Source: Cruorifilaria tuberocauda | Taxonomy: Eukaryota > Nematoda > Chromadorea > Rhabditida > Onchocercidae | Reading direction: 5' to 3' | NCBI GenBank assembly: GCA_013365365.1 | Contig: JABVXU010000149.1 | Location: 52,317 to 116,316, forward strand | DNA length: 64,000 nt | Shown here: positions 1 through 64,000 of the stretch, in pieces | Layout: every line of letters begins with the position of its first letter | Numbering within the stretch: position 1 is the stretch's first letter | Position numbers and translations under genes: made by a program | Notes under the pieces: model-generated | The model's database searches: none | Seen by the model: only the letters and a program-made list of their open reading frames with translations | What the model was told of the DNA's origin: nothing

Positions 1-304
1 ATTACAAGATAATATAAAAATAGGACATCGGTTAAGGACTATACATAACCAATATTAGGACAAATTCATCATGATTTATACAATCATATGTCGCTTACTG
101 TTTATTGATATGAATAAAAGTATACTGCAACATTTATTACTCAATATGTTGTAATAAAATTATTACAAATACGCAGTTATGTAAGATAGCTTTGGTTACT
201 ATCGAAAAATACAAACAAAAAATACTCTTCTCCCTCACTTTCACACCTTCCACTACCCCTGTGAATTATACAGAACAAAATAATTTCAGAAAACAGTACA
301 ATTA

Positions 305-1458
<1,154 letters not shown>

Positions 1459-4400
1459 CTAAAAAATTCTTTGTTCACTACTACTTTATAACAGCAGCAC
1501 TTTTTCACAAATCATATAAGATATTTGCATTTGTATGTTTATTAGAAAAAAGGAAAATTTTTAAGATATGGTGCTAACGATGTTTGCAGCGATTTTAAGC
1601 ATTTAAAATCTCGCAAAATCTTCCATGATTTATTAAGATTAGTAGGATATCACGACCATCAACATTTCGGAACTATTTAATAGGAGATATAATTCAAATT
1701 ACCATAATAAAATAAACATTACTTGATAAGAAGTAATTATAAGGGCCGCCCAAGTGAAGAATCCAGCGATCCCACGAGCAAATGTGGAACGAAGGAACAA
1801 ATCATCTATCAATGTTACATTCGCCATTTCCGTCTAAAAAAAGGCTACTTTGTAAAACCGATGGTGAAATGGAATATATACTGTCTAACAATGAAAAAAA
1901 AAACAATGATGATTCAACTGCAGTACATTTTAAACTAGTTGTATGTGGCTAAAAAGAAAGCTCTCAAAATCAATTTGCCTAGTGCTTTTTAATTTTTTTC
2001 AGTGTCGATCGAAGCTCACAAACGCACTAATTTGTACAAGTTCCCTTTTTCAGTGATTTGAATGAACGAATTTAGAAATGCAATAGAACGTACAGGTAGT
2101 AAGCCAATAGTCGGCTGATACGAAGCAGAGCATAAAATGCCGCTATTTGCCCAATTTGTTTAAACCGAGAGACGAGAGAACATCAAATACGTGATGTACC
2201 ACAGCGAAGAAGAGGAAAGAGTGTGCTGCAATTGTGCGCTAAGCGAAAGACTAATAAATTTATGCCTCAACTGAGGAAACATTAACCGTAACGTATCGAA
2301 TCCTACCAATTACATCTCCCTCCCCTAACGCTCATGTAAAAAATCAAAAAAGCGATCCGATGAGATGATTAATGGTGAAAGTATACTTGTTCCATCAATC
2401 TAGATTGCGCACAAATCAAATTAATTTGGAAATGAACGTAAAGCTTCGAATAAGTTGAAAAATATACTCCTTATGCTGGTGGACAATGACAGTGGTTAGA
2501 ATAAGGACAGAGTAATTAACGAAGTGATAAGATTGAACGGGAAGAATGTAACATATTATCAACCACACACATATCCAGGCAATGTCCAGCAACTAAAATA
2601 CAAAAGAAGTCTTTACGAAAGACTTCTAACTCTCATTTCATCCCCTCAAAATTTTCCTTCAAACCGTTCACGAAAAAGCTCGAAAAAAACCATGCAGAGA
2701 GCATTTCGAATTGCATTGGTAAATCAAAGAAGTACGGAATGAAAAGGAAATTCAGAGGAATGCGTTAAAACTAGTTTATGAACCGTTCTTTCGTCTTACT
2801 TCAGCCCAACAATGGAAAGTTGTGGTACCCTTTGAGCGTGCCAATGCTGACTGCCACAACAACCGAGTTGTAAAGAAAGGGAACGAGTCGTTTCTTTCCA
2901 TGAGGTCACATTCATTTCTAACTCACTCCATCAATTCATTACATGCACATACATACAACACACACAGACAGAGACACACATACACACTTATCCCTTATGT
3001 AACCATACGGTGATAAGAGCACCCTACACGATCAATCCATGAAACCCCTAGGAATGTGTCCTTTTACGCAGTATTCCCATCAGCATCCTTCCATGGCCAA
3101 AGTATGTAAACATCTTCTGCCAACCTCTGCTTCCCATCTTCAAACTTCATCGATATCCTAAGCTGTCGGAGTGTATGAAGAACCTCAAATACAATTGTGC
3201 ATATGCACATTATACCCTAGCACTCCTTCGAAACTATAGCTGATGTTAATAGCATTTGTAATGGAGTGCCACACACGTGTGCCTACTAGATAGCTAGTTA
3301 GCTGGACAGAAATGCAGCAGATTACCATCATAGCGATACACATAACAGCTTACTAGCTATCGTCGCCCAATCAATGATAGTCCACGCCCGCCCCCTCACT
3401 TCGTTAGCTGTCTTCGTACATAGTATGTTACTACACGAGAGCAAAATTGGTAGACTACATTGATGGATACGCTGTGAAAACTTTTCTCTGACCGCGAATA
3501 TCGAAATTTCAAATCGCCTCTTCCGTCATTTTCCACTTCTGCATTGCACTGGCATCCAACAAATGAATGCATTGATTGTGTCGGTTATATGGATGAATGC
3601 CTCTGAACTGTGGATGTACAATGGTTGTGAATGACAAGTTCAACAAAATTTCAGAAGTTAAAGCAAGGCACGAGTGTGGGATATCAATTGGATCAAGTTC
3701 GATTAAGTCAATCAATTAATAGTATACCGTGGAATCCTTTTTATCACGTGTCAATATAAACTTTCATAGATATGCTCTACAACAATAGATTCCACAAACA
3801 GCTTGTACATGGATATTTCTGAATACTCTGAACTTTTTTCTCTAAGCTCGACTATGATCTTGAGAAATGGCGCTGAACGTGCTTTGCACATCCTCAGTCC
3901 TTCATTGTACCAATCGACCTTTGCTGCTCGCTGCTGGTCCCTTCATCGATACTGCATCTTAGCTGATTGCAACATCATCCAGGTAGGTTATTCGTATAAA
4001 ACTTCTGTAGATGTATGTCTTCCTGTCTCTGACGAAATATGATTGAACCACCTTTCAATTATGTTTAGCGGTTTACTTTTTGGTTGATACCTTTTCCTTT
4101 TATCTTGATTTTGTAAAACACATGGACACCAGATATAATGTTGATGCATCAGAACAGGCAGCTAATTATATCATTTCCACTGCAAATCCAGTAAGATGGA
4201 TGGAGAACAGATCTGCAGCTCGGATGACTCACTAAAATCAGTACGTTATTGTATTTAGGTCATCATTGTTATTAAGTAGTAATATTAATAAATTTTCCTT
4301 GCCATCATTTTAAGATATTAGATTTGTGACAGAGAGAACAATTATCCGGAGGTTAGGATTATGTCAGAATAGCACTGGTAGTTGTAGATATGTGCACCAG

Positions 4401-6063
4401 AAGAATGGGTTGTGGTATCGAATGCTATGGGTAGCAAAGGTATCGAGATTCCTCTGTGTCCTTCACATGGCGTGCTGCATGTCAGGACACTAAGAAATGT
4501 TTTCAAGGATGCTACGGGACTAAAATATCGAAATCCCGACACCGGTCTCGACAGAGTGCTCTTGTATGTTTGATTTCCTTACTTCCTTACTGTTAGTGAG
4601 TAATTCGTACGACAAGGTTCAGAAGAGAAAATGATTAATGACCGTAGCTCTTAGACATGGCAATTCTTTTCCTGAACTGTGTCATCTTCAAGGTCCAACT
4701 CAATGCCTTGTCGAGTATAAGATGGTCAAAACTAGTTGACGCTCCGCAGGCGTAATTTGAAGCTTTGCAATGATCCTCATTCGTGAACCTCTATGTAGAG
4801 AGAGAGAGAGGGAGAAGGAGTATCCGGCAGATTTATTGAACACTACAGTTCTTATTGGGCTGCTTATTGATCACAGGACTAGACCAGTTGTCTTCCTTCA
4901 AGACAGCAACTACTAATGACAGATTTCATTTATTTAATAATGGTCTTTCTAAAAACCTAATTTTTTTGGTCACTTTGTAGGATGGATCATGACGAAACAT
5001 GCTTTATAGCGCCGACAGGAGGGTGGAAAAACAAAATGTTCACTGTCGTGCGTCCTGCGAAGTTCGGTCTGTTGCATTTTTCATTTCGAATTCTTGAACT
5101 TAGTTTTCTCACTCTTGCCGTCCTATCAATTCACTTGCTTACTGCAAATGGATTAATGAATATCGGATTTCTAAAACACTAATGCAGTATCTTTAGTACG
5201 TCCGCCAGGGAACGCAAAAAAGCAAGTGAAACGCTCATTAGGTAACAAATCAAAGGCGATGGTTGATATGGATTCAAACTCCGATGGAAAAATGAGACCC
5301 GTTTTAGTGAGTTCGAAAGCTAGCTGTGCATCAACAGTTCCAGAAAGTGCTTGTTAAAGTGGATGATGTTTATTGTGAGAACTTCGCCAGCATCGTTGTA
5401 TTTTGATCGCTTCCTCTTTTATTTTCTCGTTTTCTTGTTAGTTTTAGCGTAATAAATAATTTTACCAAGACGTTTTCATCTCATATTCTTAGCACTACTT
5501 TCTTAATAATTCTCAATAAGCGATGTAGTTAGGAAGCAGTTAAGGAAATGCAAGATTATCTCCAAACAAAATTCTAACTTCCAAGAACACGAAATTTTCA
5601 AATATTTATTCCACCTGTATTAAATCCTTGAGACATGAATATCCTGATTATCTGCTCTTCGGATTGATAAGCTCTTTCAAAATTTCAACGGAAATCAAAT
5701 ATCATAATTGAAATTACTACATATTGGATGATTTCAGTGTTATTATATTCTCATTCATTCCACTGAAACATGCAAGCACACATGGGCAGAGCTTGCGAAC
5801 ACCCTTCCTGGTAAAAAGCATAATTACTCTAAGCAAAAGACATTCATGAAATCATATCTCTAAAACTGAATTCAAATGAGATAATAAAACAATTGGAATG
5901 GTTATGATGAGGCGTTGAAATTACGGTGCCAAACCTAGGAAGAAGATACGAAGAATAAGAAATGTGGAAGATCCAAAAATCAGCACACAAATGATGTGGT
6001 ACCGTGTATGTATGGATACAAACAATATCGTGTACGTCATCAGTATTATGAAGTTTTTAGTTC
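1459..6063. other. stretch without a supported gene; probably holds 5' exons/promoter of the TMEM184-like gene
   Basis: No exon chain with family similarity could be built here on either strand. Because the TMEM184-like coding frame opens in phase 0 at 1458, at least one upstream exon should lie in this stretch or beyond. A CA-rich run lies near 2941-2995 and a short GA run at 4797-4812. Between about 3.4 and 5.3 kb the DNA looks less AT-rich and has short open frames. One of them (+ strand, about 3803-3981) stops at a good donor (CATCCAG/gtaggt), but its peptide is not recognised. Confidence 0.4.
2941..2995. repeat. CA-rich simple sequence
   Basis: An imperfect run of CA/CACA with interspersed GA and TA steps, in a stretch with no recognised gene. 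No function is inferred. Confidence 0.6.
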
Positions 6064-9000
6064 CTAAAACCTGGCTTCGAGCATTTTCAATATTGTCTCT
6101 TTGTTTTCAATAAAATAAGTCGATACTGTGACATAGGGATCTTCTCGACATTTTTTTATTTGCTCCTCTATGGATTGTTTTTGACCATCCTTTGTTCCTC
6201 TTACACTGTGACGCGTCGACTGTCCTATCCTTCTAGAAACAGGAAAATTTACATTCGAAAAATTCTTTTTTCCCAGCATTCGTGAATTCATACAAATTAA
6301 GCCTGTTTGTGGTAAAACAATCAACTCTAACAATATATTCTTATTTTTAAAAATAACAGTACGATGTGAAAAATTGGTCAACCTTTGTACTTGTGGAACT
6401 GCTATTTGAATGGTAACATATTCGGAGCAGTAGTCCTGAATTCTTGATAGTTCTTCTAGTATTGCGATGTTACTTATGTATTTTACAAGCCCCGCACTTC
6501 TTAGTGATCCCTAAAATCAGATTATTATTTTAAATTTTAAACTGACTATTATATGACGATCTTCGTTTTTTACATATAATTCCTACACGTCACAAATCTT
6601 ACCTTTGCCTCTACATGTCGCATGATGCGATTAAAGCATTTATATCCTTTTGTAGCAAACTCGATTTGAGTCAATATAAGAAGTGCACCCAATAACTGAT
6701 CATTATCATGACCCATAGCTGTTGACGTATAAACCTTGAATTAGCATGAGATTTTGCTTTTCTTCATAAATCAGTGTAATGCAATAGTTTATGTTACCAT
6801 TTTTGAAATTTTATGCTATGAATAAAAACTATATGCTAACCGTATATAGCTTTTTATTCATAACATAAAATTCCAAAATTTAATGGAAATAGTAATAAGG
6901 GTACCCGAAATAAAATATGATACGCAATATCGTACACTATTCTTTTCAATCGTTCTCTTTTGATTACTGCGAAAGTTGGCTGAAAATAAATGATGAAATA
7001 TAAATAAAACTGTACGATACTCCATTCTAATTAAGAAACTAATTTTTAACAGTTCATTGCTTACATAAAATGTAAATCTGCACAACATGATGCTTTTCTG
7101 ACATCAAGCAGCAGCAAATGATTGTAACTGAGATATCAAAACTTGTACTCCTACTTTACCAAAGAATGCGTCACACACAGAAAAATAGACAAACCTGAGT
7201 ATTAGAGCTGCTTTCAATATCAATATTTGGTAAATCTACATCGGTCTGCAAATGAATACAAATTGCACTAATGTATAGTAATATCTAGTTTATCAATATC
7301 ATTCAATAAAAAGCACTAGTTAGTTTTGTAGTTAACTAGTTCTAGACTTGACATATTTTTTTGATTCCGGCTTTTAAACTATGAATACATAATTTATTCT
7401 TCGCATGCATGAAATATGCGATAAGATCTGCTTCTTTAAACTCTGACTGGCTACAGGACTAGCAGAAAAAGTATTTGACAGGAACAAAACCATTTCTGAT
7501 GCTATATCGTCCTCTTTTGCAATATTAAACACATGAATCACATTTTCACATGCATCAGGCCAATTCCGGTCCAAGCAGTGAGCACAGGCGAGTTGGAAAT
7601 GGAACACTGCTTTCGTCCAAGAATCATCATTTTGCAACTGTTAAAGACAAAAGATCAGAATATATATGTAAATTAGAAAACCCATCGATTGATTATGACC
7701 AACAATCAAATGATGATGAGATTACTAAAGTATAAAAGAATTAACACTTTGGAAATGACGATACTCACATCATCAACATACGCTATTAACTCATTGATTT
7801 TGCATTTAAACAATAGAGATTCGATGATGAGCTGTTGTATGTCACTATAAAAAGAAGCAAAATACAAATTTTCAGCAATAACATCCACAGAAATCGATGT
7901 AATGTACGCGCAGATTGCTGCACAACAAAGTTCATACGCATCGCATAACTGAAAAACATTGAGTGGAAGAATTTTTTCACTTTATCATACGTTTATATCC
8001 AAAAATGTAACAAATCGTTCACGAATTCCAAGTTGCTCTACTTACCTAACTGCAGATAGTTTCAAGATTTGAAGCAAAATATGATTACTTCGTATGAAAA
8101 TTTCATAAAAAAAGTTACCTCGCGTCGTGATGACAACAAATGCTCTGTCTGAAACGTTACTATTTCCTCCTTACGTTCCTTGAGCTTTGTCTTTTTTGAA
8201 GGAGTTAAACATTCAGTACTACTGTTCAGTAATTTGTCGACGTCCATAACCCAATTGTCTTCTGGGATCCACGCAAGTATTTCACCTATTGAATTTGTGA
8301 GATTAACTTGATAATTTTATATCTAGTCCTTAAAAAAATCGAACTTTCATCGACAAGAGAAATACATGTATAGTAATAAAATACACAAATAGGTACAGCA
8401 GAAAACCTTATATGCAATAATCAAACTCTTATATATCCTGCAAAAATTCAAGGAATACCTTCACTGATATTTGCCTTCCACTGACTATAAGCGTACCATA
8501 CACAGAATGCAAATATAATCTTACGAGCTTCACCTATTAAGTTGCAAGTTTTGTCCACGACACTCAACAGAATATTACATCCACTGAAAATATAGTCTAA
8601 ATATAGAACTGCACGTATGTAATATAAACCATTAAATGAGTAAGCAATGGAGTTCTCAGTATTTCTTTTTTTTTTCTGGGAAGAAATCTTATCTGCATGA
8701 CAATAGCATACCTCATGTTTATAGATAAATTAACAGGTGTTCCAAGATCGTACAAAATAACACATTTGTCGAACAGTGTAGCTCCTATTTTAAAGCTCTC
8801 TCGTGAGAAGTGCTGTGCTTCGGTTACATAATTTTCTGAGATTGTCCTGAAATCGTTGAGAGTTACCTTGGAAAAAAAAATCAGTTGAAACAGTGGCATG
8901 GATGAACCGTAATAATATAGTTTGGGATAGAAAAAATGAAAATTAACCGTAAAAGATTAGTCCAAGTATCATTATGTGCTGGCCAAGCGATTCCAACGTG

Positions 9001-10575
9001 AAGAACTGTGATAACAATACTCAAAGCTCTGCTCACTGTTATGTTTGTAAAATTAAGCCTCAAGAGAGCAGGGGCAACAAAGACTGCTGAAAAAGAATTT
9101 GGTGGATAAAATACTGTATAGGAAGTGATGCGAGAGTCTTATCAGTTTCAGTAATTTCCACCGTGGATTTGGAAATATTATGCTCATGGTCATTATTTTT
9201 ATAGTACGAAGTGAAAAGCATAATATTACAAATACTTAGTAAGTGAATAACTAAGCAATAAGTATAAATTTTATTCAATCATCATGATGTATACATTTTG
9301 AATATTACTCATTTATGTCGGTTATATAATTCTAAAGCATGGAGAATTTTCGTGACACTTGGGAAATTACCTAAATAAATGTGATATTTGCCAATTCCAC
9401 TCTCGAGTTCTTTGTCGTTGCTAGCTCTTTCCGTTATAAATGTTATGGCACGGTTCTACAAAATCAAAGTTGTTAAATCCTACGATTTTTGATAGTTTAA
9501 AGTGAATTTATTCCAAGAATATTCAACATCATCTTCTTAAATTTTTTGCATAGCAAAAACGAGGAAGAATTTGGAGAAAAAGCTGTTATAAACAAATAAC
9601 AAAATGAATTTTCAGAAGGTAGGGAATATAAAAAATTAAAAAACAAACCAGTAGTTTATTGAACTTGTTTTCATCGGCATTACGTAAACAAAAAAGAAGT
9701 AATTTTGTTTTCAAAAGATCGTCGTTGTCAAAACGCTTTGTTAAGCCACCAATGATGAATTCAAATGAATCGTTTGAAATTTCCGTGAACAAAACTGAAA
9801 ATATTTTTCTGCGATATTGCCTATCAATAGAGGATAAATTATTGAAGCAGTACCTTTTTCAGTAGAATTTTCCGAAAACGATGCTTTTAGGAAAAGTTGA
9901 TGTATCAGTGTCCAGGCCTCGTCTGATGGATGTTCTTTTACACTAAAATAATGAATTCAATAGCTGATTACCTTGAAGACGAAAATTCGTGTAAATCTTT
10001 TTATGTCCTGTAAGCCCAAAATATGGCATTAAACGATAATATATATATAAAACACAAAACTAAGATTTATCAGATAATAATACTGTGGTCGATTATGAGA
10101 TAATAATCATAATGGAAACTTACAGTCGTTCTAGTACAGGGACAGCTTCATTGGCACGACTCCATTTCATATAAAACCGCAATTCGGTTATCTATAATGT
10201 GAAATTGAAGTTTTATAGAAAGATTGAACCGCATGAATGCTTTTACTTGATTCCATGCTTATAATGTTGGAATTAATCAGCCATCTTTTTTTCTTCAGGA
10301 TCTTTTTTCTGATATGCTTTAATTAAGAAGGAAATTAGGCCGGTATTTTTCATTAAACTCCTGATCTTTCCTTCGGATACTTCTTATTTTGCTGCACCCA
10401 GTTTGTATAATAACAAATGCAGCTTTTGATAATGTTTCCAAAGGATTACATCAGACAATAAGGAGTCGAAATCAGGATACAGTGAAGCTAATCGACAGTG
10501 TGCTTTCCCGACCGAGTAATCGTTTTCCTCTGCTAGACAACGTTTCAAGTGCTCGCTTGCCGATAGGTTCATCAT
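6064..10575 (-). CDS. ints-10: Integrator complex subunit 10 (INTS10) homologue
   Basis: Integrator is the nuclear complex that cleaves snRNA 3' ends and terminates promoter-proximal Pol II. INTS10 is a helical scaffold in its INTS10-INTS13-INTS14 arm. Fourteen exons join without a phase error: 10575-10450, 10191-10124, 9942-9854, 9794-9649, 9455-9371, 9086-8948, 8846-8712, 8583-8459, 8285-8119, 7948-7769, 7637-7389, 7245-7195, 6695-6603 and 6510-6064. They give 699 aa, against about 710 aa in human INTS10. Family landmarks are an N-terminal RLASLYPDFDSLLSD segment, a helical middle (AVFHFQLACAHCLDRNWPDA) and a C-terminal LLGALLILTQIEF ... YISNIAILEELSRIQ ... IEEQIKKCRED ... TYFIENKETILKML. 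The start is ATGATG at 10575, just before the conserved N-terminus. The stop is TAG at 6064. The TTTAA stop seen after 7389 is read only if the donor ATTAT/gtattc is ignored. No signal peptide or membrane segment fits the family. Identity rests on remembered family features, not a search. Confidence 0.85.
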
Positions 10576-11491
10576 CGAATTCCTTATCTTTACTACATGT
10601 ACGTTGTAGTCTACCTGATAAATGATGAGATCCAATAAACTAGCTTAAAGCATGAATCAAACAAAACACGAAATGATGATCATGTGTCTTTCCTTTTATT
10701 TGCATTACATTAATTTCTATTTGGAGAGCGAAGTTAAAAAACGTGGAAAAGAGAGAAAGAGAGAAAGCGGAAAGAGTGCTGAAGAAAAGAAATGCAAAAC
10801 TACAGATCAATTATTCCCTATTAAATGAAAAAAGAAATCCGAATTCGTTTCCCGACAACCGTTTCCTCTGTCCATGTTCCTCCATCCACTATCCGTCCAT
10901 TTCGCTACTTAGCAATCTCTGTCTTTCTCAAAACTCCGCGCTGAATTTTTTTTCCTCAACAATGGCTACGTTTACGCATATTGATCCTGTCTTCGGACGA
11001 GATTTTTCCGCGATAAGGTTCTGAACGGATGGTCTGGGACGGGAGGATAGTATTTAGAACTCTGATCGATATCACAGTGGTAACGTTATGTCTGTTAGCT
11101 ATACAGTTCTATGATGGGTTGACCTCTGGCTATTCATCTATCCAAACCGAATGCTTAATTGAGATGTGACGTTTTTTCTCCATGTCTTCAAACATTTGAA
11201 TTATTTTATCCTTTCTTTTCGTATGATTGTTATTTGAAATTCCTCTGAATTTTGTTTTGAAATTCGAAAATCCGGAATTCTAAATTAGTGGAAATTTGCA
11301 ACATTTTGGACTTTGAGAACAATCCGGTTTTATTGTAAATGATATTTTCATGGGATGATTGTATTGGATAGTAAACAATGATGATATACAATAGTTTTTA
11401 AATTACTAATTCGAGGGTACAAATATTCATCTCAATGTGAATAGTTAAGTGTTAAAGTGTTAAAGATCGTGGAAACGGTATCAAACAGAAG
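10576..11491. other. intergenic, between INTS10 start and nlp-3 stop
   Basis: This presumably holds the INTS10 promoter and the nlp-3 3' UTR. It contains a purine-rich run near 10744-10800 and pyrimidine-rich DNA near 10860-10960. No gene is seen on either strand. Confidence 0.5.
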
Positions 11492-12060
11492 TTATAGTAT
11501 CCATGTTGATCGTTTACCCAATGATTGACCGGCCAGTGCATCAAAATATCGTTTTGGCAACTCACGAGAACTGTCAAACCGTGTCCTGCTGTCCGAGTTG
11601 GAGAATGGATTTATTACGCCAAAATTTCGCTGCAAAATTGACAGTTTTCAGTGAACTTTTCAAATATTTCACCTTTGACACATAGTGTTCTTTTGCTCTT
11701 TTTTGCCGATTTTTCTTCGGGCAGTTTAAGAGGGAAAAGTGAAGTTATTTGATTATTATCTGTTTCTCAAATTCATAAATTTGATATGAGAAAGTAATTT
11801 AGGATGAATTTTTAGTTTCTTGACATGTTTTCAAATTTTAAGTAAATAGAATAAAAGATACTGAAATATTAAAAAAAAATTTTTTTTTCAACAAAAAGGA
11901 AAAGAAATATAGCTTAAAACGTATATGAAGGACTAACCATGTATGAGTCACTATTATAGTCGATGTAATTTCTTCGACGTGAAGTATATTGGGATTCAGT
12001 ACGATAAGCCAGCAATATCATTCCCCATATAATCAGCAATAAATATGTTGCTTTCGTCAT
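11492..12060 (-). CDS. nlp-3: NLP-3 neuropeptide precursor
   Basis: Two exons, 12060-11938 and 11629-11492, are joined in phase 0 (donor ATG/gttagt, acceptor ttttgcag) and give an 86-aa prepropeptide. Residues 1 to about 20 (MTKATYLLLIIWGMILLAYR) are a clear signal peptide for the regulated secretory pathway. Near the end is PKR-YFDALAGQSLG-KR: a peptide flanked by dibasic sites, with a Gly that would give a C-terminal amide. C. elegans NLP-3 contains YFDSLAGQSLG, one substitution away, plus two peptides of the form A(I/V)NPFLDS(M/I)G. Here only one copy of that second type is recognisable, as VINPFSNSDS, and it lacks the Gly-Lys-Arg processing site. A basic SRRRN site lies just after the signal peptide. 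The stop TAA follows STWIL. The frame is continuous and short, as expected for this family. Confidence 0.9.
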
Positions 12061-15000
12061 TGTTGTTCACTAATTTTTTTTTTCACTGGTAAATAATGTG
12101 GTTGTTAATTCACGTAGCATCCTTACTTATTGCTAAGTAAACAGGCGTGGAATATTCACTGTTTGTGAGTGAGACGAAAATAAGTGAATTAGTAATGGGC
12201 GTATTAATAAAAAGACAAAATCAAAGAAGAGTTATTTGAAAAAGCGAATGTAAGCAAAGCTCTAATTTAAAACGTTTTGTAGATTTCATATTACATTTTG
12301 TTGCTCTTTTATCTTTAATAGTCCAAAAACGAAACAATGAGATTGACTTCCTGAATAATGCAACGAAATCAGTACGATGGATGACTTATTGAGAGATTCA
12401 CTATATTCAAATTATTTTTTTTACTAACATCTGTAATCTATTGAAAAATTGTTTTAGATTATGCATTATACCTATAGTTGATCATTATTGTATCCCTAAA
12501 TACCTGAAGACTTTCATTATTTGAAGTTAAAATAAAGTAGTAGACGGAATAATAAAGTAGCAGAAGCCGAATCAAATTTAAAAAGCAGGACAAAGTGGAA
12601 AATGGGTGTGTACTAATTTTGAAAAAGTCTCACAATTTCAAAGCGAACATCTATTCATTTTCTGTAAGCTGTATTTTACCATAGAAATGAGTAGTTTTCC
12701 CATGATTTATTCCGATATCCGTCCATTCATTTTCTAAAATATGTCACAATAAAACAGAATAAACGAAAAAAAAGTGAGGATTTTGGGGTAAAAAAGAAAT
12801 GCTTAAAGCAAATTGACATCGTTCGCGCTAAAAAATTTTAACTCAAGTAGTATTAGCTTGATTTAAATGTTAGCGAATAAGAAATGACCACAGATCCTTA
12901 TTTTACGAAGAGATTTGTTATGTTATTAAGCCTTCTGGATGAGCAGAATCAGTCTAAACGATTATGAAACACCGTCTAGAAACAAGAGAAAGTCAAAAGT
13001 GTTAGAAAATGATGAAATACTCAAAAGGAATATTGTATTGTATAAGTTAATAGCTATTTGAAATGTGCTAAATCCCGGAATATATTTGTTGCCCATAATG
13101 ATATCTGTCATATTTGATAATCAGATCAATTGGTCGTTGAGAGAAAGTGATTGAAATTTTGTTAATCAGAAATCTGGTATCAAAGAAGACAACAGTAAAG
13201 TTTATTAAAATGATAAGGATGTAATCATTATGAATAAGTGTTCTAGCTAAGCTAATATTTAAACGAGATAGTTAACATATCAGATCTATTGGACTTTTAA
13301 TTACTTACCTGGATGGAACTAAAATCGAATCAACATATGAGAATGAGGTATTATGCGCAAGCTTAAAATTTTATAAATTAAACTATTGAAACTAACTATA
13401 AAATCGGCGAAATTTGAAAAGTTTAAGTAAAGAGGGGAAGCCGAAAAATTGTTAAAGTGAACAATTTCTGGACAACAAATGCTTATCTGATAAATATAAA
13501 GAGATTGAAGTCCGAGTACAGAAACTGTTAATATGTTAAATCATCCTTTTTCAAAATTTCTTCGCATATTAATTTTTAGCATATTAATTTAATTATTCGG
13601 GAAAATATCGTCCCTGCTTGTCCTGTTTCGAGATTATAATTTGCACCTTATATCAAATTTCTGATTACAAGCTAAGAAACAACTGAAATGCAAATTTAAT
13701 AATTATTTTTATGAGCATGCAAATCATTCCTCGAGTATCCTCTAGTATCCACTATTCTATTATATAGCTTTTTAACAGTAGTTCCTAAATATATATATTA
13801 GCATATCCCATATTTGAACTCGTTTTTTCATCCTTCCAAAAGAAAATAAATGTGAAAAATATAATCATGAAAAAAAAAAAGATGAATTATGAATCATAAT
13901 TTGATATTGGGGTCGAAAGTCCTAAAATTGAGCAGAATGAAATTTTATAGAGATAAAATTGATGCAAAAATAGGATTTATACCACACGGTTGTAGTTGTT
14001 TTGCATGTAAAGAACCAACTGAGAGATAGGAAATGACAAGGAATCAGTTAGCTAACATTAACAGGTAATTAGTGAACTCGTTATCCTACAACAGGAAATG
14101 TCTGCTAATTACGACCGCTTTGACAAATTCTACTAGATCTAGTTTCAATCAAAATGAAGAGCGCATTTGTTATTTACATATAGTTAACATATTTTTATAG
14201 ATAATCAAATTTTATCAATTGCAGAAAACTCAAAGAATGAGAGCAATAGAAATGATAAATGTATTCAAATGAAAGCATAAAGTAGTAATTAAAAGCAAAA
14301 ATTGATAATAATTTATCATAGTAATGTGCTATATTAGATGAGAAAAAAGAAATAAACCGTTGTCGAAAGGAAAATATAGCATTGAATTCAATTTTATTGT
14401 GAATTAACCAGATTAATAAGATGAATCACCTTGTTGCTTTTAATATCAAATTATCATATAATCAGAAAATGAACTTTATAAAAATTTTTGGATGAAAAGG
14501 ATGGATTTTTCGATTCGAAAGTAGCAAAGAGATAATTTAAAATAAGCTAAAACTGATAGTAAATTATTGCTATTACTAATACGTTAGATTTTTGCTCTCG
14601 TTTTCTCTTTGAATTTTGACAAATCAGTTTTTGAATTTTTTGACATTTTGAATAAATTTACAAATCAGTAAAGTATTAAATAAAAGAAACCAGAATAATT
14701 GAAGCAAGTTCTGTCATCGGCAGTTCTATTTCAGAAAGCATAGAATTATTAACTTGTGTTTTAAGTCATATCAGTGATGAAGAACAGTATTAAATGACAC
14801 AATGATAGTTGACTTCAGTACTGATTCATTTTTCAACTTCAACATTTCATGTTCCATTTTTCCAATTATTAAAATTTTCAATGAGATTGATCACAATCCT
14901 GATATGTGGTTATGATTCCTTTGATCTTATATTTTTCTATTTCTATATGATCTACAAATGATTTCTGAAATATTAGGGATTCATCATTTCGGTATTGTTC

Positions 15001-16350
15001 GTATTATTTTACTTTATTTTTAGTAAACGATAATTTCTAATAATTTATTTTATAACTTATTGTCCATTTTCTCTACATTTTATTGACCCATGTTGCACTA
15101 AGCTTGTTGGCACGAATGATCAATTTTACAAATTGATCGTAATATTTTTTAGTAATATCAGTAGCAGATGGATCTTTGTAGCTTTTCATTTACTATATTG
15201 ACTGTGAAAAAATTTAATTTGTTCTGCTCTATTAATCATTTTATCCACTTTTTTAGTTTCAAAGAAATAAATACTCAAGTTCGAATTCGAAAATGAAAAA
15301 AAAATGATTTTTTACTTTTTTTAAAATAATTCTTATAAATATATTAACCACGAATACATTTTCTTCAATAAGTTTCCTTGGTAACAACATCATGTAGCTA
15401 TATCATTTTCCCATATTCGGAAAATGGTAACAAGTGCTGGAAGATTAATGTTTGAAATAATAATTGCACTTTTCAGTTTTTTCGTCATTTCCATTCACAT
15501 TTTGAAGCATTGAATTTTTTGAATTAATTTTGAAAGATCTGAAGTGTCGTTACAACGTAGAAACTTTATTGTAATGCAAGATTTTAGATGGGTGCTAGTA
15601 GTTTAATTTTTGCTATGGAAAAGATAATAAATTTGTTGAGTTCATTAGGAAAAAAAATGAAATTATTCGCATCAATACTCTATCAATTAATATTCATTAG
15701 CAAAACTTTAAAAGTAACAAATAATGGAAAGCATTTTAATGCATAAAATATACCCAATCAAAACGACCTATAATGTATCAAATACATTTGCAAATAATTG
15801 CAGTTTTTCGATCAGTGAAATAAAACTATGCTTGGATAATTACCGGAGATAAAGCTTGTCATCTGAATTGAATAAAACAATATAATTTTATAACAGAAAT
15901 TAAATTCTATAAACTTTAACATCGTTTTCTGGAACCAAAATATAAAGTCAAGTACGAAGTTTCCAAACAGTAAATTAGAAAAATGTTTGCGAAAATTTTC
16001 GCTGAAACATCATATACATTAAGTGCTATAATAACAGAGTACAAAAATGTATGTTAATTATGGGCGATTTTAAGCCTTTGCTAATTAGGTATTATATTAG
16101 AAGTATTGCTACAGCTTGCTGCGGTTTCTCGAAAAGATTTCACAAAAACAAGCCCAACATTCGGTTTCCATGCTATAAAATAATATTTAAAAAATTATAA
16201 AAACTACGAGAATTTAAGATTTAAATTTTCAAAAATAAAATATAAGCTGGAAAAAATACAAATTATGAAATTACTTTTGAATAAGTAAAATGTGTTAATT
16301 AAAATCATGTATTTCTTAAAATTTAGTATATTTTTTAAAAGCGCACTTAC
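12061..16350. other. AT-rich stretch; nlp-3 upstream region and possible 3' exons of the homeobox gene
   Basis: No coding segment could be supported in about 4.3 kb. The homeobox gene to the right leaves its third exon in phase 1 by a strong donor at 16350, so at least one further exon should lie here, but no peptide is recognisable enough to place it. The part next to 12061 should hold the nlp-3 promoter. No defined operator or repeat is evident. Confidence 0.45.
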
Positions 16351-17773
16351 TGAATACGGTATTCAATTTCGGGACAAAATTATTTGACGCAATTTCGGAA
16401 TTAGCAATATTTCGCAATTTTTTTCGGTATTTTGCTCGTCGATTTTTGAACCACACCTAATCAAAAAGTTATTCCAAAAATTTTCATTTTATTAATCGAA
16501 TTTTATGAAAAATAATACAGTTAACAGTAATAGCACAATACAGTATGGAAGGAAATTGAAAAAAATCTTCCCAATACGTAACAAACAATATGATTTGATA
16601 TTCGAATGTTTGGTTTTTGTAGTTAGTCGAATTTTTTCTTTTGTTTCAAAAATTTTCGGTATGCAAAGGTGAATAATGGGTTAATGAAAAGTCGTGAAAT
16701 GATTAGACAAGTTACAGTTGCATTTGACAGATGGAAGATACTTGAGTGCTTGTGAAAAGGATGTTATCCGACCTCATCTGCCCACCATATCACCAATAGA
16801 AGCTTAGTTTTGTTTGCTCAGTACAGTAATATATTGGTAAATATCATCATTAGCAGCTGCAACCTCGAGCTACAATAATAATTCAGTAAGTCAATAAACA
16901 TAAATTTACACTACTAATCTGACCAATTTTTCACAACCTTATGCGACAACGGGAAAATATACTGGGAATGATATTTATGCAGGAATATTACATTTTCTGA
17001 TATTTTATGCATTAAAAAAATATATTTATATATTAATATAAAAGTTAATGTAATTTGTTATTTATTATAGATGAGAAGGTAAGGATTTTTGTGTGTTTAA
17101 TTAATTACTTCAAGTGTTAAATTTAAGAAGACCTGAATGCACATTTCTGGTAAATGCGTTTCCATAGCCAGCCTGATCCTCACATCCATCTTTGGATATT
17201 GACATTTTTGGAATGCATTTTCAAGTAGAGATAATTGTTGATCAGTAAATGAAGTTCGCCTACGAGGTAGCTTGTTCTTTTCATCATCTAATATGAATTT
17301 AAATGGAATAAATCTGATAAAATCGATTTTTAATTAGTGGATATTCTTGAATAATCAATGGGTATTATGCTTTTCTTCGCTGAATTAAGAAGCATTGATG
17401 TACTAATAATAGCTGTTAAAAAGTAAGCACACCAAAAGATCTGTTAAATGATAAAATGTTATCTGAAAATGACTAAACAAGAAAGGCAAGAGTGGAGATT
17501 AAACCCAACAGCTAAGCTATAAAAATGATAAATGCCTATCAGTTTACTTCATAATTTTATAGCATATTTCAAATGTAAATCATTACGATAATTAATCATT
17601 TTTTGAATGAGAATTAATGTGGAAGAACAAATACCTCCTCTTGAACAGTAACTTCTCTCGAATACAACATTGCAATTTGTTGTAATAGTAGTATTAGCAG
17701 GGATAGTAGCTGTTGTTATCTTTGATAAAGGGTCATTAGGGAGAAAATTAAGTTCCAGCGGTTCGACCCTCAT
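16351..17773 (-). CDS. paired-like homeodomain transcription factor, K50 class (3' end not found)
   Basis: Three exons have matching phases: 17773-17635, 17287-17133 and 16456-16351. Exon 1 starts with ATG and encodes MRVEPLELNFLPNDPLSK and onward. The homeodomain starts in exon 2 and finishes in exon 3 as VWFKNRRAKYRKK. By homeodomain numbering it has R5, F8, L16, F20, Y25, P26, R31, L40, W48, F49, K50, N51 and R53, all in register. Lys50 places it with Otx, Gsc and Pitx-type factors, which prefer TAATCC sites. The intron between positions 46 and 47 is the usual one in paired-like genes. Helices 1 and 2 are divergent (DQQLSLLENAFQKCQYPK) and LPEMCIQ replaces the common LPESRVQ. It is a nuclear DNA-binding regulator. 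Closest relatives are probably Otx/CEH-36-like or Gsc-like, but no orthologue is claimed. Exon 3 ends in phase 1 at donor gtaagt. Confidence 0.85.
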
Positions 17774-20010
17774 CAATGACAATCAATTACCCCGATGCTC
17801 ATTAGGAGGGTTAATTAACCACGCCCTCTTCCAAGTTTACATATGTGGGCAGAATTTTCTGTTGACACAGGAATACATTGGTAATATCTCTTATTGGTAT
17901 TTCAAGTAAAATGATGGCTTTTTATAATTTGGCACAATTAGAGATTATTAGCTAAAATAAACTTGATCATTCAAAACTACATATAACTGAACTAAATTAA
18001 AGTTAGAGCATAGGAAAATGCATCCGATGTTCTTGATAGATTTTACGTGTGTGAGCAAGTTTGTAATTCAATGATCAGCAAAAAAGACGAAGAATTCATG
18101 CTTCTTAATTGCCGAAATAGTATAAATCATCCTTTCCCTGATCAAAATTTTCTGACCGCTCTTAGTATCCGTATTTTCTTTCCGTTGTGTACTGTAGAAA
18201 GCTTACAGAAAGATATTATTTAAAAGAATACAATGACAGAAATTTGTGTTCCTACAAAGAGTATTTTCATTTTTCAAATTGTGACAATCCCAAATCCTTA
18301 TTTCTTCTGAAGAGTCTAGGATTTCCCAACGGTTTGTCATCTCGAAAAAATAAGTTAATGTTTGTTTAATATTATAAATTTACGATAGTTTTGAACTGAT
18401 TTACCGAATTATTTGAAAGGTTCATATAATAGCGAGGATCAGACATTACATGGTTATGGATTTAAAATTAAAGTTCCTGGAATGAAAATAATAATCTATC
18501 ATTAGGAAAGGTGAAGCTTCCTTTACTATATTTCGTCCGTAAATCAAGAATTGAAATTAAATAATGATCTTTGACACAAATAATGTACAACTTAGATGAA
18601 AAATTTATTAATTATATCCAAATCACAAATCACTAACTTCTACGTGTCAGGAAAATATCGACAACATGAATAGTAAAGAAATTGAAATTTACTTCAATCT
18701 TTTTATTGTCTTCATTGCTGATATCTTTTTGTGTTTTCGAGCAAACTTTTGCTTCAAATGATATAATAAAACTCAATCTATAATGTTTTTATAATTTCAA
18801 ATTTCCGAAACATTTTGTATGGAAGGTGGGAAGAGGTTTCTGAATTTCATTTAATTTTTATGGACTGAAGGTATAACTTGCATAATTATTTCGTTACAAC
18901 AATTATGAATATCATAAGGTTTTATAGGGAAAAAATAGTCGCATACTACTATTTCAGCGTATCCATTAAAAAGTTTAATCTATCAAATCCGTATGTATAG
19001 TGTAAATAATTATGAGGTGGATTCAAATTGTTGATGATTATGGAATATCAATTGAAAGAATTAATTTTATATAATTTAATTTAAAAGGAATTAATTTTTG
19101 TTTCGAGACAAGATCAATAAATTATGGTATGATTCAACAGCGGAGGATTTTTACTAATATGTGAATAGTTGCTTTTCACTTTCAAATGAAGAGTAAAACA
19201 GTTAGAAATATATCATTAGAAATTGAATAGAATTAATCGGAAAAGGACTGATCATAAGAGATTATTGACCGGTATCGTAGTGTCAGAAAAATTCGATGAA
19301 CAGATCAAATAATTCAAAATGTAGACTTTACTTGACGTTTGATTTCATTTTAATGTTACAAATATACGATAGAAATTTTTGCAATTAAGTTCATATTGTT
19401 ATTCATGTCTTATCAACATAATTTTATTAAAAGGTCTCAATTAAAAATAGATAGAATGCTTCAAATATTCTGATAATGCAATTATCATCTGATTGCTTAA
19501 CTCATTATGTGAACTAACCCCTCATGATAATACAAGTATACTAATTATAAATTATAGCACAGTTGATAAGCAACTTTAATGAAATTCTACTAAATCAATC
19601 CTTAAAACACCTTATTGCTCAAAATAATTTTAGAATAAAAAACAATGAGATTTCATTCATAACCTGCTGCTGAAGAGGATGCTGAAGAAAATATCATTGT
19701 TCAAGTGATATTAATATTGGTGATATATAATGAATTATCTGAAATGTTAAATGATGAAAGTAAGTATAGTTATGTGCATATCCTGTTGTAATTATGCAAT
19801 TGAAAGATAAGAATAACAAAATTTTTTTGTCGATTAGAAAGTAATGCAAAGTAAAAGAAAATGGAGGAATCACTGCAAAAGTACAATTTTTTACATGCAT
19901 AATGCATGCATGCATGTGTGATGTGTGTGTGTGCTTGTTAATTATTGCAATGAATGTCATTTCTTGTTGAGTGAATACCTTTCGAGAAGTAAAAGTTACT
20001 CTTTAACGGT
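17774..20010. other. divergent intergenic region between homeobox gene and giant receptor gene
   Basis: This is AT-rich DNA between two genes that start in opposite directions, so it should contain both promoters. A short alternating purine-pyrimidine run (gcatgcatgcatgtgtgatgtgtgtgtg) lies near 19907-19933. No coding exon, RNA gene or defined regulatory motif was recognised. Confidence 0.45.
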
Positions 20011-21066
20011 ATGATCGCAAGTTCTTCCACCGTTTATACATCAATATTATTTGGTATTGTTTTGGCAAGTTTTCGCTATAACTATCATATTGGAAATGTG
20101 AAATTTTCCTGCATTGAAGGTAAGTTTCTGTGGAAAAATGAATTTGATGAAGGTAACAGTTCTGTTAAGTGATAGTAAAGAGGCAAAAGAAGAAATGATG
20201 ATAGGTTTAGGTTAACAAATGTAGATTTGAAAATACTTTGCCGTCTTTTTCTTTTTTAATTTTAAAATTCGCATTCTTCATAATTCTCTTGATTACAGTG
20301 AAAGGAACAAAGCAAAAAAAAGGTAAATATAATATAAAATTATAGGATGGAGTTTATATGGAAATTCATGTTATATAGTTGTTCCGCAAGAACTCTCTTG
20401 GATAGATGCTAACAATCTCTGTGCTTCACAAACGTAGGTTATGTTATCAGTATTCAAAAAGTTGCGCATTCTCAATGATTTAAAAGAGAAAAAAAGAAAA
20501 AAGATATTACGTGACGTAATATCTATTACTTACAGGTATAATTACAGTCGAAATATTGCATTGCATGATTGGTTTTTAATGCGTGACATGAGTGTGAATT
20601 TACTCAATCCAATAAATAATTATTGGACAGCATTTTATTATCGAGGAACAAAAAGACGGGATTGTCGTATGTCGGATGCAGTGTTGCATGCGAAGTACCA
20701 TTCGTACACAATATCTATTTATAATCCACTCTGGTCACCGAATCAGGTTTCAATCAAATTATTTCCGGAACTGTTAATTTGAATGAGTATTGGGAAGAAA
20801 AGAAGACTTTTTAAAGAAACTCTGATATTGCAAGGTTTTCTGATAAGATGTGCAATTTTTGAACAACAAATTTAAACTGAATGAAGAATATGCTTCCTAA
20901 AAAATATCAGTTACTTTATCCTTTCAGTCCAGGCTTGAAGATTGCACTATGGATAGTTGCATTTATGTGCACGCTAATTTTTCCGATCAAATCAATTACG
21001 GCTGGAAAATGGGAAATTGTTCTGCAAAGTATCCAACAATTTGCGAAACGTTCGCTTGCTTGGAAG
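20011..21066 (+). other. giant receptor: signal peptide and C-type lectin domain
   Basis: Exons 20011-20119, 20299-20322, 20379-20433, 20536-20746 and 20928-21066 join in phase. The first encodes [20 protein letters not shown], a signal peptide. The rest shows lectin-domain landmarks: [13 protein letters not shown] near the first conserved Trp/Cys helix, [12 protein letters not shown] for the WIGL-like core, and a closing W-NCS-PTICE with paired cysteines. No EPN or QPD sugar-binding motif and no clear WND motif is seen, so calcium-dependent sugar binding is doubtful. Confidence 0.78.
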
Positions 21067-24000
21067 GTAATCGAGTTTCAAAGTTTCTTATTACTATTTT
21101 CAAATTCTGCACTTCAGTATTTTAACTATAGATTATCAATATCGATGCAAGGATAACAGTAGATGTTATCCACGAAAAGGCCGATGCGATGGAATACAAG
21201 AATGTAGTGATAATTCCGATGAAGCAGGCTGTTTAAAGGACCATGTTGCTTGTGGCAAAACGTTATTCGAAGAAGCAGAAAATGAAATAAGCTTTGAAAT
21301 GAGTTCAGCTGAATATGCTTCATGTCAATGGATTATTCGACAACTTGTTCACAGAAAAATCATCCTAACGGTTCGTTTTCATGAGTATTTATAATTATAA
21401 GCTTAGTTAAAAATTGATAGAAAAAATTTTCCTCTATATTCTTGCAAGCACTTTTCGCTGATCATAAACTATTTTCCACGTTTATCATATCTTGTAACGG
21501 ATACTTTATAGTTGATTGATATCACTATTAGAGATGGTGATGAGCTCATCATTAATGGAATCCAAAATAATAATGCCGATACCATTTCTGGCTCACAAAT
21601 GGTATTAAATATGTCGACATCGAGAGCACAATATGCTTCCATTGGTAATACGGTGATAATCACTTTTCGGTCTCAGAAGACCGGTCCGGCAGTTGTGAAT
21701 ATGCCTAATGTTATTCTTAAGTTCTCATACATCACGCAAGGTATATTTTTACTTCTTCCAAAAAATTTCGTATTTGATACGATATTAAAAGTTCCTAACT
21801 AATATTGATGATATATGACGAATTGTCTGAAATGTTAAATGATGAAAATAAGTGGATGAATATGCAATCTGCAATAATTTCAGTAATATTAAATTCAAAT
21901 AAACGAATGTCTGCAACTATATGTCTTCATTTTTCTAAATCCTCGATCACACTGAATTAGTGAATGAGGAAGTTGAGGAGAAAACATTTTCTAAGTTTTT
22001 CAGCTCTTTTCCAGGAGTGTACTGCTTCATGCCGAGAATTGCTCACGGCTCTGTGGTAAATATAACGGGTTTTGCAGTAGGAAATGAGCTATACTTTAAA
22101 TGTCATTTGGGTTATCAGATACGGCCTGGACAGTCCTCTTTATCACGCTGTTACAATGGTGAATGGACTCCGAAGCCAGAATGTCAAAGTATTATTCCAA
22201 TTTTGTCAGCTATTAATTAGCAAAGTATATTATAAAACCTGCAAAAATTTAAGCTTAAAGATTCGTTTTACAGCTTTAAGTTGTGGTTCAGCAAGTGTGG
22301 TGTACAATAATGCGATTCTTACTGGTTACACTAGAAATGTAACACTATACAGTCGAGCCCTGTATTCATGCGAATCTGGTTTGTACCTAAGTAGCGATTC
22401 TCCACCGTTTCGACTATGTACCGAGAATGGAACATGGACCAATCCTAATTTTTCTTGTCAAGGTAGTCTTGATTTATCTTATCGACTAATTTTTTTAAAA
22501 TAACTCAATCGATTTTTGAGATGTTGAAAAACAATTAGAATTATTGTAGCATCTTTTTGTCCTGCTGTTTCATTCGCATATGGACACTTCCTGGATCAAT
22601 TTTATGCAAATGGTACAGCTGGAAAATATGTGTGCGATGAAGGATTTCATCAAAATGATGCTGACCCAATATGTATATCTGGCAATTGGAATAAGACACC
22701 TTATTGTCACCGTTAGTGATTAATTTCAAATATTATTTGGTTTTGCTGAAATTTTGATTTTTTCAACTGTAGCTATTTAAATCGATGATTTATAGCTGAC
22801 TATCATTGCTATTATAATTCATGTGGAAATGGAACATGTGTCCAACTAATTGGTGGCTACAGTTGTCTTTGCTATGAAGGTTTTCGCATGATTCCCACAT
22901 CTAAAGGCTACACATGCTCAGGTATAGGATATATTTTTTTGTTTTATCATAATTACATTCACTAAATACCGTAAATCTGGACATAATTAAAAATATGGCT
23001 TTGAATGTTTAGTTAAAAATAATCAATGATGTTTTAGAAAGTTTTCTTTCTAGATATCGATGAATGTTCCATACCGGGTTATTCCCTTTGCGAATTTATA
23101 TGTGTGAACACAATCGGTTCTTACGAATGCAAATGTCCTGATACTCATCGCCTCTATACTGCTCCAATTAGCATGAACCATTTTATCAGCAATACCGAAT
23201 TTTTGATTCCCAATAGAACATGCATTGGTATGTTTGTTTATAGAGAGAAATGTAAGAGGAAATAAATGTTGTTTATAAAATGATTGCAATACCGATCTTT
23301 ATTCCTGGACATTGTAAAATTCGTGAAAGGAAATTGTTTAATTGCAGTACATTTGCAATCTAACTTACCTTGGTTTTTTTCACCCAATATTACTAACTGC
23401 TTGATCATTATCATACTGAAAGAATGGATTAAAATGAAATGAATAACTCCGAATTTCATATTTTAACTAATTCATAATATATTGGATCGTTCTGGTTCAG
23501 TACCTACCCCTACCTATATCGCTGATCAGTATAACTTCGAATTCTAAATTTTTTGCGGCATGGAATACGTTAAACCGTAGTACATTGGTATTAGAACTTT
23601 TTCATTTTGAATGCTATGGAAAACATCATACCGTTGAGCTAAGGAATATTATGACTTTAATTTTGTAAAATTATTCAAATGCTGGAGATATTGATGTAAT
23701 TTTCGGTTTTTACCAAAATTTTCGTTATCTTATAGAAGTGCAATGTTACAGAGAAGCGATGTTCTGCACCCGAGATTCCGCCAAATGTCATCCCTTATCC
23801 GTTACATATGGATCCTTTCCCATATCAAAATGGACTCTTCCACATTGGTACCGTTGTATATTTTGCATGCGATCATTCTGCATATAATTATGCGAGCCTC
23901 GTTTGTAATAAGAACGAATCATGGGTAATGTTGAATGATTGCTTAGGTACGTATTATAGCAGGAGCAGTAATGTGCTAAAATTTTCAGGAAAATTAATAT

Positions 24001-27000
24001 TTTTCCAATTTCCTAATTCAAAATAATTGTGATTCTTAAATGCAAATATTTAGATATTGAAGTTATATGTATCAAGTTACAACTGTTTTGTTCAAAAGTA
24101 ATTAGTGTATCTTTTAAATGTACTATAAAATGGTTCAAAATTCCGACTGAATGTTTGGTATACAAATGATTTGCACGATGTCATCCCCATGTACTTTCAA
24201 TGAATAACTACATTGCAGTATTCTTCCAATCTTGTTTTCAGACATAACTTGCAAACCACCAGAAATTTCGAAGGCTAATTTGATGATGTGGCCTATTAAA
24301 AAGAGTTATAAATTTAAAGATCAAATCCATTTTTTCTGTGACAAATTTTATCAGTTGAACGGCCCATCTTCTTCATATTGTATTGGTGTTGACAAGTGGT
24401 CTTTGTCGAAATTGCCCGATTGTATCGGTATGTTGCTGAATTTATATTGCAAATGAAGCAAATTCACATCGAAATCTCCGTATATTTTAATGTTGATTTC
24501 AAACTCATCTAAGACTAACCATCATTCATTTTTAGGCAGATTGAACTTAGTTTTTCAGTAATTTTAACTACAATTAAAGCACCCAATTCCAAAATTATAT
24601 AACTGATTTTAAATGGTTGATAAAAAATGTCAAAGTGTTCTTTAGTAAGGCAATGTCCTGGCTTGCAACTTGATGACTACAAAATTATCCCTCTTAATAA
24701 CAAAATAAACAATGCCGAAAATTTGGACATGTTTTTTGGGTCAGCTGTGCATATCACAGATATACCTGGATACAGGTAATTGCACTTAAAGTTTGAAACT
24801 GTTTTCAGGAGAGCTGAAAATTCAAGTGAAATTTTCAAATCTTTTAAAAAATAACATTGGTAGCGGCTATACCATAGAGGAAAAATCAAATATTGAAAAC
24901 TTATAAATTTCCTGAGAAAGAGAGACGATGATGCATTGGGTTTCAAGACTTTTCTGTCTTGACACTCAAAATGACGTATTACTAGGTTTGCAAGAAATTT
25001 GTCGGATATTATTAACCCTATCTTTTACATTATGCAATCCTGCTTGATTATTCGCTGATAAAGACTATAACTTGAATTTTCAAGTAGGAACAGTTAAAAA
25101 AATATTTGGGAGTATAATATGCACATTTGATTTTTGAGATTTTTAATCAATTATTTGTATGAGAAGAGCAATTCAAGATTATGTAGCCGTTATTATTCCG
25201 TTTAAATTCAGGCAATCTTTTTCATATATTTATTTCAGCTTGTTCATCTCTTGCAAAAATGGTGCTAAATTTGCAAATGGTCAGGCTAAAATTCGTTTGC
25301 TTTGCATGCAAAATTACACCTGGAATTTGAACAGTATTCCCGCTTGTATCGACGAAGGTATTTTTTTTTCCTTTACTATCGTTAGCTATCCCAGTAATTA
25401 ATGCATATGTACCAAAATATGCGTTGAAATTGTTTTCCAAGAAGAAATTTTTAGTTTGAATTTAATTTTTTTGAAACAATTTTTTATCATCTAGAAGATA
25501 ATCAGAGAAATCTATCTAATAATGGTGATGTAATGATCAAAGAATATTCTGAACAGTGTATCAGAAACACTGTAAGTAATGTACACGTCTCTATGAATAC
25601 CTCTGCAATGTTATGGTGCTTTCTTCGTTCTAAATGCGCTAATATTACTTCAGTAAGTCATTGTTTTCTTATGATATATAAATTTAATGCTGTATGATAC
25701 TCAAAACTAGTAAAGATATCTTACATATATTAGTGCCTTCTTTACGATTATCAAATATGGCTTATTAAAAATATAAAATTCATTTAGATCAAGTGGTACC
25801 GTGATGATCACCAAAGCATAAATGCCGTATCTTTAAAAGGTGAAAACGGTAGTTGGGGATTGTTTTTTGAAAGCGTTAAGGTTAATTTTCTACTTACATT
25901 TGAACAATTTATAAATTTATGGCAAGCTAAGTTTTTGAAGATTATTTGGCCAGTGCATAGCATATTTTTGAGCACTCCTTATCTAATTAATTTCTCATAA
26001 TTAATCCTTGTATTTCCTTGTAGGTGGTTGATGATGGCAGATATTATTGTGCTATACTAGACAAGAATCAGGAAGTGTTGGAAAAATATCCAGCAGATCT
26101 TTATGTTTACCAAAATTTCGAAACTGGTCGCAGTTGGCGTGATATTATTGAAAACAGTGAACCAGTTAAAGGTCATTTCTTGAGATGTTTCATTTTTTGC
26201 TTTTACTATGATTAGCAGTAATGACATATTACGTTCCTTTGTTTGAAATGAACGTTGTATTTAGAGATGCTATTTGCCGTTGATAATAGCAACTGGTCAG
26301 GAGTTACCTCGGAAACTGTAAGTTTTTATCAATTTATCCTTCACATTATATCTTCAGCTAATTGATCTAAATGCTTAAAAGTCTTTAATGCCTAAATAGG
26401 ATGCATCTGTCACATTTTTTCATTTAGACATCAATGCAAAATAGTAGTATCTTCAATGGGACAACACCCACTAGTAGGTACGTTTTTCATGGTGATTGTA
26501 TAGTGACAATATCATCGTGATGATGAGAGCAGTTCAGATTATGATACTTTCGTTAAGTGTTACTGATAACGACTTTTAATATCTAGTCTTAAGAAAACGA
26601 AAAGAAGAATGTGCTATGTGAGAAAATAATTTTTCCCCGCATGTAAATTCCTCATTGCAGGAGTTGGTTGTTCCAACAAGTTATCCTACTGCCACATGGA
26701 TGTAATATCATTGAAGTAAAATATAAATTGAGGAACTGTTTAACATGCCCTTTAGAACTAATTTTACATTCTATAGAAGATACAAATCTAGCAAATTACT
26801 CTTCATCTTATTTGAATGTGTCACATATTGATTTGATGGATCACAGACTTAACTTGTTTCAAAAAGAAATTTGCTCGCAGCATTCATACTTCTTTCTTGG
26901 AATTCGTGGTGATGTCAATAGCGCTACACTGGAAGGCGTTAGAATTTATGCCATAAAGTGTCCAGAGGTACATATTCAACATGTTTTCATAATAGGTAAG

Positions 27001-30000
27001 ACATGCATTTGTTACATTCTATCAATTAGAATGGAATTTAGCTATTAATAATACTATCCAACTGCGGGAGACCATCTGCTTGAAATTAAGTAACATCAAA
27101 AAGAATAATCAAAAAATTTTAACTTCTAAGTCGAATATAAATCGTTTTTCTTTTCTAAACTTCAGTTAAGTGAAGTAGAGGTTGAAACGTGGCTTCATGA
27201 AAAAGGAATCAATTCCCTATCATCACCGATTATCAGGTACGGGCGAGCTTTGCACTGTTTCCGCAAACAACTGCTGTTAAAGATGGTAGCATTGTTCCCG
27301 GACGATGTTTGCACGGCGCGCATACCAATATTCAAGGTCGGGATCCACAACTCTTCTGTACACGACATGGAAAGTGGATTTATAATGAACAAAGTGCAAA
27401 CTTATGTTTTTGCAAAGCAAATTACATATCTGAAAATGATGCGTGCATAGAACGAGGTAAAAAAAACTTTCAGTTGAAGCAGATATATAATAAAAAATTA
27501 AATTGCTTTGATGATTTTTCAAGTTATAGAGCGATGTTATGTCGAATAAGTTACTACTGTAACTGCACATTTTCAGGTCCAGTTTGTTATGTTTGTTCGG
27601 GAAGTAATGAAACAGATTGTGATGATTCTTCTGCTGTTTTTTGTGATAAGAAGCAGTATTGCTTCACTCGGATAACTAAGGCTCTGAAAGGAAATGTGAT
27701 ACGAAAAGGCTGTATTAACAAATGTACTGCAAACCGCATTATGTGTAAGACAAGAGAAGAACCTTGTGAAATGTGTTGTCAAGAGGACTACTGCAATAGT
27801 CGGCGCAATATGTCAAAAGTTGATAGCGAATACTTACGTCCCTATCCAATGTTTAGAGTTGTATGTCCTAGAAACATTACAGTGTTGAGGTTCGCCTTCT
27901 TCCGAACCCAAAATTGCAAAAATAATATATCCTAGTAAACTAGGAATGATCTTTAAATTCAAAATTCATGCAATTTAATTGGACTACGAAAATTTGTTTT
28001 TGAAAGAATAACTGCATTTAGTTGAAATTTTCTGAAATTTATTGCATAGTTTTCCTCTTTTAAAATGCTGAAATTGACGCATTTTATGCAGAATGAAAAT
28101 TATTTTTTGAAGGTATTCAAAAGGAATACTAAGCTCTGCAACAATAGTGCCTCCTCTGATATACAATTACGAGCCGTTTTACGAACTCACCGTTGACCAG
28201 AATATTTTTGACGGTAAAGTACAGTTTGTAAAAGAAACAAACGTGATCCTATGGACGGCGACTAATCGGATGATGCAGTTTAGAAACTGTTCAACATACG
28301 TTTTTTGCAAAGGTTATTTCTTTTTCGGATTAACAAGCTTAAATCATGTGTGGAACAATAGGTGAGGTTTGTTGAACCTGAGATAAACTCGAATTTTGGT
28401 GAAATTTGGAAAGTAAAAGAAATTTTCAGATTACTGGGCGCCTGTGCTTCATTGCCCATCTCTATACATCGATCATATGGTAAACACAACATCACTGAAA
28501 TTCAGATTACGTCTTCCAGACATTAATTACCGTGATTTCGGCTCACGTGTTTCGCTACATTATGTCCCTTCAAATGGTACCGTCGCGGAAATTGATGAAC
28601 CAGTGCAAATTACGGTTACTGCAACTGACGAAAGTAATAATTCAGCGCAATGTGTGTTTTGGTATATCGGACAAGGTCAGCTACATTAACTTAATTAGTA
28701 ATAGTAATAAATTTAGTAATAAATTGTCGATGTATAACTAAAATGTTAACGGCCATTATTTTTGTTATTTAATTGTAATCTGACTTTCCCTAGAAACTTC
28801 CAATAAATAAGTTATGCTTCATTCCACAAATTTTTATATCCTTTTGGCAGCATAACGTTCATGCCAGTTCCTTTGTAGTAGCCGATTGTCCATTATGGCC
28901 TATAAACGAAACAGAATATGAATGTAAGGGTTCAGTGAATCAGCGAGTATGTAAACGACGGCATGAATGCTCTGGAATACAATTTCCTAATCATGTAACA
29001 TCTTTACATTGTGAAGCTGGTCAAGGATGGAGTTATGTGAGCCCTCAATTCATTGATACTGTCCCTATGAGCTTGTTTCGAACACCGATTTGCTTACGTT
29101 AGTATCTTTGAAATTACATTCATTTTATCATCATCTGGAAGATACTATCTCACTTATATCTTTGCTTACTTACTCATTTCAAGAAGCATTACATCTTTGT
29201 ATTTCTGTTTATGCAACATCCTTTTTATTCTAAGTTTTGTAAAATTTTTAACTTCCACATTAGTTGGAACTTACACTACGATCATCCAAATTTGTTTTTT
29301 GGGATTTCAGAAAGTTCTGCTGGAAATGTTCGGTTATCTGTGAATCTTTTCATGAGCTCACATCTAAATGATTCGTGCAAAGCTACCTTGATTGATAAGG
29401 TCATTCTTTTATGAATAGCTACAGTGAATTAAAGAAGTCTAAGTTCTTCTAACTTCGCATATGTAAATTCTTAGTTAATTGTTTTGCACATAAAATAGCG
29501 CGAAAAACTGATAAGTATTGCTATTTGCATCATAAAGCATTATTAATTTCTATAGTAAGCGAAAATGGCAACAAATAACACTATTGGAAGAGAACTTTAC
29601 AGATTTTTCATAATTAATTTATTCAGGAAATAATATGAAAACATATTGATTGTTATTGTTTTGGAGACATAATTTCTTGAAATTTCATTATCTTTTTGCA
29701 CTGTCTTTAACTGTTTTACGGTTGATTACTTTTGCAGATGCATCATTTGCCTGAAATGCACGAAACTAAGGGATGTCGTCTGTTGAAATGGACATTTGCT
29801 GGGTTATTATTTGTAGACAATGATATATTTATCAACTACACAATACGTCATGAAAATATATCGACAGCACTAGAGTGTGCTGCTCAGTTTGTCCGTCAAA
29901 TCATCAAAGGAAAACTTGTATTTAACGTGTGTTTCTAAAGTAAATAATTCAAAGAGGTTGTAATCTCGGAAATCACTTGTTCAAGGTTTCTGGAAGGCAA

Positions 30001-33000
30001 AATGAGCCTTAAAGCGTTTTTTATCCTAAACTTCTGTTGAAAACTACCTAAAGTGATTCAAAATTGAAATGTCGTAGTTTATCGGATCTTTTTTGTAATG
30101 GTGCAAGCATTAATACATTTGGATCATACTTACAGATATTAAAAACTACCTGCGATAATATTCAATTCAGTGCTCTATCTGCTAATTACTCCACTGGCTG
30201 TTCTGAAGGTTTTTTTTCCGAAATTCTTTTCATCATATAACTTAATTATAACACGCTTATTTTAAAGTAGTATTAATTTATATGGAATGATGAGTGAAAT
30301 GCGGATTTCTATTGATGCCTTAAAAAAATGTCTTATGTTGAAAATTACTAATTTTTCAGATGAATGCGGCCCTGGTTTTTACGCTGCTTCAAATGGATGT
30401 TATCCTTGTCCGTTTCACAGCTTCTCTGAAGCTGTTAATGCCAGAAATTGTACAAGATGCCCAAAGAATACCTTTACTGCAAAAACAGGATCATTTTCGT
30501 CTCAATTGTGCCGAAGTATTCATTATTTGAGAGGCGATAGTTTCATCTTATTAACCTAATTAGATTATTCTGGTGAAGGTTTTCATATGTTCATCGCATA
30601 TCAATTGAAATAAATTTTTTTTTGACAATTACGATATTTCAGCTACCAAAAATGATTTGTTCTGACGCATAAATAATTCTTCAGTTAAACTGATTTATTC
30701 TAGTTCTATTAGATTCTGAAAGTGCTTACATGCTAGCATGGCATTTCAGAACAGTGTCCACCTGGCTTTTTCTCACCAACTGGCTTAGAACCATGCCAGG
30801 CATGTGCAGTTGGCTTTTATCAATCTCAGTATGGTTTGCAATACTGTAACTATTGTTCATCACCTCGGACAACTTCAATGGTCGGTTCAGTTTCAGCTAG
30901 TGAGTGTGTATGTAAGTGATTTCAATCAGTTAAGAATGTCATACATCATCGTACAATCACTATTCACTGTTTAATTCCATTCAGCAAAGAGATTTCTGAT
31001 TAAGATAACATGAAGTCACATTCCTATTCAAAGAATAAATAAACCTTGCATTTTTTGTTTACTTTAGTGAAATGTACGCCCGGATGGTTCAGTCGTACGG
31101 GTTTTGAACCATGTGTAAAATGCCCAATTGGCTTTTACCAACATAGAGCGGGACAAACAACATGCAATGCATGCATTATAGATGCCAACAAGCAAGTGTC
31201 GGCAAATATTCATTGTAAAGGTAATGTTATATTTTGATAGTATTCAAATTCACTAATCCTAGTGTGTTTTTTCTGTCATAATAATGTATTACTTCATAAG
31301 ACTAGCGAGATGATAAAATATCGGCAGTGTAATGAAAAATTCTTAAGATTGAAGTGATTGAATGATCACTACGATTACAGTTCACAGAACGATACTTGTG
31401 ACTGAGAAGTTCTTGCAACATTCTATTTTATCTCTCCGTTGATTATGTCATCAGTAGGGTCGAACAAATAAGTCTCTTTACAGTGGTTGTCGACTTAACA
31501 TAACGTACATCGTTCCATGTTTATTTAGCGCCCCTTAAAAAAGGATGAGATCTTTTGGGAAAAGATAACAAAGAAAGTAAATAAAAATATATGAAAATAT
31601 ATCAATGTTTCATTTCAGACTTTTCCTGCAAGAAATCAGGCTGTAAAAATAATGGTCAGTGTTTAAATGGGCGATGCATTTGCCCATTTTTTTATATTGG
31701 TCTCGATTGTAGCGTAGCCTTAAATTTATGTTTGGCTAATTTTTGTCTTCGAGGTGAAAAATGCCATTTTGATGGAGTTAGAACTTCTTGCCTCCGTAAT
31801 AGCAGTATATCATCAGGAGGTACCTATTTTTGAAGACCTATCATGCTTATTCTGTTGCTATTTTTCTAGATTATAATCAGTTATTTAAGCGTAGACGACG
31901 ATGGACTGTACACGCTGAATCCTATCTATGAATGTGAAAGAATCCGCTTTCCGAAAATAGAGTTTTCAATCATCATCGTAACTTTTTCAGTATTGTATGC
32001 ATAAGGAATAATTGTTTTTTGCGGAAGTTAATATATTTTAAAATACGTAAAACTTCAAGTTTCGTACTCAGGAATGAAGCGATGGGAAAAATTGTGGAAA
32101 CTAAAACAATATCAGCAGCAGAAACAGTTATTTGATGAAGAAACCCGGAGACTAGTGAATGAATCGTCGTTGTTGACATCAATGGGATTTCCAAATATCT
32201 TAGCAAAACTAAATACGGATCTAGGATTAACAACGGAACAACTTTTAGTAGGAAGCCAAAACCGAAGAGTTAAAAGGAAAGAAAATGAAGAAATAATAAT
32301 CTCCAGTGAAAGTGATAAATCTATATCAGATCGACCTCAACCATTAATGCAATTTATTTCTGATCAATTGGATTCATCAAAAATTCCCTCTACTCATCAG
32401 TGGAAGAGCGATGTGATGCACACAGCAAGATTTTTTACAACCTTTTCTCCGTCGACAGTCAAAACGGGTTCTCGTAGGAGAGATAACATTCAATCTCCCA
32501 CAGCAGTATCAACTGCTTTGACAACAATCGGTGGAAGCCCATTTTCGCAATTTCCTTGTTCTCATAGACTTAATTTTTGCAAAAACGGTTTGATTTATCT
32601 TCCTTGATTTATCGAAAAATTGTGGTATCATTAATTTTCTGTGCTATGTTCTGCATGTTCATTAAAAAAGCTGAATCGAAAAATGCATTTCTAATAAATA
32701 TGTTCTTCAATATTTCTAAAATGTGCAGTTGTAGTTTTGAAACTAACTTTCAGGAAGTTGTGTGACTAATATCAATGGAAATATCAGCTGTATCTGTCGA
32801 GAGGGGTACAAAATTGATGGCAATGATAACTGTATATTGCTGGAAAAGTGCGATTACGATCCGTGTGGAGAGTATCCATGTAAAAATATCGACAAAAATT
32901 ATTTCTGTCAGTGTTCAGTTGGTTAGCATTTCTACTTAAATGATGCTTAGATTTAAATAACCGTATTACATAATAAAAAATTTGGAACATATCCTGAAAT

Positions 33001-36000
33001 GCTCATATTCCAAGTGCTAGCAAAAACTAACGAAAATTTTAAATATTGGTTTGATTTCGAAGTTTTGCATAATTTAATGAGTACGCATAAATGAAATCAC
33101 TTCAGTGATGTTTGATTGTAGTGCATAACATACTTAATCATCAGTGGTGTCCGATCAATAAAGAATGTAATCAGAGCTTATGTAAAAACAATGGTATCTC
33201 AGTGTGTGATTACAAATCACCATGCATATGTCCGGTATCTTATCATGGAGAATTTTGTACAGAGAAAGCTGAGCCGTGTAAAAATTTACCTTGCAATCAT
33301 GGTATTTGTGTTCCACAACTTGATCACTTATGGCCTTATTATTTTTGTAAATGTGATACAGGTTTGAAATTTTTTCCTATTTAAACCAACTTATATTAAA
33401 AATCAGAACTTTCAGATAGTATATTTTTAATTTTAAATCATTATTATGAAGAAGATGAAGTATACTTATCACATTTCTGAATTGGATTTTGATATTTAAT
33501 GTAAAGGGTTTCGTTCTCTTTCGGTTATTGTGGCTAAATTTGGTTTTAAAATAAATGTTCTGATCAATATTCATCTGTTTTTTATTATAATCACTGAAAT
33601 CCTAGTGTCTTTAATATAGATGTAATACTGATAAAATTGGGTAACATTTCGATTTCAGATTACTATGGAGAGAAATGCACTGCACACGCAGCTTGTCTAA
33701 GCAAAAATATTGATTGCAAACATGGTTACTGTCTTGAAAATAATCAAGCTGTATACTGCGAATGCTATCCCGGCTTTACTGGAAGCGATTGTTCAGTGGA
33801 GATCAACCATTGTAACTTATTACCATGTGTACATGGCACTTGTAAACCAAAATTTCTGGGCTACACGTGCATTTGTGATGAAGGCTTTAAAGGAAGCCGA
33901 TGTGAGGTAATTTCAATTTCATTTTTAGCTTATGTTTAGATGATACCATCAGGGCTCTCCAACAGTTTGTCGCAGCATAATGGTATGTCTGTATGTTTAC
34001 AAAGCCACGAACGAACTTACAAAAATCTTTTACATCAATTCATTTCATTTAATACACTCTCTTAAACTTAGGTTATTGCTTAAACAATTTAGTTTTCCTA
34101 GTCTTCCATAAGCAATCAATATTTTATCAGCTTATTTGATCCGGTAATTCATTGTAAGATTTGAACGATCATGAACATAAATATTTATCTCTATTCGGCT
34201 TCACCAATTTTCAGAAGATAATAGATCCATGTGATGAAAAACCATGTAATATCAATTCGGAATGCCATGCTTTAAGCTATGGGTATAAAGGTAGATTTAT
34301 GTGCAACTGTGCACCGGGTTGGACAGGTATGTTAAGTATACAATAAGTTTTTTTTAGTTTTTAATAGTACCAATAAAAATGTCTAATAAAAATATTTATA
34401 TGCCTAAGAATACATAGATCATCTGCCTCAACAGTATCATTTTTCAGGAAAATACTGCACTGAGCTGGTAGACCTTTGCATTCATTCCCAATGTATTTCT
34501 GGTTCCACTTGCATCACCCGACCTGAAGTTAATGGAAATATTGGTTATGTATGCATATGTCCTGCGAATAGAGTGGGGACTTTTTGCAATGAATCAGTTA
34601 ATTACTGCAAACCAATAAATCCATGCTTACACGATGGCATTTGTCAGCAGAAAGATGATGGCTATATGTGTCATTGCAAACCAGGTATCTTCGTCTATTA
34701 CAAAGACAATCTACATTCAACTATTACAGCAGGAATCTCGAGAATTGCAAAACTTGAGCACTTTAGCAAATATACAGCTGATACTGATTAAATGATTGTT
34801 AAACATGAATATGATTTGTGTATCAAAAGCTGAAGCATTAACCCACTGATAACATTAACAACAGACAGATATGTGAAGTACTATAGCTACAGAAGGATTG
34901 TGTAAACCAATGCTAAATACTATACGATTGATATCGTGAGAAAAAATCTGGACTTCATCATACTGAATTTGATGGAAATTGTGACATTTTGTAAAGTAGC
35001 GGCTTAAATAATGATAAGTAGGTACAATTAGACATTAAATTTAGTTTTGTCTATGTATGTATGAGCAGTTTTTATTATGCTGCTGTATAAAAGCGTTCTT
35101 AACAATAGGCTATCGAGGGAATTACTGTCAACATAATCTGTGCTCACCAAATCCATGTCAAAATAATGGTAATTGCACAATACTGTCCTCAACAACTTAT
35201 GGCTGCTCATGCCCTCGACATTACAAAGGTGTTAATTGCACTATGGTTAAGGTACGTCATTCAAAATACTTTCATAGCGTATGATTTGCAATTTATACGT
35301 ATTAAGAAGTTTAAAGGAGTCTGTTTTTTAATTATGATATTGATTGATGTTTGCTCACGATGGAAAAAAAGCAGTGGTCGAGTTGATGGGAAAAATTCGT
35401 TTTTGAATCTCATGTTTACGTTTTCAGATTCTTTCTTGATAGTAAATTGCTTCTTATAGGATGCATGCGCTGTAAGTAATTTTGAAGATTATTGTTTGAA
35501 TGGTGGCAAATGTATTTTCAACAGTTCTGGACCTTTCTGTCGCTGTACACATCAGTATGAGGGACGTAGATGTGAAAACAGTTAAATTTTATTGTCATTG
35601 CTTTCCGTATTGATATTAGCTACCATTCCTGATTGATGATAAGCAAGTAGTTGTCGAATTTTTATAGAAAAAGATTTGGACTTCAATGTTATGTTTGACA
35701 AACAAACACGAAATTTGATGTCCGCGTCATTTGATGCCAGCATATTGAAGCAATTCACACTGTGTTTCTGGATTAGGATAATATCAGTGAAAAACAATCG
35801 CTTTGTCTCATTTCTTGATTTCGTTCAACAAGGGTATGATTTTTTGATGTCATTTTAATCTCATTTGGGAAGTTTAGCTGAGTGGAGCTACTTCCTTAGT
35901 GGAGATTCAATACTTTTGAAGCAGGTATAGAAAAAATCACAATGTAAAAAGCACTGAGAATGATTGTTCAGTTTACGTTCATTTTGCAATGACAAAGAGA

Positions 36001-39000
36001 TTCACCAGTTGTGTTCTCAAAATAATTATATCTTACTTCATCTCATTTTTACCTTTTTATTATGTGGATGCTTTTGTTAATCGCCTCATGTTATGTCCTG
36101 TAAGGAATCTTTTTAGATTAAGAAAGAATATTCTATCAATAACCGAGAATGAAATAAAATTTGGTAATTATGAGGGGTGGACAAGTATGACAGAAAATCA
36201 ATGGCAACAGGTAAAGAAAGATAAAGTGAACTTCAAATTTCTTTTATTTTCAAATTTTGTTTTTCGTGTGCGCAAAGTATCCATTTCATACTATGCCTAT
36301 AATTTGGAGTGTGGGACTATTTTAGTTTATTTTAGTTTTGCTTCCGTAGAAAGATGGATGGAACTACCGAGTGGATACGGAATGGTGAAATTGTTTGGAA
36401 AAGGAACTGGGACGTACCAGCGGTCAACGGAAGTGTAAGGATTTCTTTGGGCGCCTCAAAATTATTTCACGGAGAGATGAGTATGGTTCAGGTTTGCCTT
36501 TTCATTTCTCTCTTCATAGCATTTTTCATAATTTATAGCAATCGATGATTTCCTTTTATGGAGAAGAAATTGAAATTAATGGTATTAGTAATTCCAATAC
36601 CATTATGTAGAAGAGCAAATATAAATTTTTCTGGATTTTTTAATGTTACTATCTGTTTGCATTGCTTTGCAAGAAAAATTGCAAGAAGAAAGCAGTACAT
36701 TCTTCTGTTGAAGAGAAATGAAGTAATCGGAAAATGATTTGCAGTTTGATTTCACTTTTTGTTGAGCTATAAATCGATCACTTTTTAGTTATACAACACA
36801 GCTCTCCATAACAAACAGATAAATTATTCTGTTCATAATTGTAAGCAGTGGTTGCAATCAGTGGCTACAAGTAACGAAACTCCTATTGTTGAATGGAATC
36901 AATTCACAGGTGTTAGACGTGGAAACTGTAATTTTCCAGGGATTTGTACACTTTCTGAGTGTTTGCTAAATCCATATCGCTGCAATTCAACTATAGGTAA
37001 TCTTCGGTTTACTCGTTTCATGAGAAAATCAGTGCTAATTCGTCTTTGATATTAGGAAAACTTTTCCAAGCGTGGCTGACTGCCGCCGTATACCGTAAAG
37101 TTTGGTCATTTTCATTCATGTTTATTGCAGATAAAATACCACCAAAAGTAACCAATTGTCCAGCAAATATCATTATAACTTCTGAGAACAGACTAACGAT
37201 CGTTGATTGGTGGCCATCGAAATCGAATGAAATCTTTGCCGATAATGGTATCATTAATATGTCATCAAATTACAACAGTGGTGATGTTTTTACCTGGTGA
37301 GTTGCAAACATATCCATAACAAATATTATTTTGTTTGCTGAATTTTTATTTCATATCAATATGCTCAAAGTAGTGCACAAGGACAAAGTTTATAGTTGAG
37401 ATGATAGTTGCTAAAAAATGATGGTTTCTAATAAAATGTTAATAACATAGGGGTAAATATCACGTCGTATACATTGCGGAGGATGAATTTGGAAATATTG
37501 GAACTTGCCAATTCGATCTTGTTGTGGCAACAGGAGACTGCTCTAATCCGGAAAGAACAGATGGCATAAATTTTACGATTCAAAACATCCATTCAGGAAG
37601 CGTTCGCAAAGTGGCATTTGTTGGATGTGAATCGAATTATACGCCTATTCATCCAATCACCGACTTTTATTTCTGTGACCTAATGGTTTATCTTTCGGAG
37701 CTGTTAATTAGGAGATCCATGGGTTTTTGGAAAAAGTCTACATTATATTCTTTAATACAATAATCCATTCATTAAATAGCAACAGGTTGTTTTCACCATT
37801 TTATGTCTTTATAGGGTCGATGGACTCGCTGGCCCTATCGAATCAATTTCTATTTTCCAAGTTGTTTAAAATATCGAGCTCCACTGCAACAATTAAGTGG
37901 TTAGTACTTTTTTCATTTTAATGGAATTAGAAAATAATATAAAACAATCATCCCATAAAGCCACCAATCCAAAATGAATGCTCATCTACAAGGTTTTTCA
38001 GGTTTAGTGGTCGTAACAGCAAACTGTAGTGAATTTGATTTGTATGAAAAAAATTTAACAACTATAATTTCGGCAAGTTTACCTCACTCTTTTACTGATG
38101 AATACCCTGAATTGATAGTGTTTAGTTTGTTTAGTTTGTCGGATGCCACTGATATTTAAAAAATGTCTTGAGGGTATTATAAGACCATATTTTTCACATT
38201 ATTTGATCAATTCAGTTGTATTAGCGTTTTCGTCCCTTATTTGTATATTCTTAAGATATTTTCCAAGTTTCACATTTAAAAGAATTCACAATCACCATAC
38301 ACTAACCACTGCAATTTATCTTTTGTGCCAAAATAGAATTTTTAGAAACCATTCTGAATAATCTGTTCGAAATATTTTTTAATGAAAATGCTAATCATTT
38401 CAGAATGCCAATAAACAGTTCAACCGTTTTTGTACCACATTGAATTGTAGCAATGAACTCAAAATTTGGTCAAATTCAAGTTGTAAAAATCGATTTTTAA
38501 GGCAATCCAACAAATCAGTTCAAAACATATTTCTTTATTATTCAATCACCGTGAAGTTCGTTATCTTTCATTTTTTTCTTTTATTATTGCAAAAATAAAA
38601 TTAACCATGATCCAAAATAGTGAATTTTTGCCTGCTAACCAAAACTTCATATTTTGTTACATTGCTGCATTTGAATCAAATTAAAACATTTTAAGCACCA
38701 CAAGAAAGTCAATAAAGCCTGTAGTAATCGAAAATCTGAATAAAATTTTTGGCAACAAAACCGGAAAGCCAAATACATCGTGGCAGTGTCCATTTAAAAA
38801 TTATCCTGTTCAAATTTTTGGAAATGATATTTATTCATGTGGTATTATTTTCGCTTTTTTTTTGCTTCTGTATATTTTCAATTCTTGCAATCTTATCAGA
38901 CAAGATAGATGGAGGTGAACAATGAAGTGCTTAAACTTATAGCCACATAGCTCGCATGCTGGTAACAGTGGTAATTTTAATTTTTAGTTAAATGTCCACC

Positions 39001-42000
39001 TGGTATGTATTGTGTAAACGATAAGTGTATGCCATGTCCAGAGAATACGTTTAAGAGAAATCCTGGTTGTAAAAAATGTACGCCATGTCCGAATAATACA
39101 ATAACTGGTCCAGTAATTGAAGACATCGGTTATCAGAGTATTTTTGACTGTTATAGTAAGCTTTTGTTTCTGCTATTATAAATTATATTGATAGAAGGGA
39201 AGCGACGCCTAATACCATTCTAATATCAAATCATGATGGATAAAGTTTAGATATATTGTATACTCTAAATAAACGTTATATTGTTCATAATTTGCTGTTT
39301 GCTTTTCTATTTACTAAGTTGCTTATCATAATTTCAGCAAACTGCAGTGCTGGTTATTATTATAGCATTCAAGAAGGAAACTGTATTAAATGTCCAAAAG
39401 GAATGTATCAAGATCGACCAGGACAACTAAGATGCAATGCTTGTCCAGAATCTCGCAGCACATTGAAAAAAGTATTTTCATATCGTCTTGCTTCGCTCCA
39501 ATTTGCAAGCATTCACTTTTTACATACTTTAAATTTATATTGTATAGCGATGTAATGTTTAGGGTTCTGTGCATGTTTTAAACTGTACGATTACCTGTGG
39601 TGCAGGTATGTCAATGAATTCACAGTCTCAATGCGTCAAATGTGCGAAAGGAAAATATCGGAAAGAAAATTCCACCGAAGCTCGCTGTACTCCATGTCCT
39701 GACTACTTTACTACAACTGATCATGGAAGTATTAGTCAAAACAATTGCACCGTACTCGATTGTCCTCCAGGAACGTATATTAATTTGTCATCGCCATCAG
39801 AATGTTTCTTTTGTCCTCGAAATTACTATCAAGTAATAACGGTGTTATATTATTATAGAATTTTTAAATAAATCTTCAAGCCAAATTTTAAGATATATAA
39901 TTTTAAAAACAAATCAAAATCTCTTTGCTAGGAGTTCATACAACATTACGGACAAAGAATTCATGACATATAGTAATGAGACATATATGTTTAAAATTCA
40001 TCTTCAAAATTTAATTGCGAGTAATTCACAAGATTGAGACGAATAAACATTAATAGTGAAATAAATATTCTTGGAAATGCAATGGAAGGAATATATGAGG
40101 TGTTATAAAATTGCATTCCTTTAAGCTCCATTTCAGGAAAAGTCAAATCAAACCGAATGTCAGCAATGTGTTAAACCTCTTATTACTCTGGGGACGGTAT
40201 TTTTTTTTCCACAGTTTGTTTTTTTTTTTACAATAATGGTCGATTATCCATATTTTACACCTACTAAATGCATAACCTAGCGACAACTTTCAAGTGACAG
40301 CAATTCCCTATCAAGTTTGAGTTTATCCTTTTATGGCTTTGGGATCTCTGAATGACTTGGACACTGTTTCAACTTGAACCATTTTTTAGCAATCTGTTAA
40401 TCAAAATTTATATGATTTATATAAATTCTTAGTTATTAGTGTCTTCTTGACATTTTAATAGGTGTGGAAAACAATTTAAGGAAAAAGACTTATTGATTAT
40501 CACTCATATTTTTCAATATCTATGAAAAAATGATGATTTACGACTCTATCAAATGGTTACAATGTGAATAATTCTGGACACATTTACAATACATGAAGAA
40601 ATAAGCACTACCGTATTTGTAGGGTTCTGTACATCCTCGACAGTGCATGAAGCCATTGTTCTGGAACTCATTAGTTTCAAATGTTGATATCAGTAAACAC
40701 TTCAGTTCGAATTTGTGGCCAAATTTTGTATTTGTTGGTATTATTGGCGCTCTCGCATTTCTTGCTCTACTTTATTTCCAGAGGCGCAGGTTAAAAATTT
40801 TTTTTATCGAATAAATTATATTTTCCAAAGTAAAACATGATGATTAAGCCAAAATAAACCATAAGAACACTGAATTACGTCGATGACATATTTACATTTA
40901 AGACACGGAGAATTAGCTCAAAGGAGATTTGGATAATTGTATTCAATATAAATTGCCCCACATAAAACTAAAACAAGTGAATCAAAGCAAACATAATCAA
41001 GGAAAATTACTGCAGTTATTACTTAATACAACAAATGAATTCTCTATTCATGCTTTAAGGATATGCTGGTTATTTGGCAAGATAAGGCAAACACAGCTAA
41101 AACGTATCGCTTCTTTGAATTATTACCGCGATTCTTCTTTTACATATCCAATTGTCACCGTGGCACCGACAAGCGTTAGTGGTGCGCCAGGCTTCATCGA
41201 GGAAAGAGCTTCGAAAAATCTCGAAACAGAAGTAACGATTTTCGCACATAATTATTTTAAACTTTGCTTTGCATATTGACATGATTTTATTAGTATTGAT
41301 TACTGACTTATAGATTTGAAAAAACAAGAATTAAATTGGCATTTTCTAAGCTAATAAACACGATAAATTGATGCTCGAATGCATAGGAACAGATGCACTT
41401 AGCATAAAATAAAAGAGAATAACTTCAAGTAGATATTGCATTCATTACTTCAGGAAGTGGTGGAAATTTATGACGGATTACACAGTATGGCAGAGGGGAC
41501 ATCGCAAATGTCAAACAGTGAGTTGACTTCAAGCCAGTACCTTAGGCCCATTTTAAGGACTCCTCTCGAAGTTGATGCTTCATTGAGGGCTAAGTTCTGT
41601 GGTGATCTGAAGGCATTGGGAATGGATTCATCCGACTTCCTCATCGACTCAGCTGACTATGAAAATGCCGATCAATGTAAATCGATGGATACAGAGAGTT
41701 GTAGGGAGAATTTGCAAGCTTCAGATGAAGAAAATCAAATCTTGAGGTAACGAAGAAAATATATTGACTCTATAACGAATATTTAAAGGGTGAAAACCAT
41801 TTGTTATGAAGCATTACCTTTTTTTTTCTTTTTAGAAGATTCGGAAGTATTAGTGGGTTCTTCTGGTTTTATTGAATGTATTGTTTTTCATTTAGCTTTA
41901 AGCAACGACTTCACGCTTATCGGAATTGGAATCTACGAATACCGTTAGATGAAACACATGCAGATTCTACTGAGTATAAATTATTTCTGTCAAAAGCGAA

Positions 42001-42118
42001 CGACATTGCTGTTGAGAAAACAAGCGGCATTTTGCGCGAGGAAAATGAAGATAGAGAGGATAAAGATGAAGAGAGCGATGATGAAGTTTGCATTTCCAAA
42101 ATCTTAGAACAAATATAA
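20011..42118 (+). CDS. giant modular single-pass membrane protein: lectin/CUB/sushi/EGF/Ig/Eph-LBD-like/Ly6/HYR/pentraxin
   Basis: More than 40 exons run from an ATG with signal peptide at 20011 to a TAA at 42116-42118. The extracellular order is C-type lectin, LDLa, CUB, 3 sushi, 2 EGF, 3 sushi, Ig, Eph-type ligand-binding domain, Ly6/uPAR, two HYR-like, a cysteine-poor part, 3 cysteine repeats of the Eph/GCC2-GCC3 type, about 10 EGF, pentraxin/LamG-like, HYR, sushi and more cysteine repeats. A transmembrane helix and a tail without a recognised enzyme domain follow. The overall logic recalls vertebrate SVEP1 (sushi, HYR, EGF, pentraxin, cysteine repeats), but SVEP1 is secreted and lacks the lectin, Eph-like and transmembrane parts. 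Nearly all exon joins keep phase. Three do not with the exons found (23227 to 23736, 27889 to 28148, 37899 to 38988), so a small exon is missed or a boundary is off at each. It could in principle be two genes, but no internal start or stop context supports a split. Binding partners are unknown. Confidence 0.8.
21132..21740 (+). other. giant receptor: LDL-receptor class A module and CUB domain
   Basis: Exon 21132-21370 encodes [18 protein letters not shown] then [10 protein letters not shown]: six cysteines and the acidic DxSDE calcium-binding end of an LDLa module. It runs straight into [18 protein letters not shown], the start of a CUB-type beta sandwich, completed by exon 21512-21740 ([17 protein letters not shown] ... 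[12 protein letters not shown]). LDLa-CUB pairing is common in nematode synaptic and matrix proteins. The CUB call rests on pattern only. Confidence 0.7.
22015..22711 (+). other. giant receptor: three sushi (CCP) domains, one per exon
   Basis: Three exons encode one module each: exon one from 22015 to about 22194, exon two from about 22273 to 22461, and exon three 22550-22711. Each has the four-cysteine CCP pattern with the late Trp, for example [16 protein letters not shown] then [25 protein letters not shown], and [12 protein letters not shown]. All introns are phase 1, the standard shuffling arrangement for sushi modules. Such modules mediate protein-protein contacts in complement and adhesion proteins. 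Confidence 0.85.
22796..23227 (+). other. giant receptor: two EGF domains, the second calcium-binding type
   Basis: Exon 22796-22921 gives [20 protein letters not shown] then CYEGF, a six-cysteine EGF. Exon 23054-23227 starts DIDEC and contains [10 protein letters not shown], the calcium-binding EGF signature (D-I-D-E ... N ... Y). The segment after the second EGF is where the next join fails to keep phase, so the stretch 23228-23735 may hide a small exon. An open frame at about 23501-23590 is a candidate. Confidence 0.8.
23736..25357 (+). other. giant receptor: three further sushi domains, the last split by an intron
   Basis: Exon 23736-23946 ([15 protein letters not shown] ... VVYFACDHS ... 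ESWVMLNDC), exon 24242-24427 ([11 protein letters not shown] ... [13 protein letters not shown] ... [11 protein letters not shown]), and the pair 24646-24775 plus 25239-25357 ([13 protein letters not shown] ... [14 protein letters not shown] ... [12 protein letters not shown]) fit CCP modules. The third is interrupted in phase 2 in its middle, unlike the others. Confidence 0.78.
25495..26171 (+). other. giant receptor: immunoglobulin-like domain
   Basis: Exons 25495-25652, 25788-25880 and 26024-26171 join in phase 0. They show the Ig core: a first Cys in [11 protein letters not shown], the invariant Trp in [10 protein letters not shown], and the DDGRYYCAI motif before the last strand. One V/I-set domain is indicated. 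A gtaagt at 25572 inside the first exon is read through, since it would otherwise break the fold. Confidence 0.82.
26265..27456 (+). other. giant receptor: Eph-receptor-like ligand-binding domain
   Basis: Exons 26265-26317, 26428-26477, 26661-26967 and 27237-27456 join in phases 0, 2 and 0. The peptide follows the Eph ligand-binding fold order: an LLDS-like start ([13 protein letters not shown]), a W near the end of the first loop (SWLFQQVIL), the strand VKYKLRNC matching Eph FTxRDC, FLGIRG for the Eph FYLAFQDxGA strand, RIYAIKCPE for VYYKKCP, then [10 protein letters not shown] for the Eph LAxFPDT stretch, [16 protein letters not shown] and CFC for the cysteine-rich exit. Eph domains bind membrane ephrins, but here no kinase follows. 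Divergence means ephrin binding is not assured. Confidence 0.72.
27577..27889 (+). other. giant receptor: Ly6/uPAR (three-finger) domain
   Basis: One exon encodes [12 protein letters not shown] near the start, then [18 protein letters not shown] and a closing CCQEDYCN. This is the cysteine spacing and CC-x4-CN end of the Ly6/uPAR three-finger fold. These domains are usually GPI-anchored or stand alone; here one sits inside a large protein. The exon continues into [12 protein letters not shown], the likely first strand of a HYR domain. The exon's 3' phase does not match the next exon, so its donor may differ. Confidence 0.8.
28148..28679 (+). other. giant receptor: HYR-like domains
   Basis: Exon 28148 to about 28312 carries [15 protein letters not shown] and exon about 28432-28679 carries [16 protein letters not shown] ... 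[19 protein letters not shown]. The second ends with the typical HYR closing pattern (V-x-V-T-A-T-D-x-S-x-N-x-A-x-C-x-F). HYR is an Ig-like fold found next to sushi modules and thought to mediate adhesion. Confidence 0.65.
28879..30208 (+). other. giant receptor: unassigned ectodomain part
   Basis: Exons 28879-29097, 29311-29399, 29738-29926 and 30136-30208 join in phase (1, 0, 0, exit phase 1). They encode about 190 residues with scattered cysteines ([46 protein letters not shown]) and several N-glycosylation sequons. A similar part with conserved hydrophobic strands precedes the cysteine repeats in SVEP1-like proteins. No named fold is claimed. Confidence 0.55.
30360..31220 (+). other. giant receptor: three Eph/GCC2-GCC3-type cysteine repeats
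   Basis: Exons 30360-30525, 30750-30911 and 31068-31220, all phase 1, each hold one repeat of the form C-x-P/x-G-F/W-(F/Y) ... C-x2-C-x3-(F/Y)-(S/Y)-(F/Q) ... C-x2-C. Examples are [40 protein letters not shown] and [20 protein letters not shown]. This is the TNFR-like repeat found in Eph receptors and in SVEP1/SCUBE proteins. Confidence 0.82.
31619..32587 (+). other. giant receptor: EGF module and low-cysteine linker with a dibasic site
   Basis: Exon 31619-31819 encodes [17 protein letters not shown], an EGF, then a second partial one. Exon 32072-32587 is almost free of cysteine and rich in K, Q, S and T ([20 protein letters not shown] ... [14 protein letters not shown]). It looks like a flexible spacer between folded halves. 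RRVKR at 32263-32277 fits the furin-type R-x-K/R-R pattern, so the ectodomain might be cut here; that is inference. Confidence 0.7.
32555..35580 (+). other. giant receptor: array of about ten EGF domains
   Basis: Exons include 32754-32921, 33122-33361, 33659-33906, 34215-34326, 34448-34684, 35109-35251 and 35460-35580. Six-cysteine EGF units repeat throughout, e.g. [17 protein letters not shown] then [25 protein letters not shown] then [26 protein letters not shown] and [17 protein letters not shown]. Several exons begin inside a module after the fifth cysteine (G-Y-R-G-N-Y-C, G-K-Y-C), so exon ends do not match domain ends. The last ends [14 protein letters not shown]. Confidence 0.83.
35668..36996 (+). 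other. giant receptor: pentraxin / laminin-G-like domain
   Basis: Coding pieces start at 35668 ([11 protein letters not shown] ... [12 protein letters not shown]), continue at about 36117-36210 ([16 protein letters not shown]) and 36350-36491 ([18 protein letters not shown]), and end with the exon from about 36789 to 36996 ([11 protein letters not shown], then [12 protein letters not shown]). The strand order (FTxCxWIR, then a LGxxxxxFxGxMSxVxLYNTAL motif, then VVxWxxF) fits a pentraxin-type jelly roll, as in SVEP1. The pentraxin calcium-binding acids are not clearly kept. Confidence 0.72.
37131..38159 (+). other. giant receptor: HYR domain, sushi domain and an unresolved piece
   Basis: Exon 37131-37300 ([17 protein letters not shown]) and the following exon from about 37451 ([19 protein letters not shown]) make a HYR domain. 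The sushi half [13 protein letters not shown] ... FYFCDLM is completed by an exon ending about 37899 ([12 protein letters not shown], then CLKYRAP). A further open piece from 38004 ([17 protein letters not shown] ...) is plausible. Its 3' join to 38988 could not be phased; a segment around 38720-38870 may belong. Confidence 0.6.
38988..40195 (+). other. giant receptor: membrane-proximal Eph/GCC2-GCC3-type cysteine repeats
   Basis: Exons 38988-39155, 39338-39471, 39563-39832 and 40137-40195 carry about four repeats, e.g. [60 protein letters not shown] and [20 protein letters not shown]. They form the stalk above the membrane and match the first repeat set at 30.4-31.2 kb. Confidence 0.8.
40623..42118 (+). 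other. giant receptor: transmembrane helix and cytoplasmic tail
   Basis: Exon 40623-40789 ends in [20 protein letters not shown] then RRR, a membrane helix with a positive stop-transfer. The tail can be built in phase from 41060-41231, about 41453-41747, and about 41892-42118 (stop TAA). It holds [15 protein letters not shown], a candidate tyrosine phosphorylation context, and an acidic end ([19 protein letters not shown]). No kinase, phosphatase or PDZ-ligand motif is seen. The acceptor at 41059 is chosen because earlier acceptors lead to stops. Confidence 0.7.
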
Positions 42119-43012
42119 TAACATATTTTATGTGAAGTGAAAAGAAAGAGACCTAATTTTACTTCAACTATTCATTTAAAATTACAATGCAAATTTTCAG
42201 GATTACTTCAGTTAATCATCCGAGTTATTTCATCATGTTTGAATTCAAGTCTCTCGATTCAAAACCAGTACTTCGCAGCTAAAATGAAATATGAAGTGCA
42301 GCACGAAAGTCTTAATGCAAAGTACAAAAAGTAGTGTGAAATTAGTGAAATAAGTATTGTCAGTACAATATTTCTTTATTGCATGCATTTCAAATCCATC
42401 CACTATTTTTTATCGCTTTTGTTTCACTTCTTGTAAGTAATTAGAAAAAAACAAAATTTCACATTCAATTACATTAGTTATGATCAATAATTATATACAA
42501 ATTACTTTTATCGATTGGAATGTATTAATAACAACCGCATGTAGGAAAATTGTGCAGGAGTAAAGCTGAAGATACAAATAAAAATTTGGAATAACCCTTC
42601 TAAGCAGTATTAGCTTTACCTCTTTGGGAACATCATTTTTAAGGTTGAAATAAGATTAAGATGATGGTGAAAAAACAAGTCCTTTCAACTCATTTTCCAT
42701 CTTTGATAAAAATACAGAAAGATGTATGTAACCAATCATTTAATTATTAATAATTTTTTGTCATTTATTCACTATAGCACCTCATTTCTCTGCAGCTTAC
42801 CATAATTACTTCTCAGTAATATTTTACACTATTTTGCACTATTCAGCATTTATTCACTAGTGTCCTAATTAAAATAAGAGATGCTTGATTTTGCTCTAAA
42901 GAAATAAATTAAGATTACATAAGTCCATATTACAAAATTAAAATATTAATTTATGCTTTTAGAGGCAATTTCAGTTAAATCAATTGTGATACTTGTATAG
43001 TCAGAAAGGTGA
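42119..43012. other. convergent intergenic region (3' UTRs of giant receptor and RhoGEF)
   Basis: The two flanking genes end toward each other. AATAAA-like sequences occur on both strands in this AT-rich spacer. No gene or repeat is seen. Confidence 0.5.
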
Positions 43013-46000
43013 TCACGAGTTTGTCTTGTCCCTGAGTACAGCGTTAGAAGCGAGATCCAGTACAGCCATCCATTTTATTTGAGCATCTTCGTTCTCTACA
43101 GTAACCATATACTGTCTCTGCATGTGCTTTATGGTAAATGTGAGTCGCTCATTGTTCATCTTAACTTCACAGCCGGGAAGCGGAAGCATTGCAAGAGCAC
43201 TATCTTCCTATAAGTATTTAGCAATGTCACAAAAGTTGTACGGATGTTCGTTTGTTCATCTTAATTGTTTCAGATTTATGAAGTATATCATGAAAAATGT
43301 ATGTGTGTATGAAGTATGAAGAATGTTTGAAGCACCTTTTCTCATTGTATTTACAGACTTAATCTGAAAGTTTGAAGCAATTTGCAAATTAAATAAAAAT
43401 AACTTACATTGTCGGAAGCATACGAATATAAGCAGAAGTCCTTACGCACAACGAAATATCTTTTTAATGGCTTGTTTAGTGAACCGCGGAATTTAACGTA
43501 ACTGGCATAAAGTATTTCGCCCTCTTCAACTCCTATCGACAGCGGATTTGTTCGTGTTTTCAGATGGTTTTCTTTTGGTTGAGAATAATCCTTAAAATTG
43601 ATAAGTGTTGAAATAAAGCTACTATTTGGCGTTATCATCAAATATATTATTATATTAACGAACTGATCCACATCTTGGACTATTCATTCTAATTTAACAA
43701 CTAAAATGCAGCTCAATAATAGATCTTTAATCTATAGTTTTTAATCGATCAAATTGAAAGTTCGATGTGAATTCTCATAATGACGAAGTCTCATCAAGAA
43801 ATTCGATTTAGGATGGTTGTGAGTAAAGTGAAGGAGCACCTTTTTTTATGGTACATTTCGTACCCAGACCTTTCATCCTATAGTTAAATCATAAGTTTTT
43901 TGAAAACATCCTACACAACTTACGCGCTGTCGTAGGCAAATCTCACAGATACGCATGGTTTTATCTTCGTTGCGTAATTTTCCGAAACACTTTTTGCAGA
44001 ATCGCTGTGTACAATGGGCACATATGGTACCCCTCGAGATAAATGAGAATTCGACGTCACATTTAGCACAACAGCGATTTTCAGATCGCGGTGATGTAAT
44101 AGCCGGTATCTACAATACGTATTTTAGGTTATGAGTATGGAAAATTCACCCTTAGCGCTACATAACGCCAAAATATTGTTTCAATTGTTTCCCACTTGTT
44201 TTACGTAACTCAAATAAATCAGCCACGTTGCCCAATTATGTGGATGATATGAGTGATACCGTTTGACTGAAGGATTGCTTGCGCGATAAACTTTCACTTA
44301 TAACATTCCATACAGCATCTATCCAGATACTTTTCTCTTCTCTAGTTTCAGTCATCAGTTCTACACAGCTGTAAGAGACATGATTAAGAGGTTGGCAAAA
44401 TATCAAAGGCTGCAGTAAAATTATTTCTAGAAACTAAGTTTAAAGAATTTACCGAGAAGGACCAGTTGGTGAGTCGGAACCACGCACATAGAACGAATTT
44501 TCTCGTTCAAGGTTATCACCCTCGCAGATCTGAAGAAAATCCATCCAAGCTTTCAAAAAACATAAGGAGAAAACATCCTAACACAACTATTTTTTTTAAT
44601 TGTCATACTGCTTGCAAAATTGCTTATCTTCATCCATCACAAGCGGTGCTCATTCTCGACCTACAAAGCACAACTATCTTACTCTCTACACAAGAATCGC
44701 AAAATTTTTTTGTTGCCAAGATCTTTATACAAAATATGTCATAAGTAACAGGAACGATGATGGAACTATCAGTTACAGAACTTCTCAGATGTTTAAACTG
44801 TTCAAAACGTATTATAATTAATCACTAGTCAACTTAATGAATGACCAACCGAAATGAACACTTTTTGAACATTAGAAGGAAAACAATAATAAATCAGACC
44901 TGCGCTAATGTCGCATCGAATATTGCTCGAACTTTGAGTTTAGCAAAACCGGGCAATGTCCTTTCCGAAGCAAGAAGTAATAAATCGTTGAAAAGAAATA
45001 AATGCCGTTCTTCAGTCTTTTCTGACGACGACAGTATCTTTAAAATAATGTTTACAGCTTTTCCTAATACCACTACCTTTATCTTATTTATGGAATCGAT
45101 CTAAAGCTATTACATGGAATAATAAATCTAAATCATGAAACATCCCAAATTTTGTCTTTCAATGTCTATTAAAGACTACCCACCTTTATTACCTTCCCTT
45201 TTCGGATTAGTTCGCGACCTGGCGAAACCAACGATATTGCGCTTCCTACCTGCTCTTGGACTTCTAGTACGTTTTTGTAGCGGTCCTAAAAATAAATATT
45301 GATAATTGTAAATTGCTAATTAAATTATTTTGGTATAGATGCAGTTATCATTTATTCATACCAGTTTTCGCATCATCTCATTTGCATGACTCGCTGCATC
45401 AAGTACCAATTCCAGAGCGGCTACAGTATCCTCATAATCAACATCTGAAGGATCCAGATGCTTCTTATATTCCTTAAAAAGGAAAGCAATATTGTATCGA
45501 TTTCTCTCGTAATTATGTCTTTAAATAAAATAATATTTAACTATTCATTTATTTATGCATGAGGATGGAGAATCTGCTGACTAGCTAAGATCAACGAACA
45601 AAAATATAATATTAACTTCAACATGAATTATCACTGTTAGCTGAGAATCGAATTATAACCTGCAACAGTAGCTGATATCGCATGACACGTTGCACCGGAC
45701 ATATTAGATGTGAAATTAGAGGTAGATTTTCGCATTCCGGTCTCATCTACAAATAAGTGAATGGAATAGATTACTAAACATTTGAACTGTCCTATAAATC
45801 TTCTTTCTTTTTCCTTTTTTGAAAACTGGTTGTTGCGGAGAGTAATGACGGTACTTACAGTTAATACTTTATATAGGTAGATATTTTTAAAACCAATAAC
45901 CTCAATTTCGTGGACAATTTGCGCAAAACGTCGCTTTTTACGCATACAATCGTTGAAAACTTTAATCGCTCGTTTGTAATTGTTTGTGTATTCGGAATAC

Positions 46001-48408
46001 ATTTTCAGGAAAGGGGCACGTTTGCGAAGAACACCACTGATTCTTAAAAACAATAAATAAAACAACTTTAAACATTCATATACAATGTATGAATAACATT
46101 GCCGTACAAATTCAGAGATCCTACCTTAAGCTTAGGATTGAAGCTTTGCATATTTAAAGCATTTATTTGGATTATTTGACGAAATTACGTCGTAATAGAT
46201 TCTCTTTCTAAAAACAAATGTAGCAGCAATGAGAAACGAATTGTTTCACACCTGTGGGTAGTATGCCAATCTCGTGAACCTTCCATCAATGCAGGTAATA
46301 AGTGAGTGTTATGAAACTGATACAGACTAGATGTGTTTGAAAAGAGCTGTATCATTCGATCTTTTTCAAGGATTTTCTCCTCATCAACTCTTCCCCGGAA
46401 TGTCTGCAAAAAGATTTTAAAAAAATTAAAAAATAGTATATAACATTTTCGGTTGCATCATTCAGTTGAAGAATGAGTTCACAACTAATTTGGTGATGAT
46501 TTATTTGTAGTGCAGGACTGGAATTGAACATATTAGCAGTGTTGAAATTATACTTCATCAAGTAGGCGAAGTTTTTCAACGTATCGCTGTTCCGAATCAA
46601 CTAATTCTTTGGCAGCAAGCCAGGCTTTTTCTGTACGTTTTGTAAATTTCTCTTTCACTGCCGGTACCCGATTTAAACTTCCTCCTGAGATCATAACAGA
46701 TTGTGTGTCCGGAATTTCTGAGATTTGTGACTGTGCATCCACGACGACATCATCGTTGATATCATCTGCTTCTTCTTCCGATAGGTCATCGTCCCCAGAA
46801 GTATCGCGCAGTTTCACCTTGAAACCACCATCTGGACCTGGAAGAAAATGAAGGTCACATTCATAGCAAAAAATGCTGCTGATGTTTAGAGGTTCGAATC
46901 AAGATAAAATTTAATTTTCACACTATACACGAATGCAGCATACCTTTATATTCCATGAAAGCTCTGAATTTGCTCTTCGATTCTTGTTTTACGCCATTGA
47001 TGTACATTTCATGCTTTGAAAAACGCGTACTGTAAGTGAAAGATTTTATCAAAACTGAAAATTGAATTCTAAATAGTAGCAATAGTAGCAATTTTAATAC
47101 TCTTTAACATATTTAATTAGAAGTAATATTTATTTTTTTCGAGAAGACACTTTGCTTTATCGAGAAGTGAAATTTTTGCATTATTCCCCAAATTTTTAAA
47201 AACAAACTAAAGAAATACTCATTTCTATCCCAAAATATTTTTCATCTAGTCGCAACCTAATTTAATATCCAAATAAAGTTCGAATTTCTAGTTGGAAATT
47301 TTTAAGGAAGTTGATAGGCTGAAATTCACAAACATCTGAATTTGGAATTCCTTCAGGAAAATTGTAGGCTTGTGATTTTATACACTTGTTACATGAAGAA
47401 AAACTGTTTTTCATAACTATTTGCTCGGAAACTTGGCGCGACTCTCAATCAAAAGGTTAATCCGTTAGCAATGTTCAATTAAATTAACCTGTAGGCTCGG
47501 GAAGAGCGCATTCGTGTTGTTGTACTACCGTCTGGGTTAACAACCGTTTCAACTTCAGTTTGCGGTGTATCCGAAAGCGATGAACTTGTTCTCATTTCAG
47601 AAAACAGTTCAGGAAACATATTTATAAGCTGGTCTTTCTGTTCATTTAACATGTTAAGAAATTTTTCCTGTGTCTTTTGTAGTACGGCACTAATTGCTGA
47701 ATCCTGAAAACTCAACTTTCACTTAGTTTGCTTTTCCAACTACAATCTTTTAAACAAATCGGGAATTTGGACTTTTTTTTCTGCTAACTATGCGGGAACA
47801 CCTCAGACTTAGAAAAATCCATAAGAGCCTTAGATCTATCAACGAGAACTATTGGCTGCCGGAAACCATCGATATCACCAAACAATCGTTCTGTTTTTTC
47901 TTCGATCAAAGCTTCCCGACCTAAAAACACAATGCTCAGACTTCAGAGCATTGAAAAATGCCACCGCTTCCACCAAGTTTATTGCAAATACTGATTAAAA
48001 CTAGCATTATTGTAATTTAAATACGTAATTGGTGTGAAATGCGCGGTTGATCATTCACACTTACCATTGGCAATTTCGGTTTTCCTGGTACTTTGATTGC
48101 ATTCAATTTTTAATTTTCTTCGACAAGTTTTCGTCATTTCTTCTTGACCATCTGCCGAGAGAATGTGGTACTCGGTAACGTGCACCTTACAACCATCTGT
48201 TTCATCAACTTCATCGAACTGCAAATATTTCGAATTACTGGAAGCTGTCCAAATATGCTATTAACTTTCAGAATTCAGTAGAATTTTGCCCTACATATAA
48301 TGATATAGAAGAAACCTCTTTTACATCCAGCAAAGTTCCACCCTGCAAATTAATAGCAGAAGATGGTGATAATTTCTGAATAAGTGATCCATCTGGAACG
48401 GTAGCCAT
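43013..48408 (-). CDS. FGD/EXC-5-like RhoGEF: DH-PH-FYVE-like zinc finger-PH
   Basis: Seventeen exons join with no phase error (48408-48316, 48218-48065, 47920-47802, 47703-47489, 47029-46944, 46837-46554, 46403-46252, 46042-45901, 45746-45660, 45472-45362, 45285-45184, 45037-44900, 44529-44453, 44368-44260, 44109-43924, 43590-43408, 43207-43013) and give 810 aa. The N-terminal third is unassigned, with an acidic stretch (SGDDDLSEEEADD). The DH domain spans about residues 290-480, with the CR3 motif PVQRVMRYQLLLQ. The first PH is about 495-620 (RHLFLFNDLLLLAS), the zinc finger about 633-685, and the second PH about 705-800 (LKRYFVVRKDFCLYSY ... IKWMAVLDLAS). FGD proteins activate Cdc42 at membranes and actin; C. 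elegans EXC-5 keeps excretory canal tubes open. The zinc finger has four CxxC pairs but ISRGTICAHC where canonical FYVE has the RHHCR-type basic motif. Confidence 0.88.
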
Positions 48409-49584
48409 GTTTGCATTAGATTAAGCAGCGACGAATAAGGCTAGCTGCTTGAACTGTCTATCACCACTTCTTTCTATAAACAGATCTTTTAGTCAATAAG
48501 TTTACTGTGAACTTTCTTCTGCCGTTCATTTCTTCGAGATTCGCAAGAATTAAATTCTTTTCCTCTTCCATAATTCTACAAAAGAATGTGACATTTTCAA
48601 AGAGTTTCGTAATTGAACAAATGTTATGGAACAAATCTCATGTGATATTGGATTTCATAATTATTTCTTGACAAACATAGTAAGCTCAAAAGGAATAAAC
48701 ACAGTGAAGAGCTCGCTATTTTTATGAATTAAATTGTAAAAGAGAAAAAACTGGTCAATTTTCGGATAGATAGATGAAGTGATTCCGGATTATTCATCGG
48801 CTGCTCGTTCCAGTGATCAGCCGGTAATATGTGAAAGGTGATAAAATAACTCCACGTGATGTCATGAAAATGTGAATGTGAATGAACAAATAAAGAATCA
48901 CATACTGCTATAGATATAATATGGATAACACAGAGGAAAGTACTTGATTTCATTGCAGCTGGAATATCAAAGTTAGTATGCTATGGTATTGTTAGCTTGC
49001 TTGAAAGAACTGAAAATCATGCTCAACAATGATTATTGCATTTTTATATTTCATTCCATCTTATTGGCGATCTTAATTATCTTTCCACTTTCATACAGAC
49101 GGAACCGATTGAAGCAGTTGTTTGATAATTGTGAAGCTGGTAAATGCACATTGACTTTTGATAAATCTTAATTGATTGTAACATATTTTCAATTAGATTG
49201 AATAACTCTACAACTGTTTTTTAGCATTTCAATTGTTTTTTCTTAAACATAAAATCAACATAAACTTTAATGAGTTGGAATTTTCGATAGTACACCATTT
49301 GGTAAAAAATTTTACAATGAACAATTTTACTCTTATCTTTTAGTATCCTATTCAAATGAATATTGTAAATAAATACGTATTCAAATTAAGGATAAAATTA
49401 GCAATAAAAACTAAAGGAAAGTAGATAAGATAAGGAATGCCACAGAAGTAAGCATATCAATCAATGAAGTAATCAGTCAAGCAGTCATTTCCTTCATGAC
49501 AAAAAAAGTGATGTCGAAAGAGATGGATGCACTATGATGATGATGATAATATGATACACGAAAAAAAACATCACTATCGTTCTG
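48409..49584. other. RhoGEF upstream region, no supported gene
   Basis: This directly precedes the RhoGEF ATG (context gcaaacATGGCT on the minus strand), so the promoter and 5' UTR should lie here. No exon with coding character was seen; upstream alternative first exons cannot be excluded. Confidence 0.45.
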
Positions 49585-49585
49585 A

Positions 49586-49650
<65 letters not shown>

Positions 49651-49740
49651 CGACAGCAACAACAACGACAACAATAACGGCGATAACAACAGCAACGATG
49701 ACAACAACAATGACAACAACAACAACAAGAGCAACAACAA
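49585..49740. repeat. CAA/TTG microsatellite (about 150 bp, interrupted)
   Basis: A run of CAA units, pure over about 49597-49650 and then broken by CGA, GCA and ATA variants. Open frames reading it as poly-Thr on the plus strand or poly-Leu/Val on the minus strand are products of the repeat and are not annotated as genes. Confidence 0.93.
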
Positions 49741-49899
49741 AAAAAAGCAAAAAGTTTTTAAACATTTGTTCAGTGAACTCAACCAAATTTCATTTCTTGT
49801 ATTCATTAATGTTTGCTGTTCGTCCGACCTATACCTTCTTCTCATGCTCTTCCACTTCCTCTTCATTTCTATCCTCTTTCAATTCTTCAACATCACAAC

Positions 49900-50050
49900 A
49901 TGTGGTCGTTCATATCATCCATCGATCGAGCAAATGATGGTATGGTATACAGCAGCCGGTTTTCGAGGAACCATAACGAAGTAATGATATCAATATTTCG
50001 ATTATCGCTATCGAATCAGCAGCGGATTCATGATGATGATGATGATGATG
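49900..50050 (+). CDS. possible first coding exon of an unrecognised gene
   Basis: ATG at 49900 opens MWSFISSIDRANDGMVYSSR and runs to six GAT (Asp) codons ending at the strong donor GATG/gtacgt (phase 1). Codon content is mixed and not A/T-biased like the surroundings. No homologue is recognised and the next exon was not found. The candidate terminal exon at 51186 needs phase 0, so it does not follow directly. A chance frame is possible. Confidence 0.3.
50032..50049. repeat. (GAT)6 repeat
   Basis: Six perfect GAT units directly before a consensus donor site. If the exon at 49900 is real, they encode a hexa-aspartate stretch. Confidence 0.9.
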
Positions 50051-51185
50051 GTACGTATCTCATCAAGATTTCTTGAGGATAATTATAAAGATACAGGAAA
50101 GTAATGTGATATTTATCTAAATAGTGTTACTTACGTTTTATCTTTCTTTTTCTTTTTATCAAGCAATAATTCTCGTACTTATCACTACTCCCAATAAATA
50201 TCACCAAAAAAGCGTTCAATATTAAATGACCCTATTTATAAATTTAAATAAATTATTTTCCCATTCTTAACACAAATATCATTGTTTCTTTCTTTTCGAT
50301 TGATTTCTAAAAAGTAACTGATAAATTCAAATGATGGACGTTACTCGCAGATTGCAACAAATTTTAATATGCATGGAAAATCTTTGCAGTACAAATGTCC
50401 AAAACCACAACATAAATACGAGTATATTCGAAAGGTTGAAATAAATAAATAAATATAGTTTGATAAAGTATTTCCTTATACTGATATCAATGTGAAATGG
50501 AATTAAGGAAATACAATGCTGACTGCTTTGATATGATATCAACATGTGATTACAAGTAAGAAGGAAAGACCAGATCGACAAACATTATTTTTCTTGTTTT
50601 ATTCACTCAAGAAGAAGAAAGAGTAATGTTAACCAAACAAGGATTAATTATGAAACTACGTGAAACTCCTATAAAACCTTTTGAAATTAAATGATTGGAC
50701 AGATGAAATGTTTGACATATTCTTTTAAGTAAATCGGTATTTCATACATACATGATTGTGATCGAAGATTAAATGCAAAGCTATAAAAACTATTCGCGAG
50801 ATTCCCTTCTGAAATAAGTTACAATCAATCAAAAAGTGAAAAAAAAAAGATAGAAAGAGAAGGATTGATGGGAAATGTTAACCGATGAAGAGCATTTGAA
50901 AGATTTCAATGTTTAATTTCGTTCAGAAAAAGGGTAAAAGATGAAGTGAGATTGAAAGTTAAATCAATTTAATTCTTCAATAACAATATTTATTCATTTA
51001 TTTTTTCTATTCAGTATTTATTTACCAATACAGACAGAGAGAACTGAAAATGAAAATGAAATTGAAGTTGAAAAGTTAATTGATTGGGAAAAAAGGAGTT
51101 AATGTTGATGATAAACTGTTGATAATGATATCAATTTTTTTAAATAAATGATATTTCTTGATGAAAGTGTGGAAAAAACCAATAG
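50051..51185. other. AT-rich stretch, nothing recognised
   Basis: This is possibly intronic if the segments on either side belong to one plus-strand gene. No exon, RNA gene or repeat was supported. Confidence 0.4.
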
Positions 51186-51284
51186 ATTGGCAATAATATG
51201 CTATCATTGATAAGAAGACCGAGACCGCCGAGTGCAGGAGGCACAGGACGCAATACGATTAAAGAAGCACAACACACTAGCTGA
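51186..51284 (+). CDS. possible terminal coding exon of an unrecognised gene
   Basis: After an acceptor (ccaatag) the plus strand reads IGNNMLSLIRRPRPPSAGG and continues to KEAQHTS and a TGA stop at 51282-51284. The segment is much richer in G+C than its neighbours, which suggests selection on coding. The peptide is basic and Pro/Gly-rich and is not recognised. Phase 0 entry is required. The minus strand is also open here but reads as a low-complexity hydrophobic peptide. Confidence 0.33.
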   Translation: MGNNMLSLIRRPRPPSAGGTGRNTIKEAQHTS

Positions 51285-51360
51285 ATAGCCCTACTGAAAA
51301 AGCACAGAGGCATAACCGCCCTCACGAGCATGACTCAACTGCAATATTTATATGTGTCTG

Positions 51361-51512
51361 TGTACGTGTATGTGTATACGTATCTATACGTCAGTGTTTA
51401 CGTTTTATACCAATGACCATTATGCAAACGTGTTATGTACGTGTATGCATGTGTATACGTATCTTATGTTAGTGTCTACGTTCTATTGTATATGAATGAC
51501 CATTATGTAAAC
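51361..51512. repeat. two-copy imperfect direct repeat, unit about 75 bp
   Basis: Copy one (about 51361-51431) and copy two (about 51436-51512) share TGTACGTGTATG, GTGTATACGTATCT, AGTGT-TACGTT and AATGACCATTATG-AAAC in the same order with small indels. This is a tandem duplication downstream of the orphan exon. Function unknown. Confidence 0.85.
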
Positions 51513-54500
51513 AAGCTCTTTCCTCTTACGTTTTTTCGTATGTAAATAAGCGTGACCAATTCGATTCCCGATCTCACCACTTGTTTATACAATCAATTTT
51601 ACCGCTAAATTAATCAGACTATCATTGTGGGACAGTTATCAGTTTGTTTATGGCGACAGCATTTTATCAAGATTCTACAGAAATACTCATGATGATAATA
51701 TGAGATTTGAAGATGAAGAAAGATCTGGAATGAAAAAAAGAAGGAAACAGGGATAGTGATAAATTTGTTCGCATTACTTTAATCATTTAAGCTTTGATAA
51801 TGTGCAAATTAATAACTTCCCTAAGTTGCTAATAGTGATAGAAACTAAAAACGAGTAGCATATTGGAAGAGATATTTTAATAAACTGAATTGAAATGATT
51901 TGATTTTATAGTAAATTTTTTTAGACTGTTAAAATTATACCTATATATTCAAAGATATTTAAATCACCAAACACCAGTAATGTCTAGTAATACAAATGAT
52001 TTTACAGCAAATATTCAGATGAATAACCAGTTCATTAAATTGTTTTCTTCCATGAGAAGGATTTTCTCAAATTCTGAAAGATTCTCTTCAATTTCTACGA
52101 TTGACCGTTTTCCCGAGCAGTCGGGAACATTTCACTTCGTGCTCGCTATCTGTGTACATTTAACAAAAAAAGGCATCAATTCTCCATGGGAAAATTGGGT
52201 ATTATATGATTTTTACTTCATAATTATATCAAGACACTTGGATAAATTAAATTCCTGTATCAATGTAATAAGACTGAGAACTTTATGCTTCTTTAAGTCC
52301 TTAGATTGTACTTATTCTAATCTAAGCAATTGCTAACGTCAAATGTAAGAGAATTTGACGCTTAAATTGGAAGTGAAGATGCATAGAAGAGAAAAACACG
52401 TGAAAAGAAGAAAGATGATACTGAGATGAGTATTGGAAATATTGGAAATCTCGGGAGAGAGGAGATGGGAAGAATGGAAAGAGAGGAAATAACTAACTGT
52501 CTGAGAATTTGTTCAGCAGAATTTATCGTATTTTTATGAAAATTTCTTAGTGATAAATGATACATGAATAATTATAAGCGGTGCTTTTCTAGGCGGACAT
52601 TGTTAGGAGAAATGAAAAGAATGAATGATGCTAAGAAGAACGAGAAGAAGAAGAATGGGAGCAGAGTCAGTGAGGCTTGAAATATTTGAACGAAATTTAA
52701 ATTCATAGAGTAATTCGTTGGTTACCATGAAAATTTTATAAATTCTTCTTTCGTCCGATGTCGAAATGAAGGAGTGAAATGGATGAAATGTTTTCTTAAT
52801 TCAAAAAATCAATGAAATATATTCGAAAAGTTAATAAATGTATCTTACATGCTAAGGATCAGGATTGCAACTTTCACCTAATATTAAAACATTAGATTAG
52901 ATTTAAAGATAATAATCCCCAATGATTTAGCTATTGATAGAATGGGGAAAATGACAGAATGAAAAAAAAGTTATGGAAGCGATCGGATCGCGGGAAAGCA
53001 ATGAATGATTATTTAACTTAACTCCGTGTAAGCGATCATTATTATTTTTTTCTTTTATTAAAAGATTGTTTTACGATAACGCAATTAGAAGATTTTATAA
53101 AGTACAATAAAAGGTGATATGGTGAAGCTCTTGAAAATACTGAAAAGTAAACTGATGTAATCACGATCAGATAGGTAATTATTACTCTTAAATGGTACTA
53201 AAAGTTGATTACGATGTCTTAGTTAACAGAGCGAAAGTTGTAGAAATTAGTGTTTTCAATATTATTTCAGTGATTTAAGAATGATGAATGCATCGATCGC
53301 TATTTTATCAAACTGAAAGAAAAATAGGGAATTAAAAGAAAGAAATTTCATATGTCCCATAAATAGTCTAAGTTAGTTAATGATCTGAAACTGTGTTTGT
53401 TTCGGGAAGTCTTCGTTGAACAGTAAATTAATTTAAGGAGAATCTTAAGTACGCAACTTTAATAATAATAAGTTAATAAAACATTAACTTAACAGTAAAG
53501 TTCGCCATTTCCTTCGATATTGTAAATAAATGGAACAAATGTCAATCGATACATTAATAAGTGCATCATTAGAAGGGATAAGAATAAAGTAAAAATTTGA
53601 AATTTTTGAAATTTCAAATATTTCACTTAAGAGCATATAGACCAAAAGATGGTGTTTGGAATTAGAGATGGATTGATTAGTGAAACGATTGGTATTCCAA
53701 TTGTTCAGTTGATCTGGTAGAGGAATTTAATGAAGAGCATTAGTATTAATGATTTGTGCTGTTGATAGAGTACCTCTTCCCTCGTTTCACCTCCTCTTAT
53801 ATCAGCATTCTGTTCTCCTAACAGATCGGTCTAGTTAGTTGCTACAATTCTGCATTAAGCAAATATTTTAAGATCGATATGCCTTTCCTTAGAAGCGCAT
53901 TATCGAGTTAAGTTACACCGACAAGTCATTAATGGTTTGTCTCCAAATTTTCCCAATATTTCTATTTCAGTTCAAAGTAATTCCGAAAAAAAAACCTGTT
54001 AGAAGTAAAAGATTTGAAGATTATAACATCATTCATATTTTTCAATTCTGATTCAGCCTAATACATTCCCAATGCACTACATATGTATTTAATTTTGATT
54101 CTTGAGACTTTTGAATTTTTAGAGAATTTCTGCTATCATTTCATCTCTTCATTCTTAGCCCTCAATATGTTAGCTAATCCCCACAATTGTTCTACGTCTT
54201 TTGAAATTAAAAAAAAGATCTTTGTAAGCATCCTCAGAAATTTCTGAAAGTTCTCCACAGGTCTTTGTTTTAGCACTTGAAATAATTTTAAACAAAATGG
54301 TTTTACAATTAGCTGAAACATGCTCAAGACCCTAAACTCTTGTACTCTAAAATACTCATTTTGAATGTTATGCTTCAATTTTAGAAAATTTTAACAAATT
54401 TAACGTAAACCTAAAATTGTTTGCTACAACGATCAGATATTTATTGCTTTTAATATAATGTTGTTTGGTACAGTCTATTTCCAAACCAACTAGCAAGCTT

Positions 54501-57500
54501 ATTGTGGTACTACAGACTAGTCTACTCCCAACGCAGAAAAGATCATTTCCAATATCATACTTGATGGGATGCAAAAATGAGTCTTTCATGTGATAAATAT
54601 TTCGGTTCAGATTACATCAATTCTCTCCAGTTAATTTTCTTTCTTTATCATGTTAGATAAAACGAATTATAATTAACTGAATTAAAATCGAATAAAGCAT
54701 ATTTTAACCCTGAAATTAACATAAGATCCTGTTATGAATTTATAGTTTTTGAAATAGAAGAAAATTGATAGGAAAAATACAAATAGAAAATTTAGCAATA
54801 ACAAGATTTGTCGAACATTTGAGCAATTGAACATTTGATTCATTAATTATAATGTAAAACAAAGGGTGGTATCATCTAACATTATAAGAAATTGATGAAA
54901 TCAATTAGATTTGAAAAAAAAAATCTTTTTCCAGATAAAGCTTTTGATATCACTGCATTTGTCCGCTCGAATAGGTACAAGTATAAATTAATGATATTTT
55001 TTGCAACTTTAAGAAATTTTTACAGGATCACAGCAATTATATGATAAAAACACACTCATACAAAACGACCTTTACTTAACCTTTGTAGCAGCTGACTCCT
55101 CAGTCACATTTCAAAACCAACGTGTCTTTGAGTAAAGCTAGGCCTACTAAGTTTCTCTATAAATTTTGGTTAAGAATTTGAAAAATAAGGAAATCAAACA
55201 AACATAAGCAAACGAACACTCTTCAGGGCTTTTCTTTAAATAACTAATTTTGCTAAAAGAATGAACTTTAAAGGATCGCTGATTGGAACAGCAGTTGCGT
55301 GCTACTTATTCCAACTCCTATTCAATTATGCTTTGTTGATCTGATAGCATTGAAAGAAGTTCACCTATCGATTGAAGACTACATAGAAATTCTACAGGTG
55401 ATTACTTCATCATATTCTTTCCAATCCATCATGTATGAAACTTTATTCAACTAGATTCAATTCAATTAAATTGTTTCCTGGTTTTTTTTTTCATTCTTAA
55501 AAGTTGAAGGATAGAATTGTTATAATGAAAATATATAGTAATTTGCAGCAAATTTTATTACCACAAAAAAAATTAAAATGGCCGTAAAATGAAAAATAAA
55601 AAAAGACGTACGGATTCGTTAATTTTAATCTTTTCTTGTTGAAATTTTGCCATTTCAATAGCATACTTTGGATAAGGAAATAACTTCTTCGATATCTTTC
55701 AGGAATTCCTCTTTTCCTAACTCAGAAAATTGTTTGATCCGAGAATTTTGCTAGTAGCCTCACGTTTTACGTTGATTTGATTTCTCACTTAATAGCCTCA
55801 TTTTGATATTTGAAAATTCATCTTTTTTTTCTCGGAAAAATAAAATTTATTGAGCGGAGTTGTCATTGTGTTTCAGTGCTGCTTTTTCCTCTCTCTTCTC
55901 CCCTCTTTCTCATATGACTGATCGAAATATTATCACAGGCATTGATAACATTGATGATGGAATTAATTCATCGGAAATGGCAGTGAAAGAGTGAGAATTA
56001 CTAATCGTAATGTTGCTACATATTTCATAGATCATATTAAACAAAATGTTCAGCTTATTGATTTTCGATATGATTATATTAAACAAAATTTTTAGCTTAA
56101 TGAGTTTCGAATTTAATCCTTTTATAATTAGCATGAAAATTAACTTTTTATGAAGCAAAATATTCGCATGTGAAGTATTGGCAATTAAAAAATAAATATA
56201 TTAAGATAATTGAAACATGAATATTTTTTTAAACTATTGATGGGAAGTGCTGCATATCATAAAAATTAAATAGATGAGATCACCGACGCAGTAGTTCCTA
56301 AAAATAAAGTTTGTTAAAAATGGACGGTATCGAAAAAGTGATGAAAGCAAATATTTGTTGGAAACTAAATTAAAGCCGCAGGCTTTATTGGAATATTAAA
56401 TAAGATACTGACTGGAATCTCAATTAATTTGAAATCAGATTTTTATTTTTTGCTCCATTTTTTCTCATACGATTATTATTTTGAAAAAAAAAAGGAAAAA
56501 TAAAAATATCAGTGAATGGATTATTTTGAGTTAATATGATCAATAAGATTTTAATGCTAAGGCATTCGTGGGAAATTGATCCTGAATTGGGTTTAACCTC
56601 TAACGTGCAGTTGAGGTATGAATAGGTGACACATCATGTCGAATATCGCAACAATTATGATACTGTTGATAGAGAAATTATGGATATTTTCATTTGTAAA
56701 CAATTCCTGTCATCCCACCTGGTCTTAATCCATTATGTCCATTTTAAAAGATATTACATAAGAGGACTAAAGTTACAGTTCTGTGAATAGGCTTTCGTTT
56801 GAGCTGATCCTAGAACAACGTTGCAGAAATTCATTTCCTCTACTGTATGAATTACGAAAAATTAGAATCATAATGAAATCAGTGAGATTATCATATTGTA
56901 TTAATATAACAGCATAGTTTTTTTTTTTTCAAATAATTAAAAAGATTAAACATTTGTGAATGTTATTGCTAAAATTGCTAATAATTGCCAGTTTAACCAT
57001 TATTTTTTCAAAATACAATGAATTAATTCAGTGTCGACAAGAAAATAATAAGCATCACAAGGTGTAACAGTTTTATTTCATACTGTTGCCATTAATAATT
57101 TACTTATTTGTTATATTTTTCCATTAAAAAAATTCTTTTTGCAATATTGTTGTGGCACATTTATTAATGTAGCATAGGCGTTATCAAGGTTGAAACTCGA
57201 ATGTCTCAATTTCTTTTCTTAGAATACCATCTACCTTCAAGAATTATAATCTGCCTCAAGAAAAATGATGAATTAAGATATCGTAATTCTATTTATTTTT
57301 CAAAGAGTAACTGTCTAGAAAAATGATAATTTTTTGCTAACAGTATTTTAGTAATATTATCTTTATTTCATTGAAATTATCAAATAATACAACAAATAAA
57401 ATATGGTTCCATGTATTACATGTATAGCTTATAAATATGCATATTAAAGCTTTCTTTAATCATTTAAATTCAAAAATTTCATTCAGTTCGGAAATTCTCG

Positions 57501-57884
57501 CTCCACATTGACTTTTTGTTGAAAACAGGTATCATAAAATTTGCTAAAAATATTTTATTAGTTTATTTACTAATTGTAATTGTAAAACGAATTGTGCTTA
57601 GATTAAAATAAAGAAATATTATGCCAAGCACTGGTCGAGAAATTATCATATCAAAAATTTCTGATAAACGGTTTAAGGTTTAAAATTTCCGAATTTTTAG
57701 TTTAAATTTTCGAATTTTAAAATTTCAGTAAATCTTTTATCCTTTGATTGTTGTATTCATCTTAGTGCCAATACATATCATCCAGTACATATTGTTTGCA
57801 TTGTTTAACAACAGCAATAACAACGATGAAATGATTATTTTATATCATAATCTGATCATTTGATCAATTTCCCAAATATACCTT
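51513..57884. other. 6.4-kb AT-rich stretch without a supported gene
   Basis: No exon chain or family motif was found. A plus-strand ATG frame of 118 codons (51980-52336) and two overlapping minus-strand frames (54136-54378 and 54368-54589, about 150 codons together) are the longest openings. Neither resembles a family I know and codon use is ordinary for AT-rich noncoding DNA. They are left as unlikely genes. No terminal inverted repeats or transposase motif was seen. Confidence 0.45.
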
Positions 57885-60800
57885 TTAATGAGAATTGTAA
57901 GATCTTTTCGAGCCATTCTTATTATTTATTTCTCCCATTGGCAAACCCAATTTACTGTTCAATCCGTTTTTCTCATCCGGAATATAACTTCGTTCTATTT
58001 CAAAACGCGGTCGTTCACTGAAAATGAATGGTCAGTTACTTGCTTACTTACTATTTAAATCATGCAATTATAAACCATTTCCGATTACCAAAAAGAAGAA
58101 AATTATTGACTTATTTGTGACTGAATACCTTAAAATATGCATTTTCAGCCTTACTAATTGCCGCTTCATTGCATTTTGCACTTCGCCATTAAAAAAGCAG
58201 TACAATACAGCAATAAATATGCCCTAAAAATTACGAACCTTAGTTAAATAAAAATATAAAATATTTGTTGTGAATCCGAGCACAAAAGGGAAAAAATACT
58301 AATATGCAAGATTTAGTTTAAATCGTTCTTAGGCCTTATTTAATTCTAGCATAGATTATGAATGAATGCTCATGATGTGGTTAATTTAAGGAACTATTTG
58401 AAAAACAACCTGAGAATGCTGTAAAATAGCAGAGCCAAGCATATAGACACTGCTGGGCTGTGATGGTTCGTAGAATAAAGGTATATTTGAAATACCAAGA
58501 AGTGGTACCAGCAAAAGTGTCGACTTCACTGTCCTCCTTAAATGAATATTGAAACAACTTATACTGTAAACCAAGTAAGATTTCAGGAGAGCGCCAAATT
58601 TACTGTGTAATTTACTCAGTTCAGTTTCGGTCAAATCAATTAGTCAAATGAAGTTACGATCCACACTATTTTTCTGATAGATCGAGTGAAAATTAACATG
58701 AAAAATAATCAAATTTAATTGGCATTGAAAATTAACAAAAATTTTTAATGATTCAAAAAATGATCAGAGATGAATGGTTCGTTTTCAGCACGAAATACAA
58801 TTCAACATATCGAGTAAAGAAAGTCGTAGAATCTCGAATACAACTCCGGTTAGACTTCAAGGAGTAAACATAAATCATGCTAGGAATAACCATATTTTCT
58901 TCGATTCCGCAGTACTTTCGGCGCGTAACTTTTGAACCAATATGATAACAATACCCAAAAGGAATAATAAATTTAACTGAAATGAAACGAATAAAGATAA
59001 CTATTAAAATTGGAATGAATATGAAATGTTTAAATGATAATTTGTTACAACTATGAATTAAAAATAATGGAAATAATTATTCGCAAATATTAAAATGAGA
59101 ACAGACAATTAATGCTAAGCCCATTGTTGCGGATAATATCCATAGATGAGCGCCTTGTGCATATGGTAACCAACAAAATGAATTTTGATTCTGACTTGAA
59201 TGTCTCTGATGAATAATAGTCCAACCGACGACAACAACAAACGGTACACCTGTAATTTTTTAAATTAATTTATCCTAATTATTCCGTCAATTATATTCGT
59301 TTGAACTGTATAACACGAAAAACCACCAATTTACTCTATCACTGGAATATGTTAGAATTATTTAAAGCTGATAGAAACAAATCAGTATTATTGAATTGAA
59401 TCCAATAATGTTGACTTGTGTTATCAAATGATATCCATTGTTAATATCATTGAGAACAATTGCTAATTTTGTGGAAAATGCAGTAGAACTTCTTCAAACA
59501 TTCAGTGCAACCATGCAACAACTGCAATCTTATGAGAGGAAATTTTCTCATTGTTAAGCTATCAAATTTTAAATTTCAACCTCAACCAATATCATTAACT
59601 TACCCCAACCACAAAAGAGAAAAGCGTAATTAGGACAATCAATGTTCCTCATTGCAAATACGGTGAAACGACTATATAAATATCCACCTTCAATAAGCAT
59701 CCACACAACTGATGCAACCTACAAATTTTTTTATTTAAGAATGAAGCTAGTATTGAATTGATGTTTTTAGAAAGCACTTAAAATTTATCCACAAGGGTTA
59801 AATTGGAAAGCTGATAAACAAAAGTACATCAGACAAAGGTACATCAGCCGTTCGTACTGCTCTTTTTTGTCCTCATCTATTTCTCATATTCTTAAACAGA
59901 AATAACATATTTCCAATTTCAGAACACTTGCAATCCTCTTCAACTTTTCTCAACTTGTAATTACTCTGTCTTTTTCTTATTGATAAAGGATGGAAAGGAC
60001 AGGAAGAAAAAATATCGTTGATTGCAATTGTCCTTTAACTTATGCCACTACTAAAATTCATCTAGCATAAATATGAACCTGAAAGTAGATAACCAGCCAA
60101 AGCAATAACTTGCAAATCCATTCCTGAAAATTAAATAAAATAGTAATTCAAATGCTATTAGTTTAGAGTAAATCGATACGCCTGTGAGCAGAAAATTCTT
60201 TTTTTGAATTATTATTTCTGCATGAAAGTATTTCTAAAATATCCTCTCATATTTTTAGAACTATTCTCTACTTAGTCATGAATGAATGAATGAAAAAAAA
60301 GGTGAAACATTGAAGTCAGCTAACATATTTATATAGAGGCATTGAGTTATAATAAGAGCAATCCTGAAAAAAATTCGTCGTCTGCGCAATTGTCCATAAA
60401 GCCAGCACAGTGAATCGAAATACAAAAGAGCTTGCAAGATTTTTATGAATTGAAAGGCGTTGACACTGGATGGAATTTAATATACCAAACAATATTAGGG
60501 CAGTTACTAGCAATGCCACGGAAACGATACTTAACGTTAATGATACGTTAATAACCATTTCACGAAGTAAATCTGGACACTGAAAATATTAGGACAAGCT
60601 TGCAATGAAAATTCTGAGGAAATAGAATTTGGCCGCTTACAGATAATTCTTCAACTTCTAATTGAATCTTTCAAAGCTTTTTTTCTTTTAAAAAATTCCC
60701 AAAATTTTTCATCAATTCTTATACTACTCTCTATTAAAAACCATTTGAAATTTGCGTAATAACTAAATATCTTTCAAAATTTGCTTTTTGTATTGTTTTG

Positions 60801-61481
60801 GTATGTACATTAAAAATCTTGTAGAATTTATCGCAAGCATGGCAGAAAAAAAAGAAGCAATTAATTACCGTCCTACAGAATCCAACAATACAATGAGGAT
60901 GGTACTTCAGTACGTCGATACATTGGGCATAAATCGGTTCTGCCCAACTACCATTCTCATTACAGATACGTTGGACGTTATAGTTACCTACAAAGGCTTT
61001 TACTTTGGACGTGCACCACTCGTAATTCACTAGCAAAGCATATTTGCAAATATTTGAAATGAAAGTGTTTGGAGCGTATTTGGAATACGATACTAATCGA
61101 AATGTAAAGTATTATTTCTTACTTCCATTAAAAACTTTTAAAATATACAAATTTCTCAAAAATTTCAGATCACAACATTTCCTATCAAATGGATATCATA
61201 AATTATACTGCGCTATGATAGTCATCATCGACATCATTCATATTTTTAAAACGAAGAAAATATGGACATGTTCCGCAAAAATTACTGAAGTTAAGTAAAT
61301 GATTAAATTCATGTTTAACTATTTTACTGATAAATCATCATTGAACTAATCAAACTGACTTTCAATCTCTTTGCAACCTTCGACATCTAGGCAGTACGAA
61401 AATGGACATTTTCTCTGTGCAACTTCACCCGATGCTGTTTTTTGCCAGCATAATGATCGATCAAAATTGGCCATGCAGTAG
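57885..61481 (-). CDS. class B (secretin-family) GPCR, possibly PDF-receptor-like (5' exon missing)
   Basis: Ten exons keep phase: 61481-61378, 61029-60869, 60579-60325, 60123-60079, 59718-59604, 59249-59107, 58976-58891, 58536-58410, 58223-58129 and 58017-57885 (stop TAA). The hormone-receptor domain has CWQKTASGEVAQRKCP and RICNENGSWAE. TM1-TM2 are in LTLSIVSVALLVTALILFG and SIHKNLASSFVFR. TM3 holds the conserved Cys in EWICKLLLW and then WMLIEGGYLYS, with the class B E-G-x-Y-L. TM4 has FCGWGVPFVVVVGW, loop 2 has CWLPYAQGAHLW, TM6 has RRTVKSTLLLVPLLG-type sequence, and TM7 has ILQHSQGIFIAVLYCFFNGEVQ. The tail ends NKNGSKRSYNSH. It is a plasma-membrane peptide-hormone receptor, probably Gs-coupled like its family. 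The C. elegans class B set is PDFR-1 and SEB-2/SEB-3; PDFR-1 is my best guess, unproven. The signal-peptide exon upstream of 61481 was not identified. Confidence 0.88.
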
Positions 61482-63119
61482 CTGAAATTTGATTGTCCAA
61501 AGAAATTTTTCGTAAAATCTCAAACTCATTTATCTTTTATTTGCTCTCTTCTCTTTGCAGTGAAGTTCACTACAGTTTTTTAAATTCCAATAAAAGTTTG
61601 ACTCTTGATTTCAACACTTTCAATCAATTTACTGGTTCAATTTTCAATAAGTGACAAACGCTTCAGATAAATGATTAATGAAATGAAACATTTCATGATT
61701 TGAAAATTTCCTCCACTTTAATATCCTATAAGCCAATATAATACATTTTAATTAACAAATTGTGAGAACCTACAATCAAATTTCAACCCATGAATGATTT
61801 GATCGAGGATATATTAATTATTTAAGTTTGAAGTTCAAGAAATGATTTACGTCGAATTTGCTTCGATTGCAATTGTTTGGAGGTGCTGATTAACCAGTTC
61901 CAAGCAGATGTTTCTCTCCCTTCCTACAACGCTTCCACTCATATGTCAGTTTTCAGTTCCTTAATTAAATTTCCCTTTAATTACATTATTTGGTATACAA
62001 TAAGGATGAAATGATTGAATCGAATATATGTAAACAACGTTTTATCTTTTGCTAGGAGAATTTCCTCTTATTCTTCACCCTTGCAAAGCTCCTATTCACT
62101 CTGCAAATTTGATTTTAGTTCATTTCACTTCACTGAATATAATACTGTATCAAGTATTATGAATAGAAAATGTATTAATTTAATTTGTAAAATTGCATGC
62201 TTAGGTATATTTGATATTTTTTTTATTAAATATATTGAAATCAATTGCAACTGTAATGCATTAACATGCGATGCAAATAAAAAAATTATGTCATGAAATT
62301 TCTTTTAATAAAAATGAAGAAGAGCTTGTTGAAAATATATTACGACCAATTTTGTATTTGTATTGAAATCTGAAGTATGTATATATTAAATAGGCTTAAA
62401 TTTGAGAAGTTTTAAGAATGACAATGTAAATGACGAAAAAAGATATTGGCAATGATATTGAAAGTAGGATTACTCTTTGTATAAATAATTTCCTCTTCAA
62501 GCTATCAACCAAAGAGTTGATAATGTATAAAGAAGCGGAAGCTCCCTCTTACTGAATCTTTTACGAAGATTTTTCCACTTCATTTAAAACAACTAATGAG
62601 TGAAAATTATAATGAAGAATAGGTATTTAGTTGAAAATTTGATATAACAAAGCAATCAAGTGTGTAACGTTTAGCATAAAATGTGAAAGGAAAATTTAAG
62701 AAGTCTATGTTAACCGTGTGATTATGGTATATAGGCTCAAACGGATAACCTAAAATATTTATGAATGACTTTTTAATTGATAAAACTATTGCTATGCCTA
62801 TGGCATCACTCACGGTTTTCTTATCAATTGTGAAAACATTTGGAAGAAATACAGAGCAAAATGCAGCATATAGCAATATACCTTTCTTGACGTGTAATTA
62901 ACTTTTGACTATCGAAATAACTGAAATGGTCTAAGCAAGCAAAATAGCTGCCAAAGTTCGAAACCAAAACATACAAAGTTGCAGCCTTCATTTTTTCCAT
63001 TCTTTTATGCTTTTTATTGCACTTGGCTTTCCATAAAATTTAACTTTCTGCTTCTTTTGAAGATAATAATAAATATAACGAGTTAACACATGAAATATAA
63101 ATTTAATTCTTGATTTTAG
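61482..63119. other. upstream of the class B GPCR; 5' exon and promoter expected but not found
   Basis: The GPCR's first placed exon opens in phase 2, so a signal-peptide exon leaving two bases must lie to the right. No convincing one was recognised. A plus-strand frame at 62015-62296 and a minus-strand frame near 62607-62876 lack family features or a good ATG. Confidence 0.4.
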
Positions 63120-63349
63120 CCAACAATAAATCATGTAAAAAGTCGAAAGAGTGTTTAGATAATAGATATGAAAGAAGTATTGAATTTGTAATATGCTGTT
63201 TGACACATATGGCCTTATTTATACCAGCTTCTAGAAAGACAAGAAGATTTTTTAGCAATCTAGCTTTCAATCCATCTTTTCCAGATAGTATTATTCATAT
63301 GAGAAGAGATCCATTTGAATCTGTTATGAGTAATACTACGAATCTCTAG
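63120..63349 (+). CDS. possible terminal exon of an unrecognised plus-strand gene
   Basis: A good acceptor (tcttgattttag) at 63108-63119 is followed by 75 open codons and TAG at 63347-63349. The peptide contains KSCKKSKECLDNRYER, a hydrophobic FVICCLTHMALFIPAS, then KTRRFFSNLAFNPSFPDS and ends VMSNTTNL. The end looks like a real C-terminus, but no family is recognised and no upstream exon on this strand was found. It may belong to a gene starting in the 61.5-63 kb stretch, or be chance. Confidence 0.3.
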
Positions 63350-64000
63350 TCGATATTTTGCTTAATTTTTACCATAAATTATGAATTTGCTTAAAAGGAA
63401 AGGAGGAAAAAGTCACCTGACAATTTCATATGAGCAACGATTCAATTACTAATGATAATGTTGAAAAAAGAAAAAAATATCTTATGAAATATTTGTAGAT
63501 AAATAAATCGAAATGAATGAACCAGGTATTTAAAAATGTTATCTTTCTTCCTCTTCCTTTCATTTCTCCGTAATACTGACATGGTAATTAATAAGAAGTA
63601 AAGAGTTTAACCCATCACAGGGTCAAAACTAGGAGAGAATGCAAATGAATATGAAAATTGAACTGTTCAGTTTATAGATTGAAAAATTGAACTTATCAGA
63701 ATGTCCAACTGGAACTGACGTTCCTATCAAAACTTACCGAATTTTACAGTGCTTCATGTATCATTAAATATTATAATGAAGTAGAATAAATAAAATCAAG
63801 GAAGTAAAAGGAGGAGGAAATTATAAGGCTTAAAAGTTGCCAAAATATATATATTGTTCATTGCTATCTGTATTGGACTTGCTTCATCTCTCTATAAATC
63901 CGTTCGTTATAGAAAAATTGCAACAAATCAATGGAAATGAATAAATGATTAAACGCAATTCGCGACAAGGAATATGATGAAATAATTAGCAAAAAAAAGA
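63350..64000. other. AT-rich window end, nothing recognised
   Basis: No exon, RNA gene or repeat could be supported in the last 650 bases. Confidence 0.4.

Follow-up and report, generated by a model that had tools for sequence, protein, structure and literature searches.

Uninflatable (Uif) of Drosophila is described, in the parts of the report used here, as a transmembrane protein with a C-type lectin-like domain, three CUB, eight CCP, two FA58C (discoidin), three HYR and eighteen EGF domains (PMC3340373). Overexpressed Uif inhibits Notch in cis, whereas uif loss is reported to have caused no Notch phenotype in the tissues tested (PMC3340373). The passages used from two other papers place Uif at the apical membrane (PMC12867482), and mention a Uif-Notch interaction and term Uif a conserved insect protein in 2026 (PMC13178913). 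For Eph receptors, the consulted portion of an evolutionary survey states that the ligand-binding domain (LBD) occurs in vertebrates in Ephs only, and that choanoflagellates and one bacterium have related sequences (PMC6993872). Here we have analyzed a 64,000-nucleotide stretch of a Cruorifilaria tuberocauda contig (the window), with a gene that is best explained, with a probability of roughly 0.6, as a divergent second member of the Uif family in which a block of Ig, Eph-like and three-finger domains replaces the second discoidin domain. Its product would likely be a single-pass surface adhesion receptor.

Gene model

From its sequence, the window is predicted to carry a single gene for a very large cell-surface protein. 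With the window itself as training data, a splice/codon Viterbi model returned one plus-strand gene from the ATG at 20011 to the TAA at 42118, i.e., with exactly the ends given in the initial annotation, and the exon model was afterwards corrected against database relatives. The final predicted model (20011-42118, plus strand, as are all features below) has 59 exons and encodes 3,416 aa. Its 58 predicted introns (65-524 bp) comprise 57 of the GT-AG type and one GC-AG intron (38073-38403), whose GC donor is demanded by the alignment of relatives. The introns had been called mostly phase-matched, which agrees with the 31 in phase 1 but not with the 18 in phase 0 and the 9 in phase 2.

Since the Viterbi model excludes stops by design, the open frame by itself is no proof of one gene. 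The proposal of a single 22-kb gene is sustained instead by Onchocerca volvulus record P0001 (3,427 aa; an annotated protein, not a transcript), which matches the final model end to end (72.5% over residues 1-3412 of 3416). The start of exon 34 adjoins an ATG, and this exon has no Pfam domain ahead of the EGF array, as would suit a fusion of two adjacent genes with the second starting at the ATG near 32074. Such a fusion is nevertheless very improbable, because the Onchocerca, Brugia and Dirofilaria records span exon 34 as one protein, the collinearity with Uif-type proteins extends to both sides of it, and no signal peptide was seen by eye after that ATG. The Brugia and Dirofilaria records cross the ATG-bearing exon (32072-32587) as a single chain despite missing parts of the Eph region.

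Domain organization

Six pieces of the initial model of the protein were searched with Pfam at curated cut-offs. Seven families passed (Sushi, EGF_CA, EGF, LDLa, Ephrin_rec_like, HYR and EGF_TEN), and Lectin_C, CUB and Ephrin_lbd were not listed for the window protein. In all, eleven kinds of module are supported, several of them below the Pfam cut-off or through relatives only; the initial annotation had counted at least nine extracellular kinds.

Exon 1 (20011-20119) encodes a hydrophobic N terminus, the predicted signal peptide, and is followed by a C-type lectin domain (exons 2-4, 20346-21066) and by an LDLa and a CUB domain (exons 5-6, 21132-21740). Ldl_recept_a scored 24.3 bits against a cut-off of 24.1. 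When a model of the Onchocerca N terminus, itself weak (mean pLDDT 49.8), was submitted to Foldseek, C-type lectin chains topped the list (E 1e-5) and the CUB domain of TSG-6 appeared at rank 11 (E 3e-5). Furthermore, the collinear N terminus of a Haliotis protein passes Lectin_C, and the CUB domain of the window protein is collinear with the Haliotis CUB. Three sushi domains lie in exons 7-9 (22015-22711; Sushi 71.4 bits in three stretches of the first protein piece, placed on these exons from the translation), two EGF domains in exons 10-11 (22796-23227; EGF_CA 33.2 bits, cut-off 27, two stretches), and about three more sushi-like units, recognized by their Cys pattern in the translation, in exons 12-15 (23752-25357), a region in which the Trichinella alignment reaches residue 722.

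Downstream of exons 16-23, a HYR-like pair (exons 24-25, 28113-28675) does not appear in the Pfam listing of the window protein; it lies within blocks collinear with arthropod uif (E 7e-31) and Trichinella (E 5e-32), and HYR passes twice at the corresponding position of the gene on contig C816 (see below). Exons 26-29 (28879-30208) carry a sushi-like unit and a conserved stretch without a Pfam match, within a Uif-collinear block, and are followed by three Ephrin_rec_like repeats (exons 30-32, 30360-31220; 101.9 bits, cut-off 23.1, three stretches) and an EGF-like unit (exon 33, 31619-31819) in which EGF families remain below cut-off (e.g., EGF_Tenascin 22.8, cut-off 25). Linker exon 34 (32072-32587, 516 bp) contains a furin-like Arg-Val-Lys-Arg at 32266-32277, a putative cleavage site that is the sole R-x-[KR]-R of the window protein, and R-[VI]-[KR]-R is common to the Onchocerca, Brugia and Dirofilaria records too. 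The EGF array runs from the end of exon 34 to exon 41 (32557-35580; EGF 103.9 bits in nine stretches; EGF_TEN 67.0, cut-off 65). The laminin-G/pentraxin-like domain (exons 42-45, 35668-36996) is below cut-off for Laminin_G_3 (16.9 bits, cut-off 27.6) and lies within a Trichinella-collinear block (E 7e-84). It is followed by HYR, a sushi-like unit and a conserved stretch (exons 46-51, 37131-38841; HYR 36.8 bits, cut-off 21.7) and by four Ephrin_rec_like repeats (exons 52-55, 38988-40196; 105.3 bits, four stretches). The predicted transmembrane helix (residues 3167-3185, 40725-40781) has the top hydropathy in the protein (2.29 over 19 residues) and is the single membrane-type segment by this measure. 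The domain list, the single gene, the membrane anchor and the tail proposed at first hold as predictions. The predicted tail of 231 aa (40782-42118) is conserved in P0001-P0004 and has no Pfam match; no tyrosine kinase domain is listed there.

Membership in the Uif family

The window protein aligns with arthropod record P0051 (named uif) in five blocks in the same order, among them residues 1257-1815 on 1421-2044 (E 7e-31) and 2014-3150 on 2089-3330 (E 2e-78). With Trichinella P0057 the blocks are, in order, 15-319, 338-544, 553-722, 1309-1824 and 2003-3140 (E to 7e-84), and with Haliotis P0008 there are four ordered blocks with a gap at about 642-1262. Outside one block (exons 16-23), the ectodomain is thus collinear with Uif-type proteins, which are present in molluscs and arthropods, and it has the lectin, CUB, CCP, HYR and EGF modules (Sushi, HYR and EGF by Pfam; lectin and CUB by the weak fold model of the orthologue and collinearity) together with a membrane helix and tail by hydropathy only. 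This module set fits the Uif domain list in the published text used here (PMC3340373); the alignments used P0051, Trichinella and Haliotis, Drosophila Uif itself being compared by that list only. The combination had been taken as one without a known name, a view that has to be given up: lectin-LDLa-CUB front, core and helix are the Uif layout, as judged by collinearity. Some public records of such proteins are misnamed Notch, Delta-like or Fibropellin, and the family is thereby hidden. Uif has two discoidin (FA58C) domains, and Pfam listed none in the window protein, so we file the gene as a divergent Uif-family paralogue and not as Uif itself.

The core had been said to recall SVEP1, and the two do share modules. 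In a tree of the HYR-to-GCC2 region, however, a split with 100/100 support sets the three SVEP1 rows apart from the remaining 22, which makes SVEP1 a more distant cousin than Uif. An SVEP1 orthologue with an acquired membrane anchor would account for the common sushi, HYR, Ephrin_rec_like, EGF and LamG-like parts and for the SVEP1 records among the database matches; given this split, the absence of a von Willebrand A domain from the Pfam listing of the window protein, and the fit of the lectin-LDLa-CUB front, and of the module order as far as the last Ephrin_rec_like repeats, to Uif-type proteins, we regard it as scarcely credible.

Contig C816 of this genome carries another Uif gene, of canonical type (2,295 aa predicted), in which lectin, LDLa, three CUB, two HYR and the second discoidin domain pass in Pfam and the first discoidin domain (16.8) is below cut-off. 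The window gene therefore appears to be a fast-evolving Uif paralogue. Over the HYR-to-GCC2 region C816 is 43% identical to Trichinella, and the window protein 24-25% to each of them, with 24% to C816. Eight distinct intron positions of equal phase are shared by the window gene and C816 (nine rows, one doubled), against a mean of 1.07 and a maximum of 5 in 1000 random draws. In the tree C816 groups with Trichinella (100/99), and the branch leading to the window clade is very long (4.06 changes per site); with SVEP1 as root, the window clade and Branchiostoma branch first (84/72), not beside nematode Uif. In AU tests of this region, joining the window clade to nematode Uif (p 0.081) or to all ecdysozoans (p 0.162) was not rejected; for the LamG-HYR region a single clade with Trichinella was rejected (p 0.031).

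The Ig, Eph-like and three-finger block

The unusual feature of the window gene is the block in exons 16-23, which consists of Ig, Eph-like ligand-binding, Cys-rich and three-finger domains and occupies the position of the second discoidin domain of Uif proteins. In P0051 this discoidin domain starts at 1248, between the blocks ending at 1045 and beginning at 1421, and it passes PF00754 (cut-off 28.2) in P0051 (45.4), P0057 (43.9) and C816 (46.8). The LBD profile of the block gave no match to the Uif discoidin domains.

The Ig domain (exons 16-18, 25495-26171), bounded by a phase 1 intron on entry and on exit, scored 20.0 for V-set (cut-off 26) in the window protein, where other Ig families were also below cut-off, and 27.1 in Onchocerca. 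A phase 1-1 cassette made up of exons 19-22 contains a shortened Eph-type LBD (exons 19-21, 26265-26967) and an Eph-type Cys-rich domain (CRD; exon 22, 27237-27456). The last strands of the LBD and the CRD match EphA2 (phmmer E 9.9e-10; profile E 3.3e-10), and Ephrin_CRD (cut-off 27) reached 25.6 bits in the window protein and 29.1 in Onchocerca, which upholds the Eph-like module claimed at the outset, with no match to PF01404 (Eph LBD) in the window protein or the Onchocerca pieces. The front half of the LBD aligned in register with Eph LBDs in hhalign with a score of 25.1, to which a probability of only 14% was assigned; 40 column shuffles scored at most 18.9. Judged by eye from the aligned rows, the block lacks the Cys residues of the VCNV and GAC motifs of Ephs, so that a classical ephrin pocket is doubtful, and AlphaFold gave a mean pLDDT of only 30.2 for the LBD-CRD-three-finger region. 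Exon 23 (27577-27889) encodes the three-finger domain and then the start of the first HYR-like unit. Toxin_TOLIP (cut-off 21.2) scored 20.6 in the window protein and passed in Onchocerca (27.0), as did Activin_recp (27.2), whereas UPAR_LY6 failed in the Onchocerca pieces (18.8, cut-off 24.8). The Eph-like and three-finger (Ly6-like) parts proposed at first are supported at the level of sequence.

A scan of 148 proteins found the block in seven: the window protein itself plus six records from filariae. The models used were built from the window protein and five of these six records, only Setaria being independent, and the distribution outside filariae is under-sampled among the proteins scanned. 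A plain filarial Uif of ordinary function, with the block as a neutral elaboration, would be consistent with the collinearity outside the block; it is rather unlikely, since a more conserved canonical Uif, grouped with Trichinella, exists elsewhere in the genome, and the block, or the parts of it covered by the records, is retained in all six.

Proposed function

A divergent Uif duplicate with an exchanged contact module remains the preferred reading. Because the Ig and Eph parts are each flanked by phase 1 introns, we infer that the block was acquired by exon shuffling, and it would have taken the place of the contact-binding module in a duplicated Uif. Since it sits where relatives have a discoidin domain, a different partner is likely touched at cell contacts. 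In the mechanism that seems most likely, the protein would lie apically on epithelial cells, like Drosophila Uif, with the Eph-like cassette and its neighbours binding a ligand on the adjacent cell; an ephrin would be the first to consider, given that the genome contains at least two ephrin loci. Notch, or one of its ligands, may be held in cis by the EGF array, and cleavage at the furin-like linker site may cut the chain into two parts that remain together. A more specific version, in which a filarial Uif duplicate with its discoidin domain swapped for a shuffled Eph ectodomain serves as an ephrin receptor without a kinase, sensing neighbours that bear ephrin and passing this contact on to the Uif/Notch or apical-matrix machinery, is tentative and somewhat doubtful.

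The initial annotation named the protein a candidate for cell-matrix or host contact; as a surface receptor of the parasite, it might serve contact with the host or evasion of its immunity. The seven closest retrieved records (P0001-P0007) all come from parasites (filarial nematodes or Thelazia), and the predicted ectodomain has 68 N-glycosylation sequons. We consider this role unlikely, because no result here points that way, what the consulted parts of the fly literature report for the family is epithelial, glial and developmental (PMC3340373, PMC13178913, PMC12867482), and Uif-type proteins occur in molluscs and arthropods, with a canonical Uif in the same genome too.

With a family assigned, the mosaic gains testable functions (apical epithelial adhesion, Notch). 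Beyond insects, Uif has relatives in nematodes and molluscs; a single genome contains two members of the family, and a cassette of Eph-like LBD and Cys-rich domain is placed outside a receptor tyrosine kinase. If this cassette binds ephrin, the protein would be a natural kinase-free Eph-type receptor.

Comparison with known systems

SVEP1 has sushi, HYR, Ephrin_rec_like, EGF and pentraxin/LamG modules as in the window protein, but its vertebrate records list VWA (PF00092) and neither CUB nor LDLa. The window protein matches Eph receptors in the C-terminal LBD strands and the Cys-rich domain (E 1e-9 to EphA2), and hhalign places a shortened LBD front in register at a probability of only 14%; it differs in that no kinase was found, two conserved LBD Cys are missing and the module lies inside a Uif-type protein, a canonical Eph LBD being separate, on contig C10. 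The canonical nematode Uif (Trichinella P0057, recorded as 'Fibropellin-1', and C816) is of the same family and module order; three CUB domains are present in C816, whose second discoidin domain passes PF00754, and the block was found neither there nor in P0057. With Uif the window protein shares the order C-type lectin, LDLa, CUB, sushi, EGF, HYR, Ephrin_rec_like, EGF array, LamG-like, HYR, Ephrin_rec_like and one helix. In contrast to Uif, it has one CUB only, no discoidin domain found and, by reading, no EGF pair beside the membrane; its 516-bp linker exon contains a furin-like site, its branch is very long, and the Ig/Eph-like/three-finger block stands before HYR.

A single gene is predicted to encode a long membrane protein

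Gene prediction with a model trained on the window itself gave a single gene on the + strand, from 20011 to 42118. The model was altered at four places using database relatives: exons of 30 bp and 15 bp were removed, one donor was shifted, and one GC-AG intron (38073-38403), seen only via alignment with the relatives, was added. The final predicted model has 59 exons and encodes 3,416 aa. Its N-terminal start is hydrophobic, one further segment (residues 3167-3185) is strongly so, and a tail of 231 aa follows. The Pfam and homologue searches were run on an earlier model of 3,426 aa. With this draft, the first homologue search matched Onchocerca volvulus at 72% and Dirofilaria immitis at 70%, each over 100% of the draft length; another D. 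immitis record is partial. Matches also came from Brugia pahangi (73% over 69%), Acanthocheilonema viteae (80% over 41%), Setaria digitata (51% over 68%) and Thelazia (a shorter record, 48% over 39%). These relatives make a filarial nematode the most probable source of the window.

One exon carries a suspicious ATG, and the model could in theory be a fusion of two genes, but this was judged unlikely. The exon is spanned as a single chain in the Onchocerca, Brugia and Dirofilaria records, which are annotations, not transcripts, and the window protein matches both an arthropod record named uif (P0051) and a Trichinella protein (P0057) in five ordered blocks each. Residues 1-3412 of the final model aligned with the Onchocerca record (P0001) at 72.5%, so that the proposal of one gene in the initial annotation was upheld.

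Other genes are also predicted in the window. The protein at 3809-5357 (+) has the N-terminal domain of TDP-43 (80.4 bits), and there is an FGD-like protein, which passes Pfam for RhoGEF and has FYVE and PH matches below cut-off, at 43044-48408 (-). The model at 57885-61942 (-), which looks incomplete, carries the hormone receptor domain HRM (44.4 bits) and is probably a class B GPCR. No match at the gathering scores was obtained with Rfam.

The predicted window protein belongs to the Uninflatable (Uif) family

Pfam was run on six consecutive pieces of the window protein. LDLa, Sushi, EGF_CA, EGF_TEN and HYR exceeded the cut-offs, as did EGF in nine stretches and Ephrin_rec_like in one set of three stretches and another of four. 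The LDLa, sushi, EGF and HYR modules read from the sequence alone were recovered; the Ig, Eph-type Cys-rich (Ephrin_CRD), three-finger and LamG modules remained below cut-off in this protein. In pieces of the Onchocerca relative, the cut-offs of Ephrin_CRD, V-set, Toxin_TOLIP and Activin_recp were reached, that of UPAR_LY6 was not. At the N terminus, the Haliotis relative (P0008) passes for Lectin_C, LDLa and CUB, and the same part of the Onchocerca protein, in a weak AlphaFold model (mean pLDDT 49.8), gave C-type lectins as the top Foldseek matches (E 1e-5), with a CUB domain ranking eleventh (E 3e-5).

When the Haliotis protein was used as query, 120 of 553 matches were listed and only those were used; they included the uif record, other arthropod proteins and Trichinella. 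The Haliotis LamG-HYR region as query returned 5 proteins, the query included. Database names are misleading for three family members, Neurogenic locus Notch protein (P0003), Delta-like protein (P0007) and Fibropellin-1 (P0057). Orthology to SVEP1, to which the initial annotation had likened the sushi/HYR/EGF/pentraxin core, was rejected on the Pfam domain content and on the first tree, built on the HYR-to-GCC2 region, in which the three SVEP1 rows separated from the other 22 at 100/100.

A canonical Uif gene is present in the same genome

Searches of the same genome (71.7 Mb, 1,108 contigs) for HYR and Ephrin_rec_like led to other contigs. A canonical Uif gene was predicted on C816:70-18197 (-; loci L009, L012 and L013), which encodes 2,295 aa up to the contig end, and a possible continuation on C684:101-9682 (-; L010). 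The latter may be the C-terminal part of the gene, which is apparently divided between the two contigs. In the C816 protein, lectin and LDLa pass Pfam, as do three CUB and two HYR domains. Of its discoidin domains the second passes and the first does not (16.8, cut-off 28.2). Its third CUB domain passes the family named after Caenorhabditis elegans M02D8.5 (32.6 bits, cut-off 32), which makes M02D8.5 a possible Uif relative in C. elegans. A predicted kinase, read as tau-tubulin-kinase-like, lies at C684:16518-27711, and a predicted gene at C638:27000-33958 (L011), which matches Ephrin_rec_like at 25.7 bits, was read as ELAPOR-like.

In the HYR-to-GCC2 region, the C816 protein is 43% identical to Trichinella and 24% identical to the window protein. 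The window gene and the C816 gene have eight distinct intron positions in common, against a random mean of 1.07. In the first tree, which omits Thelazia, whose record lacks this region, C816 pairs with Trichinella at 100/99. The window clade falls on the Uif side of the SVEP1 split, with a branch length of 4.06 changes per site. It is joined to Branchiostoma at the base (84/72), where the program warns that long branches may have been grouped falsely. A single clade of the window protein and nematode Uif was not rejected in this region (AU p 0.081), but was rejected in the LamG-HYR region (AU p 0.031). That second tree was built without the C816 protein, whose contig ends before that region, and without P0009, P0055, P0062 and the SVEP1 rows. 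Two Uif-family members are therefore present in one genome, and since the branches are long the trees do not date the duplication. In molluscs, too, the matches listed include two or more Uif-type proteins from the same species (P0044 and P0046 in Haliotis asinina; P0073 in Haliotis rufescens), so that multiple members are not confined to filariae.

An Ig-Eph-like-three-finger block occupies the position of the second discoidin domain

In the uif record the second discoidin domain starts at residue 1248, between window-matching blocks ending at 1045 and starting at 1421. At this position exons 16-23 of the window gene (25495-27889, residues about 824-1250) encode an Ig domain, an Eph-like ligand-binding domain (LBD) with a Cys-rich domain (CRD), and a three-finger domain; the last three span residues 957-1250. 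A match to EphA2 (E 9.9e-10; 3.3e-10 by profile) spans the LBD-CRD border. The front half of the LBD was in register with Eph LBDs with an hhalign score of 25.1 at a probability of 14%; the best of 40 column shuffles scored 18.9 and the reversed control 12.1. The Pfam LBD model gave no match in the block, the conserved LBD Cys are missing from it, and the AlphaFold model of the LBD-CRD-three-finger stretch was of low confidence (mean pLDDT 30.2).

Two other sources for the LBD were considered. Derivation from a Uif discoidin domain was rejected, as the hhalign scores (12.2 and 10.3) were similar to that of the reversed control, in contrast to 25.1 with Eph LBDs. That the LBD was copied recently from an Eph gene of the worm itself was unsupported: a canonical Eph LBD is encoded by three exons at C10:1544-3432 (-; L003-L005 and L008), and its intron positions and residues, compared by eye, differ from those of the block. 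Both ends of the Ig domain (exons 16-18) and of the LBD-CRD (exons 19-22) are in phase 1, a pattern expected from exon shuffling. When models of the CRD stretch, the three-finger and the Ig domains were scanned against 148 proteins, seven were matched: the window protein, two records from Dirofilaria, and one each from Onchocerca, Brugia, Acanthocheilonema and Setaria. Only Setaria had not been used in building the models. The Thelazia record lacks this entire stretch and is uninformative on block presence.

Discussion

Two points are new: the second Uif-family gene of this genome, with its filarial relatives, and an Eph-like cassette outside an Eph kinase. Neither was found described among the open-access papers listed.

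Drosophila Uif is reported at the apical membrane (PMC12867482) and, when overexpressed, inhibits Notch in cis, and uif loss gave no Notch phenotype in the tissues first tested (PMC3340373); later work addresses the Uif-Notch interaction (PMC13178913). By family analogy, the window protein might be an apical adhesion receptor whose contact partner would be altered by the block. As the genome holds two ephrin-domain loci, at C30:10097-10273 and C521:168140-168337 (L006 and L007), a putative ligand is an ephrin. Furin processing would be possible at an Arg-Val-Lys-Arg site, the pattern of which is kept in four species.

PMC3340373 lists for Drosophila Uif a C-type lectin-like domain, three CUB, eight CCP, two FA58C, three HYR and eighteen EGF domains, and a transmembrane segment. 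The window protein matches this published list except for FA58C.
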